From an uncultured Chitinophaga sp. (lineage in GTDB: Bacteria; Bacteroidota; Bacteroidia; Cytophagales; Cyclobacteriaceae), in contig CABHOK010000002.1 in assembly GCA_902168205.1 (NCBI GenBank), forward strand, positions 434,001 through 498,000: a stretch of DNA of 64,000 nucleotides, written 5' to 3'. Shown here one piece after another: positions 1 to 64,000 of this stretch; positions within the stretch are counted from its first letter, which is position 1; every line of letters begins with the position of its first letter. Under the pieces are notes generated by a model. The model made no database searches, was not told the origin of the DNA, and saw only the letters and a program-made list of their open reading frames with translations. A program made the translations under genes and the position numbers.

Positions 1-319
1 TCTGACCATCAGCTTGTGTAAGGAACAATCCGGTAGACTCGATAACGATTTCAGCGCCTACATCAGACCATTTTAAGTTAGCAGGATCTTTTTCAGCCGT
101 AACGCGGATTTTCTTTCCGTTTACAACCAGACCACCGTCTTTCACTTCCACAGTACCATCAAACTTACCATGGGTTGAATCGTACTTTAACATGTATGCC
201 ATGTACTCAGGATCCACCAGGTCATTAATCCCAACGATCTCAATATCTTTACGATTGATAGCAGCTCTGAAAGCCAGGCGACCGATACGGCCGAAACCGT
301 TAATACCTACTTTAGTCAT
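1..319 (-). CDS. gap: Glyceraldehyde-3-phosphate dehydrogenase, N-terminal part (runs off window)
   Basis: Cytosolic glycolytic enzyme that oxidises glyceraldehyde 3-phosphate to 1,3-bisphosphoglycerate with NAD. The visible 106 residues begin [15 protein letters not shown], the Rossmann NAD-binding glycine motif of GAPDH. They continue through the INDL segment and the K-YDSTHGKF stretch to VIESTGLF, all diagnostic of the family. The catalytic Cys lies beyond the window edge. The ATG opening this motif is the only sensible start. A TATTTTTG element 33-40 bp upstream of the start codon fits a Bacteroidota -7 box. The gene diverges from tRNA-Glu. Identification is secure; which gap paralogue cannot be told. 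Confidence 0.97.
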
Positions 320-351
320 TGTTGTATTTGTTTGGTTAAAATTTCGGAAGC

Positions 352-383
352 CAAAAATAAAGTACCGCCTGACTAAAACCAAT
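352..383 (-). promoter_or_regulatory. Putative promoter of gap
   Basis: Read on the minus strand, ATTG is followed after 20 bp by TATTTTTG, matching the Bacteroidota TTTG/TAnnTTTG promoter with one mismatch in the -33 box. It would give a 5' leader of about 30 nt for gap. Confidence 0.5.
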
Positions 384-422
384 GAAATAAAATTGTGTTT
401 TAAATTTTTTTTTGCGCACCGG

Positions 423-453
423 TTTGCAAATCCGAAACACAGCTATATCTTTG
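423..453 (+). promoter_or_regulatory. Promoter of tRNA-Glu
   Basis: TTTG, 19 bp, then TATCTTTG: an exact match to the primary sigma factor consensus of Bacteroidota (TTTG-N19-TAnnTTTG). It lies about 60 bp upstream of the tRNA. This site is the main sequence evidence for the phylum-type promoter used to judge the other promoters in this window. Confidence 0.8.
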
Positions 454-514
454 CACACCTTTTGAGAGAAACACGAAAGGAAAACACACTCACACAAACC
501 CTACCATTAAAAAT

Positions 515-586
515 GGTCCGTTCGTCTAGGGGTTAGGACACCAGATTTTCATTCTGGTAACACGGGTTCGATTCCCGTACGGACTA
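515..586 (+). tRNA. tRNA-Glu (anticodon TTC)
   Basis: A full cloverleaf can be folded by eye. The acceptor GGTCCGT pairs with ACGGACT (G-U at the outermost pair), and the D stem begins GTCT. The anticodon stem is CCAGA/TCTGG with loop TTTTCAT (anticodon TTC at 548-550). The T arm is ACGGG-TTCGATT-CCCGT, and the discriminator is A. CCA is not encoded. A strong promoter precedes it and a U-tract hairpin follows. Confidence 0.97.
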
Positions 587-593
587 CTGAAAA

Positions 594-632
594 GCAAAAA
601 GCAACTATCAAAAACGGTAGTTGCTTTTTTTA
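594..632 (+). terminator. Rho-independent terminator after tRNA-Glu
   Basis: GCAACTA, a 10-nt loop, TAGTTGC and a run of seven T, with flanking A and T extending the stem. Confidence 0.85.
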
Positions 633-721
633 TTTGCTATAGCTGGAGAGAAAAATATCCGGATAATAGTTTTCGGGTAGCCATACCGTTGTAAAAGGAT
701 TGTAGTGTATGCTTCTCATCT

Positions 722-1167
722 TTACAACGAGGCCTCGATGACAATCTTACCAACGATAGTATACATTCCTTTAATCGCCTTCAATGGAATGTCGAATGGC
801 GAGTATACCGAATTGCCATATTCATCCTTCATATCATCATATGAATTGAGTTGAATATGTCCTGGCTCACTGACTGATGAACACACTTTATAATGCAGCT
901 ATCCTCTAATTTCTATTAAATAATCTTCGCCCCATAATGGTATTGGCGCGGAAGATGCTTTAAACACGACTATAGATCCTGAAGGATATTTAGGATACAT
1001 GCTATGCCCATAAACATGCCTGTTGATTTTAAAAAAGCTGATTGATACAGCTTTGTCGTTAATGCTTCCATGATTGTACTTTTGATTATGTAGCGAAGCA
1101 ACGTTGACTTTATTACCTATGGTATATAAGATATTGCATAGGCATGCAATGGTGCTATACGTTCTAA
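722..1167 (-). pseudogene. Decayed S24 (LexA/CI repressor-like) peptidase gene
   Basis: No intact gene lies here, but one minus-strand frame reads VYGHSMYPKYPSGSIVVFK followed by PLWGEDYLIEIRG. This is the Ser-containing G-(D/H)-S-M-x-P core and following beta strands of S24 peptidase domains of phage-type repressors. A TAG stop (899-901) interrupts it. The same frame then resumes with LHYKVCSS and ends in IKGMYTIVGKIVIEAS, the usual S24 C-terminus. The frame is open upstream to about 1167 but shows no convincing helix-turn-helix and no clear ATG. A full gene would be longer, so both N-terminal loss and the nonsense codon suggest a relic. TAG readthrough or a sequencing error are the alternatives. 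Confidence 0.7.
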
Positions 1168-1179
1168 AGTGTTAATACC

Positions 1180-1551
1180 TTAGCGTGTAACTTTCATGCT
1201 GTTAAGTGCAATCAGGAGAAGCAAAAGAAATGCAATGTTTAATATTAGGTATATAAATAGCGATACAGGTAAGTACTTTTGTTTGTAGGTTTTCCCTTTG
1301 TAGGGAAACAATGCAAACAAGATCGCTAAAACCAAACTTGCAACAGGAGCGAACATGTAAATGACAACAAGTGAACCTTGTATCGCTATAGATTTATCTG
1401 AGTTGCCGCCCGCATTGAATGTGACGAAGTAAGCTAGATAAACATTTAGTGCAGAGAGTGGAAGTGTTAAGATACAATAGAGCTTTAGGCTGATGAAAAG
1501 AACACTGGTTTTCTCCTGTACCGGATCTAGGTCTCTATCAAGAATTTCCAT
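1180..1551 (-). CDS. Hypothetical membrane protein, 123 aa
   Basis: Not recognised. The sequence shows an acidic N-terminus (about 15 residues) and three long hydrophobic segments, roughly residues 17-45, 58-83 and 93-116. A Lys/Tyr-rich loop (KGKTYKQKY) lies before the last one, so this is a small inner-membrane protein. A good promoter (TTTG-N18-TAGTTTTG) sits just upstream and would give a leader of about a dozen nucleotides, which supports both the gene and its start. No neighbour shares its strand closely, so it is probably monocistronic. Confidence 0.6.
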   Translation of the reverse strand: MEILDRDLDPVQEKTSVLFISLKLYCILTLPLSALNVYLAYFVTFNAGGNSDKSIAIQGSLVVIYMFAPVASLVLAILFALFPYKGKTYKQKYLPVSLFIYLILNIAFLLLLLIALNSMKVTR

Positions 1552-1868
1552 TTGAATATCAAAGCAGCAAAACTAATGCATTATGATGCGGTGCAAATAG
1601 ATTTTAGATTGCAGATATTACATTCAGGAAAAAGATCGCATTATAAATCTTTTGATCTTGAAAAGAGTGGCTCCCTGCTCTAGCTAAATAAAGAATGCGA
1701 GTAGAAAATGCCACACTAATTAACTACTCATATCATCGCTCCATTTTAACAGTACATTTACGCAATTCCCCTCCCAATCTGTCGCGTTCAGACCCGCATT
1801 GAGATGGATCGTCTACTGATATTTGTGTCGGAAAGAGAAACAACCCATCACTACAAACTATACTTAAT
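1552..1868. other. Intergenic region between divergent genes
   Basis: Holds the promoter of the leftward membrane protein gene at one end. The rest is AT-rich sequence in which I see no gene, RNA or clear promoter for the rightward reductase gene. Confidence 0.5.
1568..1597 (-). promoter_or_regulatory. Promoter of the small membrane protein gene
   Basis: On the minus strand TTTG, 18 bp, TAGTTTTG: full match to both boxes of the Bacteroidota consensus, ending about 17 bp before the start codon. Confidence 0.65.
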
Positions 1869-2432
1869 ATGCGTAAATTAAAATTACAAGTACAAATGAG
1901 CCTTGATGGCTTTGTTGCCGGACCCAATGGCGAGCTTGAATGGATATGGCTTTTAGAGCGTGACGAAGCTTCTTTTCGGAAGGTAATTGATTTAGCTGAT
2001 AGCTGTGATACTATTTTGCTGGGACGCAAGATGACACCAGGCTTTATTAATCATTGGGAAAATGTAGTGGACAATCAGCCCGATAGCATTGAGCAACCCT
2101 TGGCACAACGCATGGTAAATATGCGCAAGATCGTTTTCAGTCGCACGGAGAAAAATATGAAAGGCAGAAATTTAGAAGTGGAAAGCGGAGATCTTGCTAC
2201 TGCCGTGCACGCGCTGAAGAAACAACCGGGCAAAGACATTATGGTATACGGAGGTGCTACTTTTGCGAGTTCACTCATCAGTCAAAACCTGGTAGATGAA
2301 TACTATATTTTCAGAACTCCGGTAGCCATCGGTAATGGATTGTCAATTTTCAAGGAACAAAAACGTCTGGACCTGGCTAACACCGTTAACTATAAAAATG
2401 GTAAGGTACTCGAAATATACCGACCACTATAG
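1869..2432 (+). CDS. Dihydrofolate reductase family protein (RibD C-terminal type), 187 aa
   Basis: Predicted cytosolic NADPH-dependent reductase of the RibD-C/DHFR fold; the physiological substrate of this widespread family is unknown. It starts MRKLKLQVQMSLDGFVAGPNGELEW, the typical family opening with the SLDGF motif. It continues with ILLGRKM and ends with the nucleotide-binding DIMVYGGATFASSLISQNLVDEYY segment and the PVAIGNGLSIF strand. Length is normal. A second, divergent member of the same family lies about 5 kb downstream. The protein is not a folA housekeeping DHFR because the catalytic N-terminal motif differs. Family assignment is firm, function is not. Confidence 0.9.
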   Translation: MRKLKLQVQMSLDGFVAGPNGELEWIWLLERDEASFRKVIDLADSCDTILLGRKMTPGFINHWENVVDNQPDSIEQPLAQRMVNMRKIVFSRTEKNMKGRNLEVESGDLATAVHALKKQPGKDIMVYGGATFASSLISQNLVDEYYIFRTPVAIGNGLSIFKEQKRLDLANTVNYKNGKVLEIYRPL

Positions 2433-2523
2433 ATAAGATAAGGAGAAGCAGGCCCCGTAAGCCTGGTGTAATTTTACTTCTTACTTCTTACTTCTGTATT
2501 GGTATGCCCACCACAAGAAATAA

Positions 2524-2553
2524 TGCAAGCCTTGATAATTCGCAAGGCTTGCA
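2524..2553. terminator. Hairpin between convergent genes
   Basis: TGCAAGCCTTG and CAAGGCTTGCA form a perfect 11-bp stem with an 8-nt loop between the convergent reductase and BLUF genes; likely a bidirectional terminator. Three TTACTTC tandem copies lie just before it. Confidence 0.6.
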
Positions 2554-2562
2554 TAGCAGCAT

Positions 2563-2985
2563 TTACCTTTTGAAAAATTTAACGAGCAGTTCTCTCACTT
2601 TTGCACCGTCAGCTTCTTTGCCGGTGATAATCTTTTGAAATACATCTTTATCCTGCGATGTTATGTCGGTGATAAAACTGATATCATCGGATGTCATCTT
2701 GAGACTGCCCATTTGCCAGCTTGGAAATATTCTTTCTGTAATCGGGTTGTAGGAGATCATCACAACCTTTTCGTGGCGTGCATCTTTTTTGATCTTGTCA
2801 TAAAGGCTTGTCAATGCGGTGGACTTGCCTTCAACGTATTGAATAAACCGCGTGTCAGAGTACAGCAGAACACCGGTGATATCGAGCGGGCCATTGTTCG
2901 TTCTGCAGGCGGCCAGGATTTTTTCTATTTCTTCATCCGTACAGTTTCTTTTTCGTGTGCTTACATAGACCAGGTGTGTCAGCAT
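2563..2985 (-). CDS. BLUF domain blue-light photoreceptor, 140 aa
   Basis: Single-domain FAD-binding blue-light sensor. The BLUF fold occupies about residues 2-95. The photocycle residues are in place with the spacing of AppA: Tyr7 (LVYVS), Asn31 (TNNGPLDITG) and Gln49 (FIQYVEG). A Trp follows in FPSWQMG. The roughly 40-residue C-terminal tail is helical and has no output domain, so signalling should be by protein-protein contact. No obvious partner (cyclase, diesterase or regulator) is adjacent; the next gene on this strand belongs to a LytTR system. This is a short-BLUF protein of ordinary size. Confidence 0.95.
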   Translation of the reverse strand: MLTHLVYVSTRKRNCTDEEIEKILAACRTNNGPLDITGVLLYSDTRFIQYVEGKSTALTSLYDKIKKDARHEKVVMISYNPITERIFPSWQMGSLKMTSDDISFITDITSQDKDVFQKIITGKEADGAKVRELLVKFFKR

Positions 2986-3168
2986 GTTTGTTTTAGTTTA
3001 ATGATTTGCTTACTAAAACACCGGATGAAGCGTAATGTTTTGGCGAGTGATTCGTAACGATGTATAGCAGGAAAAAAAAGATAACAATCCGACTGATATT
3101 TTGTTAGACTACCATGCTTTCGGCAAAGACTATCACTGTTCATCTTAACCAATGTATTTACTATAGTT

Positions 3169-3531
3169 ATGAGAATATACTTCACGCTTTTGTTCTTCTT
3201 TGTTCTTACTTCGGTATATGGACAAAATACCCCTGCTGATACGTTACGAAACATTGAAGAATTTAAAAAAGAGCTTCTTTCACTGCGTGCCGATGTTGCT
3301 AACATACAGGTGAACCTGGCGCGATCGGAAAAACGATTTAAACGCGGCATTGCCGTTGCAACCCTCGGTTATTCTGTAACCATAGCCGGTGGTCTTATGC
3401 TCGGCCGAAAACGTGACGAGCTTGGAAAAGGACTGTTAATTGCGGGGGGTGTAACCGGTGTTACCGGCACGATATTGATGGTGGACGCTTTTAAGTTTCT
3501 GGGACGCGCATCGCGAAAACGATCGCCATAA
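3169..3531 (+). CDS. Hypothetical exported/membrane protein, 120 aa
   Basis: Not recognised. A clear signal peptide (MRIYFTLLFFFVLTSVYG, cleavage before QNTP) is followed by a charged helical segment of about 35 residues that looks like a coiled coil (RNIEEFKKELLSLRADVANIQ). Two Gly-rich hydrophobic stretches follow (GYSVTIAGGLMLG and GKGLLIAGGVTGVTGTILMV). Such helix plus glycine-zipper layouts occur in small envelope proteins of Bacteroidota. It converges with the LytTR regulator, whose end is only a few bases away. Confidence 0.6.
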   Translation: MRIYFTLLFFFVLTSVYGQNTPADTLRNIEEFKKELLSLRADVANIQVNLARSEKRFKRGIAVATLGYSVTIAGGLMLGRKRDELGKGLLIAGGVTGVTGTILMVDAFKFLGRASRKRSP

Positions 3532-3534
3532 TGA

Positions 3535-4305
3535 TTAACGGTCGAGCCACATTTTAAACTCATGTACACGCTCGCGGCTTACCACCAGTTCATGTTCGCA
3601 AGGCTGGTTAAGCTTTACTTCTATTTTTGCACTGATCAAGCCTTTTACTTCAAGAACGGCATCAAAGCTAACGATATATTTTCTGCTGATGCGGAAGAAC
3701 TGCTCGGGATTGAGTATATCTTCTAATTCTTCGAGTGTATGATCGATAAGTGCTTTTTTCCCATCGCCCTTTCCAATGAGGTAAGCATTTTTACCATCGG
3801 CAAAGAAGTATGCAACGGTATGGGTAGGTCTATACTGAAGTTTGTTGCCGGATTTAATGAGCAGCCGTTGTTTGAACCTGCTGTTTGCATTGCCAATAAT
3901 TTCCTTCAGGGCTTTGATGTCGGTGTCGGTTAATCGTGTGCTGGTGGGGCGGTATATCTTTCGTAATTTTTCAATGGCTGCGTGAAGGTCGTTTCGTTGA
4001 ATGGGTTTGAGCAGGTAATCTATACTATATTGTTTGAATGCCTGCAGCGCGTATTGATCAAAGGCTGTGGTGAATATGATGGGTGACTCGATCTGCACCT
4101 TATCAAAAATTTCGAAACTCTTGCCATCGGCCAGTTGTATATCCATGAATACTATATCCGGTTGCCGGCCTGATAAAAAATAAGCAACAACATCCTGCAC
4201 GGAATCCATCCGCTGTACCACTTTAATGGTGGGGGCGCACGCTTTGATCAGGGATGTTAACCGCTCTGCAGCCTCTGCTTCATCTTCTATAATACATGCT
4301 TCCAT
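3535..4305 (-). CDS. LytTR-family response regulator, 256 aa
   Basis: DNA-binding response regulator. The receiver domain covers about residues 1-120, with acidic pocket EDE near the start, phosphoacceptor Asp55 (VFMDIQLADG) and a conserved K in LLKPI. The LytTR domain covers about residues 150-255, with RLLIKSGNKLQY at its start and FFRISRKYIVSFDAV as the typical DNA-contacting strand region. The start is two bases after the end of the LytS-type kinase gene, so the pair is co-transcribed and probably cognate. Targets cannot be inferred from sequence. Confidence 0.95.
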   Translation of the reverse strand: MEACIIEDEAEAAERLTSLIKACAPTIKVVQRMDSVQDVVAYFLSGRQPDIVFMDIQLADGKSFEIFDKVQIESPIIFTTAFDQYALQAFKQYSIDYLLKPIQRNDLHAAIEKLRKIYRPTSTRLTDTDIKALKEIIGNANSRFKQRLLIKSGNKLQYRPTHTVAYFFADGKNAYLIGKGDGKKALIDHTLEELEDILNPEQFFRISRKYIVSFDAVLEVKGLISAKIEVKLNQPCEHELVVSRERVHEFKMWLDR

Positions 4306-4307
4306 AA

Positions 4308-5336
4308 CTATGTGTGGTCTACTTGTACAAGGGGCACCTTAACGATAAATTCATTTTCAGTTTTCATGATCTCGACCGGTTTGCTACTTAAAAATTCATA
4401 ACGCTTCATTATATTTTTCAATCCTATATAGGCAGACGGATCTTTAACATGCTTTTCCTGCAGGTTGTTGGAAACCGTAATCGATCCATTGTAGGAGGTG
4501 ATGCTGATCTTGAGTGGCAATTTGCCCGACACTACATTATGCTTGATAGCATTCTCTATTAGCATTTGTAGCGTGGCCGGGGCTATATGAAATTTCTCTG
4601 CATCGGTGGCGATGTGCTTTGAGATAAATATATTTTCACCAAACCGTATTTTGAGCAGATATAAATAGGAATCAATAAACTCGAGTTCTTCCTGCAGGGA
4701 TACAATTTTGCGCTCCTGGCTATAAAGCAGGTAGCGGTATACATTGGAGAGCTGCGCTATAAACCTGGCCGATGTATCGGCATCTTTATACACGAGGTTA
4801 GACAGCGCATTGAGACAATTAAACAAAAAGTGGGGATTGATCTGAGAGCGTAATGCTTCGAAGCGCGCTTCGATACTATCTTTTTTAAACTGCTCGGCTC
4901 TTACTTCGGCATTCTTTGATTTTTGCAGGAAGAAATATATAGCATTAACACAGTTAAGAAAGAGGTTTACCCGGAAAGCAAATGCTATAACCAGTTTGAA
5001 ATGCTCCATGCTCCAGGTAAGCCCGCGTACCAGCGCGAGGTATACTGCGGCTAATCCTAACAGCGCTCCTATAATGGCATTGAGCTGACTAAGTAAAAAC
5101 AGTATAATGAGAGGATGTATTTTTCTGGCTGTGACTTCGTAAAGTTTATACTGATTGCTTTCAACAAGGCGGTTAAGTTCCCAAATCACCAGGATGACCA
5201 CCAGCAGTGATAGGAACAGAAACCCCGTTGGCACAGGAAACTCAAACAACTTGTCGCCAATTACCCAAAGTATGTTGACGAGAGAATAGGCTGCCAGCAG
5301 AATGATAAAAACGTACCTGTATTTACTGCGAAACAT
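4308..5336 (-). CDS. LytS/YehU-type sensor histidine kinase, 342 aa
   Basis: Membrane sensor kinase that should phosphorylate the adjacent LytTR regulator. About four hydrophobic segments fill residues 8-140 with no recognised ligand domain. The His_kinase (PF06580-type) domain follows with the phospho-acceptor region SQINPHFLFNCLNALSNLV. An ATPase domain comes next with the N-box LIENAIKHN. The G-box is short (IGLKNIMKRY), as usual for this family. Length is typical. A long hairpin separates the gene from the upstream fasciclin gene, so the operon is kinase-regulator only. Confidence 0.94.
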   Translation of the reverse strand: MFRSKYRYVFIILLAAYSLVNILWVIGDKLFEFPVPTGFLFLSLLVVILVIWELNRLVESNQYKLYEVTARKIHPLIILFLLSQLNAIIGALLGLAAVYLALVRGLTWSMEHFKLVIAFAFRVNLFLNCVNAIYFFLQKSKNAEVRAEQFKKDSIEARFEALRSQINPHFLFNCLNALSNLVYKDADTSARFIAQLSNVYRYLLYSQERKIVSLQEELEFIDSYLYLLKIRFGENIFISKHIATDAEKFHIAPATLQMLIENAIKHNVVSGKLPLKISITSYNGSITVSNNLQEKHVKDPSAYIGLKNIMKRYEFLSSKPVEIMKTENEFIVKVPLVQVDHT

Positions 5337-5368
5337 GGCTTGGTGCGATTGATAGTATATCTGCTATG

Positions 5369-5416
5369 AAACAATCAGGTCCATACATTATTAACATCGT
5401 ATGGACCCGATTGTTT
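5369..5416. terminator. Long hairpin between fasciclin gene and LytS-type kinase gene
   Basis: Two 18-nt arms (AAACAATCaGGTCCATAC and its complement, one mismatch) enclose a 12-nt loop just after the fasciclin stop codon. The length suggests a strong terminator for the leftward fasciclin mRNA; the short T-rich end makes this probable rather than certain. Confidence 0.6.
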
Positions 5417-5425
5417 TAATCCACT

Positions 5426-6853
5426 TTAATCGGGGAGCAGCACGCGATCAATGGTATGAATTACACCGTTGGTGGCCAGTACATTTAATAATGCTGCATT
5501 GGTGCTGAGGTTGGCAACATTACCACTTCCATCGGTAATGGTTTTATTGGTAGCACTGATGGTAACATTACCGTTAAGCGTAGCAACATTACCATTAACC
5601 AGGTCTGTAGAGAATACCCGCGCTGCTACCACGTGGTGCTGCAGCACAGCCGTGAGTGTGGCAAGGGGTATATCGTTAACGCCTTCAACATCCAGCACAT
5701 CATATAGTTGTTGAAAGGCAGCATCGGTTGGAGCAAATACAGTAAGGTTCGCGTCACCGTTGCTTACGGCCGCAAGCAAATCGGTATCGGTGCCGCTGGT
5801 TCTGGCAAGCGCTGCTACCAGTTGTGTGAACTGTGGACTGCTGGCGGTTGAAAGATCAGTAGCTATACCTGCGATTGTTTTTGACGGAGGAATAAGCGTG
5901 CGATCGATCACGTGCACGACACCGTTGGAACCTGTGATATCGGTTGCCGTAACTTTTGTTGTACCATTGATGAACACGCCATTGGCTCCGTTGTTGCTAA
6001 GGTAAAAATTACCACCCAGCGTAGTGATCGATGCACTGCCGGAAGGAAGCTCCGCAGCACGCACTTCATCATCAATAACATGGTACTTCAGCACAGCATT
6101 CAATGTTGCTTTGTCAGGGAGTGTAGTAATTCCTGCTGCGGTGAATGCTGCGTTGGTCGGTGCAAACAAGGTTAGTTTTTTGTTAGACGGTCCGTTGCCG
6201 AGCAATGTAGTGAGTATGGATGCATCGGCTGCCTGTACGGCAGCAATAAGTGTTGTAAAGTTTTTGTTAAAATAGGCTGGCGCTACGATCGTGCCGACAA
6301 TAGGAGTTACGGAAGGCGGCACAAGAACAGCATCAATAATATGTACTACACCATTGGATGCTTCCACATCGGCCGTTACAACATTTACATTGACGTTGAG
6401 TTTAACGCCACCGGTTATCGTTACAGCAATATCTTCGCCATTGGCTGCCTCAACGTTTCCATTGGTGAGTTGTGTGGATTTTACCGCTCCGGATGTGACA
6501 ACGTGATATTGAAGTATATTCTTAAGTACATTCTCGGGCACATCGTCAATGCTTGTTTGACCTATTGCTGCGAGTAAACTGGTGAATGCTGTATTGGTTG
6601 GTGCAAACACCGTATAGTTTCCGTTGCCATTGAGCGTACTTACCAGATCAGGATACTTTGATAATGCTGCTACCAGAGAAGACAGGTTATTGTTACCTTG
6701 GGCAATTTCTACAATTGTCTGGTCGGGTTGCGAAGGTGAATCATCGTCATCATCACAACTTGAAATAAATACCAGTGACAGGGCGACTACCATTGTTATT
6801 GCTAACCGGCTAAAGGTTGAGCGCAATACATGTTTTTGAATGTTTACTTTCAT
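5426..6853 (-). CDS. Lipoprotein with three fasciclin (FAS1) domains, 475 aa
   Basis: Surface or periplasmic adhesion-type protein. The signal sequence ends in a lipobox at SSCDDDDD, with Cys33 the predicted lipid anchor; the acidic residues after it resemble Bacteroidota lipoprotein export signals. Three FAS1 repeats follow (about residues 45-180, 190-330, 335-475). Each has the H1 motif TVFAPTNTAF/TLFAPTNAAF/TVFAPTDAAF and the H2 motif NGVVHIIDAVL/NGVVHVIDRTL/NGVIHTIDRVL, with YHV or HHV between them. FAS1 proteins mediate cell-cell or cell-matrix contacts. The protein ends directly after the third repeat. The three repeats are diverged, so this is not a recent tandem duplication. Confidence 0.95.
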   Translation of the reverse strand: MKVNIQKHVLRSTFSRLAITMVVALSLVFISSCDDDDDSPSQPDQTIVEIAQGNNNLSSLVAALSKYPDLVSTLNGNGNYTVFAPTNTAFTSLLAAIGQTSIDDVPENVLKNILQYHVVTSGAVKSTQLTNGNVEAANGEDIAVTITGGVKLNVNVNVVTADVEASNGVVHIIDAVLVPPSVTPIVGTIVAPAYFNKNFTTLIAAVQAADASILTTLLGNGPSNKKLTLFAPTNAAFTAAGITTLPDKATLNAVLKYHVIDDEVRAAELPSGSASITTLGGNFYLSNNGANGVFINGTTKVTATDITGSNGVVHVIDRTLIPPSKTIAGIATDLSTASSPQFTQLVAALARTSGTDTDLLAAVSNGDANLTVFAPTDAAFQQLYDVLDVEGVNDIPLATLTAVLQHHVVAARVFSTDLVNGNVATLNGNVTISATNKTITDGSGNVANLSTNAALLNVLATNGVIHTIDRVLLPD

Positions 6854-7218
6854 ACGCGTTAAATGTGGGTTTGTTTATTCGATGATGTAGTAACCCGGAG
6901 GAGGCTGTTTTGATTAGCGCTATAGTGCAAGCAACCGGAATTATGGGAGCGAATTGTAATTTTAACGGAGCGAACGGAATAACCGGTAGCCCAGCCGTTG
7001 GGCATATGTGGATGCCATGCGAAACCGGAATATCGTTACCTTACAGGCCCGGCTATGTTACGGCCGCTTTCGGTTGATGGAATGATTTCTGGAGAAAGTA
7101 AGCTTTACGGCATGAGGACACCAGCAACGCAGTATTGAAAAGAGCAAACACAAGTATTTATACCTGTACAAATAAATATACCGGATAAACAAAGTATATC
7201 GAAAATCTAAACCAATAA
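6854..7218. other. Intergenic region between divergent genes
   Basis: A 365-bp spacer between the fasciclin gene and a rightward reductase gene. I see no gene, no RNA and no clear promoter match in it. Confidence 0.4.
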
Positions 7219-7872
7219 ATGGCGATGAGTAAAGTAAGAGTAAACGCGTTTTCAATTTCACTTGATGGCTATGGAGCCGGACTCAATCAAAGCAAAGAAG
7301 AACCGTTAGGAAAGAGAGGCGAGGAACTTCACGAGTGGATTTTCCCTACGAGGATGTTTCAGAAGTTGTATGGTAAAGTAGAGGGAACAGAAGGAGCGGA
7401 TAACGACTTTGCTGAAAAGTCATTTGAAAACCTCGGTGCGTGGATTATGGGACGCAATATGTTTGGACCTGTTCACGGCCCATGGCCCAATGATGAATGG
7501 AAAGGTTGGTGGGGAGACAATCCGCCCTATCATGTCCCGGTATTTGTTTTAACAAATCATGCAAGGGAATCTTTTACCATGGAAGGCGGCACTACATTTC
7601 ACTTTATTACCGGTGGTATTGAAGTTGCCCTGGAGAAGGCGAAGCAAGCAGCCAACGGTAAGGATATACGCATTGGTGGTGGAACGTCAACAATTCGCCA
7701 GTACTTGCAGGCTGGTTATATAGATGAAATGCATCTTGCTATAGCCCCTGTATTTCTGGGAGCTGGTGAACATTTTTTTAATGGAATTGATTTGCCGAAG
7801 TTAGGCTTTATTGAAACGCAAACTATATATGGACAGCGAGCAGCACATGTGGTACTAAAGAAAAAAACGTGA
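7219..7872 (+). CDS. Dihydrofolate reductase family protein, 217 aa
   Basis: Second RibD-C/DHFR-fold reductase of the window, from a longer subfamily. It opens SKVRVNAFSISLDGYGAG (start may be the ATG two codons later) and has an insertion with GKRGEELHEWIFP. It continues AWIMGRNMFGPVHGPWP, then VFVLTNHARESF, and the cofactor region DIRIGGGTSTIRQYLQAGYIDEMH followed by APVFLGAGEHFF. Predicted cytosolic, NADPH-dependent; substrate unknown. It shares only fold-level motifs with the smaller paralogue upstream and stands alone on its strand. Confidence 0.9.
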   Translation: MAMSKVRVNAFSISLDGYGAGLNQSKEEPLGKRGEELHEWIFPTRMFQKLYGKVEGTEGADNDFAEKSFENLGAWIMGRNMFGPVHGPWPNDEWKGWWGDNPPYHVPVFVLTNHARESFTMEGGTTFHFITGGIEVALEKAKQAANGKDIRIGGGTSTIRQYLQAGYIDEMHLAIAPVFLGAGEHFFNGIDLPKLGFIETQTIYGQRAAHVVLKKKT

Positions 7873-8158
7873 GGAAAAGAGTGAGTCGAAAAACTCGATG
7901 GAAATTCGCTGGTAGAGCACATTGCACTCACCAAGTGAACGAACACACCGGTCGCTATAAATCAAATCCTTTCAATACAATTAAAAAGACAAACAGTACT
8001 CTACTCCAATCGTATCAGTAGATTGTCTGTGGTTATTCTGCGGTATCGGTATATCTGTGATTTATATAACTTTTACAGATTTTATGTAACGCTTTTCATG
8101 CAATGGGAACGCATCTTTGCGCTGCACCACGTGTATAAGAATGCACAGGTTGTAATGC

Positions 8159-8476
8159 ATGACGAACAATAGGTATACCATCGCCAGTAACGATGTCTTT
8201 AAACCGGCAGATTACGCTGATATTACGGATGAATTGATATTGTTCAGACAATCGTCATCAGCTTTTTCAAATTCACATAAAGCCACTATGTTTATTTCAT
8301 TTCTGAAAGACCACATGATTGGTACTGCCCTTGTGAATTCTTATCCTGAACTTGTTTCGCACATCACGTCACGACAAATCTGTGTTAAACACCTGGAGCT
8401 CCTGTTCGAATCGAGCCGTGCCAACCTTTCTTTTCAGAAAGACCTTGAAACCTATATCAGACATCAGCTGGAATAA
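8159..8476 (+). CDS. Hypothetical protein, 105 aa
   Basis: Not recognised. A soluble, mainly helical protein without Cys-rich, membrane or signal features. It is followed after 19 bp by another unrecognised gene on the same strand, which suggests a two-gene operon. The ATG was chosen because the frame is closed shortly upstream. A CATCTTTG box about 40 bp upstream is one mismatch from a -7 element but lacks a -33 partner. Confidence 0.5.
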   Translation: MTNNRYTIASNDVFKPADYADITDELILFRQSSSAFSNSHKATMFISFLKDHMIGTALVNSYPELVSHITSRQICVKHLELLFESSRANLSFQKDLETYIRHQLE

Positions 8477-8495
8477 ATACTGGTGGAAAACTAAA

Positions 8496-8888
8496 ATGGA
8501 AGTTACCGTACTTTTTAATTGCTATCTCTCTGACCGCAACAGCGAAAAAACAGTTTGTACCTTTAAGATTATCCTGACGAAAAACCGGGAGAATCCCTTT
8601 CACTTGTATAAGCTGGAAAACATTGTTTTAGATCAATGGCAGAAGTTGAATATTAATACCACCATGAACGGGGCCGTGCGCACACTTCTGCAGGAACTGT
8701 TTTCATCCGATATAAATAAAGCCATTCATTACGGGCAACTGGTTTTGAATACACAGGGTATTCTTAAAAAAATAATAAATGGAAAAATGGCTATCTCCAT
8801 AGGTACCGCTGATACGAAAGAACTGCTCATACCTGATTTTGATTTCATACTGGAAGAGCTCATCGAGAACCAGGTAACCCGGCCGTAA
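8496..8888 (+). CDS. Hypothetical protein, 130 aa
   Basis: Not recognised. The frame is open from further upstream and overlaps the preceding gene, so I chose the first ATG after that gene's stop (MEVTVLFNCYLSD). The protein looks like an alpha/beta domain: beta-rich first third (TVCTFKIILTK), then helices. It is not membrane-bound. Probable operon partner of the 105-aa gene. Confidence 0.5.
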   Translation: MEVTVLFNCYLSDRNSEKTVCTFKIILTKNRENPFHLYKLENIVLDQWQKLNINTTMNGAVRTLLQELFSSDINKAIHYGQLVLNTQGILKKIINGKMAISIGTADTKELLIPDFDFILEELIENQVTRP

Positions 8889-9054
8889 TATAGCCAGCGA
8901 GGCGTTCCAATTTACAGGGAGTAGAATAACTGATAGAGGTATATTTCACGGTAACGTTATCGCTAGTTGTAAACATAGCAATAACATTACCGTCCTTTCC
9001 GGGAATTACAGCATTGAAATATAGCAGAAGTGCATTGTAAATCTGATTGTGCAA
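8860..9054 (-). CDS. Possible small protein, 64 aa (doubtful)
   Basis: A short frame on the minus strand, starting six bases after the stop of the next small gene, which could mean coupling. It overlaps the 3' end of the rightward 130-aa gene by 29 bp. No recognisable motif; the hydrophobic N-terminus (YNALLLYFNAVI) followed by a beta-rich part is compatible with a small domain but also with chance. Confidence 0.25.
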   Translation of the reverse strand: MHNQIYNALLLYFNAVIPGKDGNVIAMFTTSDNVTVKYTSISYSTPCKLERLAGYITAGLPGSR

Positions 9055-9060
9055 ACCATG

Positions 9061-9270
9061 TTAGCGCAAGCGGGTATAGATCGTATTCTGGTAAACGGAG
9101 TGGCTCTTACACGGTTGATACATGAGCGTAGGTGCCGGGTTCAGCAGTTCAATCACACTGCGGATACTTGTAAAGCTTTCACGCGCTGAATTATACCGGG
9201 AGAGCAGCGCATCCATTTTTTGCGTAAGCTTTTTAATGGTAGTGCCTGTTGATATTTCTGATGTGTTCAT
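9061..9270 (-). CDS. Hypothetical protein, 69 aa
   Basis: Not recognised. A hydrophilic, helical N-terminal half (KLTQKMDALLSRYNSARESF) and a Tyr-rich tail. It belongs to a series of four small leftward genes between 9.0 and 9.9 kb, one of which is CsbD-like, so a stress-related setting is possible. Confidence 0.4.
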   Translation of the reverse strand: MNTSEISTGTTIKKLTQKMDALLSRYNSARESFTSIRSVIELLNPAPTLMYQPCKSHSVYQNTIYTRLR

Positions 9271-9369
9271 ATTTATAGCTATTTAAAAGATTGTTTCAAT
9301 GTTATTTACCGGTGCGTTATACGATACCGGTTTGTTTGAGAGATCGACCGCAGAAGTTGTAGTGCATGT

Positions 9370-9573
9370 TTAGCGCGTAACTTTTAGCGGATTAACAGGT
9401 GTAAGTTCCCGTTCAAAGTAAGCCTGCTGTTTGCCGTGTTCATCGCCCACTGCAGCACAGTAATAAATGCGTTGAAGGTACTTGATAATAACCAGTTGAA
9501 GCGAAGGGTGTACCTTGGCCATAACGAGCGTACCTTCCGGATAAATATTATCAGTGTTTATTCTGTAAGCCAT
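9370..9573 (-). CDS. Conserved hypothetical small protein, 67 aa
   Basis: The start chosen is the ATG giving MAYRINTDNIYPEGTLV; the frame is open further upstream but that part reads as low-complexity basic sequence. The body, with IYPEGTLVMAKVHP, IIKYLQRIYYCAAVG and YFERELTP, looks like a compact all-beta domain. I believe similar small proteins occur in other Bacteroidota near stress genes, but cannot confirm it. No function is known to me. Confidence 0.6.
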   Translation of the reverse strand: MAYRINTDNIYPEGTLVMAKVHPSLQLVIIKYLQRIYYCAAVGDEHGKQQAYFERELTPVNPLKVTR

Positions 9574-9648
9574 GGGTATCGGTAGAAATTTTAGTTGTGA
9601 AAAAAATAACAGTCGCTTTCTTAGAGCTGCTTTTTGCGACAAGTTTAT

Positions 9649-9846
9649 TTACAGCGTTTCGATAATGAGCTGAAGTTCTTTTGCCGGTATAGATAATTTT
9701 AATTCCAGGGCTTCGAACATGGTTACTTTGTTTGTTTCGTCAAAATCCAGGTCAGCGTCTGTTAAAGCAGGAAACTGCTTTTTGAGTTTCGTCTTCTGCG
9801 CCTCCCATCTGGAGTTTGCTTTCGATGAAGTATGTAACCCTATCAT
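9649..9846 (-). CDS. CsbD-like small stress protein, 65 aa
   Basis: A small hydrophilic helical protein resembling the CsbD family, known as general-stress proteins of unknown mechanism. The CsbD hallmarks are visible: a W near the start of the domain (SRWEAQKTKLKKQFP), then LTDADLDFDE, then a final helix (IPAKELQLIIETL). The ATG giving MIGLHTSS was preferred over an upstream one because the domain starts right after it. A second protein of the same type lies about 3 kb away on the other strand. Confidence 0.7.
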   Translation of the reverse strand: MIGLHTSSKANSRWEAQKTKLKKQFPALTDADLDFDETNKVTMFEALELKLSIPAKELQLIIETL

Positions 9847-9947
9847 GATGTTGTATTTTATCAAACTGCAAGTTGGTGTCAATTAGGTTGGATTGCCTTA
9901 CAGCGAAAAGCCAAAGAGTTACATAATTCACACTTTTCTACGTATAG

Positions 9948-10571
9948 TTATAGAGTAAACCTGCGAGCGTTGAGATGTATATGTTTATGAACCCAGTTTA
10001 CTTCATCTTCAGGCGATATGTGATTTAACGTGTTAAATCGACTGAACACACGGAGGGGAATATCATAAGGAAGTGTCTCCGCTAAATAAGGGCCTGATAC
10101 CCCCAACATCCAATTATTGGCAGCAGCCCAGTGTGGTGGCATTGTTCTATACTTGAAAACATAGTACGTCATGTCATCTATAGCAACACTTTTTACCAGT
10201 TGTATTTCATCCGGGGCCATGCCGAGTTCAGTTGGAAATTCAAGCCAGTTTGCAAGAAAACTCTCTGCTCCCTTCTCGTGGGTAAAATATTCCGCAGGGA
10301 AAAGGTCTTGTCGATTATGCTCGCAGAGCATAAGATATACTAAATAACGCAAGGAGGCGTTTTGTACCAGCGACAGAACCTCGGAGTCTTTAATCGTTTT
10401 GTTTGAGGCAATCTTTTGCATAACAGGATTTAATACATCATACTTGCTGTCTGCAAGCCGATGGAATTTGCGCCTTACATAGTAATGGTTATACAACAAC
10501 CATATACCCGATAGAACTGCAACCAGCACTAAAAGAAGCAGGCTTGCATGCAGGATAAAAGATTTACTCAT
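9948..10571 (-). CDS. Hypothetical protein with one N-terminal membrane anchor, 207 aa
   Basis: Not recognised. The start is the ATG directly before the hydrophobic segment (MSKSFILHASLLLLVLVAVLSGIWLLYN), residues about 4-28, followed by basic residues (VRRKFHR). The protein would therefore be anchored with the bulk on one side of the membrane. The soluble part is mixed alpha/beta with many aromatic residues and no Cys pairs or catalytic motif that I know. Confidence 0.55.
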   Translation of the reverse strand: MSKSFILHASLLLLVLVAVLSGIWLLYNHYYVRRKFHRLADSKYDVLNPVMQKIASNKTIKDSEVLSLVQNASLRYLVYLMLCEHNRQDLFPAEYFTHEKGAESFLANWLEFPTELGMAPDEIQLVKSVAIDDMTYYVFKYRTMPPHWAAANNWMLGVSGPYLAETLPYDIPLRVFSRFNTLNHISPEDEVNWVHKHIHLNARRFTL

Positions 10572-10810
10572 AAATAGACAATTAGTATCAACACACCCTG
10601 TACGATGGCGTGCTTGTGTGCGCCCGTAACGCATTACATGCTTTGAAAACATAAGAATCACGAGAAAGAGGATTCTGTCAACTCCTAAGCATATATATGA
10701 TTTGTATAAAAGTACCTTTTAACATCTCAATAAACGTAAAATTTCGGATTTATAATTAAAATGAACGATTGTCACACGAGTAAACGTTATCTATTAATAC
10801 ACCCCTGCAT

Positions 10811-11881
10811 ATGCTAAAATATACTTTTGATACCGGTGATAATGTATTCTTCAAGCAACTAAAGCTAAAAGTTGATAATTACTTTTCGGAGTATAAACTT
10901 CACCGTGCCGGCAATGGTAAACTGTACCGGAAGAGTTTAATACAGGTATTTGCTGCGTTGAGCCTTTACATATTACTCGTTTTCTTTACACCTGCTGCAC
11001 TGATTGCGATACCATTATGTTGTATATTGGGACTTAATCTTGCCGTTATCGGCTTTAACGTAATGCATGAAGGTGGACATCAAAGCTTTTCGCAATATGC
11101 ATGGGTAAACAATGTATCGTCTTATTTCCTTAACGTGCTGGGTGGTAATTCTTATTATTGGAAGATCAAGCATAACGTTAATCACCATACGTATACGAAC
11201 ATTGAAGGAATGGACTCAGATATCGATGTAAAGCCTTTTATGCGTTTACATGGCGATCAGCCACTGCGTTCTTATCATCGCTACCAGCATATTTACTGGC
11301 CGGTGCTATACAGTATTTCATACCTGGTGTGGGTATTTTACGAAGACCTGCAAAAATATATCAGCGGCAAAGTATCGGTAAATGCTGCGTGTAAGAAGCT
11401 GCCGTTAAAGGAGCATGTTATATTCTGGTTTACAAAATTTATGTATGTTGGGATGTATATGGTCATCCCGATTATAGTAGTAGGCTGGCTGCCGTGGCTT
11501 ATTGGTTTTCTTATAGTAACGCTCACCTGTGGTATAGCAATAAGTATTGTTTTTCAACTGGCACATGTGGTAGAAGGTACCCAGTTTCGTTCGGCCAGTA
11601 CACAAGATCAGTATAGCAGGCAGGAGTGGGCCATTCATCAAATCAGCTCCACGGCCAATTTTGCAACAACCAGTAAACACCTGCATTGGCTGCTGGGCGG
11701 ACTGAATTTTCAAATTGAACATCATTTATTTCCACGTGTAAGCCATATACACTATCCTAAGATCAGTATACTGGTAAAACACGCTTGCACGGAATCGAAT
11801 ATCATCTACCATGAATATTCATCTATGGTAAAAGCAATCGTTTCGCACGTTATTCATTTACGGAAGTTGGGCCGTGCGTGA
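10811..11881 (+). CDS. Membrane fatty acid desaturase, 356 aa
   Basis: Integral-membrane di-iron acyl desaturase. All three histidine boxes are present: HEGGH at 86-90, HNVNHH at 121-126 and QIEHH at 301-305. The Gln variant of the third box is typical of front-end (delta-5/delta-6 type) desaturases. Hydrophobic segments lie at about 45-80, 160-180 and 205-250. There is no fused cytochrome b5 domain. Expected role: introducing a double bond into membrane lipid acyl chains, for example as a cold or fluidity response. A short AraC-type regulator follows on the same strand and could control it. Regiospecificity cannot be predicted. Confidence 0.93.
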   Translation: MLKYTFDTGDNVFFKQLKLKVDNYFSEYKLHRAGNGKLYRKSLIQVFAALSLYILLVFFTPAALIAIPLCCILGLNLAVIGFNVMHEGGHQSFSQYAWVNNVSSYFLNVLGGNSYYWKIKHNVNHHTYTNIEGMDSDIDVKPFMRLHGDQPLRSYHRYQHIYWPVLYSISYLVWVFYEDLQKYISGKVSVNAACKKLPLKEHVIFWFTKFMYVGMYMVIPIIVVGWLPWLIGFLIVTLTCGIAISIVFQLAHVVEGTQFRSASTQDQYSRQEWAIHQISSTANFATTSKHLHWLLGGLNFQIEHHLFPRVSHIHYPKISILVKHACTESNIIYHEYSSMVKAIVSHVIHLRKLGRA

Positions 11882-11971
11882 CCGCGCTGCCATATCCTGC
11901 TGTTGATATTGATCTGTTGGCAGGCATGCATTTTGGATGTGGTATGCACCACTTTAATTGAACGTGATACT

Positions 11972-12532
11972 ATGAAGATATATATTAAGTATATGGTAAG
12001 TCAGCGGTGCAAGATGATGGTGCGTGATGAAATTGACAGGCTGGGCTTACGATATACCATTATTGAATTGGGGTTTGTTGAACTTCCGGATGACATCACC
12101 CAGCAGCAGCACGATGAATTGAAGAAAAACCTGTACCACTCCGGATTAGAATTGCTGGATGACAAGAGAAGTATTCTCATCGAAAAAATTAAGAATGTTA
12201 TCACCGAGATGATTCACTATACCGATGTATTACCGAAGACTAATTATTCGGAATATATAAGTGAAAAACTCAATTACGATTATACATACCTGGCCAATGC
12301 GTTCTCGGAAGTAAAAGGTATTACTATACAGCAATTCATTATTCTTAACAAGGTTGAGAAAGTAAAGGAGTTACTTCTATACGATGAACTAAATTTAACC
12401 GAGATAGCCTATAAACTGCACTATAGTAGTGTAGGACATTTATCCAACCAGTTTAAAAAAGTTACCGGGTTATCGCCATCGTTCTACAAGAAGCTGAAGC
12501 AAAAGCGTAACAGCAACCTTGAGAATGTGTGA
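11972..12532 (+). CDS. AraC-family transcriptional regulator, 186 aa
   Basis: A small AraC-type regulator common in Bacteroidota. The N-terminal 70 residues (MKIYIKYMVSQRCKMMVRDEI onward) form a short alpha/beta domain. The C-terminal 100 residues carry the two helix-turn-helix units, with LTEIAYKLHYSSVGHLSNQFKKVTG as the second, signature HTH. The frame is open upstream, but homologues known to me start at this MKIYIK. Located 90 bp after the desaturase gene. The N-domain lacks the cupin arabinose-binding fold, so its ligand, if any, is unknown. Confidence 0.9.
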   Translation: MKIYIKYMVSQRCKMMVRDEIDRLGLRYTIIELGFVELPDDITQQQHDELKKNLYHSGLELLDDKRSILIEKIKNVITEMIHYTDVLPKTNYSEYISEKLNYDYTYLANAFSEVKGITIQQFIILNKVEKVKELLLYDELNLTEIAYKLHYSSVGHLSNQFKKVTGLSPSFYKKLKQKRNSNLENV

Positions 12533-12632
12533 TATGTGTAAAACCGGGAGTTAGTTGTGTAACGCGCCTGCTATATTATTTGCTCTCTTTTGTGAGGTAG
12601 TTATGACGCAAACAATTAAACAAACAACACAT

Positions 12633-12881
12633 ATGGAAACTGTAAAAAAACAAGAAGCAGCCGCTACACAGGAAGGGACGACTTTTAAAATAGCCGGAAA
12701 CTGGAAGGAACAAGCCCGCGAGTTGCAAAAGGAATTTTCGGAATTGTCTGACTCCGATCTCGAATTTCAGGAAGGTAAAGAAGAAGAACTTCTGAAAAGG
12801 GTTGAAGTGAAACTCAACAGAAGTCGCCAGGAAGTTATTGATCTCATTGCGAAAGTTCAGACAGCTGAGAAACAAAACTGA
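12633..12881 (+). CDS. CsbD-like small stress protein, 82 aa
   Basis: Hydrophilic, highly charged helical protein of CsbD type: FKIAGNWKEQARELQKEFSELSDSDLEF, then EELLKRVEVKLNRSRQEVIDLI. It matches the layout of the 65-aa CsbD-like protein 3 kb upstream (W, LSDSDLEF/LTDADLDF, final amphipathic helix), so the two are paralogues. The chosen ATG follows CAT and precedes a Lys/Gln-rich leader; an ATG ten codons upstream is also possible. Confidence 0.7.
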   Translation: METVKKQEAAATQEGTTFKIAGNWKEQARELQKEFSELSDSDLEFQEGKEEELLKRVEVKLNRSRQEVIDLIAKVQTAEKQN

Positions 12882-13347
12882 TTCTCCCTCATTGTTTTGC
12901 CGGTGCTATAAATTTATACCGGATACAGCCGGCAAAAAATCTCTCACGTTGTAAAAAATATACATGTATCTCTCCGGAAAAGCAGAACATATTGTTTCTG
13001 TTTTTTTGGGGATTGGTATCCCGATGCAACGTCAGTTTCTGGTTGCGATCAAAAAGAACAAAGCTTACAGAGTTGAACGGTCTCAATTAAGTGCGTGCAA
13101 TCCATTGTTTTCGCACAGGAGATTGGGACATGATATTTATTTAGTTATTTATTGGAAGATATGCTGATATGGTATTAATTATACTTACCTTTGAAGGGTA
13201 TTAAGTTATCTGCAATTTAGTAGTATATCATTCTGTTAAATTATAATCATTCCTCACATTTCCACCTCCGGAAAAGCGATCAGAGTAGTTATTATTCATC
13301 TAGAGTTCTGAAAGCTTGGTACAATCATTTTTAATTATTTTAAAATT
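12882..13347. other. Intergenic region with hairpin and cold-shock leader
   Basis: Begins with an inverted repeat (TTTTGCCGG 12895-12903 with CCGGCAAAA 12929-12937) that may end the CsbD-like transcript. The middle has no gene I trust. The last 150 bp should be the long 5' leader of the cold-shock gene. Confidence 0.5.
13163..13193 (+). promoter_or_regulatory. Putative promoter of the cold-shock gene
   Basis: TACCTTTG matches the -7 box fully; the -33 box (GCTG at 19 bp) is poor. If used, the cspA-like mRNA has a leader of about 150 nt, as is usual for cold-shock genes. Confidence 0.4.
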
Positions 13348-13536
13348 ATGCAAGGAACAGTAAAATTCTTCAATGAAGCTAAAGGTTTTGGCTTTATTAA
13401 ACCTAATGATTCACGTGACGATGTTTTTGTTCACTCGTCAGGTCTTATCGATGAAATTCGCGAGAACGATGAAGTTGAATATGAAGTTGAACGCGGTAAA
13501 AAAGGTTTGAACGCAGTTAACGTAAAACGCGTTTAG
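13348..13536 (+). CDS. Cold-shock domain protein, 62 aa
   Basis: Small OB-fold RNA/ssDNA chaperone. RNP1 (KGFGFI, residues 12-17) and RNP2 (VFVHSS, 26-31) are intact, as is the opening GTVKFFN. The length is slightly shorter than E. coli CspA because the C-terminus ends at VNVKRV. Expected to melt mRNA structure in the cytosol. A strong terminator follows, and the AT-rich 5' flank suggests a long regulated leader. Confidence 0.96.
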   Translation: MQGTVKFFNEAKGFGFIKPNDSRDDVFVHSSGLIDEIRENDEVEYEVERGKKGLNAVNVKRV

Positions 13537-13922
13537 TTTTTGTAATTCAATGTTAATGGTGAAAAGGCCTTTCAAAACTGGAAGGTCTTTTCTTTTTTTT
13601 AAAGGTGTTACGCATTACAATAATGTAATTGCAGTGATATACTATCTTTATCGAAATTTGGGTAGTTTAAAGGGAGTGAATCACGGCTATGCACACGACA
13701 CTTCCATTGAATAGGAATACTGTCTGTAAAATGTTATCTTTAATAAGCTAATGGCATATGTGTTTATATGCTGCACTCATGCTGCTTTTGCAGTCGCCTA
13801 AAAATTATATCTGAATTTGTTGTTGGTTACCAGAATAGTTTCTGCAGTACTCACCCGGTTGTTAATTCGTAAAACGGATAGTGACTTTCATCTCATGAAG
13901 GCAACTATATATTGAACGCGAT
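13537..13922. other. Intergenic region with terminator and small palindrome
   Basis: Contains the cold-shock terminator, then ATTACA-ATAA-TGTAAT (13614-13629), a possible operator, followed by a TATCTTTA box. No gene is visible before the methyltransferase. Confidence 0.4.
13561..13600 (+). terminator. Rho-independent terminator of the cold-shock gene
   Basis: AAAAGGCCTT and AAGGTCTTTT pair (one G-U) and are followed by CTTTTTTTT. Confidence 0.85.
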
Positions 13923-14747
13923 ATGTCTTTGATTAATAAATTGATTTTCTTGTTTAAACGGTTTTCCTGGTTTAAACGTCTTAATGCTAAAATTACCTAT
14001 GAACTTTTAGCCAGGTATATTTCGGCTGACAGCTGGCAATTCATGAATTACGGCTACGTGCCAACGGCTGAGGAGGCTGCGCTTTCGCCTGTGTGTGGTA
14101 ACATCGTTAACCAGCAGCTCTCTGCTAATATGTATCATTACCTGGCATCGAAAATTGTGTTGACAGACAAGTTCGTTCTGGAAATAGGAAGCGGTAGGGG
14201 AGGCGGAGCACGATATATTGCAGAGCATTTTAAGCCCTTGAATTATATCGGGCTGGATATAGCAGGAAGTGCCGTTGAACTGGCGAACCGGCTGCATCCA
14301 CTACCTAATGTTAAATTTATACAGGGGAGTGGGGAGCATATTTCTTTGTATGACGGTACTGTTGATGTCGTTGTGAATGTGGAGTCTTCGCATGGCTACG
14401 GTGATGTAGCATTATTCATTCGCGAAGTATACCGCGTGTTAAAGCCCGGTGGATATTTATTGTTGGTCGATTTCCGAAATTCAGTAGACAATATGGAATT
14501 ATTTAAGCAACAGCTTCTGGCATCGGGTCTGCATTGTATTTGCCTGGAGAATATCAGTGCACAGGTTGTTGAGGCCATAGAGACAGAAGATCCTGTAAAA
14601 CGTAAACAAATAGAAGCCTGGATACCACGCCGGTTTCAAAAAATATTCAGCGAGTTTGCCGGTGTAGTAGGTTCGAAATTTTATAATACGTTAAAGAGCG
14701 GAGAAAGGCCTTATTACCGGTTTGTGCTGACGAAACCTGTGGTGTAG
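13923..14747 (+). CDS. Class I SAM-dependent methyltransferase, 274 aa
   Basis: Cytosolic methyltransferase of the Methyltransf_11 type. Motif I is FVLEIGSGRGGGARYIAEHF (about 84-103) and the acidic motif II is YIGLDIAGSAVELA. A post-II segment VDVVVNVESSHGYGD and the YRVLKPGGYLLLVDFR strand follow. The N-terminal 70 residues are family specific and, with the overall layout, resemble phthiotriol/phenolphthiotriol or sterol-type C/O-methyltransferases. The substrate cannot be assigned. It is convergent with the flavinylation operon and appears monocistronic. Confidence 0.9.
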   Translation: MSLINKLIFLFKRFSWFKRLNAKITYELLARYISADSWQFMNYGYVPTAEEAALSPVCGNIVNQQLSANMYHYLASKIVLTDKFVLEIGSGRGGGARYIAEHFKPLNYIGLDIAGSAVELANRLHPLPNVKFIQGSGEHISLYDGTVDVVVNVESSHGYGDVALFIREVYRVLKPGGYLLLVDFRNSVDNMELFKQQLLASGLHCICLENISAQVVEAIETEDPVKRKQIEAWIPRRFQKIFSEFAGVVGSKFYNTLKSGERPYYRFVLTKPVV

Positions 14748-14763
14748 TATGTTGGTCATATAT

Positions 14764-14988
14764 CTAATTACACCCACAGCCGCCACCATTTTTACCACCG
14801 TTAGCACCGGAGGCGCCTTCGCGGTACAGCTCAAAACTGGTTTCGAACTTTTGCGTTTTGCGTGCAGCGAGTTCCATCTCCGAATCGTTGAGGTGCATTT
14901 TCTGATATTCCTTCACGGGTGCACATTGTGATAGTGAAATAACTGTTAGTATAGACAGTACTGCTAATGTTTGTTTCCTTTTTTTCAT
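14764..14988 (-). CDS. DUF4266 lipoprotein, 74 aa
   Basis: Small exported lipoprotein of DUF4266. The signal peptide ends with a lipobox at SLSQC (Cys22). The conserved tail REGASGANGGKNGGGCGCN, with two Cys three residues from the end, is the family signature. It is the last gene of the operon DUF3570 - thioredoxin - ApbE - DUF4266, and its ATG overlaps the ApbE stop (ATGA), so translation is coupled. Families with ApbE neighbours are proposed parts of extracytosolic flavin electron transfer. The Gly/Cys tail could bind a cofactor or metal; its role is not known. Confidence 0.92.
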   Translation of the reverse strand: MKKRKQTLAVLSILTVISLSQCAPVKEYQKMHLNDSEMELAARKTQKFETSFELYREGASGANGGKNGGGCGCN

Positions 14989-15920
14989 AAAGTTTTTTGG
15001 AGCGATATATTTTTAGAACTATAAATAACATCATTATCATCGATGATAATGCATGCTATATCTCGTAATTGATTAATAAGATGCAAACCGGCTTTAACTC
15101 CCATAACCATGATAGGTGTAGCCATGGCATCGGCAAGTTCGGCACTGGCGCAGAGCACCGTAACACTTTTTATACCTCGTACCGGGTACCCGGTTTGAGG
15201 ATCTATAGTATGCGAGTATTTAACGCCATCGATCAATACATATTTTTCGTAAGTGCCAGATGTTGCTATCGAGGTGTCGGATAATTGTACAGATGCAAAG
15301 GGTAAATTTTTTGTATTGGGATCCGCAATACCAACGGTCCATTTACTGCCGTGCGGTTGATGGCCCCAAACGGTAAGGTCGCCTGCTGCATTTACAATTC
15401 CACTGGTAACTCCGGCTGCGCGCATGATGTGTTTGGCCTGATCGGCAGCGTAACCTTTTCCGATACCGCCAAAACCAATGCGCATTCCTTTCTCGGCGAG
15501 AAAGACGGTTTGATGCTGACGGTCCAGTATAACTTTTCGAAAGTCAATCAGTCGCACCATAGCCTTCGCGGTTTGCAGATCGGGCAGTGCTTTCATGCTG
15601 CGATCAAAATTCCATAGGCTTTTATCAATCGAGCCGTAGGTAATATCAAAGGCTCCCTGTGTGATAGACGAAATACGAATGGAGCGCTCGATGAGATCGA
15701 AAACTTCTTTATCAACCTTCACCGGCATAATTCCCGCATGTGCGTTGATCTGGTTCGTCTGACTTGTATCATCAAAGGTTGTGAGTAATTTTTCGATGCG
15801 CGATACTTCCGCGATTCCTTCATCTATACAACGTATAGCAAATGCTTCGCTATCGGAAACCACTGAAAATTCAAAGTGATTGCCCATCAGTTTCAAGCCT
15901 TTACTATATACCTGAGTCAT
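14985..15920 (-). CDS. apbE: FAD:protein FMN transferase (ApbE), 311 aa
   Basis: Transfers FMN from FAD to a Thr or Ser of a target protein by a phosphoester bond, in the periplasm. Family motifs are present: LLTTFDDTSQTNQIN near the N-terminus, GFGGIGKGYAADQAKHIM (FAD site), NAAGDLTVWG, and HTIDPQTGYPVRG. The Mg-binding Asp is in ADAMATPIMVMG. No clear signal peptide is seen at this ATG, and an exported form would need one. It is flanked by thioredoxin-like and DUF4266 genes with 2-bp spacing and a 4-bp overlap. The target is probably encoded in the same operon. Confidence 0.96.
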   Translation of the reverse strand: MTQVYSKGLKLMGNHFEFSVVSDSEAFAIRCIDEGIAEVSRIEKLLTTFDDTSQTNQINAHAGIMPVKVDKEVFDLIERSIRISSITQGAFDITYGSIDKSLWNFDRSMKALPDLQTAKAMVRLIDFRKVILDRQHQTVFLAEKGMRIGFGGIGKGYAADQAKHIMRAAGVTSGIVNAAGDLTVWGHQPHGSKWTVGIADPNTKNLPFASVQLSDTSIATSGTYEKYVLIDGVKYSHTIDPQTGYPVRGIKSVTVLCASAELADAMATPIMVMGVKAGLHLINQLRDIACIIIDDNDVIYSSKNISLQKTL

Positions 15921-15922
15921 GC

Positions 15923-16357
15923 TTACGGTTGAGGTATCGCGTTATTGAGGTTCTCTATGAATTTTTCGTAGCTGCCAAAAACGTAACCATCCCACGTTTT
16001 AATTACGTTTCCATTGGAATCGACCAACACGGTGAACGGAAATTTACCGGAAGGATTATACTTCTCTGCGAGTGCTTCGTTGTGCTTTACCTGTTCGCCC
16101 GGAAGCTGATTCTTTTTGGAACGCGGAAAATCTGCGCGAACCAAAACCAGCTTCTTTTCGGCAAGATTTACAAAAGCTTCATTTTCGAATACTTCTTTTT
16201 TCATTTTGATACAGGGAGCGCACCAGTCCGATCCGGAAAAATTGATCAATATATACTTGTGATCCTTTGTTGCCAGATCTTTAGCCGTGTTGAAATTGCC
16301 GAGCCACTCAACGGCCGGCATGGTAATAAGCAGTATATATACCAAAAGGAGTTTCAT
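15923..16357 (-). CDS. Exported thioredoxin-like protein, 144 aa
   Basis: Periplasmic thiol-disulfide protein. A hydrophobic signal (residues 1-15) is followed by a thioredoxin fold with the active site DWCAPC (Cys46, Cys49) in LINFSGSDWCAPCIKMKKEVF. The fold ends in FPFTVLVDSNGNVIKTWDGY, which includes the cis-Pro region. It sits between DUF3570 and ApbE genes with gaps under 10 bp. A role in keeping Cys residues of the DUF4266 partner reduced, or in electron delivery, is an inference from context. Confidence 0.93.
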   Translation of the reverse strand: MKLLLVYILLITMPAVEWLGNFNTAKDLATKDHKYILINFSGSDWCAPCIKMKKEVFENEAFVNLAEKKLVLVRADFPRSKKNQLPGEQVKHNEALAEKYNPSGKFPFTVLVDSNGNVIKTWDGYVFGSYEKFIENLNNAIPQP

Positions 16358-16365
16358 GGAGTATA

Positions 16366-17547
16366 TTATTTAAGTTTCAATAAAATAGTTACAATGTCAG
16401 CATTTAACCCGGTGGAGCGATGGTAGTGTCCGTACCGCAGCTCAACAGCATTCAGTTTGGCTATATTGGCGATACCACCGGGTGGCGCATAGCGTATACC
16501 CATACCAAACATATTGCTGGAAAGTTTAGACAGATCGTAATCGCTGGTATAGTACGCTTCATTCAGGTTATGCTGCTCATACTTCGCAAAGTATTTTACA
16601 CCTTGTTGCGTATAGTATCGGTAAAACGGACTCACTGAAAAGAACGGAGTAATCTTTACCGGTGTTTCTATTTCTGCGGTATGCGCCTGCAATCCCCAGG
16701 TATCCGTATAGTATCGATAATAACTACGAATAATAAACCGATCACCCAGGAAATAGTTCAATCGCACACCGAGTGGCAGTTTGAAACGCGAATCCGGAAG
16801 GTGCTCTACCCGGTGCGATCCATCTGTAAAATACGTTCGGTGATATAGTGTAGCGAGTTGCCCTTTTTGATACGCCACATCGGCCAGTAGTAACACCTGC
16901 AATCGTCTTGTTATTACCTGGCTGAGACTGAACGATGTGCTATAGGTATTGCGCGGTTTGTTCCCCTTCAGGTTACTGCCCGATCGAAGCTCAATAGGAA
17001 GTATAACGGTCCAGGTATCAAGATATACCTGACCTTTGGCGCTGAATTCACGGTTCTTGTCTTTGGATAGCTTTGCCCATCCAAGGCTTAATCCTTTCGA
17101 CAAGTAATCATACTCTGCCGAGATCGAACCATTTACACTGACAGTAGATCCGTTCTCTTCGTTGGCAATGGCATAGGTGATGGAAGGGTATATGCGTTGA
17201 TCGCCAGACGATGCTGAAGATATAGTATTGGGATCAATTTTGTCAGATGATGCCGATGAGTATACATCTACTCCAAGCTCAGCATTGAGTGTATGCTTTC
17301 GCCTGCGGTGATCGTAACGTGATAACTTTACATCGATTGTAGTTGCAAAGTCCGTTAAATGCTCCGTACCGATGCCACCCGTAACAGCGGAGTTGTTGCC
17401 ATCCTGTTTATAATAACTGGAGACAAAATTTACTTCTTCCAGTTTAAGCTTTTTTCGCTTGTAAATGGAGGAGTCCTGAACATCCTGGGAAAAGCCCGCT
17501 AACGTTGACAGGTATATCCCGATAGCAGCCAATGATATTTTTAACAT
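16366..17547 (-). CDS. DUF3570 outer-membrane beta-barrel protein, 393 aa
   Basis: First gene of the flavinylation operon. The signal peptide is MLKISLAAIGIYLSTLAGFSQ. The N-terminal motif KQDGNNSAVTGGIGTEHLTD is followed by about 20 amphipathic strands and a C-terminal aromatic strand region. DUF3570 proteins are predicted outer-membrane barrels usually encoded beside ApbE, DUF4266 and a thioredoxin. The DGNNSAVTGG segment loosely resembles the D-G-x-S-x-A-T flavinylation motif of known ApbE targets; whether it is modified is unknown. The gene order suggests that the barrel hosts the redox module. Confidence 0.93.
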   Translation of the reverse strand: MLKISLAAIGIYLSTLAGFSQDVQDSSIYKRKKLKLEEVNFVSSYYKQDGNNSAVTGGIGTEHLTDFATTIDVKLSRYDHRRRKHTLNAELGVDVYSSASSDKIDPNTISSASSGDQRIYPSITYAIANEENGSTVSVNGSISAEYDYLSKGLSLGWAKLSKDKNREFSAKGQVYLDTWTVILPIELRSGSNLKGNKPRNTYSTSFSLSQVITRRLQVLLLADVAYQKGQLATLYHRTYFTDGSHRVEHLPDSRFKLPLGVRLNYFLGDRFIIRSYYRYYTDTWGLQAHTAEIETPVKITPFFSVSPFYRYYTQQGVKYFAKYEQHNLNEAYYTSDYDLSKLSSNMFGMGIRYAPPGGIANIAKLNAVELRYGHYHRSTGLNADIVTILLKLK

Positions 17548-17756
17548 AGAATTTAAAAATGCAAACTCTGAACAAATTTTGAAGACATTCTGAATTTTTG
17601 AGATTTTAGGATAAATACGCAGCTATAGGCCTGAAATTTTTTTCGTAAAGCTGCCATACTGGTGCACGGCAATTTTTCGTTTCGGGCAGGAAACAACGGT
17701 GTGTTTTTACGTTGCGTGCCTGGGTTTATTCAGGAGGCACTACAGGAACCAGCTGC

Positions 17757-18248
17757 CTAGTGTGAAGAGTATTTTATTTTTCTTCCCAATCCTTCATAGA
17801 TACTATATTCAATTTTTTTGCGTAGCAGAATAACCAGCGCAGTGGCCAGAATAAGAGAAGAAGGAAAGGCTGAACCTATACCTAATGGAGCAATAGCCAG
17901 CAGAAAAATAATAGCTCCCACCATGGCCGTTTTCAGGAGCTTACCTTTATACAGGAGAAATGCCCCGATGAGTACCTGACAGCCCGCAATTATAAATATA
18001 TAGGCTTGTATATGCTCACTGAACGGCCCCAGAATAATGCCTCGGTAAAAACCACTGGTTGTTAATTCACCAAACTGTAAATACAGCCCGGGATTTCCCG
18101 ATGCCGTAAATGCATTGAAGGCCGCTGCGCCTATAAATATACCACTCAGGAAAACACGCCCCACATTGGGCCACAGCATGGCTATAACGGCTGTGAGAAT
18201 TGCAATTACATTAGTAATAATGTAGGCGACAGTATAGTCAGTTTCCAT
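17757..18248 (-). CDS. Hypothetical multi-pass membrane protein, 163 aa
   Basis: Not recognised. Four or five hydrophobic segments (about 7-24, 30-47, 80-100, 105-118 and 121-142) and a basic C-terminus, suggesting an inner-membrane protein of DoxX-like size without its motifs. It follows the ribosome hibernation factor gene on the same strand after 27 bp and may be co-transcribed with it. Confidence 0.6.
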   Translation of the reverse strand: METDYTVAYIITNVIAILTAVIAMLWPNVGRVFLSGIFIGAAAFNAFTASGNPGLYLQFGELTTSGFYRGIILGPFSEHIQAYIFIIAGCQVLIGAFLLYKGKLLKTAMVGAIIFLLAIAPLGIGSAFPSSLILATALVILLRKKIEYSIYEGLGRKIKYSSH

Positions 18249-18275
18249 AAGTCAATTTGTTTGTGAGTAAGAATG

Positions 18276-18590
18276 CTATTGCGTTTTTTCGGCACGTTGG
18301 TCGTGATTGGTCTTCCAGTGTTCAAGCTGGCGTTTGAGAGCGGACACAGATTGTTGGATGGCGTCTTCGAAAGAATTACTCTGCTTGGACGCAAAGAGAT
18401 CATTACCTGGAACAACCAGTTTTATTTCACAGATCTTGTTCTCTCTTTTGTCAGACTTGTCAAGCTTCAGGCATATATGCGCTTCCACAATGCGTTCATT
18501 TATAAGCTGGAGTTTCCGAACGTGGTCTTCTGCAAATGCCAGGAGTTTTTGTTGTGCATCGAAATGTGGAGTCTGAATGATTAGCTTCAT
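18276..18590 (-). CDS. hpf: Short ribosome hibernation promoting factor (HPF/RaiA family), 104 aa
   Basis: Binds the 30S subunit between the mRNA and tRNA sites and silences ribosomes in stationary phase. It starts MKLIIQTPHFDAQQKLLAFAEDHVRKL, the beta-alpha opening of the S30AE fold. Then come KLDKSDKRENKICEIKLVVPGNDLFA and FEDAIQQSVSALKRQLEHWK, the second helix. No C-terminal dimerisation domain, so this is the short form. About 45 bp upstream of the start codon lies a degenerate palindrome TGATAACGATTCA and a TACTTTTA box. These recall the stress-gene promoters further right, so HPF may belong to the same regulon (tentative). Confidence 0.92.
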   Translation of the reverse strand: MKLIIQTPHFDAQQKLLAFAEDHVRKLQLINERIVEAHICLKLDKSDKRENKICEIKLVVPGNDLFASKQSNSFEDAIQQSVSALKRQLEHWKTNHDQRAEKTQ

Positions 18591-18820
18591 AGAAATTGGT
18601 TATTTAAAAGTATACTGCGATGTAAACAGGAATGAATCGTTATCACATCAAATCTATATTTTCAGTATTTGCTGCGGAATGACCAATATCAGTATAGCGG
18701 GTGATTTTGGTCTGGTTTACGAGGCGTACGATGATGATAATCCATATACCTGATGACCGACATCATAACGCGGAGGCACATAGCTATATACTTTCGGCAG
18801 GAATAAAGACTAGAGGTTAT

Positions 18821-19378
18821 ATGCGCCTTACAACATTTTTCTGTTTTTGGCTGGTCAGCGCGATGGCAGTAAGCGAAGTGGTTGCCCAGAACGATATATA
18901 TACGTGGCAGCGTACCCGGTTTTCGTTGGGAATTTCTGCCGGACAGTTGACTGATAATTCGTGGCTTGGGCTGGAAGTGAGTAGCCCGGTTAGGCATCGT
19001 CATTTCAGCCTGCGACTGACGGGCAGTGTGCATTGGCTCGAAGCCTATAAGACACAGCGCGATCGCTGGGGTACATTTTCAATACTAAATCCTGCCGTGG
19101 TTATATATACCCGCGTTATGGACCGAAGCCGCTGGTATATTGATTTGGGACCTTTGTTCATTATTCCTCAGAACAAGGTATCCGATAAGAAGCTGGTAAG
19201 CGGTATAAGTGCACTGGCCGGTATAGAAGTATTTATATTGCGAACCCCCAATAGGGGTGTTGGCTATCACTTTAATATAGGGCTTAACTATGCCAATGCA
19301 TACGCTGACAGACTCGATAGCGATCCGCGCTATAGCAACGGATTTATTTTCTGTAACGGCTTCCGGTTTTATTTTTAG
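18821..19378 (+). CDS. Hypothetical exported beta-barrel-like protein, 185 aa
   Basis: Not recognised by family. The start was set at the ATG of the signal peptide MRLTTFFCFWLVSAMAVSEVVAQ, although the frame is open upstream. The mature part alternates polar and aromatic residues in short strands (RFSLGISAG, RHFSLRLTGSVHW, GVGYHFNIGLNYA). It ends in an aromatic residue (RFYF), as outer-membrane barrels of about eight strands do. It converges with the PAS protein gene. Confidence 0.65.
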   Translation: MRLTTFFCFWLVSAMAVSEVVAQNDIYTWQRTRFSLGISAGQLTDNSWLGLEVSSPVRHRHFSLRLTGSVHWLEAYKTQRDRWGTFSILNPAVVIYTRVMDRSRWYIDLGPLFIIPQNKVSDKKLVSGISALAGIEVFILRTPNRGVGYHFNIGLNYANAYADRLDSDPRYSNGFIFCNGFRFYF

Positions 19379-19394
19379 GAATATGACTGGCCGA

Positions 19395-20462
19395 TCACTG
19401 ATTTTCCGGTTGGCTCGCATCATAACGCGCCAGCTTGTCTTTTGCCATGCGAAGATCCATTTCGCTCGAGTATATTTTATCTGATAGTTTATGCGTAAGG
19501 TTATCGAGGCGGTCTGTTGCCACTCGCAGGTAATCGAGTGGTTTGCGTAGAGTATCGGGTACATTGGTATAGGTCTGAATCAGGTTGGTTAGTCCCATGA
19601 TACTGCATACCGGTCCGCGAACATCATGCGCAACAATGTGTGCGATTTCTTCCAGTACACGTATATATCCATCCTTTTGTAACTCGGAATTTTTTCGATC
19701 GGTGATCAGGGTACGCAGCGAAAGGTAGCTGGTAATAGTACGTGCTTCATTAAAAATGGGGATGATGACGGTATCAACCCAATAGAGTGTTCCGTCTTTT
19801 GCGCGGTTTAATATTTCTCCGTTCCAGCGTCTGCCCGAAGTTATAGTTTGCCAGAGATTGATAAAAAAATCCCGGGTATGATAACCCGATTTTACGATGC
19901 GGTGATTCTGGCCGATAAGTTCTTCTTCGCTATATTTTGAAACACGCTGAAAATTTTCATTCGCGTACGTAATAATGCCACGGGTATCGGTTATAGAAGA
20001 GATGATGTTGACATCAATGGCATTCCGATATGCCTTTAACTGGTTCAGTAAACTCCACTCGGTTGCCGTTCGTTTGTTTTCTATAATATATCCTTCTATC
20101 GCAGTCAGTTCGTTATTGTTATTAAATACACCAACAAACCAGTCGTCAACGATGCGTGGCTTTCCGAATACATCGATTACCTCTATCTGAAGTTTTTCAA
20201 GTCCACCGGCGTGTCGCGCAATTTCAATTTTATGGTCGATTATGAGTTTGTCTGCCGGTGCCAGAAACTGCTGGTAATAAATCGGGGGCTTGAACAACAG
20301 TTCTTCCGGAGGCACGCCCAGGAGGTTAGCGACTGCTTTACTTACATAGCTGACCGTTACTGCTGGCAGCAGACTGATGCGGTATGTTACTCCTGGCAAC
20401 GCATCCGCCAGGTTTACCAATGGAACTGAAATCTTCTGCAGAGACTGATCGTTCATAGCCAC
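19395..20462 (-). CDS. PAS-PAS protein with histidine kinase dimerisation domain but no ATPase domain, 355 aa
   Basis: Two PAS/PAC domains (about 15-130 and 145-262; the second has GIITYANENFQRVSKYSEEELIGQNHRIVKSG, typical of redox or flavin/heme PAS). They are followed by a HisKA-like helical hairpin with an H-box, IAHIVAHDVRGPVCSIMGLTNL. The chain ends about 70 residues later without N, G1 or G2 boxes, so it cannot bind ATP by a HATPase domain. It lies 52 bp after a complete PAS kinase gene and could be phosphorylated by, or form heterodimers with, that kinase. No membrane segment. Truncation seems natural because the stop is clean and no ATPase remnant follows. Confidence 0.85.
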   Translation of the reverse strand: MAMNDQSLQKISVPLVNLADALPGVTYRISLLPAVTVSYVSKAVANLLGVPPEELLFKPPIYYQQFLAPADKLIIDHKIEIARHAGGLEKLQIEVIDVFGKPRIVDDWFVGVFNNNNELTAIEGYIIENKRTATEWSLLNQLKAYRNAIDVNIISSITDTRGIITYANENFQRVSKYSEEELIGQNHRIVKSGYHTRDFFINLWQTITSGRRWNGEILNRAKDGTLYWVDTVIIPIFNEARTITSYLSLRTLITDRKNSELQKDGYIRVLEEIAHIVAHDVRGPVCSIMGLTNLIQTYTNVPDTLRKPLDYLRVATDRLDNLTHKLSDKIYSSEMDLRMAKDKLARYDASQPENQ

Positions 20463-20514
20463 ATCATGATATATACTTGTATATATTTATAAAGTGCATA
20501 GCCCCGATATATAG

Positions 20515-21633
20515 TTATGTAATTGTTTCGTGGTTGTTTACCGGTATAACTATGCGAAAAGTTGAATATGCTGCTGCGCCTTCAATGCTTAACTTGCCTT
20601 TCAGCCTTGCAAGAAGCTGGATACATAATTTCAATCCCAGTCCTAGACCATTCTCTCCTTGTGTTCCTTTTTCGGAACTATAGTTGCCCGCCATAATGGA
20701 ATCAATTTTTTGGCGGGTAATGCCTGTTCCTGAATTTTGAATTTCGAGAATGAAGTAATCATTTGTTGGGTGGTCGCGTATACTGATCTCACCTGCGAAC
20801 GGTGTAAACTTGATTGCGTTCGAGATAAGGTTGCGAACGATGATGGTAAATATACCTTCATCGGTTACTATACTCTGATTATAGAGTTGAATATTTACCC
20901 TGATTTGCTTGTTCACGACTGTGTCGTGGTAGAGGGTTAACACGCTATTGATGATGGGCGTGATGTCTGTTTGCTTACAGGTAACCTTTGTTTCTTCAAA
21001 CGAGGATCTGCTCCAACGCAGAATAGTATCCAGGAAGTCCTGCATTTGAAAAATCTGTTCATTCAGTTTTCCAAGTAAAGCGTTTTGTTCTTCATTGGTT
21101 AAGTTTCCATCCAGCGTGAGCTGAATTACATTGGACAGGTTACCGATCGGTGAACGAAGATCGTGGCTTAAAATGGATAGTATACGATCTTTATTTTCAA
21201 TCAGCTTGAGCATTTCTTCCTCCTTGCGAATCTCCTGGTCAATATTCACGAAAGCCACAAACTGTATTTCGCCATGAACGGATGCTTTTACTTCATACCA
21301 TTGCTCCCCGAAATATTTTGTATTGATCTTCGCTTGCATCACAATCGCATCGGCTCCCATCTGCTTGGCGTATCTTTCTTTTTGCAGCCACTCAGACGTG
21401 ATCCGGGTGCGGTATGTTATTTCTGTATAGGCGGTTTCGAACCATTGTTCAATGGTGGGGATGTCGCTGAGCGAAAAGCCAATCTCTTCTTCAAAGGCTT
21501 TGTTTACAAATATATTCTTGCGTACACCATCCACTATCTCGGACACGAGCAGGGGATAGGGAAGGAAGTTGAAGACTTTTTCCAGGTTAATCTTGTCAAG
21601 CTTCAGGCCGTTGAGTGGTTTAGTCATATTCAT
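20515..21633 (-). CDS. Cytosolic PAS sensor histidine kinase, 372 aa
   Basis: PAS-like input domain (about 15-145, beginning KINLEKVFNFLPYPLLVSEIVDG), then HisKA with SILSHDLRSPIGNLSNVIQ, then HATPase. The ATPase domain has N-box VRNLISNAIKFTP, G1 region IQNSGTGI and G2 GENGLGLGLKLC. The ATG giving MNMTKPLNG was chosen; an upstream extension in the same frame lacks domain features. It follows a Usp gene after 35 bp and precedes the ATPase-less PAS protein, at the end of the mlaE-mlaF-mlaD-usp gene string. Signal and partner regulator unknown; no receiver gene is adjacent. Confidence 0.9.
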   Translation of the reverse strand: MNMTKPLNGLKLDKINLEKVFNFLPYPLLVSEIVDGVRKNIFVNKAFEEEIGFSLSDIPTIEQWFETAYTEITYRTRITSEWLQKERYAKQMGADAIVMQAKINTKYFGEQWYEVKASVHGEIQFVAFVNIDQEIRKEEEMLKLIENKDRILSILSHDLRSPIGNLSNVIQLTLDGNLTNEEQNALLGKLNEQIFQMQDFLDTILRWSRSSFEETKVTCKQTDITPIINSVLTLYHDTVVNKQIRVNIQLYNQSIVTDEGIFTIIVRNLISNAIKFTPFAGEISIRDHPTNDYFILEIQNSGTGITRQKIDSIMAGNYSSEKGTQGENGLGLGLKLCIQLLARLKGKLSIEGAAAYSTFRIVIPVNNHETIT

Positions 21634-21668
21634 TAGGACAGGTTTATGGAATGAGTTCTTCCTATTCG

Positions 21669-22487
21669 TCACGCGTGGAATACAAACACAGGGTAATTGC
21701 AAAATGCCGTAATGTTTCTGATAATACTTTTGTGGAATATGCGCTGTATGAAGTTCCGGTGTACCGAACACAAGGCCAGTGCGTCTGGTTTGTTTCGCAA
21801 TACATAGCTGTTTATACCCTGCACGGTATCGTCAGATCGGACCGTTTCATAACTGAATTTTATATCATCACCGTAAAAGTTGCTGATGATGAATTGAAGT
21901 TCCTTCAGATCGTCTTCAACGTCCTGGCTATACGCCTCTTCGATTACCTGCAACACCGTTAGTTCGCATCGTAGCGCTCTGACGATTGGAACTAGGTGCG
22001 TTAGCGGCAGGCGCCTTTCCTTCAGATAGTCGAATGCATAGATCATGGTGTTGATCTCGCTATATATATAGCCTGATGGTACCAGCAGTAGGGGCGTTTC
22101 GCTTCGAACAATGGCGTTATAGGTATTGCTTCCGCTGAATAATTGATACCAGTCGTCAGCTCCATCAGACCCCATAACAATAAGGTCATAATTTTTTGCC
22201 TTGTCGTGAATGACAGTGCTTAGCCTGTTGGAGGCCGATTCAACTTCTGCATAGCACGACACCTTGAACGTGCGGGTTACTTCGCGACACTCTTGTTCCA
22301 ATTGTTCGGCAGCATTGGCAAGTATTACTTTTTTCCCGGTTAGTACAGAAGCAGGCGTAACGTCAAATATAGACTGAACATGAAATAACGTTAGGTTACC
22401 TTCCACAGCCTGTGCCAGTTTAGCCGCATAGGCAATGGCATTTTGTGCAGCCGGAGAAAAGTCTGTAGGGCAGAGTATATCTTTCAT
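21669..22487 (-). CDS. Tandem universal stress protein (UspA), 272 aa
   Basis: Two Usp domains of about 140 residues. The first is standard (MKDILCPTDFSPAAQNAIAYA; ATP loop GSDGADDWYQLFSGS, following G-x2-G-x9-G-S). In the second the loop is replaced by CSVHRNFIQRIFHKS, so nucleotide binding there is probably lost. Cytosolic; Usp proteins promote survival under starvation, hypoxia or oxidant stress. It follows mlaD after 12 bp and so belongs to the lipid-transporter operon, driven by the double palindrome promoter upstream of mlaE. Confidence 0.93.
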   Translation of the reverse strand: MKDILCPTDFSPAAQNAIAYAAKLAQAVEGNLTLFHVQSIFDVTPASVLTGKKVILANAAEQLEQECREVTRTFKVSCYAEVESASNRLSTVIHDKAKNYDLIVMGSDGADDWYQLFSGSNTYNAIVRSETPLLLVPSGYIYSEINTMIYAFDYLKERRLPLTHLVPIVRALRCELTVLQVIEEAYSQDVEDDLKELQFIISNFYGDDIKFSYETVRSDDTVQGINSYVLRNKPDALALCSVHRNFIQRIFHKSIIRNITAFCNYPVFVFHA

Positions 22488-22499
22488 GATTGTTCCGGT

Positions 22500-23486
22500 T
22501 TAGTCTTTATTGGCCCTCGCACTGTTTCGTTGTTGCTTTTCCTTTTTCTTAAAGTAAGGGCGAAACAGAAAATTGTGCTTGAGTGCTTCCATGTTCTCAT
22601 TAAATTGTTGTGTACCTTGTTCAATGTTGGACGCGCTCTTGAAAAGTTTCTCACGCAAAAGTGTATCGGAGAGAATCAGCCCTGCAGTACCTTCGCCTTC
22701 CTTCACATCGTCCACTACATTTCGCAAGTCCTTCATCATTTCTGAAGTCTTAACACTGGCGTCTTGAATTTGTTGTAGTGAAGTATTCAACTGATTTGCC
22801 AGTGTGGTGTCCATGAAAAGTCGGTTGATGAGACCATCACCGCTTTGAAATCTCTGTACAATACCGTTGGCATTTTGGGTAAAGGCGGCAGTGCTTTTGC
22901 CGGCCGTTCTGAAGTCGTGTACAGCAGCCCGGAGATCTTGTGTAATAATTGTATCCGACAGTAATGTCCACAGGCTTTCACTGTGGTTTAATTTCTCTGT
23001 GATCTCATACAGGTTGGTAGAGATCCTGGCGATGTTGTCGTTGGTAGTGTTGAGTGTTCTTAGCATTTCATCTGTCTCTACCGGTTTTCTTGAAAAGATC
23101 ACGTCACCTTCGCGCACCGGTTCTGCATACCCCGGCTGTGAATTGATGTTAATGAGTTTGTTGCCCATCAGTCCATCCGTACCAATCGAGGCGATAGCAT
23201 TTTTCCGGATGTATGATTTCATTTTTTCATCGATAAGCATAGTAACGACAATGGCGGTATCATTTTCAACGCTCACCGATTTTACCGTACCTACATCTAT
23301 ACCTTTGAAGCGTACGTTGTTACCCGGCACAAGTCCGTTAACGTTACTCACAATGGCCTTTATCGTAAATGTAGTGCCCAGCAGATTTCGGTTTTTGCCG
23401 ATCATATAGAGTGTAAATACCAGAAATAGAATTCCGATAACTACAAAGAGTCCTACTTTTGCATTATCGACAGTTTTGTTTTTCAT
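22500..23486 (-). CDS. mlaD: MlaD/MCE-domain lipid transporter substrate-binding subunit, 328 aa
   Basis: Membrane-anchored MCE protein of an Mla-type ABC lipid transporter. One N-terminal transmembrane helix (about 13-27) is followed by the single MCE domain (about 40-120; AIVSNVNGLVPGNNVRFKGIDVGTVKSV). A long helical C-terminal part, about 180 residues, should form the hexamer needle and differs from the short tail of E. coli MlaD. Genes for ATPase and permease lie directly upstream with gaps of 2 and 6 bp. Expected to move phospholipids between the membranes; direction is not certain. Confidence 0.93.
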   Translation of the reverse strand: MKNKTVDNAKVGLFVVIGILFLVFTLYMIGKNRNLLGTTFTIKAIVSNVNGLVPGNNVRFKGIDVGTVKSVSVENDTAIVVTMLIDEKMKSYIRKNAIASIGTDGLMGNKLININSQPGYAEPVREGDVIFSRKPVETDEMLRTLNTTNDNIARISTNLYEITEKLNHSESLWTLLSDTIITQDLRAAVHDFRTAGKSTAAFTQNANGIVQRFQSGDGLINRLFMDTTLANQLNTSLQQIQDASVKTSEMMKDLRNVVDDVKEGEGTAGLILSDTLLREKLFKSASNIEQGTQQFNENMEALKHNFLFRPYFKKKEKQQRNSARANKD

Positions 23487-23488
23487 GG

Positions 23489-24223
23489 CTAGTCAAAGAA
23501 TTCTCTGATTTTCGGATCGTTCGAATGCTGAAGATTTTTATAGGTATCATTTGCGTAACACTTGCCGTCAATCAACATCACCACCCGGTTTGCTGTTATA
23601 TCGATACAATGCATGTCGTGTGATATGACGATGGATGAGGTGTTATACTTTTTCTGCACCTCAACAACGAGTTGACTGATTTCGCGCGCGGTGACCGGAT
23701 CAAGACCGGTAGTGGGTTCATCATATAAAATGATTGATGGCCGTAGTATTAAGGTTCGCGCCAGTGCAATTCGTTTACGCATACCACCGGAGAGTTCTTC
23801 GGGCATCATATCAATAGTATGTTCCAGGCCTACATCCTGAAGTACTTCCATTACAGCGGCTTCGGCTTTTGCTTCACGCATTTCTTTTTCCCAGTGTCTT
23901 CGTAACGGAAATTCAAGATTTTCTCTAACCGTCATGGAATCATATAGCGCGTTGCTCTGAAAAAGAAAACCTACGCGTGCCCGCAGGGTGTCCAATTCAT
24001 CCTGGTTAATTTCATTAACATCATTACCAAGCACAATTACTTTTCCGTCATCAGGCTCGATAAGACTAATGATACATTTGATCAAAACCGATTTACCCGA
24101 TCCGGATTTTCCGAGCACCGCCAATGTCTCACCGGTTGATAAAGTCAAGGATAAATCGCGGAGTACATGATTGTCTCCAAAAGACTTATTCAGTTTATCT
24201 ACACGGATAACAGCGTTGGTCAT
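23489..24223 (-). CDS. mlaF: ABC transporter ATPase of the Mla lipid system, 244 aa
   Basis: Cytosolic ATPase of the transporter. Walker A GKSGSGKSVLIKCI (about 36-49), signature LSGGMRKRIALARTL, Walker B ILYDEPTTGLDP, and H-loop ISHDMH. The GGMRKR form of the signature is characteristic of MlaF/Mkl ATPases. Normal length. Sits between permease and MCE genes. Confidence 0.95.
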   Translation of the reverse strand: MTNAVIRVDKLNKSFGDNHVLRDLSLTLSTGETLAVLGKSGSGKSVLIKCIISLIEPDDGKVIVLGNDVNEINQDELDTLRARVGFLFQSNALYDSMTVRENLEFPLRRHWEKEMREAKAEAAVMEVLQDVGLEHTIDMMPEELSGGMRKRIALARTLILRPSIILYDEPTTGLDPVTAREISQLVVEVQKKYNTSSIVISHDMHCIDITANRVVMLIDGKCYANDTYKNLQHSNDPKIREFFD

Positions 24224-24229
24224 AATGGT

Positions 24230-24997
24230 TCAGGTTAAGCCAAGAAGATCTGTGATCTGCACAGCAACCAGGTCGATAATGAAGACCAGCAAGGAAGACA
24301 CTACAACAGCCGAGTTGGCAGACCTGCCTACACCTTCGGTTCCTTTTTTTGAATTATACCCTTTATAGCATCCGATAACTCCTATAGCAAATCCGAAGAA
24401 AAAGGTTTTGATCAGGGATGGCAGTACATCGCCAAAGCTCACCGCATTGAAAACTTGTGTCCAGTATAAATGCCAGCTCACTTCACCGCGAATGTTTACT
24501 CCCAGATAGCCGCCATAGAGTGATATGGCGTTGGAAAAGCTTGAGAGTATAGGAAGGGTGAGCGTTGTTGCAAGCACGCGTGTAACGATGAGATATCGAA
24601 ATGGATTTGTACCGGACACATCCATTGCATCGATCTGTTCCGTTACGCGCATAGATCCTAATTCGGCTCCCATACCGGAGCCTACCTTGCCTGCGCAGAT
24701 GAGCGCAGTGATAACCGGAGAGATTTCGCGTATCAGCGATACGGAAACCATTGCCGGTAACAGAGACTCTGCTCCGAATTCAACGAGTGTTGGCCTGGAT
24801 TGAATCGTAAGCACCAGGCCCATGATAAAGGCCGTGGTGCCCACGAGGGGTAACGATTTATAGCCAACCCAATAGCATTGTCTCAGAAACTCGTCAACTT
24901 CCTGGTGTTGCCTGAAGAGCTCCCGGAAAAACCGCGCTACAAATTTTACGATGTTGCCGGTTTCGCTGAAGAATTTGGTGTTCAAGGGTGATACCAC
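24230..24997 (-). CDS. mlaE: MlaE-type permease, about 255 aa
   Basis: Integral-membrane permease of the lipid transporter (MlaE/DUF140). Recognised by GLVLTIQSRPTLVEFGAESLLPAMVSVSLIREISPVITALICAGKVGSGMGAELGSM, the conserved core, and by five to six hydrophobic segments. No ATG exists upstream of the conserved part. I propose the GTG giving VVSPLNTKFFSETGN, because the promoter-like CATATTTG lies just upstream at 25013-25020. A GTG 21 codons further up (VLDKRHLF) would place a palindrome inside the gene. First gene of the string mlaE-mlaF-mlaD-usp-kinase-PAS protein. Confidence 0.88.
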   Translation of the reverse strand: MVSPLNTKFFSETGNIVKFVARFFRELFRQHQEVDEFLRQCYWVGYKSLPLVGTTAFIMGLVLTIQSRPTLVEFGAESLLPAMVSVSLIREISPVITALICAGKVGSGMGAELGSMRVTEQIDAMDVSGTNPFRYLIVTRVLATTLTLPILSSFSNAISLYGGYLGVNIRGEVSWHLYWTQVFNAVSFGDVLPSLIKTFFFGFAIGVIGCYKGYNSKKGTEGVGRSANSAVVVSSLLVFIIDLVAVQITDLLGLT

Positions 24998-25012
24998 GAT
25001 ATTAATTATAGT

Positions 25013-25020
25013 CAAATATG
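25013..25020 (-). promoter_or_regulatory. -7 element of the mlaE operon
   Basis: Minus-strand CATATTTG (7 of 8 to TAnnTTTG). Its first base is 35 bp from the first base of the proximal TGA-N6-TCA palindrome. It predicts a short leader and supports the GTG start. Confidence 0.55.
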
Positions 25021-25043
25021 CCTCGTGCACAGTTAGAAACAGG

Positions 25044-25055
25044 TGACGCTTGTCA
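25044..25055 (-). promoter_or_regulatory. Proximal CRP/FNR-like operator of the mlaE operon
   Basis: TGACGCTTGTCA, a TGA-N6-TCA dyad at the class II position relative to the -7 element. Confidence 0.65.
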
Positions 25056-25066
25056 AGCACGGCTCA

Positions 25067-25078
25067 TGATAATTGTCA
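25067..25078 (-). promoter_or_regulatory. Distal CRP/FNR-like operator of the mlaE operon
   Basis: TGATAATTGTCA within CATGATAATTGTCATG; centre 23 bp from the proximal dyad. The same pairing recurs at two other promoters. Confidence 0.6.
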
Positions 25079-25086
25079 TGTACCCG

Positions 25087-25911
25087 TTAAGGAAGTACAC
25101 ACGTCCATACCGGCAGGTCTATATGATTTACTATATCTTCGGCAACGCTTCCGTTAAAGAAGTGCATAAAGCCCTTCCAGCCTTGTGTACCTATAGCGAG
25201 CATATCGGCATCCATATCCCTTGCAAACCGATATATACCATCTTCGGCATTATAGTCTGATCGTACGTGCAAGGTGTAATTGGTAAATTGATTGGTTGTT
25301 GCAAATTCCTGAAGTTCCCGGAAGGAGTCTGTATCGCCTTTGAACATGCGGGGTGTATTGACCCATAAAAAGATCAGGGTCGCGTTAAAGAATGCCTGTA
25401 GTTTTTTCAACTCATCGCAAAAGTGTTTATCAGTCCGGTCGGGTATCAGCGGAACAACAATATTGTTGATGGCACCTGCCGGATTTTTGCGAATGGCCCA
25501 CACCGGTATCTGTGCATGCCGTACAATTCGCTGGGTGTTGGAACCCCAGGTGTTGCCGTTGGTGCCATGCGTGCCCATTACAACCAGGTCAATACTGTTT
25601 TTATTTATATACTGCAGCACATCTTGCTGTAGTGAACCCGTGGTGTGGGTATATTTGACAGGCAACTCAAGCGGTGTATACTTTTCCCACATGGCTTGAA
25701 ATTTTTTCCGGGCATCCTCTTCCATCTCCTTCAAAAAGTTAATGTTAAATGCATAGCTGTGATCCAGCGTTGGGTTTCCATGCAGGAAGGTTATGTCAAG
25801 TATATATAGCACATGTATCTGCCCTTTACTTTTTCGGGCCATACTGACCGCAAATTTGTAAGCCTCCTGGGCGGGTGCTGAGAAATCGCATGGTACGAGT
25901 ATATTTTTCAT
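25087..25911 (-). CDS. Tandem universal stress protein (UspA), 274 aa
   Basis: Two complete Usp domains. The first starts MKNILVPCDFSAPAQEAYKFAV and has loop GTHGTNGNTWGSNTQRIVRH. The second has GTQGWKGFMHFFNGSVAEDIVNHIDLPVW. Both follow G-x2-G-x9-G-S, so ATP binding is likely in both halves. Cytosolic. It is divergent from the SRPBCC gene; the shared spacer carries one perfect and one degenerate palindrome of the window-wide motif. The gene ends just before the mlaE promoter. Confidence 0.94.
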   Translation of the reverse strand: MKNILVPCDFSAPAQEAYKFAVSMARKSKGQIHVLYILDITFLHGNPTLDHSYAFNINFLKEMEEDARKKFQAMWEKYTPLELPVKYTHTTGSLQQDVLQYINKNSIDLVVMGTHGTNGNTWGSNTQRIVRHAQIPVWAIRKNPAGAINNIVVPLIPDRTDKHFCDELKKLQAFFNATLIFLWVNTPRMFKGDTDSFRELQEFATTNQFTNYTLHVRSDYNAEDGIYRFARDMDADMLAIGTQGWKGFMHFFNGSVAEDIVNHIDLPVWTCVLP

Positions 25912-25964
25912 TCCGCAGGTGTTAATTTTTTTTACAAACTATATATGCCGTCCGGCAATACTTA

Positions 25965-25976
25965 TGATGGTAATCG
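25965..25976 (-). promoter_or_regulatory. Degenerate CRP/FNR-like operator of usp
   Basis: Minus strand CGATTACCATCA (one mismatch to TGA-N6-TCA); a TAGTTTG stretch begins 35 bp downstream. Confidence 0.4.
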
Positions 25977-26023
25977 CGGATTGACAAGATTTTGGTCATC
26001 ATGATAACATTCTCCCTCTGTGG

Positions 26024-26035
26024 TGATTTTCATCA
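26024..26035 (+). promoter_or_regulatory. CRP/FNR-like operator of the SRPBCC-nitroreductase genes
   Basis: GTGATTTTCATCAC, with core TGA-N6-TCA and one extra matching pair. A weak -7 (TACCTTAC) starts 36 bp further on, 27 bp before the SRPBCC start codon. Confidence 0.55.
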
Positions 26036-26086
26036 CGGCAACCGGCTGCGGGATGCGATTACCTTACCTGTGAATTTCGAATTGCC

Positions 26087-26791
26087 ATGAAAAAACTGAA
26101 GCCTTCACACAAATTGTTGATATGTACCGGGGTGGTCGTGTTCCTGTTGTTTATTCATCACTTCGTTTTCCGCCCTATATTTCTGGACTGGGGAGCACCG
26201 CCAGCATTGCAGTCGATGAGATTTCCGGGCGATACACTTACCAATGGGAGCGGCCATACACGGGCTGTTCTGATTCACGCAACACCCGAAGAGATATGGC
26301 CCTGGATCACGCAATTAGGACAGGACCGTGGTGGCTTCTATAGTTATCAATGGCTTGAAAATGTTTTTCGCAGTGATATGCGAAATGTTTACGTCATAAA
26401 ATCTGAATATCAATTTCCAAGGCAAGCCGGAGATACTATATGGCTTGCAAACAAAAACAAGTATAGCGGCAGGGGCTACCAGGTACTTGCAGCGGTAACA
26501 GCTTTTAAATCTTTTGTAATGGTTGGTGGTGATGACTACAGACGTATACAAAATGGCGATAAGGCGTGGGGTTCATGGGCATTTTATGTATACCCGGAAG
26601 ATGCGAACAATACCTGGCTTATCGTGAGATCTACCCAGGGGAGCACACATGTGGCCAACCGCCTTCTTCGGTATTTTTTCTACGAGGTGCCGCATTTTAT
26701 TATGGAAAGAAAGATGCTGGTTACATTGAAAAAGACGGTGGAGAAAAATCAAACTGTATTGCGTAAAAATGAAGTGGCCTCTGACCAATAA
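26087..26791 (+). CDS. SRPBCC-fold protein with N-terminal membrane anchor, 234 aa
   Basis: Likely a lipid- or polyketide-binding START/SRPBCC-type domain. A hydrophobic anchor (about 10-30, LLICTGVVVFLLFIHHFVF) precedes the fold. HTRAVLIHATPEEIWPWITQLGQDRGGFYSYQWLEN is the typical first helix-grip segment. It is followed by GGDDYRR and SWAFYVYPEDANNTWLIVRSTQ, the C-terminal strands. Function unknown. The gene precedes a nitroreductase gene by 10 bp and shares its predicted regulation by the palindrome upstream. Confidence 0.75.
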   Translation: MKKLKPSHKLLICTGVVVFLLFIHHFVFRPIFLDWGAPPALQSMRFPGDTLTNGSGHTRAVLIHATPEEIWPWITQLGQDRGGFYSYQWLENVFRSDMRNVYVIKSEYQFPRQAGDTIWLANKNKYSGRGYQVLAAVTAFKSFVMVGGDDYRRIQNGDKAWGSWAFYVYPEDANNTWLIVRSTQGSTHVANRLLRYFFYEVPHFIMERKMLVTLKKTVEKNQTVLRKNEVASDQ

Positions 26792-26801
26792 TGCTGCACT
26801 T

Positions 26802-27374
26802 ATGAACGATTTGCGGACAGTGATCTATAGCTACCAGCCTATACGCAAGTATAAAGATACCGGTATTGATAAATCTGTTATTGATCAATTTATTGAAGCC
26901 GGGTGTATGGCCCCGTCAGGAATGAATATGCAACCCTGGAAGTTTTATGTTGTAACCGATCAGGGATTGATCAACGCTATGGATGAACAGATATGTATTG
27001 TAGTCGCGGATATTTATAATACAACCGCTGTAGCAGAGTCGTTGAAGAATAAAAATCCGATTTTTCACGGAGCTCCCGTAGTAATTTTTATCACAGCTGC
27101 ACGGGAAAGCGAATGGGCAGCACTGGAAGTCGGGATGTGTGCCGAAAATATAGTGCTCTCCGCACAGGCTGCAGGCGTAGGATCTTGTCCTGTTGCCTGG
27201 GGAAAGTATATCGAACGCACGAGCCTGTATTCGCAATTAAATATTTTACCGGCAGACCATGTCGTATTATCCGTGATCGTAGGTGTTGCTGACGAGGTTC
27301 CTGTGGAACAGAAATCAAAAAAGAATGCCATATACTATATCCGTTCCGGCTTGCCGTTAAAGTATATGTCATAA
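26802..27374 (+). CDS. Nitroreductase-family FMN protein, 190 aa
   Basis: Cytosolic FMN-dependent NAD(P)H oxidoreductase. Signature residues: YQPIRKYKDTGIDKSVIDQFIEAGCMAPSGMNMQPWKFYVV (FMN-binding Arg and PSG-N-QPW) and GMCAENIVLSAQAAGVGSCPVAWG. The C-terminal VIVGVADE is also typical. I chose the ATG after the preceding stop; an earlier in-frame ATG would overlap the SRPBCC gene. Nitroreductases of this kind also occur in hypoxia/dormancy regulons, for example mycobacterial acg, which fits the stress-gene context. Confidence 0.92.
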   Translation: MNDLRTVIYSYQPIRKYKDTGIDKSVIDQFIEAGCMAPSGMNMQPWKFYVVTDQGLINAMDEQICIVVADIYNTTAVAESLKNKNPIFHGAPVVIFITAARESEWAALEVGMCAENIVLSAQAAGVGSCPVAWGKYIERTSLYSQLNILPADHVVLSVIVGVADEVPVEQKSKKNAIYYIRSGLPLKYMS

Positions 27375-27420
27375 CATAACGTATATATATCCGCCGGACT
27401 ACTAATCTAAAAAACTCTGT

Positions 27421-27972
27421 ATGAAAACGTTAATTGTTTACTACTCGTATACCAATAACAACGAAGCTCTTGCCAATGTAATTCGGGAGAAGCTTAAATG
27501 TGACATTCTCAAAATCGAAGAAGTAAAGAAGCGAAATGGTTTTACGATTGCTCTGGATCTGCTGTTTAACAGAACACCTAAGATCAAGGCCTCTTCATCG
27601 GATGTAGCCTTGTACAACCAGTATGTTTTTATTGCTCCTATATGGGCCGGTAAAATTGCATCACCTATGAGAAGCTTTTTTATACGAGATCGGTTTTACA
27701 TAAGTAATTACTCCTTTATTACGCTTTGTGGCGGACAGCCGGGACAGAAGGAGAAGCTGGTAACCAGTTTAACAAGACTTTTGGGACATGAGCCGGGTAT
27801 TGTACAGGAACTGCAAATAAATGATCTTCTTCCGGAGGATAAACGCAATACGGTTAAATATACTTCGGGCTACCGTGTTCAGCCGGGCGATATGCAAAAG
27901 TTTAATCCAGCTATTGACGATTTTTTGAATAGTGTAGAGGCTCTGTATGAACTAAAACGAATGACATTGTAA
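27421..27972 (+). CDS. Flavodoxin-family protein, 183 aa
   Basis: FMN-binding electron carrier of the flavodoxin-like fold. The phosphate-binding loop is VYYSYTNNNEALAN (residues 7-20), and FIAPIWAGKIASPMRSFF and FITLCGGQPGQKEKLV provide the isoalloxazine loops. Cytosolic. It lies 46 bp after the nitroreductase on the same strand; the two may share electrons. No separate operator is seen, so it probably belongs to the same transcript. Confidence 0.9.
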   Translation: MKTLIVYYSYTNNNEALANVIREKLKCDILKIEEVKKRNGFTIALDLLFNRTPKIKASSSDVALYNQYVFIAPIWAGKIASPMRSFFIRDRFYISNYSFITLCGGQPGQKEKLVTSLTRLLGHEPGIVQELQINDLLPEDKRNTVKYTSGYRVQPGDMQKFNPAIDDFLNSVEALYELKRMTL

Positions 27973-28238
27973 AAATTGAATCCTCCAATTTCGTATATAT
28001 TCTTACAGTATCTATATAGTAAAAAATAGCCGGTATATATATATGCGGTGAAGCATTCTTGGATGTATTGATTACAGCCGTAACGTAGTGGAAATAGTTA
28101 GCCCTGCGTTTTATTTTACCGGCCCGATTGCTCCATCCGAATGGTTTTGTTTTACGCTAATAGTCCAGTTCGTATTTCTGACTTTTTTTCTGATGATGCC
28201 AGTCGCCCGGCTCCGTTTCCCGACCGTTGTCATATTGT

Positions 28239-28652
28239 TTATAGCACTTTTTCGATTAATGCGAATAACTCCTCCTTATAGTTTCTGAACTGATCGTTGG
28301 CAGCTTGCAGGTCGTTCATAATGGCTGTATGCTCTTTGATGTATTCCGTTTTCAGTTCGTCTCTGGTCTCCAGCATATCGGCCAGTTTCTTTTCGTGGTG
28401 CCTTAGCTTTGACGCAAGTGTATCAACCAGTTCATCCTTATAGTAGATGATAATATTTTGCAGATGATGCATTTGCTTTTTTTCATCATCAGTCTTGAAC
28501 TGGCTTGCGTACTGATCGAGCAGCTTTTGAAAGAATATGAGCTCTTTCTTCCAGAGAACTGTTGCTGACAACCATTCCAGTGTTTTCATATGCTTGGTAA
28601 GCAGGGACGGCTGAAGTATATATTTTTTTGTTACGGCTGTTGGCGATATCAT
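28239..28652 (-). CDS. Hypothetical helical protein, 137 aa
   Basis: Not recognised. Almost entirely helical, with heptad-like stretches (ELIFFQKLLDQYASQFK and KLRHHEKKLADMLETRDELKTEYIKEHTAIMNDL). No signal or membrane segment. The first ATG is used because HMKTLEWLSATVLWKKEL seems to continue from it; a start 21 codons later is possible. A one-mismatch palindrome and a TAGCTTGG box with exact regulon spacing lie upstream, so it is probably a member of the stress regulon. Confidence 0.65.
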   Translation of the reverse strand: MISPTAVTKKYILQPSLLTKHMKTLEWLSATVLWKKELIFFQKLLDQYASQFKTDDEKKQMHHLQNIIIYYKDELVDTLASKLRHHEKKLADMLETRDELKTEYIKEHTAIMNDLQAANDQFRNYKEELFALIEKVL

Positions 28653-28952
28653 ATAGGTTGTGTTTAGTTTTCTAAAACCAAGCTACTATCGGCATTTGGT
28701 TTGCCCGATGATAATAATCTTTTTTCAACAGGATTTAAATCAGTGAATTGGCGTTTACAGGATGCTTCTTAGCTAGTTTTTGCGTATATTCGTTTAACAA
28801 AAATCTGACAGTGCTGAACAGCAATCCATATCCCTGCCGGGAGCGGGGTTTCGTTTAGGTATCTACCATGGGAAGGTGAGCTGTGTCTTGCGCAAGCTAA
28901 GCCGGGAAGAAAAAGCACTTTAATATCAGAATACGCAACGTAATCCACCCCC
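28653..28952. other. Intergenic region between divergent genes
   Basis: Contains the promoter of the leftward helical protein gene. No clear promoter is seen for the rightward receiver protein and no gene is visible. Confidence 0.4.
28709..28720 (-). promoter_or_regulatory. Degenerate CRP/FNR-like operator
   Basis: Minus strand AGATTATTATCA, one mismatch to TGA-N6-TCA. TAGCTTGG (7 of 8) starts exactly 35 bp on. Confidence 0.5.
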
Positions 28953-29315
28953 ATGAAAACAGTATTAATCATTGAAGATAACCTGGAGATACGCGAGAAC
29001 ACCGGGGAGATACTTGAGCTCACAGGGTTCAACGTTTTGAGTGCCGACAACGGACGCTATGGAATTGACCTGGCGATGGATGTTATACCCGATGTTATAC
29101 TCTGCGATATTATGATGCCTGGTATAGATGGTTACGAAGTTATCAGGCAGTTAAAATCAAACCCGATAACAGCATCTATACCCTTTATATATCTCACGGC
29201 AAGCGGTGAAAAGAGCGAAGTAAAATTGGCCATGGATATGGGAGCCTGCGGGTATATACGCAAACCGTTTGATGTGGATGAACTGGTGAATCTGATCCAT
29301 ACTTATACACCCTAG
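28953..29315 (+). CDS. Single-domain response regulator, 120 aa
   Basis: Stand-alone receiver domain. The acidic pair is E8 D9, the phosphoacceptor Asp52 (VILCDIMMPGIDGYEV), Thr in YLTASG, Lys in IRKPFDVDEL. It is close in sequence to the receiver of the CRP-type fusion regulator 6 kb away (both have ILCDIMMPxxDGYxV and an IEDNxE opening), so the two may be phosphorylated by the same kinases. No output domain; a phosphate sink or protein-protein switch is likely. Followed by hsp20. Confidence 0.95.
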   Translation: MKTVLIIEDNLEIRENTGEILELTGFNVLSADNGRYGIDLAMDVIPDVILCDIMMPGIDGYEVIRQLKSNPITASIPFIYLTASGEKSEVKLAMDMGACGYIRKPFDVDELVNLIHTYTP

Positions 29316-29475
29316 CCGAATATATCTGCTTGTTGGCACGATAGCTGCCATGTCATTTTATAATTCTCTGGTATGTAGCTGTTCCAGCGATATATACTAC
29401 TCGGTCTTTTGATCTGTGCCTGCAAATCCTCCGGTCCGTCTTGGGACAACAGACGATAAAAATCTTTTATGATGC

Positions 29476-29487
29476 TGATGGCCGTCA
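29476..29487 (+). promoter_or_regulatory. CRP/FNR-like operator of hsp20
   Basis: TGATGGCCGTCA; TACTTTTA (7 of 8 to the -7 box) begins 36 bp on, about 30 bp before the start codon. Confidence 0.65.
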
Positions 29488-29529
29488 TCGGCAAAACGGT
29501 GCCGGTAAGTATACTTTTAGAACAAAAAC

Positions 29530-29537
29530 AAGGAGGT
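29530..29537 (+). promoter_or_regulatory. Full Shine-Dalgarno sequence of hsp20
   Basis: AAGGAGGT ends four bases before the ATG. Near-perfect SD sites are rare in this phylum, and the other starts in this window lack them, which points to deliberately strong translation. Confidence 0.75.
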
Positions 29538-29541
29538 AAAT

Positions 29542-29997
29542 ATGAACTTAACAACAAAAAAAAATGGAGGGCTTCCCTCACTGATGTCCGATTTCTTTGG
29601 TGCATCTTTATTTGACCGGGATATCTTCGGTTCGGAAAGCGATTTATTCCCCTCACGTTTGGGTATAAATATACCGACAGCAAACGTTTCGGAAACACCA
29701 AAGGAGTTTAAGCTTGAACTCGCTGCTCCGGGATTGGAACGAAAGGATTTCAACGTTGAGGTAGAGAATCATATTCTCAGAATCAGCGCAGAGAAAGAAG
29801 AAGAAAAGAACGAAAAGGACGGAGGATACTCCAGGCGGGAATACTCATTTAATTCCTTTACCCGGTCGTTCAGTTTACCGGAGAATGTAAAGGAAGGAAA
29901 CATTGACGCCAAGTATGAGAATGGTGTTCTGAAGGTATCCATTCCGAAGGAGAAAGAAACTCCTGTGAAACTGGTGCAAAAAGTATCGGTGTCCTGA
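29542..29997 (+). CDS. Small heat-shock protein Hsp20/alpha-crystallin, 151 aa
   Basis: ATP-independent holdase. The alpha-crystallin domain spans about residues 48-140 (PTANVSETPKEFKLELAAPGLERKDFNVEVENH ... AKYENGVLKVSIPKE). It includes the A-x-x-x-n-G-v-L signature, and the N-terminal arm is Phe/Asp-rich. Preceded by a strong RBS and by an operator/promoter of the window-wide type. Hsp20 proteins are leading members of dormancy regulons such as DosR (hspX), consistent with the surrounding Usp genes. Confidence 0.97.
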   Translation: MNLTTKKNGGLPSLMSDFFGASLFDRDIFGSESDLFPSRLGINIPTANVSETPKEFKLELAAPGLERKDFNVEVENHILRISAEKEEEKNEKDGGYSRREYSFNSFTRSFSLPENVKEGNIDAKYENGVLKVSIPKEKETPVKLVQKVSVS

Positions 29998-30025
29998 TTT
30001 AATTAGATGCAGGTCAGTGGAGTAG

Positions 30026-30056
30026 CAAAGGGTGGTATACACTGCCCTTTGTTTTC
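30026..30056 (+). terminator. Terminator after hsp20
   Basis: CAAAGGG and CCCTTTG enclose a 12-nt loop and are followed by TTTTCT. Confidence 0.65.
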
Positions 30057-30115
30057 TGGTGACACATAAATGCATATCGGTATACCAGATCGAATACAAT
30101 AACTACAGAATAATT

Positions 30116-31285
30116 ATGGATACTACGGTTTGCGCCTTGATGGAATTGCAACACCTGCTGAAGTCTTCGCAGCAGCATGCCTTGGAAAGCAAGGTGTTTG
30201 TCGGGTTTGATGGTTTTGTGGATAAGATAAAGCGCGCAGTAAAAGAAAAGCAGAACACGCGAACACTATATTTTGAGACCATTCGGGATTTTGCCGATAG
30301 ACTCTTATTGGCCTGCGGGAAGAGTGGCCAGATTCAAATGGATATACAACGCGTTAAGTTTGGAGGCAACGCACCGATATTGTCCAACACACTAGGCAGG
30401 CTTGGTATACAAACGTATTGCCTGGGAAGCATGGGATACCCGCAGAAGCATGCTATATTTTCAAGTATGAATCCCTTGAGTGAAACGATCAGTGTATTGA
30501 ATCCCGGGCTTAGCGATGCGATCGAATTTGGTGATGGCAAGCTTATATTTTCAGAACTCGAAGTTTTTGATCAGTATACCTGGGACTATATCGTAAAAGC
30601 TGCCGGGACCGAAACGATTTCAAAAGCTGTCTCGCAAAGTACATTGCTTGCCTTTGTCGACTGGGCAAACCTGCCGCACGCCAGTAACATTTGGGAAGGT
30701 ATTCTTAAAGACATTATTAAACCATTGAAGCGAAATGATTTCCTTTTTTTCTTCGACCTTTGCGATCCTTCGAAAAAGACTACCGGACAGATTGATGAAG
30801 TTCTTGACCTGATAAGTGAGTTTTCGTGCTATGGAAAAGTAACGTTAGGCCTGAACGAAAATGAAACGCTCAAAATATATACTGCATTGAGAGGTATAGA
30901 TTTGGGCAGCAGCAATATGCCTCCCATCAGGCAAGCGGGCGATGCACTCTTTAAATCCATGGACATTGATGCTTTGCTCGTGCATCCTATTGACCGTTGT
31001 ATACTCTATCATCAATATGAGACAATTGAGTTGTCAGGACGACTGGTAACAAACCCGAAAGTGTTGACGGGTGGAGGCGATAATCTGAATGCAGGGTACT
31101 GCTTTGGCTTACTGTCTGGTTTGTCACTTCCTCAGTGCCTGTTGATGGGCATGGCAGCGTCAGGTTCCTATATCGAAAATGGTGTCAGCTCTGATCTGTC
31201 AGGCATTATGCAATACCTGGATGTATGGATGCATGATCTCGAAAAGGAAGAAGGTGCTGCAGCCTATGTTCAAACATCGGTGTAG
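30116..31285 (+). CDS. PfkB-family carbohydrate kinase, 389 aa
   Basis: Ribokinase-fold sugar or nucleoside kinase. VFVGFDGFVDKI at the start of the fold and RVKFGGNAPILSNTLGRLG (substrate-binding region) are visible. The C-terminal signature LTGGGDNLNAGYCFGLLSG corresponds to the PfkB motif with the catalytic Asp in GGGDN. The start is the ATG giving MDTTVCAL; an upstream in-frame extension overlaps the terminator region. Substrate not predictable. Second PfkB-like proteins such as E. coli PfkB or mycobacterial DosR-regulated PfkB link this family to stress metabolism; that link here is inference. Confidence 0.88.
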   Translation: MDTTVCALMELQHLLKSSQQHALESKVFVGFDGFVDKIKRAVKEKQNTRTLYFETIRDFADRLLLACGKSGQIQMDIQRVKFGGNAPILSNTLGRLGIQTYCLGSMGYPQKHAIFSSMNPLSETISVLNPGLSDAIEFGDGKLIFSELEVFDQYTWDYIVKAAGTETISKAVSQSTLLAFVDWANLPHASNIWEGILKDIIKPLKRNDFLFFFDLCDPSKKTTGQIDEVLDLISEFSCYGKVTLGLNENETLKIYTALRGIDLGSSNMPPIRQAGDALFKSMDIDALLVHPIDRCILYHQYETIELSGRLVTNPKVLTGGGDNLNAGYCFGLLSGLSLPQCLLMGMAASGSYIENGVSSDLSGIMQYLDVWMHDLEKEEGAAAYVQTSV

Positions 31286-31335
31286 GCGATAGCATCATAG
31301 TATATATTTCAGGGTATATATACCGATGGCACGGT

Positions 31336-32613
31336 TCACCTGATGCCGAAAATAACAATGCAAATTACCGCAACTGCCATAACGGATCCCATAGCAAGCA
31401 CTACTTTCTTTTTTAGTTCGGCAGTACCGTTGAACACCGCTATGAGAATTTTTACCAGAGTATTGCTAAAGGTTGCCAGCAGGACTACTGTTGCCGGGTG
31501 ATGCATGGTTAGATGCGCTCGCGAGAGTTTCGCTATGTTTATCGTAATGGCGTCTACATCCGCGAAGCCGGAGATGAAACCGGAAACGATCAGGCCGTTG
31601 TTGCCGAAAAATTTTTCACCATAATATACCAGGTACGCTATCGCCATATAGAGTATACCAAATCCAAAGGCATTCAAAATGTTAACCGGGTTTCCCAGTT
31701 GAATGGTGGCTGCCGCAGGTGCAGAGGGGTGTACCTTGCGGATGTATACCAGTGCAAAGATTAGCCCCACGGTAAACATCAGTATGCAAGGTATCATCAG
31801 TAAAGTAGCGAAAGACCAGTTAAAGATCATTGCTACTGCTACTACCCTGAGGTACATGATCGATGAGGCAAGTGTTATACCGGCTGCGTAGAGGTTTGAT
31901 TGTGAAGGATCGGATTTTTTACTTCGCGAAGTAAATGTCCAGGCAACCGCTGTGCTTGACACCAGCCCTCCAAACAATGCCGTGAGCAATATACCTTTGT
32001 TCGTTCCGGTATATTTTATCAGGAGGTAGCCCAGGAAGCTGATGGATGAGACCACTACTACGATAAGCCCGATCTCCTGCGGATTAAGTATTCCATTCAC
32101 ACCATAATTATGGTCTGGCAGAAACGGAAAAAGAAGCAGGCAAAGAATGATAAACTTTACAAAAGCGAACAACTCATCTTCCGTTATTCTTAAAACAAAT
32201 GAATGGAATTGTCCTTTTAAAGTAAGCAATGTTGTCGTTATAACGGTGGCGGCCAGCGATTCTTTGATGAGCTGGTGGGAAGTCATTATCCCCAATATAA
32301 ACGTAATGATCAACGAGATTTCAGTGGTTATACCCGGATGTCCCTTTGCTGACCGAACGTAATACGTAACGGCTATAAAAATTATAAATGCGACAACAGC
32401 CGAGATAACAATCCAGACGGAAAGTTCCCGGCCTATATAGGCAACAATGCAACCGAGCAGACACACCAGCGGAAAAGTTCTTATACCGGCAAAGTGATCT
32501 TTATCGCTTACCTTTCGGAATTCGCGTTCAAGACCAATGATAAGACCGATACCGGTAGATACGACCACCGATAGCAGGTACGGTGAAAGTATAGCCGCTA
32601 TATAGGGAGGCAT
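31336..32613 (-). CDS. MgtC/SapB plus DUF4010 membrane protein, 425 aa
   Basis: Polytopic inner-membrane protein with about twelve hydrophobic segments. The N-terminal MgtC-type domain has GLIIGLEREFRK and FAGIRTFPLVCLLGCIVAYIG. The C-terminal half is DUF4010-like, with GFISGFADVDAITINIAKL. Often linked to ion or envelope stress tolerance, but the transported substrate is not known. It follows a Usp gene after 13 bp and so should be under the same operator. Confidence 0.9.
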   Translation of the reverse strand: MPPYIAAILSPYLLSVVVSTGIGLIIGLEREFRKVSDKDHFAGIRTFPLVCLLGCIVAYIGRELSVWIVISAVVAFIIFIAVTYYVRSAKGHPGITTEISLIITFILGIMTSHQLIKESLAATVITTTLLTLKGQFHSFVLRITEDELFAFVKFIILCLLLFPFLPDHNYGVNGILNPQEIGLIVVVVSSISFLGYLLIKYTGTNKGILLTALFGGLVSSTAVAWTFTSRSKKSDPSQSNLYAAGITLASSIMYLRVVAVAMIFNWSFATLLMIPCILMFTVGLIFALVYIRKVHPSAPAAATIQLGNPVNILNAFGFGILYMAIAYLVYYGEKFFGNNGLIVSGFISGFADVDAITINIAKLSRAHLTMHHPATVVLLATFSNTLVKILIAVFNGTAELKKKVVLAMGSVMAVAVICIVIFGIR

Positions 32614-32626
32614 GCGTATGGATGAC

Positions 32627-33457
32627 TTAGCGTTTTAGGCAATACGTCCAAATAGGAGCTTCAATATGATTGACAACATTTTCTGTAATACTACCATTGA
32701 ATAAATGTGCCAGACCTTTACGCGCATGTGTTGCCATGGCGATAAGATCCATTTTTTCTGTATAAGCAAAATCCATGATGCCCTCTTCTTCACGGATATA
32801 GTTTCTGAAATGCAGTTTGTAGTTGGAGAGTTTATAGTGTTTGATAAATTCCTGAAGTGCTTCGTTTGCTTCGGCATCGCGTCTGAAATGTATTGGTGTA
32901 TTGATCAGCAGTATATGCAACGTGGCATGCAGAAAACCTTGCAACACACTTAACTTTTGAATGAAGTCATGCTGGTTGAGCTCCAGGGTTGAAGGCAGCA
33001 GTATATTTTTTATTGATTTTATAGTGATCGATTTGCGCACTGCCAACACCGGCACCGATGCGAACCGTACTACTTTCTCGGTATTGGAGCCGATAAAAAT
33101 TTCGGTGAGTCCCGTAGCGCCAGCCGTGCCCATTATAATGAAATCAATTTTCTTTTTTTCGATGATATTAGCTATACCCGACACCAGGTCACCGTAAATA
33201 ACTTCTGTCATTACCGGCACAGCACCTGCCTGCTCTTTCATTTTTTGCAGTCCCTTCTGTATGTCGGCTTCCATCTGGGTAAAGAAGGTCATATCATAGG
33301 CAATGGTCTCTCCGGCCAAACCTGTATATGCACTGGGAGGGGCGAGCACATGAACAAGAACTATTTCTCCTTGAGACATTTGCGCCCATTCAAGCGCAAC
33401 GTTATATGCTTCATTCGATTGGTTCGATAAGTCTACGGGTACCAGTATCTTTTTCAT
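32627..33457 (-). CDS. Tandem universal stress protein (UspA), 276 aa
   Basis: Two Usp domains, both with intact ATP loops: GTAGATGLTEIFIGSNTEKVVR and ATHARKGLAHLFNGSITENVVNH. The opening is MKKILVPVDLSNQSNEAYNVA. It is closely similar in layout to the divergent Usp gene across a 170-bp spacer, suggesting local duplication with inversion. The spacer has one palindrome for each gene. Upstream gene of the MgtC-type membrane protein. Confidence 0.94.
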   Translation of the reverse strand: MKKILVPVDLSNQSNEAYNVALEWAQMSQGEIVLVHVLAPPSAYTGLAGETIAYDMTFFTQMEADIQKGLQKMKEQAGAVPVMTEVIYGDLVSGIANIIEKKKIDFIIMGTAGATGLTEIFIGSNTEKVVRFASVPVLAVRKSITIKSIKNILLPSTLELNQHDFIQKLSVLQGFLHATLHILLINTPIHFRRDAEANEALQEFIKHYKLSNYKLHFRNYIREEEGIMDFAYTEKMDLIAMATHARKGLAHLFNGSITENVVNHIEAPIWTYCLKR

Positions 33458-33527
33458 AGCTGAAAATTTTCAAGGCAAAATAGTGACTCACAACAGGTAA
33501 AAGAATGACATCGGTTTTACCGGAGAA

Positions 33528-33539
33528 TGATTTACGTCA
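33528..33539 (-). promoter_or_regulatory. CRP/FNR-like operator of the leftward usp-mgtC genes
   Basis: Minus strand TGACGTAAATCA, identical to the distal site of the fusion regulator gene. A weak -7 (TTCTTTTA) starts 34 bp downstream. Confidence 0.6.
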
Positions 33540-33572
33540 TGCGGACACTTACCGAAAATCATCATCGGTATG

Positions 33573-33584
33573 TGATAAGCGTCA
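33573..33584 (+). promoter_or_regulatory. CRP/FNR-like operator of the rightward usp gene
   Basis: TGATAAGCGTCA; TACATTGC, a poor -7 match, begins 35 bp on. Centre 45 bp from the divergent gene's site. Confidence 0.55.
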
Positions 33585-33629
33585 TGATAATTTTTGTGTA
33601 GCCAGTATACATTGCGATTAAAAAGTAAC

Positions 33630-34460
33630 ATGAAACATATACTGGTTCCATGCGATTTTTCAGAGCAATCTGTTTATGCTTTGAAGTTTGCTGCGCAGTT
33701 GCAGGCTGCTTCTCATTCGGAAATACACCTGCTGCATATTGTTGATCTTCCATTTTTATATGATACCGTGCTGATGCCGGCACTGTCGTTCGAAGAAGAA
33801 AAACTCCGGGACCTCCAGAATAGTGCTCAACGGAAACTGGATAACATAGCCGGGCGCGTGGAAGCGCGTGTCAGAACGCAGGTGCAATTGGGATCGCCCT
33901 CGCAGAAGATACTGGAGTATATCACCAACAATTCCATTACCCTGGTGATCATGGGCACTAAGGGCGCAACAGGCATGCGTGATATATTTATTGGTTCCAA
34001 TACCGAGAAGATTGTCAGGGCATCCGGGGTGCCTGTCATTGCTGTGAAAGACGACATAAAACCGCGACAGATTAAAAATATAGTGTTCCCGAATACAATG
34101 GATTCGGATGCGCATGAAGATCTGCTGATGAAAGTAAAAGAATTGCAACACAGCCTTCATGCCAATTTACACGTGGTATATATAAATACACCTCTAAACT
34201 TTAAAGAGGATACCGTTACACGCGAGCGCCTTGCTAATTTTTCTAAACGATATATGCTTCATGATTTTACTACCCATGTATTTAATGATTTAGAAGAGGA
34301 GAGGGGTGTCATTAATTTTGCCAGGATGATTGATGCCGATATGATTGCGGTTGGTACACACGGACGAAAAGGTCTTGCTCACTTGTTAAGCGGAAGCATA
34401 GCCGAAGACCTGGTTAATCACTCCAAGTTACCCATCTGGACCTATACCATCAAGAAGTAA
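33630..34460 (+). CDS. Tandem universal stress protein (UspA), 276 aa
   Basis: Starts MKHILVPCDFSEQSVYALKFA; an in-frame extension of 12 codons upstream lacks Usp features. Both halves have full ATP loops (GTKGATGMRDIFIGSNTEKIVR; GTHGRKGLAHLLSGSIAEDLVNH). Cytosolic dimer or pseudo-dimer expected. Divergent from another Usp gene and followed by the receiver-CRP regulator. Confidence 0.94.
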   Translation: MKHILVPCDFSEQSVYALKFAAQLQAASHSEIHLLHIVDLPFLYDTVLMPALSFEEEKLRDLQNSAQRKLDNIAGRVEARVRTQVQLGSPSQKILEYITNNSITLVIMGTKGATGMRDIFIGSNTEKIVRASGVPVIAVKDDIKPRQIKNIVFPNTMDSDAHEDLLMKVKELQHSLHANLHVVYINTPLNFKEDTVTRERLANFSKRYMLHDFTTHVFNDLEEERGVINFARMIDADMIAVGTHGRKGLAHLLSGSIAEDLVNHSKLPIWTYTIKK

Positions 34461-34650
34461 TCCTACCTTGTGACTATATATAGGAAGCAACTGCGTACCT
34501 CTGAGACCAACTATCGGTCGGATACAGGAAATTGAGAAGGGAGCAGCTATCTGGATTACACGATGACGAATACGCAAAAGCCTTCAAGAGAAACATATAC
34601 AGTTTTGTGCATATTGCCCGTTGTAACAAATTTATAGGCAAAAAAAATGT

Positions 34651-34662
34651 TGACGTAAATCA
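34651..34662 (+). promoter_or_regulatory. Distal CRP/FNR-like operator of the fusion regulator gene
   Basis: TGACGTAAATCA in an A/T-rich context; 22 bp (centre to centre) from the proximal site. Confidence 0.6.
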
Positions 34663-34672
34663 TTTTTTTGAA

Positions 34673-34684
34673 TGATAGGACTCA
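34673..34684 (+). promoter_or_regulatory. Proximal CRP/FNR-like operator of the fusion regulator gene
   Basis: TGATAGGACTCA; TAGTTTAG (7 of 8) starts 36 bp on. Suggests autoregulation. Confidence 0.6.
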
Positions 34685-34840
34685 TTCCTATGCTGCCGCT
34701 TCTGCACTTAGTTTAGCATTTGTTAATAAAGCAACATTGTTTAGTTGAAAATGATTTGATCTTGAAAATTTCATTTTCAGGGCAGCCGGTTTGCGTTTAA
34801 CGTATTGATCTTTATATAGTCTTTAACCCCAAACCTATAT

Positions 34841-35899
34841 ATGACCTATAATATCCTGCTGATTGAAGACAATATTGAGATGGCGGAGAACATCGCCAGT
34901 ATACTCGAGCTTGCCAAATACAATGTTACACATGCACCGAACGGAAAGATTGGTGTTGACATGGCGCAGCGGAACCCCCCGGACCTGATATTGTGCGATA
35001 TTATGATGCCGGAACTGGATGGCTACGGAGTACTTCATATTCTGAATAAAGATGCCGACACGGCCAATATACCTTTCATCTTCCTCACTGCAAAGGCTGA
35101 CAAAACAGATTTTCGAACCGGAATGAATCTCGGTGCAGATGACTATATCACCAAGCCTTTTGATGGTGTCGACTTATTGAAGGTAATTGAAATGCGCCTG
35201 AAGAAACACGAGTTTATGAAGACAGCCTTCGGAAACAGCGCGCAGGATGTAAGCGCCTTTTTTAGCAAGACGCGCGAGCTGAAGGATTTTCAGAGGCTGG
35301 CGGAGAACAGACCGCTACGTTGCTTCAAGAAGAAGGATCTGATCTTTATGGAGGGGCAAACTCCCAGCGACCTGTATTTCATTGAGAAGGGGCAGGTAAA
35401 AACGTATAAAGTTAACTACGATGGCAAGGAGCTGATCACCGGTATACACCGTGAAGGCGAGTTCCTGGGATTTGTGCCGTTATTGGAAGACAGAGCTTAC
35501 AACGAGAATGCTGAAGTGCAGGAAGATTCTAAAATTACCATTATTCCTAAAGCCGATTTTATCACGTTAATATATTCCAGTAAAGATGTTGCCCGCAAGT
35601 TCATAAAAATGTTGTCGAACAACATCGAGGAAATGGAGAACCGGTTACTTGATATAGCCTACCAATCCGTGCGTCAGCGTGTAGCCAGTGCGTTGCTAAA
35701 GATGAACCAGCGATTTTCAGGTATCAACAAAGACGGGCTGATCACTATAGCCCGTAAAGATATTTCCAGTATTGTGGGGACAGCAACGGAGTCTCTCAAC
35801 AGGACACTGGCCGATTTCAAAGACGAAGGTCTCATTGAGATTTCAGGTGAAGGATTGAAGCTGGTTGATGCCGGCAGGCTCGAGAAGTTGCTTCACTGA
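34841..35899 (+). CDS. Response regulator with CRP/FNR output (receiver - cNMP-like - HTH), 352 aa
   Basis: Fusion transcription factor. Receiver about 1-120 (E9 D10, phosphoacceptor Asp53 in LILCDIMMPELDGYG, Lys in ITKPFD). The cyclic-nucleotide-binding-like beta-roll is about 150-262 (FKKKDLIFMEGQTPSDLYFIEKGQVKTY). The HTH_Crp winged helix is about 270-345, with recognition helix IVGTATESLNRTLADFKDEG. Compared with E. coli CRP, the Glu and second Arg that read TGA are kept (about E317 and R321), while the first Arg is Thr. The Arg-Ser of the cAMP pocket and FNR cluster cysteines are absent, so phosphorylation is the probable switch. A CHASE3-type kinase gene follows. Candidate regulator of the TGA-N6-TCA promoters. 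Confidence 0.95.
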   Translation: MTYNILLIEDNIEMAENIASILELAKYNVTHAPNGKIGVDMAQRNPPDLILCDIMMPELDGYGVLHILNKDADTANIPFIFLTAKADKTDFRTGMNLGADDYITKPFDGVDLLKVIEMRLKKHEFMKTAFGNSAQDVSAFFSKTRELKDFQRLAENRPLRCFKKKDLIFMEGQTPSDLYFIEKGQVKTYKVNYDGKELITGIHREGEFLGFVPLLEDRAYNENAEVQEDSKITIIPKADFITLIYSSKDVARKFIKMLSNNIEEMENRLLDIAYQSVRQRVASALLKMNQRFSGINKDGLITIARKDISSIVGTATESLNRTLADFKDEGLIEISGEGLKLVDAGRLEKLLH

Positions 35900-35936
35900 T
35901 TCGCTGGCCAGGTACTTGTAAATATGTTTGACATCA

Positions 35937-35948
35937 TGATGAATGTCA
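35937..35948 (+). promoter_or_regulatory. CRP/FNR-like operator of the histidine kinase gene
   Basis: TGATGAATGTCA; TATCTTGG (7 of 8) starts 36 bp on, 17 bp before the kinase start codon. Confidence 0.6.
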
Positions 35949-35996
35949 TTGAATGTGCCGTCAATGCATTGTTATCTTGGAGCAATACGTGAAGTA

Positions 35997-37721
35997 ATGA
36001 TCTCCTTTAAAGTTACGCTGGGGTTTTTATTTGGACTGCTGATTACGGCGGTGCTGTTTCTGGGCGTATTGTGCTACAAGAAGAATGCTGATGCCCTCAG
36101 GTCATCCGCATGGGTAAGGCATACCCATGCTGTAATTCATACAGCCGATGAAATATCAATAGCCTATAATCATATATATACCTATACACTGGCTTTTCTG
36201 TTTAGAAGTGATTCTGCTTCGCGGTCGGAATATGCAGCGTCCCGGCAGATTTTAACAGCCCGGTTAACTGAAATGAAATACCTGGTGCAGGATAACCCGA
36301 AGCAGCAACAACGGATAGACTCGCTTGGGCAGTTCATACAACAGCTCACCTTGGTGACAGATTCTCTTGTCCTCGCACCAATCTCATCTACGGCTGTTCA
36401 TAAAGCTAAAGGTCTTGTGCGTTACACGGTTCTCGCGAATGTTATTATGCCCAGGATTGAACAGATCAAACAAACCGAGCAGCAGTTACTTGCCTTGCGT
36501 GAGGCAGAGCACCGGGAAAGCACGGAGCGGTTTAAGAATATATTCTCTTTGTTGCTCCTCGGAATTGTTATTCTACTGGCGGCTGCATTCTTATCGACCC
36601 GGTATAATTTTAACAAGCGCATGCATGTGCAGGATCAACTGGAGCGAACCAATGTACTTTTTGAAAAAGTTTTCTATGATAGTCCGATAGCCATCGTCAT
36701 CAGCGAGTATAACAGTGGTAAAATTTTGAATTGCAATAAGGTATTTGCATCCATGGTAAACTATAATGTAAACGAGGTTATCGGAAAGACTACGGCTGAA
36801 TTACGAATTTTTGAAAACATTGAGCAGCGTAAACAAGTTGTGGAAGGAGCCGTAAAGAATGGAATGGCAAGACGGAACGAAGTATATATCAAGCCCCGCG
36901 ATAAAGAACCGATCTATATATCCATTCATGCACATGAAGTACCGTTGTACGATCGCAAATGCCTGCTAAGTGCCATAATTGATTTGTCGACTCACAAGCA
37001 AGCTGAAGACGATATAAAGCGCGCGCTTGAAAAGGAGATCGAGCTGAATAAACTGAAATCGGGTTTTGTTACCTTGGCCTCGCACGAGTTCAGAACACCG
37101 TTGACAACTATTTTATCATCGGCATTTTTGCTGGAGAACTATTCCTTTGGTGAGAACCAGGAGAAATCTGTGAAACACCTTCATAAAATTAAATCTGCCG
37201 TGGGCAGCCTTACCGCTATATTAGATGATTTCCTTTCTGTAACGAAGATTGAGGAAGGGCAGGTGAGAGCCCATCACCAGGCTATAAATATTAAAAAGTA
37301 CCTGGAGGATCTTTGTAACAACCTTCAGGCGCTTACGAAGCAGGGCCAGACTATATATTATACTCATTCCGGTGATACCGTAGTGATTACGGATCCAACG
37401 CTGTTGGGCAATATTGTTAATAACCTGGTGACGAACTCGATTAAATACTCGCCGGAAAATTCACCGATCTATGTGTCGTCTGATGTGAACAGCAAGATTC
37501 ACCTGTCTGTTCAGGATAAAGGTATAGGTATACCCGAGGCTGACCAGAAACATCTTTTCGATCGGTTCTATCGCGCTTCCAACGCAGGTACAGCACAGGG
37601 AACTGGTCTTGGGTTACATATTATGAAACACTATGTAGAAATGCTGAACGGCTCTATCATACTTCAAAGTAAACCAGGCCAGGGTACGCATGTACAAATT
37701 GCGCTTACGCGGATGGATTGA
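35997..37721 (+). CDS. Membrane sensor histidine kinase (CHASE3-like, PAS, HisKA, HATPase), 574 aa
   Basis: Probable partner of the preceding fusion regulator. Transmembrane helix at about 4-25, a CHASE3-like extracytoplasmic helical domain (about 28-180) and a second helix (about 187-205). PAS follows (about 220-350; VFYDSPIAIVISEYNSGKILNCNKVF). HisKA has ASHEFRTPLTTIL. The HATPase has NNLVTNSIKYSPE, DKGIGIPEAD and GTGLGLHIMKHYVEM. The ATG giving MISFKVTLGF was preferred to an upstream in-frame ATG, which would overlap the operator. Regulated by its own operator, so the pair forms a feedback loop. Signal unknown. Confidence 0.93.
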   Translation: MISFKVTLGFLFGLLITAVLFLGVLCYKKNADALRSSAWVRHTHAVIHTADEISIAYNHIYTYTLAFLFRSDSASRSEYAASRQILTARLTEMKYLVQDNPKQQQRIDSLGQFIQQLTLVTDSLVLAPISSTAVHKAKGLVRYTVLANVIMPRIEQIKQTEQQLLALREAEHRESTERFKNIFSLLLLGIVILLAAAFLSTRYNFNKRMHVQDQLERTNVLFEKVFYDSPIAIVISEYNSGKILNCNKVFASMVNYNVNEVIGKTTAELRIFENIEQRKQVVEGAVKNGMARRNEVYIKPRDKEPIYISIHAHEVPLYDRKCLLSAIIDLSTHKQAEDDIKRALEKEIELNKLKSGFVTLASHEFRTPLTTILSSAFLLENYSFGENQEKSVKHLHKIKSAVGSLTAILDDFLSVTKIEEGQVRAHHQAINIKKYLEDLCNNLQALTKQGQTIYYTHSGDTVVITDPTLLGNIVNNLVTNSIKYSPENSPIYVSSDVNSKIHLSVQDKGIGIPEADQKHLFDRFYRASNAGTAQGTGLGLHIMKHYVEMLNGSIILQSKPGQGTHVQIALTRMD

Positions 37722-37959
37722 GTTGTTTGTATCACAACGCGCTGTAACAGTCACCTCACTTATATAGCAATGGAAATAAGGATGATTGTCAGATGAATGG
37801 TGAGCCATGTATACCTGCAGTACGTTTCACAGGTAGTGTTTTGTAAATCCGGTGATGTCGACAGTCAGGTGGTACGGCCGTTTCCGGCTTTGTCCATGAC
37901 GCTTCTGTGCGGGCGTATGATTTATATCAGGTTGGAGGAAACCGATTATGACGAACGTA

Positions 37960-37971
37960 TGATTACCGTCA
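37960..37971 (+). promoter_or_regulatory. CRP/FNR-like operator of the phosphoribosyltransferase gene
   Basis: TGATTACCGTCA directly abuts a -33-like TATG; TATCTTTG (perfect -7, 37995-38002) starts 35 bp from the dyad's first base. The clearest class II arrangement of the set. Confidence 0.75.
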
Positions 37972-38013
37972 TATGTATAGGGGAGTGGTCATAGTATCTT
38001 TGGATAAAATAAT

Positions 38014-38670
38014 ATGGCTATGCAAGTTCAAACAGTAAACGCACAATGGTACGACAGGCGAGAGGCCGGGTATTTACTGAGTCGCAGCCTCGATGTATAC
38101 CAGGGCAGTAACTCCGTGGTGGTGGGTATACCGCGCGGAGGTGTTGAGGTGGCATCGGTCATTGCCGAAGAACTACATTTACCACTGGAGGTAATGCCAT
38201 GCCGTACTATTCTAAATCCGGCCGATAACCGGAAAAATATAGGATCGGTAAGCGAGGATGAAGTATATATCCATGACTGTGAACATACCATTCCACAAGA
38301 CTATATCTGCCACCAGATTACTAAACTTCGCCGGATCATTGCAGCCGAGAATCGGAAATATCGTGGTAATGGTGAACCTGCACTGTTAACGAATCGTTCT
38401 GTTATTCTGGTAGACGATGTACTTACCTGCAGCGATACCATGATAACATGTCTTCGTTCCATCCGGAAGCAAAATCCTTTGAGGATCATTGTTGCTGTTG
38501 CCGTTATAAGCATGGAGGCTGCTATCGTTATAGATGCCGAAGCAGACGAAGTGATCTATTTAAAGATGGAGACTTTTCCGGAATCTCCCGGTGCATACTT
38601 TGTGAATTTTCCGCGGGTTGACGATGCGGATGTAAAGGAACTGCTGGAGGTTTCAAAACTCAGGCTGTAA
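38014..38670 (+). CDS. Phosphoribosyltransferase-family protein, 218 aa
   Basis: Type I PRTase fold. The PRPP loop is SVILVDDVLTCSDTMITCLRSI (about 128-149) and the pyrophosphate loop region is VVGIPRGGVEVASVIAEEL. This stand-alone type (COG1926-like) is common beside Usp, Hsp20 and other dormancy genes in several phyla, including the DosR region of mycobacteria (Rv0571c-like, from memory). Substrate base unknown. Has its own operator and a near-perfect promoter. Confidence 0.9.
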   Translation: MAMQVQTVNAQWYDRREAGYLLSRSLDVYQGSNSVVVGIPRGGVEVASVIAEELHLPLEVMPCRTILNPADNRKNIGSVSEDEVYIHDCEHTIPQDYICHQITKLRRIIAAENRKYRGNGEPALLTNRSVILVDDVLTCSDTMITCLRSIRKQNPLRIIVAVAVISMEAAIVIDAEADEVIYLKMETFPESPGAYFVNFPRVDDADVKELLEVSKLRL

Positions 38671-38671
38671 G

Positions 38672-38703
38672 GCCACCCGCATTGCATGAAGCATCCGGGT
38701 GGT
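38672..38703 (+). terminator. Hairpin after the phosphoribosyltransferase gene
   Basis: CCACCCG and CGGGTGG, 7 bp, with a loop of about 16 nt, just past the stop; few Ts follow, so terminator strength is uncertain. Confidence 0.5.
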
Positions 38704-38791
38704 GCCTATATGCACCATCACCCGGATCGTATATATTATCGTATATGCGACACCTGTATATTGTATACTATTTTCGGTGCGCTGCATTGTA

Positions 38792-39235
38792 TTACAAAAG
38801 TTCTGATGCCTCGAACAGCTGCCGAAGTCTGGCAGGCAGCGTGCCGAGTGCCTGATCCATTTCTTCTGCGCTCACATATAGCCGCATGGTTTCTATCACA
38901 GCTCGTACACAATCTATAACTTCGCTCTTGTCGGTGAAATCGCGCCACGCAGTGTTGCCCTCTTCCTGGATCATCTCAATGAGAAAGTCGTCTACTGTAT
39001 GAATTCTTTTGTGAGCAGCTTTTGTCCAACCATCTACATAGATGGCTTTGATCGCCATCGGTAGCTGCGCGAGTAGCTGGAGTGATTCTTCAAAGGAAAG
39101 ATGATTCCGTAATACACGGAATGTGCTCCGTAAAATGCGTGCTGCATGCGCACGATCGCTGCTGCCGAGATTGTCTTCCAGGAGGTGGAGAAATTCGTTG
39201 CCCTTGGCTACGTACTTGTTGAAGTCTAGTATCAT
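38792..39235 (-). CDS. DUF2267 protein, 147 aa
   Basis: Helical cytosolic protein of DUF2267: NKYVAKGNEFLHLLEDNLGSSDRAHAARILRSTFRVLRNHLSFEESLQLLAQLPMAIKAIY is the duplicated helical unit with the conserved QLP. The second unit ends in LPARLRQLFE. Function unknown; the family is frequent among general stress genes with BON and Usp proteins. It follows the DUF892 gene after 58 bp and is probably co-transcribed with it. Confidence 0.88.
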   Translation of the reverse strand: MILDFNKYVAKGNEFLHLLEDNLGSSDRAHAARILRSTFRVLRNHLSFEESLQLLAQLPMAIKAIYVDGWTKAAHKRIHTVDDFLIEMIQEEGNTAWRDFTDKSEVIDCVRAVIETMRLYVSAEEMDQALGTLPARLRQLFEASELL

Positions 39236-39293
39236 AAAATAAAAGTGTTTATAGGTTGCTAATAGCTATGACATTCAGAATTGTTTGAATTTA

Positions 39294-39791
39294 TTATGAA
39301 CCATTTGCTTTATTAAATTCATGGATAGAAAGTGACGCGAATGCCTGGCATGTTTGGTGTTCGCTTTGCCAGATGTGTTGAATAATATCGGAGGCACCGT
39401 CAAGTTCCATTTCAACTATAAATAAACAGGCTGCTTTATAGCTTGCTTCTTTATACGCGTTGATATATTGCACGCACCCGATCATGAGTATATCCCTGAG
39501 ATGTTCGTCTGTTGTAGCGGTCAGCAAGTCACGAGTTTCCCGCATCATTGCGACAATCACTTCGTTTTTTCGCGGTACCGGTTCTGTCGTCAGGTGATTG
39601 AAGACACGCTCCAATCGCAGCAGGTTTGTGTCGGCATTATCTATATATTGAAGAACAGCCGATTTTACTTGTGGTGATGACAGGTGATTGCTGTACTCTT
39701 TAAATTCCTGTATAAGTGTTGTTTCTGTATACCACAAACCCTGAAGCAGATATAGCAGTGCTTCTTGTAACGTGCTGATTGATTTTTTCAT
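39294..39791 (-). CDS. Ferritin-like DUF892 (YciE/YciF-type) protein, 165 aa
   Basis: Predicted four-helix bundle, starting MKKSISTLQEALLYLLQGLWYTETTLIQEF. The E in YTETTL and E/H positions of the third and fourth helices (QHIWQSEHQTCQAF) could bind metal, but the metal set looks incomplete. An upstream in-frame ATG adds a low-complexity Lys/Ser segment and was not used. Stress-induced in enterobacteria; role unclear. No TGA-N6-TCA site is seen directly upstream. Confidence 0.75.
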   Translation of the reverse strand: MKKSISTLQEALLYLLQGLWYTETTLIQEFKEYSNHLSSPQVKSAVLQYIDNADTNLLRLERVFNHLTTEPVPRKNEVIVAMMRETRDLLTATTDEHLRDILMIGCVQYINAYKEASYKAACLFIVEMELDGASDIIQHIWQSEHQTCQAFASLSIHEFNKANGS

Positions 39792-39871
39792 AGTGGATGA
39801 GATCTTTTTTGATATAGTCGGAATTTTTCCGGGTGCCACGGTGTCAAAGCAAATGCCAGCAACATCGTTAT

Positions 39872-39900
39872 GAAAAGCGAAAGATATACTTTCGCTTTTC
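39872..39900. terminator. Terminator after the BON gene
   Basis: GAAAAGCGAAAG and CTTTCGCTTTTC, a perfect 12-bp stem with loop ATATA. Confidence 0.75.
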
Positions 39901-39926
39901 AGTTGGTGTCTTCAGTGCGTTGCTAT

Positions 39927-40601
39927 CTAGGCATACACCTCAACATCAATCTCGATTTTGTTATCGACAGACATTACCCCCGGAGCAGCCCAAGCTATGT
40001 TTTCAGCCTCTTTCTTTTCTGCCAATGACCTTACTTTGCCCCGTAGTGTTACCCTGCTGCCCGATGTTTCTATCCGTATTGAAGATGAATCGACCGTGGC
40101 ACTTCGATGATAGGCGGCACTGATCTTACGCTGCATGTCTTTTGTATCGATAGGGTTTACTTTTACGGCGATCCTGTTGGTCACGCCACGTACAGCCAAT
40201 AGATCCTCAACACAATCGCTGGCGTATCGCTTTTCAAATTCAAAGTCCACGGAACCGTCCAGGTATACCCAGCCATCATCTACTTTCACTTCAATATGAT
40301 CTTCGCTTACGGCACTGTTCCAGCGAAGAGCATTTCGGACAGCTTCAGCAATCTCTGTATCCGTTCGCTTGCCAATACCGCCTACTTTCACTTCCATATC
40401 ACTGGCCACCACCTTCACACCGAATACACGCTGCGCTGCCTTTTCAGCAGCAATTTTTTTCCAGTATGTATCTACTGTTCCGGTAAGTGTTATCACACCA
40501 TCTTTTGAAGCAACACCAATTTCGGTGGCTATATTTTGCAGCTCAGGATCCCATTTGATCTCTTCCATTACGTCCTTGCGCAGTTCTTCATTTGTTTTCA
40601 T
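39927..40601 (-). CDS. Triple BON-domain protein, 224 aa
   Basis: Three BON domains of about 65-70 residues each (about 5-72, 80-148, 152-222). Each has the G-V-x-x-L-x-G-x-V core: GVITLTGTVDTYWKK, GWVYLDGSVDFEFEK and SRVTLRGKVRSLAEK. BON domains are thought to bind membranes or other envelope parts (OsmY type). No signal peptide is visible, so this one seems cytosolic. A one-mismatch operator and a TAGTTTTA -7 box at the regulon spacing lie upstream. Confidence 0.92.
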   Translation of the reverse strand: MKTNEELRKDVMEEIKWDPELQNIATEIGVASKDGVITLTGTVDTYWKKIAAEKAAQRVFGVKVVASDMEVKVGGIGKRTDTEIAEAVRNALRWNSAVSEDHIEVKVDDGWVYLDGSVDFEFEKRYASDCVEDLLAVRGVTNRIAVKVNPIDTKDMQRKISAAYHRSATVDSSSIRIETSGSRVTLRGKVRSLAEKKEAENIAWAAPGVMSVDNKIEIDVEVYA

Positions 40602-40690
40602 AGACTTTCCTGTTTTTGGTTGAACAAAATGATATGCACGACATTTGTGTGCGATGGCATAAAACTAGTGTATGATGAGGTGATGTGATA

Positions 40691-40702
40691 TGATCGTGAT
40701 CG
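40691..40702 (-). promoter_or_regulatory. Degenerate CRP/FNR-like operator of the BON gene
   Basis: Minus strand CGATCACGATCA (one mismatch); TAGTTTTA (7 of 8) starts exactly 35 bp on. A much weaker copy (CGACTAAAATCT) sits 22 bp further upstream. Confidence 0.5.
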
Positions 40703-40813
40703 TCTGTGATCAAGATTTTAGTCGTGCTGTTTGTTGGCAGGATGCACCGGTATATATAGTATACATGCCAGCGCTGAGAAATTAGTGTTGTCTTCGTATC
40801 TGAGGTGTTTTGA

Positions 40814-42517
40814 TTATTGGTTTTTGATATTCTGGTTGGTGAGTATTACAAATTGCGTTGGTCCCAGTTTTAGCTTTATAAAGTGCCGGCTTCCGTCTTC
40901 GTTTTTAAGAACATGTATTTTTCCCTGACCGCCATAGCTGTACCGGAATACGCTTCCTTCCGGATTGAGCCGACTATCGACTTCTATATATTCCTCATCA
41001 TCGTGTTGTAACGAACTGTTATATACGATCATCATTTCTTCATCGTACAGGATGCGTGAAAATGCCAGCATGCAATCGGGTGTTAACGGTAACCGGAATA
41101 CTTTTCCATCCTGTGAAGCCTCGCGCATATACATTCTTCCGAACTTCAATATAGGACTATGCTTTCGAAGGGAAGCGAGCTTCGATATCTCGCGAAATAT
41201 AGGGTTGTTTCGGTTCAGAGCATTGGTTTTGTCATCATCAGGATTAAACATCGTTTCACGTACAGCCCAGTCTCCTTCGCCTGATCCCTGAAAGCCTTGC
41301 TCGGTTCCGTAATATATACACGGTGTTCCCAAGGCGCATAACAGAAAACCTATGCCGGCTATAATTTGCTGGTCGGTAGCATGGTGTCCAAACCTGCTTT
41401 TGATTATTTGACCGACCTGGTCGTGATTGTCTATGAATGTAACGAGAAATTCACCGAACTCACCTCGCGACATCGCATTTCTTCTCAACGACTCGTACCG
41501 TGCAATGAGCTTTTCGGGGGTTGCTTTTCCAAGTATTACACTGGACAGGACATGGTATAGCGGAAAGTCAAGTACAGAGTTAAGACCGTAATATATAGCG
41601 GTGTCTTCGACTTCAATAGATGTTTTAGGACCTATATACCGGTTATACATTTCTTCCGGTCCGAGCAGTTCGCCAAAGAGAAAGAAGTTACGTTTGCCGA
41701 GCTTGTAAGCATATTCGCGAATGTGCGAACAGAACTGACTGATCGATTTTTCTCCCATGTGCTTGACCGCATCGAGCCGGAATCCGTCAACATCTGTTTC
41801 GCGAATCCAGTAGCAATGTATCTTCGTAAGAATTTCCTGTACATAGAGAGCTTCCGGCGAATCATCATTGCGAAAAGCTTTCAGGTTCATAAAATCTCCG
41901 TCACGTGTTTCAGGATAACTGTCGAAATTTCTGATCTGTCCTTTTCGTGAATAGAGATCGGGATTGCGTAGTTCAACAGGACCTGGTTTATTGTCAAATC
42001 TCCATTTGCCGAATGGAAAAACCATACCATTGTAATAGTAATAGTCTACATCGCCCGGATAACTCCAGTTGTTCCCGGAGTGATGCAAAACAATGTCCAG
42101 GAACACACGCATGTTCCTGTTATGTGCAGCATCTACCAGGCCCGCCAGGTCTTCTGCCGTTCCGAAGCGCTTGTCTATTTGTGTATAGTCTTGTATAGCA
42201 TAGCCGTGGTAAGATTCTTCGTTATTCTCGAAAACAGGACTTAACCATATTGCTGTACAGCCCAGGTCTTCTATATAGTCAAGGTTGTCTCGGATACCCA
42301 GCAGTGTTCCGCCACATGTTTTTTCCAACTGTCCGCGCGTGCCGAATCCTTTTGTCTTTCCGTTGTTTGTGCTGGGAGCGCGTTGATGATTGTCGTGGAA
42401 GCGGTCTACCATAACAAAGTATATAACCTCTTCGCGCCACTCTCTGCCTCCGTTTAGCCAATATTGTTTCCCGGGTTTGGGTGCCAGATCCAAGTCATTA
42501 ACCGATCGTCTGCTCAT
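40814..42517 (-). CDS. GH13 alpha-amylase-family glycosidase, 567 aa
   Basis: Alpha-glucan hydrolase or transferase with the (beta/alpha)8 barrel. The four GH13 regions are visible: I DIVLHHSGN, II GFRLDAVKHMG (nucleophile Asp), III FLFGELLG (acid/base Glu), IV FIDNHDQVG (transition-state Asp). No signal peptide is seen, so it is cytosolic and could act on glycogen or maltodextrin reserves. Its ATG overlaps the stop of the GreA-like gene by one base (TGATG), so translation is coupled. A C-terminal all-beta domain follows the barrel. Confidence 0.94.
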   Translation of the reverse strand: MSRRSVNDLDLAPKPGKQYWLNGGREWREEVIYFVMVDRFHDNHQRAPSTNNGKTKGFGTRGQLEKTCGGTLLGIRDNLDYIEDLGCTAIWLSPVFENNEESYHGYAIQDYTQIDKRFGTAEDLAGLVDAAHNRNMRVFLDIVLHHSGNNWSYPGDVDYYYYNGMVFPFGKWRFDNKPGPVELRNPDLYSRKGQIRNFDSYPETRDGDFMNLKAFRNDDSPEALYVQEILTKIHCYWIRETDVDGFRLDAVKHMGEKSISQFCSHIREYAYKLGKRNFFLFGELLGPEEMYNRYIGPKTSIEVEDTAIYYGLNSVLDFPLYHVLSSVILGKATPEKLIARYESLRRNAMSRGEFGEFLVTFIDNHDQVGQIIKSRFGHHATDQQIIAGIGFLLCALGTPCIYYGTEQGFQGSGEGDWAVRETMFNPDDDKTNALNRNNPIFREISKLASLRKHSPILKFGRMYMREASQDGKVFRLPLTPDCMLAFSRILYDEEMMIVYNSSLQHDDEEYIEVDSRLNPEGSVFRYSYGGQGKIHVLKNEDGSRHFIKLKLGPTQFVILTNQNIKNQ

Positions 42518-42993
42518 CAGAAGATGTCTTTTATTTTATAGCGAACATTGTTATAAGAAAAGGTATCGCCTTTGGTTTTACCTTCCATCGCTTTGTATAT
42601 CGGGCTAAGCGTTGATATACCTATATATGGATGGTCTTCGACCGTAATTTTTTCGAGACTTGCCGAGACAAATAACGTGTAGTGATCGGTTACCACAACG
42701 GCCCCAAGCGTTGCCTGGTTGCGGCTACTATCGCACGTAGGGTAAAGCTTTTCAAGTATATCTAACTCTGCCTTTGCAAATTCCAGCTGCGCATGAAGCG
42801 TGTTGATCTCGTTTGTTTGTGCGGTATACGCGGCAATGTCTTTCTGGTCGTATGATTCATTGTTATGCAGTGCGTCACGGGAGGTTAGCTCCCTGATTCT
42901 TCGTGTAAAATCGTGCAGCAGGAATTGTTGCTTGGCTATACACGCATGGAGCAGTTTTTTGCGTAAGCCTTTTTTTTCGGTTGTGGTTATCAT
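42517..42993 (-). CDS. GreA/GreB-like transcription factor domain protein, 158 aa
   Basis: Gre-type protein. The N-terminal two-thirds is a helical pair with coiled-coil character (QTNEINTLHAQLEFAKAELDILEKL). The C-terminal FKBP-like GreAB domain reads LGAVVVTDHYTLFVSASLEKITVEDHPYIGISTLSPIYKAMEGKTKGDTF. Such Rnk/GreA-like proteins bind RNA polymerase. The acidic DxxE tip of true GreA is not evident, so RNA cleavage activity is doubtful. The ATG giving MITTTEKK was chosen; another lies six codons upstream. Coupled to the amylase gene and preceded by a perfect TGA-N6-TCA palindrome. Confidence 0.8.
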   Translation of the reverse strand: MITTTEKKGLRKKLLHACIAKQQFLLHDFTRRIRELTSRDALHNNESYDQKDIAAYTAQTNEINTLHAQLEFAKAELDILEKLYPTCDSSRNQATLGAVVVTDHYTLFVSASLEKITVEDHPYIGISTLSPIYKAMEGKTKGDTFSYNNVRYKIKDIF

Positions 42994-43050
42994 GAAGTCA
43001 ATTTGCAGCACACTTCTCTAACATGTGGTAACCGGGGTCATCAAACCCGT

Positions 43051-43062
43051 TGATATTAGTCA
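43051..43062 (-). promoter_or_regulatory. CRP/FNR-like operator of the Gre-amylase genes
   Basis: TGATATTAGTCA, a perfect dyad, but no convincing -7 box at the usual distance; only CACATGTT is found there. Confidence 0.45.
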
Positions 43063-43375
43063 CGAATTGGCGTTATGTTCAAATGAGACCGACCAACAAT
43101 GCTCCTATTGTACCGGACAAACTACGAGACTATATCCTTTGATGCATACCAAGGCAAAGATGTATGCCGAATGGGACAATTTAAGAAACTACTGGCAGAG
43201 CACAGCCCTTCTATCCACGAAGCCCGGGGTAAAAAACCGTTCAGGACTATGTCCGTATCAATGAACCGGAGATAGCGAAGTAGAAGGAACTTTAAAAAAA
43301 TGAAAAGGGTGGAACGCGATAACCTGCCCGCAGCTATAGCGGTATAAATAAATGGATAAAACTCTTGCCTATGGA

Positions 43376-43387
43376 TGACAACGCTCA
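43376..43387 (+). promoter_or_regulatory. CRP/FNR-like operator of ytxH
   Basis: TGACAACGCTCA; TAAATTTG (perfect -7, 43411-43418) starts 35 bp on, 27 bp before the start codon. Confidence 0.75.
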
Positions 43388-43444
43388 TCAGGTGACGACA
43401 AACGGTACTATAAATTTGATTCAAAGGATATAATAATCAACATT

Positions 43445-43699
43445 ATGAATAATGGAAAAGCAATATTAGCGGTGCTTGCCGGTGTAGCGGCAGGTGCTGC
43501 ATTGGGTGTTCTGTTTGCACCTGACAAAGGTTCTGATACACGTAAAAAAATATCACGGAAAGGAGAGGACCTTGCCAATGCTCTCAGTGATAAAATTGAT
43601 GACAGGTTTGACGAACTATTGGCAGTTGTTTCCGGAAAGGTAAAGAGGCACGTATTGCCCGGCGAAGCAACTGTTAACCGAAAGGAAATGGTGGACTGA
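43445..43699 (+). CDS. YtxH-family protein, 84 aa
   Basis: Small protein with an N-terminal Gly/Ala-rich hydrophobic segment (AILAVLAGVAAGAALGVLFAPDKGSDTRKKI), the YtxH signature including the LFAP-KGS-TR turn. A charged amphipathic helix follows. Membrane-associated; general-stress linked in Bacillus, function unknown. It has an operator and a perfect -7 element upstream and a strong terminator downstream, so it is a single-gene unit of the regulon. Confidence 0.93.
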   Translation: MNNGKAILAVLAGVAAGAALGVLFAPDKGSDTRKKISRKGEDLANALSDKIDDRFDELLAVVSGKVKRHVLPGEATVNRKEMVD

Positions 43700-43723
43700 A
43701 CAGTTCACCTTTTTTCTGGTTCC

Positions 43724-43761
43724 AAGAATACGCTATAGTGTATTATATAGCGTATTCTTTC
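43724..43761. terminator. Terminator after ytxH
   Basis: AAGAATACGCTATA and TATAGCGTATTCTT: a perfect 14-bp stem with an 8-nt loop. Confidence 0.8.
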
Positions 43762-43913
43762 ATAGCGTAACAGCTACGTCAGGTGATCGAATTCTTTCAA
43801 CTGATTATTATCCGTGAATACTACCTGACCGTTTTTTGCGCGAGCTACTCGTCTCTGTATATTCTGTATGGGAACATCAATTTCAGTTGTTTTCATTCTT
43901 TCCTCTTTTATAT

Positions 43914-44393
43914 TTACTCCGGCATCGGTATAATGTTGTCCTGCGATATGTTATCTGTTGGCAGAGCCTCTTTATGTTGTTGGGATGGATGATCATAATG
44001 TAAATTATCAACGGCTGTGCGGAGACGGTTATTCACCTCATTTGCAAATTCCCACAGATGATCGGATGTAGTTATCTGTCTGATCATTTGCTGCGGGTTA
44101 ACGGCTGAAACTTCAACCGTGTTGTTCTCATGCTCCTGGATAACAATATTGCAGGGAAGCATAAGGCCCATGTGTGAATCGATGGTCACTGCTTGGTAGG
44201 CAAATTGCGGATTGCAGGCACCCAGAATTTTGTACTTTCTGAAATTTAAAGCAAGCTTTTGCCTGAACGTATCTTTCAGGTCGATGGTGGTAATTATGCC
44301 AAAACCTTGCTGCTGGAGATTCTGGGTAAGCTTTTGAATTACTTCTTCAAAAGGTATCGTTACTATACGGGAATAGTAGTAGCTCATATGCAT
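43914..44393 (-). CDS. DUF302 protein, 159 aa
   Basis: DUF302 fold: MSYYYSRIVTIPFEEVIQKLTQNLQQQGFGIITTIDLKDTF, then YKILGACNPQFAYQAV and MGLMLPCNIVIQEHENNTVEVSAVNP, all family hallmarks (including the conserved G-A-C-N-P). The roughly 30-residue tail is polar. Cytosolic; function unknown, though often near redox or stress genes. A one-mismatch palindrome (TGATGCTGGTCT, 44439-44450) lies upstream but with a poor -7 box, so regulon membership is uncertain. ATG two codons later is also possible. Confidence 0.9.
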   Translation of the reverse strand: MHMSYYYSRIVTIPFEEVIQKLTQNLQQQGFGIITTIDLKDTFRQKLALNFRKYKILGACNPQFAYQAVTIDSHMGLMLPCNIVIQEHENNTVEVSAVNPQQMIRQITTSDHLWEFANEVNNRLRTAVDNLHYDHPSQQHKEALPTDNISQDNIIPMPE

Positions 44394-44598
44394 AGGGTTT
44401 TATGCATGCATATTAGCTATATCTATAGCTAATTGCTGTGATGCTGGTCTTGCATACTTCAGACTTTTGTCACGGTGTGTGTCCACAGGGATGTTAACTC
44501 GTGGGAGTGTTGGTCAGGCAATAATTTGTGCCTGCCGTTATACCGGATAGTGTAGATTATACCCTCGTATAGAAAAATGCAGGCTATACTTTATAGTA

Positions 44599-47010
44599 TC
44601 AATACCTGTTTTGTGTATCGCTGGCTACTTCCAGAAGCGGCTTTATTTTTACTTCAGCTTCGCTGATATTTTGAATGCCACGAACGATAGCATCCGGGTT
44701 GAATGAAACAGAATCGATTCCACATGACACCAGAAACCGCGCAAAGTCAGGATAGTCGCTGGGGGCTTGTCCGCATAGCCCTACTTTTACTCCTTTTTGA
44801 TGCGCAACATCGATAAGATTTTGTATAAGCATTTTAACGGCAGCATTGCTTTCATCAAAAAGGCCGCTGACTATTGCCGAGTCTCGGTCGATACCAAGTG
44901 TTAGCTGTGTGAGGTCGTTGGAGCCGATCGAGAATCCGTCAAAGAGTTGCGCGAACTCGCTTGCCAGTAAAATATTACTGGGCACCTCTGCCATTACATA
45001 CACATCAAGGTTGTTCTGTTTTCTTTTTAATCCGAAGTTTTCCATAGTTTGCAAAACCTGCTGTGCTTCTGCTACGGTGCGACAGAACGGTATCATAACT
45101 TTTACGTTGGACAGTAACATTTCTTCACGCACTTTTTTTACCGCGGCACATTCTAGACCAAATCCCTCGCGGTATCGCTCGTGGTAATATCGCGATGCAC
45201 CGCGAAATCCAAGCATAGGATTTTCTTCTTCAGGCTCGAAGTACTTTCCTCCAAGAAGCTTCATATATTCGTTTGTCTTGAAGTCGCTCATTCGTACAAT
45301 AACATCCTTTGGATAAAATGCTGCCGCCACCAGGCCTATGGATTCTGCGAGCTTGTCAATAAAGAATTGCTTCTTATCGGCATAGCGTCTTGTTAGCGCA
45401 TCGATCTGTTTTTTTTCTGTATCACCGGGAAGGTCACTATATTTTACCAATGCCATGGGATGCACCTGTATAGTATTGCTGATCATGAATTCCATTCGGA
45501 GCAGACCTACACCGGTATTGGGATATGTGGCATAATGCAATGCTCTTAGCGGATCAGCCAGAATGAACATGGCACCTGTTCGTATTTTCGGTATTGATTG
45601 CAGTTCAATTGTTTTTTCATGCCATGGTATATGCCCATTGTAAACACAGCCTTCATCGCCACCTGCACAGGATACAGTGATCCGTTGTCCGTCCGTCAGC
45701 TTTTCAGTTGCGTTCATCGTGCCGACTACAGCAGGAATACCGAGCTCGCGTGCTACTATGGATGCGTGGCTTGTTCGCCCTCCTTTATTGGTAACTATAC
45801 AAACAGCTTTTTTCAGCAAGGCATTCCAGTCGGGGTTCGTAATATCCGCTACAATGATATCGCCCTGTTTAACGTTGGCGCTATCCGCGAGCGACTTGAC
45901 AATAGCGACATTGCCGGTGACGATGGAACGTCCTACGGCTTTCCCTACCAGTATAGGAGGCTGCTCTGAAATCATTTTGTATTCTGTAATCGCGATGGAC
46001 TTTCTATTTGTATGTACAGTTTCGGGGCGGGCCTGCACGATATATAGTTTATTCGTAGCACCATCTTTGGCCCACTCTATGTCCATCGGCATACGATAAT
46101 GTTTTTCGATTTGAAGCGACCACTTCCCTAAAAGATGTACTTCTTCATCGGAGAGAATGAACTGGTCGCGAAGCGAAGGTGTTGTTGTGCGCCACATCGT
46201 ATTGTTTTCACCTTCTCCATATACCAGCATTTGTTCTTTACTGCCCAGGCTTCTATATACTATACATTCGCGGTTGTATTCGATGCTGTTTTTAAACAGG
46301 TAATATTCATCGGTGTTTACCGCGCCCTGCACAACACTTTCGCCTAACCCCCAGGCTCCGGTTATATATATAATGTTCTTGTTTCCATTTTCCGGTTCGA
46401 TGGTAAATATTACACCGGCACTGCCGATGTCGGATCGTACCATCCGTTGAACCGCTACAGAGAGCCCCACTTGCATGTCGGTAAAATTATTATCCATGCG
46501 GTACTTGATTGCCCGATCGTTAAACAAAGATGCATAGCACTGCCTGATCGCTTTGAGTACAGATTCGGAACCCGTTACGTTTAAGTACGACTCATGTTGT
46601 CCTGCGAAGCTTGCCGTGGGAGAGTCTTCAACCGTAGCACTGCTGCGTACGGCCACCGAGTGACTCAATCCCTTTTCCATCAATTGACTATAATTTTCTT
46701 TAACCGCTTTGGCTACTGCTTCCGGTAAATTGCCGGAGAGAACAAGTTCGCGGCAACGTGCTCCCACACTGGCCAGGTTTGATAACGACTGCCGGTCAAG
46801 TGAATTCAGTATGTCCTGGATGCGCTGGGTCAGATTATTATACTCCAGAAAGTGATAATACGCATCAACACTCACTGCGAATCCGTCAGGCACCTGGATG
46901 CCGAGGCCGGAGAGGTTCTGTATCATTTCTCCCAGCGATGCGTTCTTGCCTCCGACTTTAGCGGTGTCTTTTGCAGAGAGCGTATTGAATGGAAATATAT
47001 ATTGCTGCAT
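44599..47010 (-). CDS. ppsA: Phosphoenolpyruvate synthase (pyruvate, water dikinase), 803 aa
   Basis: Converts pyruvate, ATP and water to PEP, AMP and phosphate. The N-terminal ATP-grasp domain is about 15-340 (KVGGKNASLGEMIQ; VRSSATVEDSPTASFAGQHESYLN). The swivelling phosphohistidine domain follows, with GGRTSHASIVARELGIPAVVG (catalytic His). The C-terminal PEP/pyruvate TIM barrel has IGSNDLTQLTLGIDRD and VGLCGQAPSDYP (catalytic Cys). Full length. Two palindromes upstream with exact spacing place it in the stress regulon, suggesting a gluconeogenic switch when the regulon is on. Confidence 0.96.
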   Translation of the reverse strand: MQQYIFPFNTLSAKDTAKVGGKNASLGEMIQNLSGLGIQVPDGFAVSVDAYYHFLEYNNLTQRIQDILNSLDRQSLSNLASVGARCRELVLSGNLPEAVAKAVKENYSQLMEKGLSHSVAVRSSATVEDSPTASFAGQHESYLNVTGSESVLKAIRQCYASLFNDRAIKYRMDNNFTDMQVGLSVAVQRMVRSDIGSAGVIFTIEPENGNKNIIYITGAWGLGESVVQGAVNTDEYYLFKNSIEYNRECIVYRSLGSKEQMLVYGEGENNTMWRTTTPSLRDQFILSDEEVHLLGKWSLQIEKHYRMPMDIEWAKDGATNKLYIVQARPETVHTNRKSIAITEYKMISEQPPILVGKAVGRSIVTGNVAIVKSLADSANVKQGDIIVADITNPDWNALLKKAVCIVTNKGGRTSHASIVARELGIPAVVGTMNATEKLTDGQRITVSCAGGDEGCVYNGHIPWHEKTIELQSIPKIRTGAMFILADPLRALHYATYPNTGVGLLRMEFMISNTIQVHPMALVKYSDLPGDTEKKQIDALTRRYADKKQFFIDKLAESIGLVAAAFYPKDVIVRMSDFKTNEYMKLLGGKYFEPEEENPMLGFRGASRYYHERYREGFGLECAAVKKVREEMLLSNVKVMIPFCRTVAEAQQVLQTMENFGLKRKQNNLDVYVMAEVPSNILLASEFAQLFDGFSIGSNDLTQLTLGIDRDSAIVSGLFDESNAAVKMLIQNLIDVAHQKGVKVGLCGQAPSDYPDFARFLVSCGIDSVSFNPDAIVRGIQNISEAEVKIKPLLEVASDTQNRY

Positions 47011-47032
47011 GGTGACAGATGTTAGGTGTATG

Positions 47033-47040
47033 TAAACTTA
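47033..47040 (-). promoter_or_regulatory. -7 element of ppsA
   Basis: Minus strand TAAGTTTA (7 of 8), first base 35 bp from the proximal dyad. Confidence 0.55.
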
Positions 47041-47063
47041 TCTTTCACCACCGTGACAAACGA

Positions 47064-47075
47064 TGAGCGTTATCA
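47064..47075 (-). promoter_or_regulatory. Proximal CRP/FNR-like operator of ppsA
   Basis: Minus strand TGATAACGCTCA, perfect TGA-N6-TCA. Confidence 0.65.
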
Positions 47076-47085
47076 TCAGTATTAC

Positions 47086-47097
47086 TGATTATAGTCA
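47086..47097 (-). promoter_or_regulatory. Distal CRP/FNR-like operator of ppsA
   Basis: TGATTATAGTCA, centre 22 bp from the proximal dyad. Confidence 0.6.
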
Positions 47098-47100
47098 CAG

Positions 47101-47341
47101 ATGCATCAGAAAAAGGAAGGTCGTTACAACGGCCTTTCTTACTTCTTACTCCCCAACTCCATAGACCATTCCCGCATATTCAAAGACAACACATTTCCCT
47201 CAGCCGAATACCGAGCCTACATTTGTCTTCCTGCCTTGCATACTAACGAGGTAAGGTATCAACTTAAAGCCGGTAACAGTCAGACGGGGTGTTGCCGGCT
47301 TTTACTTTTAATATATACCCATCTGTAATAAAATAGATTAT
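47101..47341. other. Gene-free stretch between ppsA promoter and receiver gene
   Basis: Contains a small hairpin (AAGGTCGTT/AACGGCCTT, 47117-47136) and a strong rightward hairpin at its end. No supported protein gene; an untranslated transcript is possible. Confidence 0.4.
47266..47310 (+). terminator. Rightward terminator-like hairpin without a known rightward gene
   Basis: AAAGCCGGTAACA and TGTTGCCGGCTTT pair (one G-U) and are followed by TTACTTTTAATA. Confidence 0.5.
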
Positions 47342-47758
47342 CTACACCGACTGGTATTGCAGCAAATTCCGGAGATTGTCTTTATTGAGCGGTTTGGAAA
47401 GAAAATCCGTTACCGGTTTATAGGTTTTTGATTTCTCGATATCGTTGATGTCTACCGAGGAGGTGAGCATAACAATTTTTGTTTTCTGCAGCGCTGATTC
47501 GGAAAGTTTGATGAATTCATTCAGGAATTCCCATCCATCCATGTGTGGCATGTTGATATCAAGGAAGATGAGGTCGGGTAGTTGTGTTACATCTTTTGCG
47601 ATCATTTGCCGGAGCTGATCAAGCGCGACTGCTGCATCGGTATAGGCTGTTACACGAATGGAAGGGAACGAGAGGTAGATGATCTTCTTGTTTACCATGT
47701 TGGTTACAGCGTCATCATCAATCAATATAATATGGTCAGGCAGCGATGACTCTTTCAT
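47342..47758 (-). CDS. Single-domain response regulator, 138 aa
   Basis: Receiver domain only: IILIDDDAVTNMVNKKII, phosphoacceptor Asp in LIFLDINMPHMDGWEFL, Thr/Ser in VMLTSSVD, Lys in FLSKPLNKDN. The ATG overlaps the kinase stop (ATGA), so it is translationally coupled to and the obvious partner of the CHASE kinase. This type (FLDINMP, DGWEFL) is a Bacteroidota family often paired with hybrid-like kinases. No DNA-binding domain. Confidence 0.94.
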   Translation of the reverse strand: MKESSLPDHIILIDDDAVTNMVNKKIIYLSFPSIRVTAYTDAAVALDQLRQMIAKDVTQLPDLIFLDINMPHMDGWEFLNEFIKLSESALQKTKIVMLTSSVDINDIEKSKTYKPVTDFLSKPLNKDNLRNLLQYQSV

Positions 47759-49707
47759 ATCAATGTCGGTAAATATATAGTAAATGTGCTTCCTTCCTGA
47801 AGCTTGCTGGCGACTTCTATTTTGCCGTGGAGGGATTCCACCTGGTTCTTGGTCAGGCAAAGTCCAATTCCTTTTCCGGGTATTGATTCAGGACCGAAAC
47901 GCTTGTAAAGTCCAAAGAGTTTTGCTCCGTTCTTAACCAGGTCTATACCGATACCATTGTCCTGAACTTCGAGGCATATACCTTGCTTATACAGGTTTGT
48001 CTTGATTGAAATTGTAGCCGGTATATTTTGATTTCTGAACTTGAGGGCGTTGGATACCAGGTTATACAGCATGTTGTGAATATAGCTTTTAACCGAGATT
48101 AGTCCAGGTGCCTTGTTGAAATCAACGGATATGGCAACGTGGCTTTGATCAATCTCATTCTTTAATTCATGACGAACGTTTTCCCAGGCATCGTTGAAGG
48201 AGACATACTCATATTTTTCGGTGATGTTACGCGCTGATACAATGGTGCTGATGTCTTTAACCGTATCATCTAATTGCGTTGTGGCTTCGGTAATTTTGTC
48301 TACGATTACCCTATTTTCATTTGTATCATCACCAAATATACTGGCCAGTCCTAATATACGGGCTATCGGGTTGCGCAGATTATGCGATACTACATACGAG
48401 AATTGCTGGAGGTCGTTGTTTCGCGCCTGCAGCCGCTCGATGGTTGCCTGCAGCCGGGTGTTCAGGTCCTGTATATCTTTTTCGGCTGCAGCGCGTTTGC
48501 TGATATCAATGCCCATACCGATGAGGTACGTGTTACCATCAAAATGCGCTACGTTGCCATTGAAGTAGTAAATGATTTTTTCTTTAGTACGTGTATAGAA
48601 GTATGCTTCAACATCAGCTTGTCCTTTGTCAAACACCGTTTCGATTTTTTTACGAAGCAGCTCCTTGTCTTCACCTTCAAAGAAATCAAGCGGATGCATA
48701 TTTCTGACTTCATCAGAAGTATATCCGGATACACTTTCGAAATTCCGGTTCCATCGAAAGAATTTTCGGTTCTGGTCATATATATAGATGATGCCCGGGA
48801 GACTGTTTATTATAGAATCAGAAAGTTCTTTCTCCATGGTGAGCTGACACGTTCTGCGTTCTACCAATTGTTCTAGTTTTTCCGGTTGATAAGCCGTGTA
48901 CCATGAGAATATGCCAACTATGGATGAGAATAAGAATCCCAATGCCGATAGTACAATGGCATGATGGTATATTTCAGTTTGATTCCGCGAGGTAACATAT
49001 AGTTTCCACTCAGTGTTGGGCACTTCAATGGTTACAAAGTCGCCTTCGGTGGGTATAGCTGCTGCGGGTAAGAAAAATTCTTCCTGCCCGTTGGTACGTA
49101 CCCTGGACAGTTGATAACTAAAATCGCGGTTGCTGTCAGCATCTATAGCGGTAGCTTTCATGAAGCTTGACAGTTTAATAAGTACGGCAGCGAAGCCCCA
49201 GAATTTTCCGTTGATAAAAATCGGTTGCCGGCCGATCACGGCTATGCCACCTTGCTTGAGTTTAACGGGACCTGCGAAAAAGAAATCTTTTCGTTGCATG
49301 GCAATCACTGCACCGCGATGGCGAACGGTATCACTCAGTATATTATAGCCAATGGCTGCTTCGTTTCCGTTAACAGGGTATACATGGGTAATAACACCAC
49401 CCTCTAGCAATTCGATGGCATCAACCAGCGGATTTGCCCGCAGCAGTTTTTCAGCGATGCGATTGAAATCCTGCGGAATGCCATGCTCTTCTACAACGAA
49501 TGCCAGCGTGCGTGTGCATGAAAGACTGTTTGTTAATGTAATGTGGACACGTTCTTTCTTGGCGTTGGCCTGATTGGACAATCGCTGTATCTCAGTATAC
49601 CGCGCTGATTGATACCAGAAGTATACCAGTAGTTGTGTCAGGACGGTTAAGACCAGAAACATGCCTAGCCCTATAAAGACGGGTTTCCTGAAGTTACGTA
49701 GTGGCAT
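47755..49707 (-). CDS. CHASE-domain sensor histidine kinase, 650 aa
   Basis: Membrane kinase. Transmembrane helix about 9-33, CHASE extracytoplasmic sensor about 50-245 (HITLTNSLSCTRTLAFVVEEHGIPQDF). Second helix about 250-272, PAS/PAC about 300-415 (SLPGIIYIYDQNRKFFRWNRNFESVSGYTSDE). Short coiled coil, then HisKA with VVSHNLRNPIARIL and HATPase with NLVSNALKFRN, DNGIGIDL and GKGIGLCLTKNQVESL. CHASE domains sense small extracellular molecules such as adenine derivatives or short peptides; the ligand here is unknown. Coupled to a receiver-only protein. Confidence 0.94.
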   Translation of the reverse strand: MPLRNFRKPVFIGLGMFLVLTVLTQLLVYFWYQSARYTEIQRLSNQANAKKERVHITLTNSLSCTRTLAFVVEEHGIPQDFNRIAEKLLRANPLVDAIELLEGGVITHVYPVNGNEAAIGYNILSDTVRHRGAVIAMQRKDFFFAGPVKLKQGGIAVIGRQPIFINGKFWGFAAVLIKLSSFMKATAIDADSNRDFSYQLSRVRTNGQEEFFLPAAAIPTEGDFVTIEVPNTEWKLYVTSRNQTEIYHHAIVLSALGFLFSSIVGIFSWYTAYQPEKLEQLVERRTCQLTMEKELSDSIINSLPGIIYIYDQNRKFFRWNRNFESVSGYTSDEVRNMHPLDFFEGEDKELLRKKIETVFDKGQADVEAYFYTRTKEKIIYYFNGNVAHFDGNTYLIGMGIDISKRAAAEKDIQDLNTRLQATIERLQARNNDLQQFSYVVSHNLRNPIARILGLASIFGDDTNENRVIVDKITEATTQLDDTVKDISTIVSARNITEKYEYVSFNDAWENVRHELKNEIDQSHVAISVDFNKAPGLISVKSYIHNMLYNLVSNALKFRNQNIPATISIKTNLYKQGICLEVQDNGIGIDLVKNGAKLFGLYKRFGPESIPGKGIGLCLTKNQVESLHGKIEVASKLQEGSTFTIYLPTLI

Positions 49708-50039
49708 GTCGAATCCTCATTCGGTAGTTAAATAAATACTCTTTCCGCCAAAGCCCGAAGCGATTCGTAAATAATGCACGCACACATCATGCGATGCAAC
49801 GCACATAAAAGGCAAGCAGGATAACTAAATGTTAGTAAACAAGGTAGTTAAAATAATGAGCAAAAACAATCCGTGAAATCCCGTAATTAAAGCCCATAAT
49901 TTGGGCTGGAGATATACTTTACCAACAGGTCACAAACTTTTTTCATTCCGTGGGTAAACATCATTTATGAAAAATATTTACTACTAAATTGTAGATAATA
50001 TGACGAGAGTTGTATATTTATTCTACAATTTAGTAGTAA
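49708..50039. other. Intergenic region with PadR operator
   Basis: About 270 bp without visible genes or a clear promoter for the leftward kinase, then the long inverted repeat at the PadR start. Confidence 0.5.
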
Positions 50040-50040
50040 A
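49977..50040 (+). promoter_or_regulatory. PadR operator: 19-bp perfect inverted repeat overlapping the start codon
   Basis: TTTACTACTAAATTGTAGA (49977-49995) and its exact complement (50022-50040) are separated by 26 bp; the second arm ends on the A of the PadR ATG. Each arm also contains a CTAC-TAAATT-GTAG dyad, so two dimer sites are likely. Confidence 0.75.
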
Positions 50041-50381
50041 TGATCGAAACACGACTGGGTGATTTTGAAGAAGTAATCCTGCTGATAGCCGGTATACTAG
50101 ATGACGAGGCGTATGCGCTGAAGATAACGGAAGAGTTTAAACGCCAGACCGGACGCGAGGTGTCAATTGGGGCGGTGCATTCAACGCTTGACCGATTGGA
50201 ACAAAAAGGTTTTGTGAAATCGGCACTGGGTGAAGCGACTGCTATACGCGGAGGTAAACGCAAACGCATATTTACCATTACCGCGCTGGGTAAGCGCGTG
50301 TTGAAAGATGCGATGGATTTCAAGATGTCGCTCTGGAAACAATATCCATTGCTGGCCGGTAAACTTAACTTCAGCTTCTAA
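50040..50381 (+). CDS. PadR-family transcriptional repressor, 113 aa
   Basis: Winged-helix repressor. LGDFEEVILLIAGILDDEAYALKITEEFKRQTGREVSIGAVHSTLDRLEQKGFVKS is the PadR wHTH with the family S-I-G-A-x-H-x-T-L-D-R-L. AIRGGKRKRIFTITALGKRVL forms the wing. The C-terminal helix is short. Upstream is a long inverted repeat expected to be its own operator; the mRNA must have almost no leader. Next comes the permease gene with one intervening base, a usual pairing in this phylum. Confidence 0.95.
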   Translation: MIETRLGDFEEVILLIAGILDDEAYALKITEEFKRQTGREVSIGAVHSTLDRLEQKGFVKSALGEATAIRGGKRKRIFTITALGKRVLKDAMDFKMSLWKQYPLLAGKLNFSF

Positions 50382-50382
50382 G

Positions 50383-52998
50383 GTGAGGAGACAACCTGAT
50401 ATACCACCCCGGCTGGCGACATGGTTACTGCATCGCTTTCTGCGCGATGACCTCGCGGAAGATGTAGGCGGTGATCTGGAAGAACGGTTTTATACGCTCA
50501 GGGAAAACACATCGCGCCTGCGTGCTCAAACAGATTATTGGTACCAGGTGTTGTTCTATATACGACCCTTCGCTATACGTAAACGCTCGCGACAACCCCA
50601 ACTATACCGCGCTATGTATAAAAATTACTTCACCACTTCATTGCGTGCCATGAAGAAGAACAAGCTTCATGCGGCTATCAACATTGCAGGTCTTTCCGTA
50701 GGTATGACCGTTGCTATTATTATAGGTCTGTGGATCAAAGATGAACTCTCCTATGAAAAGCACTTCGATAACTATAGCAGCATAGGACGTGTATTACAAA
50801 ACGTTACTAACAATGGACACGTGGACACCTGGTGGTCGGTGCCGTGGCCACTGGCTGACGAGTTACGAAAGAAGTATGGTGATAACTTTACGCATGTAGT
50901 ACTTGCAACGGATGCAGAGAATGCCGTTGTTACCTATGAAGATAAGCACCTGTCGCAATCGGGTATATTTGCTGAACCGGACTTTGGCGCGTTGTTTACA
51001 TTGCCCATGGTACAGGGGGGCCACGATGCACTGCAAGATGCATCTTCTGTTCTCATCTCGCAGTCACTTGCCAGAACATACTTTGCGGATGGTGACCCCA
51101 TTGGAAAGATCATAACCATTAACACCACCATGACAGTACATGTGGCGGGTGTTTATAAAGATATACCTGAGCAATCTGAATTTAATAATGTTCATTTTAT
51201 AGCACCGTGGCAATTGCTTTATAATGAATCGGGATGGATAAAAAATATGCACGACCCGTGGCGACCCAATGCGTTTAGCCTGTACGTTGGGTTGGCCGCG
51301 AATCGAAGCTTTGATGCGGTCTCTCTTATGATTAAAGACGCCAAACTTAAAAACCTGAGTACAGAGCTTGCCAAAAAGAAGCCAGCACTCTTTATACACC
51401 CGATGAGCCGGTGGCATCTATACTCTCGCTTTAAAGACGGGTTTCAGGTTGGCGGACTGATTACCTATGTGTGGCTCTTTGCGATTATCGGTGTGTTTGT
51501 TGTGTTGATGGCGTGCATGAACTTTATGAACCTGAGCACGGCACGTTCCGAGAAGCGTGCAAAAGAAGTAGGCATTCGTAAAGCGATCGGTTCTTATCGC
51601 AGTCAGTTGATCCAGCAGTTTTTTAGTGAATCGCTGGTAACCGTACTGTTGTCGTTTACTCTGGCGCTGTTGCTGGTGCAACTTAGTTTGCCAGCTTTTA
51701 ACCTGGTGGCTGGAAAGCAAGCTGCGCTGCCGTGGAGCGACATAACGTTATGGCTATACGCCATCGGCCTGTGCGTGGTTATTGGTTTATTGGCCGGCAG
51801 TTATCCTGCGCTATATCTTTCATCGATTACAGCGCGTCACGCATTGAAGGGGGGCTTCCGTGCGTCCAAAGGATCATCGTGGTCGCGAAAGGTAATGGTG
51901 GTGGTGCAGTTTACAGTGTCGGTAACCATGATCATTGGTACAGCTGTTGTGTTTCGGCAAATACAGCATGCCAAGAACAGACCGATCGGGTATGAGACTG
52001 ATGGGCTGGTAGCAGTACAGACGAATTCAAGTGAACTTCATAAACACATTGATGCCGTACGAAATGAGTTGCAGCAGGCGCGTTTTATTGTAGATGTAGC
52101 GGAAGCGGGTTCGCCAACAACGGAATCATGGTCGTCTACCAGCGCCATTAAATGGGATGGTAAAGATCCGGACCTCTCGGTAGATTTCTCCAACGTAGGT
52201 GTGTCGGCTAATTATGGTAAAACGATTGGATGGGAAATTGCGCAAGGCCGTGACTTTAACCGCGATATACTCAGCGACTCCAATGCGTTTATTGTCAATG
52301 AGACTGCTGCAAACTATATGGGATTTACCACACCGGTAGGAGAGGTTGTGTATTGGTATGACCAGCCCATTAAAATTGTAGGCGTAATAAAAGATATAGT
52401 GTCCAACTCTCCGTTTGAACCGGTTAAGCCTACATTTTATTTTATAGATCCAAATGCTGGTGGCTTTGCATTGTTCCGTATTAGTCCGGATCAGCCCGCC
52501 CAGCAAGCACTCGGTGCTATCGAGCGGGTATATAAAAAGTATAACCCTGAGAAACCTTTTACATTCCGGTTTGTTGATGAAGCCTACGCGCAGAAGTTCG
52601 GCAATGAAGAACGCATGGGTAAGCTGGCCGGTATATTTACTTCGCTTGCAATCTTTATAAGCTGCTTGGGTATATTTGGACTATCATCCTTTATAGCCGA
52701 GCAACGTACCAAGGAGATTGGCATTCGCAAGGTACATGGCGCTACGGTATTCCAGGTGTGGAGAATGGTGTCGACTGATTTTGTAGTGCTTGTAGTTGTA
52801 GCGTGTTGCATTGCTATGCCGGTTGCGTATTGGCTGGCCTCGCAGTGGGTAACGCGATATACCTACCACACCAACGTATCGTGGTTTATACCCGTGTTTG
52901 CCGCTTTAACTATACTTCTTATTACGCTGGTCACTGTAAGCTGGCATACTGTACAGGCAGCCAAAACGAATCCCGTGAAAAGTTTACGAACAGAGTAA
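50383..52998 (+). CDS. FtsX-like ABC permease with prefix domain, 871 aa
   Basis: MacB/FtsX-type permease. A cytosolic prefix domain (about 1-65; PPRLATWLLHRFLRDDLAEDVGGDLEERF) precedes the first helix (LHAAINIAGLSVGMTVAIIIGLWI). A large MacB periplasmic domain, three central helices, a second periplasmic domain and three terminal helices follow. FtsX cores VGIRKAIGSYRSQLIQQFFSES and IGIRKVHGATVFQVWRMVS are visible. The start is taken as GTG two bases after the PadR stop, matching the prefix-domain family. No ATPase gene is adjacent; such proteins may move or sense lipids or peptides under PadR control. Confidence 0.88.
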   Translation: MRRQPDIPPRLATWLLHRFLRDDLAEDVGGDLEERFYTLRENTSRLRAQTDYWYQVLFYIRPFAIRKRSRQPQLYRAMYKNYFTTSLRAMKKNKLHAAINIAGLSVGMTVAIIIGLWIKDELSYEKHFDNYSSIGRVLQNVTNNGHVDTWWSVPWPLADELRKKYGDNFTHVVLATDAENAVVTYEDKHLSQSGIFAEPDFGALFTLPMVQGGHDALQDASSVLISQSLARTYFADGDPIGKIITINTTMTVHVAGVYKDIPEQSEFNNVHFIAPWQLLYNESGWIKNMHDPWRPNAFSLYVGLAANRSFDAVSLMIKDAKLKNLSTELAKKKPALFIHPMSRWHLYSRFKDGFQVGGLITYVWLFAIIGVFVVLMACMNFMNLSTARSEKRAKEVGIRKAIGSYRSQLIQQFFSESLVTVLLSFTLALLLVQLSLPAFNLVAGKQAALPWSDITLWLYAIGLCVVIGLLAGSYPALYLSSITARHALKGGFRASKGSSWSRKVMVVVQFTVSVTMIIGTAVVFRQIQHAKNRPIGYETDGLVAVQTNSSELHKHIDAVRNELQQARFIVDVAEAGSPTTESWSSTSAIKWDGKDPDLSVDFSNVGVSANYGKTIGWEIAQGRDFNRDILSDSNAFIVNETAANYMGFTTPVGEVVYWYDQPIKIVGVIKDIVSNSPFEPVKPTFYFIDPNAGGFALFRISPDQPAQQALGAIERVYKKYNPEKPFTFRFVDEAYAQKFGNEERMGKLAGIFTSLAIFISCLGIFGLSSFIAEQRTKEIGIRKVHGATVFQVWRMVSTDFVVLVVVACCIAMPVAYWLASQWVTRYTYHTNVSWFIPVFAALTILLITLVTVSWHTVQAAKTNPVKSLRTE

Positions 52999-53118
52999 TG
53001 GGACAAGTTGATACCGCTTGTAGCACGATGGAAAGCTAAACGATTTTCTTCTCTCTCTTCTCACAGAAATTGGTTATAATGGACTCCTGAATAATCTGGA
53101 GTACAAGATCAGTTTGTG

Positions 53119-53931
53119 ATGGCTATTGAGCGAAGAAAATCATTTATTCATTATTTGCCTGTTTACGGATGTATTTCAACCGGATTGATCTATACAGCGA
53201 TCGGCGTCATCGCATTGCTTTCATTTTTTAAAGTGAGACACGGTGGCGCGGATGAAGGCAGTATGCTCGCGTTAATCAATGACTATGTTGTGGGAAAGAT
53301 CTTTATAGGGATTGTCCTTGCAGGAACGCTGTGCTATATAATCTGGAGATTTTATGAAGCCGTTACGGATCCGTACGAATACGGGCGAAACGTATCAGGT
53401 ATAGCAAAGCGCACCGGCATTTGTCTCAGTACCATTGCTGATGTGATGATTGTGAATACTGCTATACGCGTGCTGCTGGGTACGACTCACATTGCCTTGG
53501 ACGGTCAACCGCGCGAAGAGCAGGAAAAGATAGCTTCGTTATTGAATGAGTCGTGGGGAGATGAACTCGTCATCACCATGGGCTTACTGGTTATAGTCAC
53601 TGCTATTATACAGTTGGTATATGGCGTAACAAAAGGATATAAAGAGCGCATCGATATAGATCACTTCAGTCGTGGAATACAAGTGGTTACGCATGGTTTG
53701 GCGTGGACCGGATATATAGCACGCGGCATCATTCTGGGAATCATTGGCTTTTTCCTGACAAAAGCAGGCTTTATAGCCAATGCAAAAGTTGTTGTCAACA
53801 CCGACAAAGCCTTTGACTTTATCGGAGATCATATAGGACACGCGTATTTCATTCTGGTAGCCCTCGGTACAATCTGCTACGGAATCTTCATGTTTATACT
53901 TGGTGTTGCTTATGATACGGATAAGGATTGA
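53119..53931 (+). CDS. DUF1206 membrane protein, 270 aa
   Basis: Six hydrophobic segments in three pairs, each a DUF1206 repeat of about 75 residues (YGCISTGLIYTAIGVIALLSF; TGICLSTIADVMIVNTAIRVLL; GYIARGIILGIIGFFLTKAGF). The paired Y/G-R positions recur. Inner membrane; function unknown. ATG chosen one codon inside a GTG. No TGA-N6-TCA site is seen upstream. Confidence 0.9.
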   Translation: MAIERRKSFIHYLPVYGCISTGLIYTAIGVIALLSFFKVRHGGADEGSMLALINDYVVGKIFIGIVLAGTLCYIIWRFYEAVTDPYEYGRNVSGIAKRTGICLSTIADVMIVNTAIRVLLGTTHIALDGQPREEQEKIASLLNESWGDELVITMGLLVIVTAIIQLVYGVTKGYKERIDIDHFSRGIQVVTHGLAWTGYIARGIILGIIGFFLTKAGFIANAKVVVNTDKAFDFIGDHIGHAYFILVALGTICYGIFMFILGVAYDTDKD

Positions 53932-53982
53932 GGAGGCTTTCATCTTTTGGGGCCAATAAATACCTTGGATAAAATTGAAATA

Positions 53983-54489
53983 ATGGACAGACTAATGTCA
54001 AATTGCGAAAGTACTTTTAATGAATTGTCCCAATTCACATCAGATATTTTATCGATGGGAAGACCTATTATAGACGACAGGCTTGAAGTTTTTGAGGTAA
54101 AGATTGGCTACAACCTTCCTGTTGATTTTAAGTTCTTTCTGAAAAGATCCAACGGATTTTCGCTGGTAGGAACGGAGGTCTTTGGCATCGGTAATGAATT
54201 TAAAGCTTCATCACTTGATGCTATATATGATTTTGAACACAAGGAAGTTCATGCAAAAATGCCACATCATTTCTTGCCGTTCTCGAATGATGGCCGAGGT
54301 AATCACTATTGTCTGGATTTGAGTCGCTTAACGGACCGGGCTTCTCCAGTTGTATTTTGGCAGTGGGATTATGAGTACGCCTCACTTGAAGAGGTTGAAA
54401 CCTGTAGCGATAGTTTTGTTTTATGGGTTAAAGAAGTAATGATTGATTGGACTCTGGAGACATATAATTACGATGGTTCAGAAAAATGA
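53983..54489 (+). CDS. SMI1/KNR4 (SUKH-1) family protein, 168 aa
   Basis: SUKH superfamily: VFEVKIGYNLPVDFKFFLKRSNGFSLVGTEVFGIG (core with LP-x-D-F-K-F-F-L and NG), then LPFSNDGRGNHYCLDLSRL and VVFWQWDYEY, the family pattern. SUKH proteins are often immunity proteins against contact-dependent toxins, but orphan members are common. No toxin gene is adjacent, so an immunity role is not supported here. The ATG giving MDRLMSN is used; a further ATG lies 12 codons upstream. Confidence 0.88.
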   Translation: MDRLMSNCESTFNELSQFTSDILSMGRPIIDDRLEVFEVKIGYNLPVDFKFFLKRSNGFSLVGTEVFGIGNEFKASSLDAIYDFEHKEVHAKMPHHFLPFSNDGRGNHYCLDLSRLTDRASPVVFWQWDYEYASLEEVETCSDSFVLWVKEVMIDWTLETYNYDGSEK

Positions 54490-54524
54490 AACCTATCCCT
54501 GTCGCAAGTTTAGCGAAGCGTAAC

Positions 54525-54956
54525 TTAGTGACGATATTGTCTCAAGTTTATAACTTGAGACGACCATCTTTGTAATAGCCGGTAAAAAGCAATCGGTATA
54601 CCGAACAAAGCCAACGGCACTAACGCCCACAGATTTCCCGACATTAAATCATAAGCAGCCAGCATTTCTGTAAATGTTAAATGGCTAAAGAAGCGCCCCA
54701 TCGCCAGTTCAAACAATACAGTGAGCATTGCCCAACACAAGCCCGTTAACCATGCGCCTTGCGAAGACGTGATTGATAATTTCTTAAAGACAATCGCTAT
54801 ATATACCGATAAGAACACTATCAGTGACAGCGTTGAAAGCTGGTGTGCCCTGAAGTTGTTGAAATAATCCAATAAAAAGAATTGACGGAGTGCTCCATTG
54901 GCAATGCCTATAAAAGGCATTGGTAGCCAGGCTATAACTGTTCTTGAGAGATTCAT
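54525..54956 (-). CDS. Small multi-pass membrane protein, 143 aa
   Basis: Not recognised with certainty. Four hydrophobic segments (about 5-22, 38-57, 64-84, 103-123) with polar loops, short charged N-terminus, basic C-terminus. An upstream in-frame extension would run through a 28-bp palindrome, so the ATG just after the palindrome was taken. A second long palindrome overlaps the last codons. No close neighbour on this strand. Confidence 0.6.
   Translation of the reverse strand: MNLSRTVIAWLPMPFIGIANGALRQFFLLDYFNNFRAHQLSTLSLIVFLSVYIAIVFKKLSITSSQGAWLTGLCWAMLTVLFELAMGRFFSHLTFTEMLAAYDLMSGNLWALVPLALFGIPIAFYRLLQRWSSQVINLRQYRH
54539..54561. repeat. Perfect palindrome at the 3' end of the small membrane protein gene
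   Basis: GTCTCAAGTT-TAT-AACTTGAGAC, 10-bp arms; inside the last codons. Related in core (CTCAAGT/ACTTGAG) to the palindrome at the gene's 5' end. Confidence 0.7.
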
Positions 54957-54960
54957 TTTA

Positions 54961-54988
54961 TTATCTTGAAGTATATACTTCAAGATAA
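54961..54988. repeat. 28-bp perfect palindrome upstream of the small membrane protein gene
   Basis: TTATCTTGAAGTAT followed by its exact complement, four bases before the start codon. Could be an operator or an RNA hairpin over the translation start. Confidence 0.75.
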
Positions 54989-55134
54989 TAACGGAGACAT
55001 TGTTAATTGTTGATGAATAACATGATCCATCAATGATATAAATCAGGAATATCGTAAGCGGTGTAAAAAACAAAGGGAACCATGCAGTCCCCTTTATCAA
55101 TCTAAAACCTGTAAGTGTGCTATGTTTAGGTTGA

Positions 55135-57426
55135 TTACTTTTTAAGTATCAACGTAGATGGTGCATCGGCCAGTGATTTGTTTTTGGATTGCACCATTTT
55201 TGTCCAGGTGGAAATACTGATCATCAGCAGATCGTTTGCCTGGAATTGCTCGGGTATAATTTCGTTAGACGATACCAGCGAGATGTGATTCGGAGCGATC
55301 AATTCAATCTGGCGGATTCGTTCCTTTATAGCCGGATTTGTTTTCAATGCACCCGTAAGCTCCACGATAATTACCTGCGACTTGTTGTTTGAGATAAAAC
55401 GTTGCACATAGTCGAGCAGGAATGCATCTTCCGTTTCACCAATCGTTACGAGAATGCGATCGGCTGTAGTAAAGTCTTTATCGATAAATACACCGACAGG
55501 AACATCCGCTTTATCGAGTATCGTACTGGTTCTCGGATCAAGCGCAGAGTCGGGGAGACCTGTGCCCAGGCTTGGGTGTTTATCAAACAGTTTATCCGGC
55601 TGGAAGATGCGCGTGGTAAAGCCGAGTATATTTCCAAGCAGTGTTCCCTGGTATATAGATTTACCCACACCGATCAACAGGAGATCATAATTACCTTTGT
55701 TAGCAATCTCGGCGATATCAGATTCGAGGTCGGAGGTAGCTTTGAACATCGTGTTCACTCTCCGGTTCAGTTCTCTTGATTCTTCCAACACTGGCAGAAA
55801 GCTTTCGCGTTCGTATTCTTCAATGTTATAATGATGCAAATCATTGGTAGGCGATAAGTGCATCGTAGTAAGTTCAGCACTTCCGTTGAGTTGTTTGGTA
55901 AAGCTGTGAGCAAGGCGCAGCAGTGTGCGGCCACTATCCGGATTGGCAAATGAAATAAGAACTTTGAACAACCCCGGGTCAATTACTTTTGCAGGTATAG
56001 CGGCATCTTTGTCTTTGAAGAAATGATTGATAAGATCGAGCGCAGGCCCCGTCATCATGGTAGTGACCAGCGCCATAATCACCATCATGGCAAATACTTC
56101 AGGCGTTAGCACACCTAAATCGTATCCTATATTTAACACGACAAGCTCCATAAGACCACGCGTATTCATGAGCGCTCCTATCGCCAGACTATCTTTCCAG
56201 CTTTGTCCTACAAACTTGGCAGCGATGGCACTTCCGAAAAACTTACCGGTTACGGCTACGAGTATAATGATACCGGCTGTCCACCATAATGATGGTTCAT
56301 TCAGCAAACCGATTTGAGTACGCAGGCCGGTGAACACAAAGAAGAGCGGGAGTAACAATACAACGGATACATCTTCTACCTTTTCAATGAATATATTTCT
56401 AAACTTGGCGTTTTCCGGTATAATGGCGCCTGTCATGAACGCACCAAACAAGGCATGTATACCGATGAGCTCTGTAACATACGAAGAGAGTATAAGTGTG
56501 AGAAAGAAGATGGCTACGATCGGTTGACTTAAATTTTCACGCGATGTATGCAGATCTCCGATGCGTTTTAAAAATGGTCTCACCACTTTCAGCATGACAA
56601 GCACATAGCCAACGGCCATGAGTATAATAAACAGGGAGCTGCCAAACGAACCGGCTTTAACGATAGCGATAACAGCAGCCAATATACACCATGCTGTGAT
56701 ATCGTCAGCAGCGGCACACGTAATGACGATGGTGCCGAGTTTTGTCTTTTGTATACCGCGTTCCTGTACAATACGGGCCAGCACCGGGAACGCTGTTATA
56801 CTCATGGCTATACCCATGAACAATGCGAATGAAGTAAAATTTATATTCTGCGGAGCGAAAGTTTCATACGTGAAGTATGCAAAGCTAACCCCCAAAGCAA
56901 AAGGAACAATAATACTCGCGTGACTCACCACCACCGCATCGTGTGCCTTGTTGCGTAATACGGTGAGGTCAAGTTCCATACCGATCACGAACATGAACAG
57001 GATCAAACCGATCTGGCTGAGGAGTTGAAGATTTCCTAATGACTGCGCAGGAAAAAGTGTAGTAGCAAAGTCAGGGAAATATAGTCCGAGCAACGAAGGA
57101 CCGAGTATTATACCGGCAATTACTTCACCTACCACAGAGGGTTGTCTTATTTTCCGCGAGATATACCCGAAGAACCTGGCAGCGATGATAATGGAAACAA
57201 TTTGTGCCAGCAATATGGCGAGCGGATGTTTGAAGCCGTGCTCGAGGCCATGAATAAAGTCTGTCCAGTAGTTATTATCTGTGGCAGATGTTACGATCTG
57301 CCGGCCCGTCTGTAATTGATTGGTGCCCTTTTGTAAGATGAAGTAAATGAAGGAAGCGAATGCACCAATTACGATCACATAAAATGCAATCTTCTTGGTG
57401 TTGTTAACGGAAGAAATGTCTTGCAT
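55135..57426 (-). CDS. Kef/CPA2-type cation:proton antiporter with C-terminal Usp-like domain, 763 aa
   Basis: About 13 hydrophobic segments over residues 15-490, beginning with an extra N-terminal helix and an exported loop. The CPA2 core shows RQPSVVGEVIAGIILGPSLLG, FMFVIGMELDL, and TCAAADDITAWCILA (conserved Asp pair in the ion site). LMNTRGLMELVVLNIGYDLGVL is also typical. Residues about 510-763 form a cytosolic Usp/nucleotide-binding-like region. Exchanges Na or K for H in the inner membrane. Monocistronic; no stress operator found upstream. Confidence 0.93.
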   Translation of the reverse strand: MQDISSVNNTKKIAFYVIVIGAFASFIYFILQKGTNQLQTGRQIVTSATDNNYWTDFIHGLEHGFKHPLAILLAQIVSIIIAARFFGYISRKIRQPSVVGEVIAGIILGPSLLGLYFPDFATTLFPAQSLGNLQLLSQIGLILFMFVIGMELDLTVLRNKAHDAVVVSHASIIVPFALGVSFAYFTYETFAPQNINFTSFALFMGIAMSITAFPVLARIVQERGIQKTKLGTIVITCAAADDITAWCILAAVIAIVKAGSFGSSLFIILMAVGYVLVMLKVVRPFLKRIGDLHTSRENLSQPIVAIFFLTLILSSYVTELIGIHALFGAFMTGAIIPENAKFRNIFIEKVEDVSVVLLLPLFFVFTGLRTQIGLLNEPSLWWTAGIIILVAVTGKFFGSAIAAKFVGQSWKDSLAIGALMNTRGLMELVVLNIGYDLGVLTPEVFAMMVIMALVTTMMTGPALDLINHFFKDKDAAIPAKVIDPGLFKVLISFANPDSGRTLLRLAHSFTKQLNGSAELTTMHLSPTNDLHHYNIEEYERESFLPVLEESRELNRRVNTMFKATSDLESDIAEIANKGNYDLLLIGVGKSIYQGTLLGNILGFTTRIFQPDKLFDKHPSLGTGLPDSALDPRTSTILDKADVPVGVFIDKDFTTADRILVTIGETEDAFLLDYVQRFISNNKSQVIIVELTGALKTNPAIKERIRQIELIAPNHISLVSSNEIIPEQFQANDLLMISISTWTKMVQSKNKSLADAPSTLILKK

Positions 57427-57738
57427 ATAAACCAGATTTTAGAGCAGGCATACAACCGAGGGCGTGTTGCAGTTGCCTTGCGGAATAAATGATCTTTTAA
57501 AACGTGGGCAATTTAGAGAATCACGTCAGAGTAGTACAGGCAGCGATTGCAAATATGTAATAAGGACGGAAAATTCTGCAATGAAAGTCGCGGTGCCTGC
57601 GCAGTTTCGAAAAGATGATCGGTATTGTGCGAGGCGTAATTACAGCTTTTTCCGGAGTTGTTACATTTCTTTGGCACCTTGTTGCAACAGTGCCAGGCCG
57701 CATTATGCTGTAAGCCACCTTTGCGCGAAAAAAGTAAA

Positions 57739-58224
57739 GTGAAAAAATATAGTTTACTGCTGGTCGTGTTTCTGTTTGTATTCGCGCAAGGGTTTGGTCA
57801 GGATTTAAAAACAAGTGCAGGTATAGGGATATATCCTACCGGTACGGAGACCGGGCTTGGTTATCGTTCATCCCGAACCGATCGCTGGGCGATTGATGTA
57901 CGCATTACAAAGGCAAACGCCTTTACTGAACCGAAGGGAGGTACGCTGATAAACGAAGCTTCATGGATATACCGCATTGCCTATTACGAGCGTGTACGTT
58001 TTCATGCAGGTATAGGGGCGCGTGCCGACTGGAATTTTGATAAAACACAATCGCATCGCTTCGGGCTGGTTACTCCGCTGGGAGTTGAAGCCTTTCCATT
58101 CCCGTTTCAAAATGCCGGATTATTTTTTGAAGCGGCTCCATTCGGAACGCGCGCAAGTTCTGGTAATATCAATCTCGGTATACGAACGGTGGCAGGCTTT
58201 GTGTTTTACTTCGTGAAGAAGTGA
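57739..58224 (+). CDS. Hypothetical exported outer-membrane-like protein, 161 aa
   Basis: No family recognised. GTG start chosen because the signal peptide (VKKYSLLLVVFLFVFAQGFGQ) begins there; the frame is open upstream. The mature part has alternating strands with aromatic ends (RVRFHAGIGARADWNF, SGNINLGIRTVAGFVFYF), fitting a small barrel. A near-palindrome TGGCACcTTGTTGCAACAgTGCCA lies at 57670-57693. Confidence 0.65.
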   Translation: MKKYSLLLVVFLFVFAQGFGQDLKTSAGIGIYPTGTETGLGYRSSRTDRWAIDVRITKANAFTEPKGGTLINEASWIYRIAYYERVRFHAGIGARADWNFDKTQSHRFGLVTPLGVEAFPFPFQNAGLFFEAAPFGTRASSGNINLGIRTVAGFVFYFVKK

Positions 58225-58715
58225 AATATAGTTTTCATGCCATGCGGCTGGTGGGAGCCTGGTAACTGTTTAGTACGAACAGCGTTTATCACCGGTTATA
58301 TCGTATATGGAATTGGTATAGCTATTTATATTTTGTATAGGTATTGCTATACGGGTATGATCGCAACGAATCAAATTTACAATCGGATAATGAAGTTGGC
58401 TTCATCCGGTTTTGTGCCATAAGCGCGATGCTTAGTGCCGTAACTACATTTTTGCTGTGGCTGTTGCCGAAACTATATACACCTCCGGAAACATTCGAGG
58501 CGGGCGTAATGATGTATACCAACCTGTACTATATAATACGGTTGTGGGTTAATTTTATACATACACCACTAGCGCTGAAGTAAAGAATATATTTCGCCTT
58601 AACTCGCAATAGGGATAGGAATGGAAAGCCCGAAGCGCGTGAGGTTGGTGCGCGGGCCGGACTTGGAGTGGATAGCCCGGGCCGAAGGCATTGCCCAACC
58701 TCTAAACATAGAGAT
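58225..58715. other. Gene-poor stretch with GC-rich hairpin element
   Basis: Very TATA-rich first part with short overlapping frames that I do not trust as genes, then a GC-rich REP-like hairpin. No RNA gene recognised. Confidence 0.5.
58641..58702. repeat. REP-like GC-rich hairpin element
   Basis: GAGGTTGG pairs with CCAACCTC across 62 bp, with an inner CGGGC/GCCCG stem. The phrases GGAAAGCCCGAAGCGCG (just before) and GGATAGCCCGGGCCGAAGGC are variant copies. GC content is far above its surroundings. Looks like an interspersed palindromic repeat; only this copy is in the window. Confidence 0.55.
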
Positions 58716-58913
58716 CTATTTGAAAATATTGCTGTCGGCAACCATCTTTTTGTATTCGGGCAGAATCTTTTCGTACAACGCTTCGTCTGCACGCTTCAAT
58801 GTATTCATCAACCCACCGATGCCGGAGTCTTTCAGTGACACACGTTGTGCACGGATGTCTTCCATTTTTTTTCGGATCGTTCCTTCCAATTTAAGCAGTT
58901 CTCGTTCGGTCAT
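58716..58913 (-). CDS. Hypothetical coiled-coil protein, 65 aa
   Basis: Not recognised. Helical and charged (MTERELLKLEGTIRKKMEDIRAQR, then MNTLKRADEALYEKILPEYKKM). The ATG giving MTEREL is used; another lies eight codons upstream. The GC-rich hairpin lies immediately beyond its 3' end. Confidence 0.5.
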   Translation of the reverse strand: MTERELLKLEGTIRKKMEDIRAQRVSLKDSGIGGLMNTLKRADEALYEKILPEYKKMVADSNIFK

Positions 58914-59110
58914 TGAATTAAGTCTTTGGTGCTGCAAAAATAGAGTAAAGATTCGATCTCGTCATGATGCATTCTTTTTGTGCTCATAATCAGGAAGATA
59001 TACACGTTGTCTACCGTTATGTCTTACCCTTGCCCACTATTTTGTCGATTGGCGATCCGTGTTATTGCGCGGGCGTTCTGCTAAAGTTGCTGCTTTAAAT
59101 TTAAAACAGT

Positions 59111-59659
59111 ATGGCGCAGTTTGTTTCGTTTGATCCTGCCGTGAAAGTGATCGGGCAGTCGATATTATTATTTGCCAACGCGATGGATTTTGGCAAGGAA
59201 GAACGGATTGAAATTCTTGAAAAACATGGTCTCAGGAACCTCGATGCAAATCAGTGGTATGATCTGCAAAAGTGGCTTGATGCTTTCAAAGAACTTTCGG
59301 AAGGAATCTGGGCATCTACATTATTTATTATTGGAAAGGAAATCCCGGGGAATGCCAAATTTCCTCCGCAGATTGATTCGCTCGAGAAGGCATTGTATAG
59401 TATAAATGTAGCCTACCACATGAATCACAGCGAAGGTGATATTGGAATTTATGACGTTATGTTGTTTGATGCAGTGCAGAGAAAGGCTGTGATCTTGTGT
59501 CGTAATCCGTACCCCAGTGATTTCGATCGTGGTATACTTGCAGCCATTGTAGAGCGTTTTAAACCTGCAGATTCCGTAACAACCGATGTAACACTTGACC
59601 TTACAAAAGAGTCGAGACTAAACGGGGCGGATAGCTGCACGTATCTTATCTCGTGGTAA
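59111..59659 (+). CDS. Conserved hypothetical protein, 182 aa
   Basis: Family not named by me. Distinct motifs suggest a ligand-binding domain: VIGQSILLFANAMDFGKEERIEILEKHGL, NQWYDLQKWLDAFKEL, AYHMNHSEGDIGIYDV, and LCRNPYPSDFDRGIL. The chain ends in SCTYLISW. The layout (helical first half, then a beta domain with a conserved NPYP) recalls V4R/heme-NO-like sensor domains, which is speculative. Soluble, single gene with its own terminator. Confidence 0.7.
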   Translation: MAQFVSFDPAVKVIGQSILLFANAMDFGKEERIEILEKHGLRNLDANQWYDLQKWLDAFKELSEGIWASTLFIIGKEIPGNAKFPPQIDSLEKALYSINVAYHMNHSEGDIGIYDVMLFDAVQRKAVILCRNPYPSDFDRGILAAIVERFKPADSVTTDVTLDLTKESRLNGADSCTYLISW

Positions 59660-59680
59660 GAATATAAATATATAGTGAAA

Positions 59681-59724
59681 GAGCCTTCTTCTGACTAGTC
59701 CGAAGAGGGCTCTTATTTTTTTTT
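59681..59724 (+). terminator. Rho-independent terminator
   Basis: GAGCCTTCTTC and GAAGAGGGCTC (one G-U) followed by TTATTTTTTTTT. Confidence 0.85.
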
Positions 59725-59760
59725 GCGTGCCTTTGTAACAACACTATATATTATATAGCG

Positions 59761-60183
59761 TTACCGAAGTTTCGAATCGCCTAAATATATCTTGCCGAGT
59801 TCGTTACACATCTCTATATTTTTCAGCGTCCCGCTTTTACGTTTTTCGTCAGAGTTAAAATCAATAGCCAGGTAATGCGTGCAGCGATCGATGGCAGCAC
59901 GGTCGCGCTCCTGGTCGGTTTTAAAATTGCCGATAACCTTCCATTCAGCAACATGAGTTTTAAACCGGTCGGGTAAATAGCGAGGTCGCTCACCCACGTG
60001 ATACAGCGTAACATGAGGCGTAAGGGTTTTCAGAAATTCCAGCGCGAGTGTGTCCACTCCTCTGAACTCGCCTACTAAAAAATGTACGCCAGGATTATTG
60101 ACAACTTGTAGAAGAGGCGTTTCATAGTACTTTCTGAAATCTGAGAAACTGGTATTGCCGTTACCGAAAATATAGATATACAT
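59761..60183 (-). CDS. SLOG/Rossmann-like nucleotide-binding protein, 140 aa
   Basis: Small alpha/beta protein. Features visible: MYIYIFGNGNTSFSDFRKYY, then HFLVGEFRGVDTLALEFLKTLTPHVTLYHVGE. The latter resembles the glycine-containing G-x-x-x-G-x-D loop of YpsA/DprA-like SLOG domains. RDRAAIDRCTHYLAIDFN and KSGTLKNIEMCNELGK follow. SLOG domains bind nucleotides or their derivatives and occur in conflict systems, but no effector gene is adjacent. Assignment is by motif impression only. Confidence 0.6.
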   Translation of the reverse strand: MYIYIFGNGNTSFSDFRKYYETPLLQVVNNPGVHFLVGEFRGVDTLALEFLKTLTPHVTLYHVGERPRYLPDRFKTHVAEWKVIGNFKTDQERDRAAIDRCTHYLAIDFNSDEKRKSGTLKNIEMCNELGKIYLGDSKLR

Positions 60184-60649
60184 ACGGGTTTGCGCTTAAG
60201 GGAAATCTGCTGTTGACTTTAATTTTATAGAATGTAAATAATGTAGCGATGAACGCGGGTTGACTGGAGAAGGTTTTGCGAAGCAAGATTTTGAGCTGAA
60301 TAAATCCACAGAACCGCAACTACGTGTTCGCAACGCTTTTGGTACAGCTACAATATATTTCTGAAACGCAGACTTTGAAACACGAAACACAATTTCGTAA
60401 CTTCAGGCACACCAATACCAAACAACCAGACCTATGAAAAATCTGTATCTATATATATCCACGTTTCTCGATTCTCTCCATCCTGAATTTTCCTGTAAAG
60501 AAACGAGTCTCACAACATAGACGAAATCTGAATCCTGTTTGCATTTCATCTGCGTAAATCTGCGCACTCTGCGGGAAAACAAATTCGTTCCCGATAGATT
60601 GAGCAGCCAGGAACCGGCTTTAGGATTTAAATTATAGACAGAGACTGCT
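60184..60649. other. Gene-free region before the hybrid sensor gene
   Basis: Nothing convincing on either strand; only very short frames. Presumably the promoter of the hybrid sensor gene, but no clear TTTG/TAnnTTTG pair was found. Confidence 0.4.
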
Positions 60650-63600
60650 GTGGTATATATACATCAATATCTTTTATTTCATAGACTAAGTTTTCCACGA
60701 CTGTGGTTGCTCATACTTCTGCTCGCCACCAGCGCGCACGCACAATACACCAACCTGAAATTTGAAAATCTTTCCACAACCGAAGGCCTTTCGAGCAGCA
60801 CATGCGTGGATATATTTCAGGATCGCGATGGATTTTTATGGTTCGGCACTATAGACGGTTTGAATAAATACGATGGTTACGAATTTACCGTATACCGCTC
60901 CGATATAAATGATCCTTTCTCCATCAGCAGCAATCGCATCAATTCAATTACCGAAGACAACCAGGGGCGACTTTGGATTGGCACTGGCAATGGTCTTAAC
61001 GCGTTTGATAAAAACTCCGAGCGATTCTTCCGGATGAATGCTGATGCCAGTAATCCGAATTCGATCAGTCACAACCTGGTATATGATGCATTGTTTGACG
61101 AATCGCAAAATATACTCTGGATTGCAACCAAAGGTGGCGTTAATAAACTGGCGTTGGATAAAGCTGATGTTACGCATCCTCAAAATCTGGTTTTTCAACA
61201 TTACCTACATAATCGTCAGGATGCTGCTACGATAGATTCCAACGAAGTGACCGGTATATTACGCGATCGCGATAACCGAATCTGGCTCGTAACGCCCGGA
61301 CGAAATCTGAATTACTACGATGCCGCCCGCGATAAGTTTATGCGTATACCGGTAAGTATAGCAAACCCTGACGAACTCGATCATATACCCAAACAGATTC
61401 TCATTGATAACGAAGGTGATTTCTGGATCGGCAACAACCTTTCGAAAATGATTGTGTGGCGGAGAAAGGAGAATACATTTCAGTTAATGTCGCTGGGAAA
61501 AACCACCATTCCCATCTTTGATATATACCAGGATAAGCGCGGCATCATCTGGGTAGCAACCGATGGCCACGGACTATATTTTGTCGATAAGAAGAACGGT
61601 ATAACGGATCATCTTTTACACAATCCGTCCAATCCTTTCTCGATTTCCAATAACCAGCCTTCGCGTATACTCGAAGACAACAATGGTATCGTCTGGCTGG
61701 CGACCTATAATACAGGTGTTAATAAGATTGCGCTGTCCAAATCAGACTTCGGGCATTTCTATCACCAGGAAGGAAATAGTAATAGCCTTAGTCACAAGAT
61801 CGCGCAGTCCATTATACAGGATAAGAACGGTATGATCTGGATCGGTACCGATGGCGGTGGATTGAATCGCTTTGATGAGAAGAATAATTCTTTCAAACAT
61901 TTTCGTCATGTACCCGGCAATGGAAAGACTTTAAGCTCTGACAAGATCATCTATATATGCGAAGCACACGATGGTGCACTCTGGATCTGTACATGGGAAG
62001 GTGGCCTGTGCAGATTCGATCCGAATACGAATATATTTACAGCCTATAAACACGAAGCAAACAACCCGTTTTCGATAGGACAGAACAGTGTGTGGTGCGC
62101 GGTGGAAGACCGGCAGTATCGGATATGGTCGGGAACACAATCGGCAGGGTTGAATGTGTATGATCCTGTCTCGAATAAATTTCGTCAATATACCAGTATA
62201 CCGGGCGATACAACTACACTTGTAAATACGTTTATTATCTCGTTGTTTATAGATTCGAAGGAGAGACTTTTTATCGGTACAGCTACCGGTTTGTGCATGA
62301 CGGATCTGAAGACTATAAAAAATCCGTTACCCGATAAATTACAATTCAGGCGTTTCAAAGGCGGGAGTTTATATGGTAATCGGATTAATTCCATTACCGA
62401 GGATCGTCAGGGAAATATATGGGTAGGTTCTGACCTGGGATTGAATAAACTCAGCGGCAGTCTTTTGTTGCTTGAGACCTATACAACCAAGGAAGGCCTA
62501 CCGAATAATCTGATAACCGGTATATGCGAAGATAACCTGGGCAACCTCTGGTTAACCTCGAAGAGTGGCTTGTCAAAACTTGATCCAGCCACACACGTGT
62601 TCAAGAACTTTAACACGCACGATGGTTTGCAAGGCATGGAGTTTCAGAGTAAATCCATCGACAAAGCAAAGGACGGTCGTATACTTATCGGCGGTATAAA
62701 TGGGTTTAATATTTTCGATCCTGCTAAAATTCTGGCAGACTCCACCAAACCGAAAGTGTTAATAACCGGTTTTAAAATTCACAACCGTATTATCAAAGCG
62801 TACGATACGCTGAACAAACGGATCATACTGCAGCAAGCGATAGCAAAAACAAAAGAACTCACACTTCGCTACAACGAATCCTATATAGCATTTGATTTCC
62901 TGGCGCTGGATTATGACAATCCGGAGAAGAATAAATATGCCTACCGCATGGCCGGCCTCGATGAAGGCTGGAACTATGTAGGCAACAAGCGAAGCGCCAC
63001 GTATTCTAACCTGGCCGCTGGTGACTATATATTTGAGGTGATGGTATCAGACGATGAAGTATGGGACAATGCTTCGAAGGCAGCGCTTACCATTCACGTT
63101 CTGCCGCCACCCTGGAAAACATGGTGGGCCTATACGCTATATATAGCGATTATCGCCATCGCTGTGGTTTTGGGAATGCGTTACTATACGCGGAGAGTAC
63201 GCGAAGAGAAAGAACATGAACTCGACCAGATGAAGCTGCTGTTCTTTATTAATGTATCGCACGAGTTTCGCACACCGCTTACGCTCATTCTGAATCCCAT
63301 TGAGAAAATATTGTCATCGCCTGCCAATGCAGAAGAGGTGCAGTCATCGGCACGTATTATTCAGCGAAGTGCGCGCAGGTTGCTGAACCTTGTTAACCAG
63401 TTGCTGGATTTCCGGAAGATGGATCTTGGTAAAGCTCCGCTTGAGACTGTACAGGCAGATATAGTGCAATTCAGTAAAGATATATTTCTGTTGTTCAGTG
63501 ATCTGGCGGCCATGCGCTCGATTGATTTTCATTTCGAAAGCTCCGTAGATACACTCCCCGTATGGTTCGACCCGGATAAGCTGGAGAAGATTATTACCAA

Positions 63601-64000
63601 CCTGTTGTCCAATGCGCTGAAGTTTACGCAGGAGGGGGGCACCGTTGCACTGCAGGTAGAAGTTACCGGCACATCCAAACGAAATGAAGCAGTAGAGCTT
63701 CGCGTAAAAGATACCGGTATAGGATTGAAGGAAGATCAACTCAAGCATGTCTTTGAACGCTTTTTCCATGTAGACAACTCACGCACGGGAACGGGTATAG
63801 GGCTCCACTTTACAAAGAGCCTGGTAGAGTTACACCACGGTGAAATAGGAGTGGAGAGTGAATTCGGCAAGGGAAGTACATTTACTGTACGTCTGCCATT
63901 GCACGATAAGCGCAACCGGAACGAACAGAAGAGTATACAGGACAACGCGCTCGCAAACTATATATATGATAACAACGCCATCCGATCTACAGAATATGAA
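60650..64000 (+). CDS. Hybrid two-component system sensor (propeller repeats - Y_Y_Y - kinase), 5' part
   Basis: One-protein two-component system of the HTCS type, open to the window end. A GTG start gives a signal anchor ending LLILLLATSAHAQ; no ATG is available upstream of it. The periplasmic part holds many Reg_prop repeats (I-x-Q-D-R-D-G-F-L-W-F-G-T, repeated as DNRIWLV, KRGIIWVATDGHG, NGMIWIGTDGGG), forming two seven-bladed propellers. A Y_Y_Y domain (about 730-810; YAYRMAGLDEGWNYVGNKRSATYSNLAAGDY) follows. Transmembrane helix about 828-848, HisKA (NVSHEFRTPLTLILNPIEK) and HATPase (NLLSNALKFT, DTGIGLKED, GTGIGLHFTKSLVEL). Receiver and AraC output are expected beyond the edge. Such sensors usually detect oligosaccharides; no glycan locus is visible here. 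Confidence 0.93.
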   Translation, partial: MVYIHQYLLFHRLSFPRLWLLILLLATSAHAQYTNLKFENLSTTEGLSSSTCVDIFQDRDGFLWFGTIDGLNKYDGYEFTVYRSDINDPFSISSNRINSITEDNQGRLWIGTGNGLNAFDKNSERFFRMNADASNPNSISHNLVYDALFDESQNILWIATKGGVNKLALDKADVTHPQNLVFQHYLHNRQDAATIDSNEVTGILRDRDNRIWLVTPGRNLNYYDAARDKFMRIPVSIANPDELDHIPKQILIDNEGDFWIGNNLSKMIVWRRKENTFQLMSLGKTTIPIFDIYQDKRGIIWVATDGHGLYFVDKKNGITDHLLHNPSNPFSISNNQPSRILEDNNGIVWLATYNTGVNKIALSKSDFGHFYHQEGNSNSLSHKIAQSIIQDKNGMIWIGTDGGGLNRFDEKNNSFKHFRHVPGNGKTLSSDKIIYICEAHDGALWICTWEGGLCRFDPNTNIFTAYKHEANNPFSIGQNSVWCAVEDRQYRIWSGTQSAGLNVYDPVSNKFRQYTSIPGDTTTLVNTFIISLFIDSKERLFIGTATGLCMTDLKTIKNPLPDKLQFRRFKGGSLYGNRINSITEDRQGNIWVGSDLGLNKLSGSLLLLETYTTKEGLPNNLITGICEDNLGNLWLTSKSGLSKLDPATHVFKNFNTHDGLQGMEFQSKSIDKAKDGRILIGGINGFNIFDPAKILADSTKPKVLITGFKIHNRIIKAYDTLNKRIILQQAIAKTKELTLRYNESYIAFDFLALDYDNPEKNKYAYRMAGLDEGWNYVGNKRSATYSNLAAGDYIFEVMVSDDEVWDNASKAALTIHVLPPPWKTWWAYTLYIAIIAIAVVLGMRYYTRRVREEKEHELDQMKLLFFINVSHEFRTPLTLILNPIEKILSSPANAEEVQSSARIIQRSARRLLNLVNQLLDFRKMDLGKAPLETVQADIVQFSKDIFLLFSDLAAMRSIDFHFESSVDTLPVWFDPDKLEKIITNLLSNALKFTQEGGTVALQVEVTGTSKRNEAVELRVKDTGIGLKEDQLKHVFERFFHVDNSRTGTGIGLHFTKSLVELHHGEIGVESEFGKGSTFTVRLPLHDKRNRNEQKSIQDNALANYIYDNNAIRSTEYE

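Follow-up and report, generated by a model that had tools for sequence, protein, structure and literature searches.

Which protein reads the TGA-N6-TCA dyads that recur upstream of stress-related genes in this DNA, and from what position does it act? The window (the whole 64-kb stretch that was analysed) contains 33 such dyads, compared with a mean of 19.7 and a maximum of 31 in shuffled sequences; 0 of 100 shuffles reached 33. An earlier note had listed 14 perfect dyads in the block between 25044 and 47097. These dyads are present, but the count was low: the block holds 18, of which 16 are non-coding by crude gene calls and two (32958 and 45279) are intragenic. The density of dyads in non-coding DNA is 2.24 per kb in the block (16 in 7,138 bp) versus 0.41 per kb in 20 control segments from that genome (28 in 68,206 bp), a 5.5-fold difference with p = 1.3e-6, where the gene calls score 32% of the window as non-coding and part of that is truly coding. 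Outside the block, six window dyads are scored as non-coding, at least one of which (18578) truly lies within the HPF gene. The statement that intergenic regions outside the block contain no perfect copy is contradicted by dyads at 18680 (−) and 18754 (+), and the motif is not limited to the block, given these two promoters and the tandem sites found elsewhere in the same genome.

The dyads had been described as lying 34–36 bp before a TAnnTTTG-like box at every promoter except that of Gre, where there is indeed no in-register box. Seven promoters bear this out with boxes matching at least 5 of the 6 defined bases, at 35 bp (mlaE, phosphoribosyltransferase, ytxH-like, ppsA) or 36 bp (hsp20, receiver-CRP, kinase), but three have boxes of only 4/6 (SRPBCC, 36; + strand usp, 35; − strand usp, 34). 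A box of at least 5/6 is found 35 or 36 bp from a random block position in 1.65% of cases. In 12 related islands the distance from dyad to box peaks at 35 (47 pairs) and 36 (17 pairs), 64 pairs in all, whereas the other distances average 2.6; 440 kb of control sequence from the same genome yielded 1 and 2 pairs at 35 and 36, with 0–4 at any single distance. Three regions (L050, L053, L055) were left out of the 12-region count because they lie on the same contigs as regions from G002, G001 and G030, and the own-genome paralogue region is listed but was kept out of the histogram. The 73 loci that surround distant receiver-CRP genes peak at 35 as well (82 pairs; mean elsewhere 6.8), and the regions from G019 and G036 have tandem sites with no box of at least 4/6 at 34–37. 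Shifted spacings (39/40 bp for dyad to box, 26/27 for dyad to dyad) replaced a reversed-pattern control. The geometry is sharper than the earlier note stated. Chance or composition was considered, because both trinucleotides occur often, the window leans towards AT, and 33 dyads against a largest shuffle value of 31 are by themselves a modest excess; the sharp distance peaks, the flat internal controls and the repetition in the separate set of distant loci make it hardly credible.

The activator site of class II CRP/FNR promoters is centred at −41.5, and a constant spacing of 35 bp from the −7 box corresponds to class II activation. With the Bacteroidota sigma-A box TAnnTTTG placed at −12 to −5, as given for Flavobacterium psychrophilum in the available text of PMC9723704, a distance of 35–36 bp puts the predicted dyad centre at −41.5, the position of a class II activator. 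A protein that represses by blocking polymerase at an overlapped promoter is very improbable, as a repressor should be able to act from varied positions and need not hold this register. Loss of the −33 element was considered as a sign that a promoter depends on an activator; counts of TTG are flat in 142 dyad promoters, and flat too in 76 ordinary TAnnTTTG boxes, so this comparison does not discriminate.

A second, distal dyad, often degenerate and absent from the earlier description, lies 22–23 bp upstream of the proximal one. A distal dyad scoring 4/6 or better at 22/23 accompanies 42 of the 51 proximal sites in seven regions, compared with 2 of 51 at the control offset of 30/31; the corresponding fractions in the distant loci are 45/91 and 13/91. 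Paired dyads at 22/23 bp number 26 in the islands, 64 in the distant loci and 0 in the control, although promoters of related species share ancestry and the counts and p-values given here are thus not independent. Perfect tandems at 22/23 occur in 34 of the 73 distant receiver-CRP loci and at 26/27 in none; 24 of the 73 have neither type of site, three flavobacterial loci have almost solely single dyads, and one stretch (G021:C12:463-517 kb) holds 12 tandem sites. Two dyads, not one, usually make up the regulatory unit. In the genus islands the distal elements share the consensus GAnAAAAATC. Its A-rich middle falls close to the alpha-CTD zone of class II CRP promoters, and on a rival view this A-rich element would be contacted by the alpha subunit of RNA polymerase, with just one class II dimer bound downstream of it. 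This is unlikely, given that the distal GA and TC are held in exact dyad register, that many distal copies are themselves perfect dyads (the 64 pairs of the distant loci), and that there are three-dyad arrays, one in the window at 33528–33584 with a degenerate middle dyad and one at G021:C10:303111-303167.

Both dyads are perfect at three promoters of the block. That of mlaE (25013..25078, −) has its distal dyad at 25067–25078, its proximal dyad at 25044–25055 (23 bp) and the box CATATTTG at 25013–25020, a distance of 35. Before the receiver-CRP gene (34841..35899, +), the promoter at 34651..34716 (+) has dyads at 34651–34662 and 34673–34684 (22 bp) and the box TAGTTTAG at 34709–34716. The ppsA promoter (47033..47097, −), with dyads at 47086–47097 and 47064–47075 (22 bp) and box TAAGTTTA at 35, precedes phosphoenolpyruvate synthase (44599..47010, −; NCBIfam PRK06464 and TIGR01418 above cut-off). 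The distal dyad is degenerate at the promoter of the SRPBCC-like and nitroreductase genes (26002..26067, +; distal 26002–26013, 5/6; proximal 26024–26035; weak box TACCTTAC, 4/6), where nitroreductase is a Pfam assignment and SRPBCC a label of the earlier note for which Pfam gave no match. It is likewise degenerate (CGATAAAAATCT, 4/6) at the hsp20 promoter (29454..29519, +; proximal 29476–29487; box TACTTTTA at 36), which serves a Pfam-assigned Hsp20 (29542..29997, +) and whose sites also lie upstream of hsp20 in G001, G002 and G004. The phosphoribosyltransferase promoter (37937..38002, +) has a 4/6 distal dyad at 23, a proximal dyad at 37960–37971, the box TATCTTTG at 35 and an additional dyad at 37918. 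The ytxH-like promoter (43354..43418, +), again named after the earlier label, has distal GGATAAAACTCT (4/6), proximal 43376–43387 and box TAAATTTG at 35. Two divergent usp promoters (33498..33615), both of whose genes are Usp by Pfam, have dyads at 33528–33539 and 33573–33584, boxes of only 4/6, and one degenerate dyad between them (33550–33561, 4/6, at 22 and 23 bp). The kinase promoter (35937..35980, +) has a single dyad with box TATCTTGG at 36 and lacks the distal dyad (1/6). As it overlaps the first codons of the called frame (35943..37721, +), the true start of the kinase is probably downstream of 35980; the kinase match in G004 starts at residue 19.

Outside the block, the promoter at 18649..18713 (−; distal AGACCAAAATCA, 5/6; proximal 18680–18691; box TAGATTTG at 35) precedes a gene for an HPF/S30AE ribosome hibernation factor (18276..18590, −; PF02482, 6.2e-15). 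Its divergent partner at 18732..18796 (+; distal TGATGATAATCC, 5/6; proximal 18754–18765; box TACTTTCG at 35) precedes a gene from about 18821 that has no Pfam match. Sites resembling the 18680/18754 pair occur in G001 and G004.

The proposed activator combines Response_reg, cNMP_binding and HTH_Crp_2 domains (Pfam). Matches to PF00027 (3.7e-19) and PF13545 (1.6e-13) place it in the CRP/FNR superfamily, and its receiver domain (PF00072, 1.3e-26) is that of a two-component response regulator, with the predicted phospho-acceptor D53 and with T83 and K105, all three nearly invariant. In the recognition helix, E317 and R321 are invariant in 12 of 12 aligned proteins; we take them to correspond to E181 and R185 of E. 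coli CRP, which read TGA. In an alignment of 11 receiver-CRP proteins no cysteine of the CRP part is conserved, which sets them apart from the oxygen-sensing FNR subgroup with its cysteine-bound 4Fe-4S cluster. Compared by eye, the cAMP-pocket segment is NENAEV in this protein and frequently ESA among relatives, where CRP has R-S. The adjacent histidine kinase has CHASE3 and PAS domains (Pfam) and is the proposed partner. Three kinases beside other receiver-CRP genes have PAS or receiver input domains, and no diagnostic oxygen sensor domain was found in these three.

The earlier note's view of a CRP-type dyad common to the stress genes agrees with the class II position, with the conservation of the dyad in relatives and with its presence in the promoter of the block's own CRP-HTH regulator, and the checks it proposed, for enrichment and for conservation, were run and left the regulon claim standing. 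Its further conclusion that one regulator turns on all these genes is a different matter: the shared, conserved class II dyad holds, but a single regulator does not follow from the motif, because genomes without a receiver-CRP show the single-dyad excess too. The 29 genomes that gave no full-length match to receiver-CRP have 245 single dyads at 35/36 versus 123 at 39/40, and the excess is similar in genomes with the protein (p = 0.29 for the difference). Single −41.5 dyads are thus in excess across the order, receiver-CRP or not, and a motif tied to a single regulator was rejected.

Tandem sites are distributed differently. In 59 whole genomes there are 287 at 22/23 versus 124 at 26/27, with 211 versus 78 in the 30 genomes with a receiver-CRP and 76 versus 46 in the 29 without (p = 2e-4). 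Of the 12 perfect tandem sites in the own genome, three are within the window; among the nine others, three are situated 8–14 kb away from a receiver-CRP paralogue of 50% identity, and one adjoins a stand-alone CRP gene. A stand-alone CRP/FNR paralogue such as this one (L255:10134-10877), or several CRPs, could read the sites, with the receiver-CRP as one among the users. At the stand-alone gene itself a tandem site lies 35 bp before TAAATTGG, its half-sites and recognition-helix E and R are the same as those of the receiver-CRP, and G022 has 20 tandem sites despite the lack of a full-length receiver-CRP match. The single-dyad excess in genomes without receiver-CRP and the tandem sites beside stand-alone CRP genes mean that the binder is not fixed, and the latter led us to reject a need for the receiver in site pairing. 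This alternative is possible but rather doubtful in the face of three observations: the block's sites cluster round the receiver-CRP gene, which bears one itself; the tandem excess is greater where receiver-CRP is present; and the receiver-CRP orthologue is missing in G005 and G006 jointly with the three module proteins tested. In these two congeners, which have no close receiver-CRP orthologue, PpsA has no match (the same query matched G001 and G004 in a separate search) and Hsp20 and BON matches are weak only, so that the regulator and the three proteins are present or absent jointly. The congeners are only partly usable as a natural knock-out for the sites because the tested target genes are gone too; at four of their five Hsp20-like loci (L259-L262) no dyad with a box above 4/6 was found at 34–36. 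Sites like those of the block recur beside related regulators in other Bacteroidota. Only half of the regions (6 of 12) have a site immediately upstream of the receiver-CRP gene; orthologous genes in G001, G002, G004, L051 and L052 have sites at a distance of 35, and in G003, G021 and L054 the site precedes the adjacent upstream kinase gene instead. It is likely that the receiver-CRP of the block activates from the block's sites.

The genes behind the sites suggest a signal. HemN (above cut-off) follows a tandem site in the own genome, with a box of only 4/6, and RIC follows a single dyad in G021. Among 67 target genes there are 13 hemA, all from Pontibacter, Adhaeribacter and Rufibacter loci, and three each with CcoG-like and CcoI-like domains. 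Usp genes as preferred direct targets were not borne out, with 8 of 67 downstream of sites versus 12 of 60 controls (66 less six receiver-CRP genes themselves). The hemN, hemA and cbb3-assembly-like targets suggest low oxygen as the signal, and hypoxia would induce the regulon, judging from the target genes alone.

These results lead us to propose, with a probability of roughly 0.7 for the explanation as a whole, that the block forms a module for survival at low oxygen or under energy limitation, controlled by paired-dimer class II activation. A CRP/FNR-type activator, in the block most likely the locally encoded receiver-CRP, would bind as two head-to-tail dimers, perhaps cooperatively, the proximal one centred at −41.5 on the perfect dyad and the second abutting it at about −63.5 on the often degenerate, A-rich dyad. 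As in class II promoters with a helper site, it would recruit sigma-A RNA polymerase to the TAnnTTTG box. The switch would be phosphorylation, by the neighbouring CHASE3-PAS kinase or by a different one, and not an Fe-S cluster, and the receiver-CRP would activate its own gene. The module would comprise Usp, Hsp20, nitroreductase, PEP synthase and phosphoribosyltransferase, with the ribosome hibernation factor nearby.

The arrangement resembles class II CRP/FNR promoters in the −41.5 dyad, the TGA/TCA half-sites and the retained recognition-helix E and R, and differs from them in the TAnnTTTG box, the abutting second dyad at 22–23 bp and, in the block, the receiver domain fused to the CRP part. 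It also resembles DosR/DevR of Mycobacterium and OsdR of Streptomyces, two-component regulators with closely packed sites. The available text of PMC3029386 describes DevR-type packed sites with the proximal one over the −35 element, and that of PMC5069765 names universal stress proteins, nitroreductases and heat shock proteins among DevR targets, and universal stress proteins, nitroreductase and pyruvate phosphate dikinase among predicted targets near osdR. Close pairing, with the proximal site located at the promoter, is found here as well (the 42 of 51), but DosR belongs to the NarL family and the HTH here is of CRP type (Pfam), so the likeness is one of layout and gene set and not of regulator descent. 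The lxa locus of Burkholderia cenocepacia, a 50-gene cluster tied to persistence at limited oxygen, similarly includes six Usp, a heat shock protein and a BON-domain protein; it belongs to another phylum, and no regulator or promoter motif is named in the available text (PMC6127331). In F. psychrophilum, whose sigma-A promoters have the same TAnnTTTG box (−12 to −5), cbb3 oxidase rises when oxygen is limiting, and enzymes of heme synthesis do too, according to the portion available of PMC9723704; CRP and FNR have 0 occurrences in its main text.

Searches of the open-access literature with the terms used found no paper on CRP/FNR-type low-oxygen control in Bacteroidota or on the paired-dyad promoter type. 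We tentatively put at slightly below even odds a broader reading, in which the phosphorylated receiver-CRP, with abutting dimers at −41.5 and −63.5, is a phylum-wide Bacteroidota counterpart of DosR commanding a portable low-oxygen kit of heme synthesis, cbb3 assembly, Usp, Hsp20, PEP synthase and ribosome hibernation. If true, the DosR promoter layout and gene set would have been reached from an unrelated DNA-binding family. Bacteroidota promoters depart from the E. coli model, and the searchable pattern (dyad, 22–23 bp, dyad, 35 bp, TAnnTTTG) could be used to predict regulons in uncultured species from nothing but their sequence. It also points to an activator that can be tested and may present an instance of convergence with the dormancy control of mycobacteria.

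The window (positions 434001–498000 of contig C2 of G000, the 7.3 Mb own genome) contains 33 perfect TGA-N6-TCA dyads, compared with a mean of 19.7 in shuffled sequence. The density of non-coding dyads, based on crude gene calls, is 2.24 per kb in the stress-gene block (window positions 25044–47097), whereas 20 control stretches taken from the own genome have 0.41 per kb. The shared dyad described in the earlier note is thus a real pattern, and it is conserved in relatives and more structured than the first reading recognized. The distances reported there from the dyad to a TAnnTTTG-like −7 box are reproduced for seven promoters, are weaker for the SRPBCC and two usp promoters, and are absent from the Gre promoter. 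The remark that no perfect intergenic dyad was seen outside the block is contradicted by dyads at 18680 and 18754. The gene for the ribosome hibernation factor HPF/S30AE (18276–18590, minus strand), more than 6 kb outside the block, has a paired-dyad promoter at 18649–18713. Within the divergent usp promoters, the two genes have one degenerate dyad in common, flanked by two perfect dyads at 22 and 23 bp.

The promoter geometry was assessed in 12 island regions (408 kb from eleven genomes or records) around receiver-CRP genes 63–100% identical to that of the window. Counting boxes with at least 5 of 6 matches, dyad-to-box distances of 35 and 36 bp occur 47 and 17 times, respectively, compared with a mean of 2.6 at the background distances of 24–33 and 38–47 bp; 440 kb of own-genome control sequence yielded one and two such cases. 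An additional peak at 57–59 bp (25, 9, and 7 cases) indicates another dyad upstream. Accordingly spaced dyad pairs were counted at 22 bp (19 in the islands and 51 in 73 loci around distant receiver-CRP genes) and at 23 bp (7 and 13), and the own-genome control contained no pairs at either spacing. In seven regions from the genus, Chryseolinea and Fulvivirga, a distal dyad with at least 4 of 6 matches accompanies 42 of 51 proximal sites at 22/23 bp compared with 2 of 51 at 30/31 bp. The corresponding fractions in the distant loci, a set rich in Pontibacter, are 45/91 and 13/91, and such site counts are not independent because promoters of related species have common ancestry. The distal dyad in the genus islands has the consensus GAnAAAAATC. 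Taking the −7 box at −12 to −5, the position given for Flavobacterium psychrophilum (PMC9723704), places the dyads at −41.5 and about −63.5.

Single and paired sites differ in their distribution among 59 genomes of the order. The single-site pattern (TGAYN5TCA followed by TAnnTTTR at 35/36 bp) was found 579 times, compared with 261 at the shifted control spacing of 39/40 bp. The excess is present both in the 30 genomes with a full-length receiver-CRP match (334 vs. 138) and in the 29 without one (245 vs. 123), with p = 0.29 between the groups, indicating that the single class II dyad is general across the genomes sampled and not tied to receiver-CRP. Tandem sites number 287 at 22/23 bp and 124 at 26/27 bp, and here the groups differ significantly (211 vs. 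78 with receiver-CRP, 76 vs. 46 without; p = 2 × 10−4). The own genome has 12 vs. 1, and the 14 receiver-CRP-less genomes outside the family of the window have 2 vs. 18. The tandem form is therefore associated with the receiver-CRP group without being exclusive to it: one genome without a full-length receiver-CRP match (G022) has 20 tandem sites. In six genomes (G000, G010, G018, G019, G022, and G036) tandem sites adjoin CRP genes that match in the CRP part only; G018 and G036 additionally carry a receiver-CRP elsewhere, and the tandem sites in the fetched G019 and G036 regions have no box with at least 4 of 6 matches at 34–37 bp.

Among the 73 distant loci, a spaced single site is present in 37 and a perfect tandem in 34; 49 contain at least one of the two, and 24 contain neither. 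Three flavobacterial loci (L113, L118, and L124, from Arenibacter, Algibacter, and Gelidibacter) contain 23 spaced dyads, nearly all single and every one exactly 35 bp from its box, and several resemble TGACCTAGGTCATTT. At L113:2784 and L113:12074, a single dyad has a box at 35 bp on either side. A second, denser type of island occupies G021:C12:463126–516668 (L251–L254), with 12 tandem dyads in 54 kb next to genes that include cytochrome c, Usp, OsmC, L,D-transpeptidase, a metallo-hydrolase, and an M50-CBS protease.

Two congeners, G005 and G006, lack a close receiver-CRP orthologue (best match 50–52%). PpsA has no match in either, Hsp20 only five (27–44% identity), and BON only partial ones (36% over 53–84 residues), so that the regulator is missing along with the tested module proteins. 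No well-spaced site was found at the four Hsp20-like loci examined there, and single sites number 17 compared with 16 at control spacing, against 78 vs. 21 in G000–G004 (p = 0.004).

The receiver-CRP protein (352 residues) combines a receiver with a cNMP-binding-type domain and a CRP-type helix-turn-helix; the solved structures that match it best are those of a Crp/Fnr regulator (2gau) and of the PleD receiver. It is 78–88% identical to its counterparts in Parachryseolinea silvisoli, Chryseolinea lacunae, Fulvivirga kasyanovii, and UBA5867 records, which puts the source organism close to Chryseolinea. Receiver residues D53, T83, and K105 and recognition-helix residues E317 and R321 are conserved; the CRP part of the aligned proteins contains no conserved cysteine. 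A kinase gene follows the regulator gene in the window; for the three other receiver-CRP genes examined (L062, L113, and L144), the kinase gene lies immediately upstream and encodes input domains of the PAS or receiver type. In 6 of 12 island regions (G000, G001, G002, G004, L051, and L052) the receiver-CRP gene itself has a spaced site in front of it, in three more (G003, one G021 region, and L054) such a site stands before an adjacent upstream kinase gene, and neither is listed for the remaining three. A free-standing receiver is encoded just upstream of hsp20 (28953–29315, plus strand), and in G001 and G004 its gene comes after a histidine kinase gene, an order that hints at a phosphorelay. 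In the own genome, a stand-alone CRP gene has a tandem site (G000:C12:95059; L255:10070–10081) flanked on each side by a box at 35 bp, 5/6 towards this gene and 4/6 in the opposite direction, which suggests autoregulation.

Block genes behind the sites encode Usp, Hsp20, nitroreductase, PEP synthase, phosphoribosyltransferase, MlaE, and others. Much of this set is found again near the orthologous regulator in G001–G004, C. lacunae, and F. kasyanovii, near-collinear in G001 and rearranged in other relatives. Universal stress proteins, nitroreductases, and heat shock proteins are likewise among the DevR/DosR targets, and for OsdR the targets predicted in the vicinity of osdR include universal stress proteins along with a nitroreductase and pyruvate phosphate dikinase (PMC5069765); the Burkholderia lxa locus encodes six Usp together with a heat shock protein and a BON protein (PMC6127331). 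DevR/DosR sites are also closely packed, the proximal one overlapping the −35 element, and second-site binding is described as requiring determinants outside the DNA-binding domain (PMC3029386). Layout and gene set are alike, but the DNA-binding family is different, so the block does not count as a DosR system. Because tandem sites also adjoin receiver-less CRP genes, the data do not support a DevR-like contribution of the receiver to pairing.

Beyond the block, tandem promoters of the own genome lie ahead of hemN (406.9 bits against a cut-off of 325; its box matches at only 4/6) and genes for Usp, pyridoxamine-oxidase-like, L,D-transpeptidase-like, and acetyl-CoA hydrolase family proteins, D-2-hydroxyacid dehydrogenase, rhodanese, and the stand-alone CRP. 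Paired sites in the distant loci are followed by 67 genes, among them hemA (13), Usp (8), PAS kinases (7), Hsp20 (4), and genes with CcoG-like and CcoI-like domains (3 each, by our own reading of Pfam domains). Usp is at least as common among control genes of the same loci (12/60); neither hemA nor Hsp20 appears among the 25 of 78 families listed for those 60 genes. The hemA (glutamyl-tRNA reductase) targets are confined to 13 Pontibacter, Adhaeribacter, and Rufibacter loci (L059, L061, L062, L064, L071–L074, L077–L079, L085, and L086), where the gene lies shortly downstream of receiver-CRP behind a paired-dyad promoter. Because the candidate targets include heme synthesis, cbb3 assembly, and oxygen-independent coproporphyrinogen oxidase, we infer that low oxygen could be the signal of the regulon. 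Receiver-CRP is its probable activator and may bind cooperatively.
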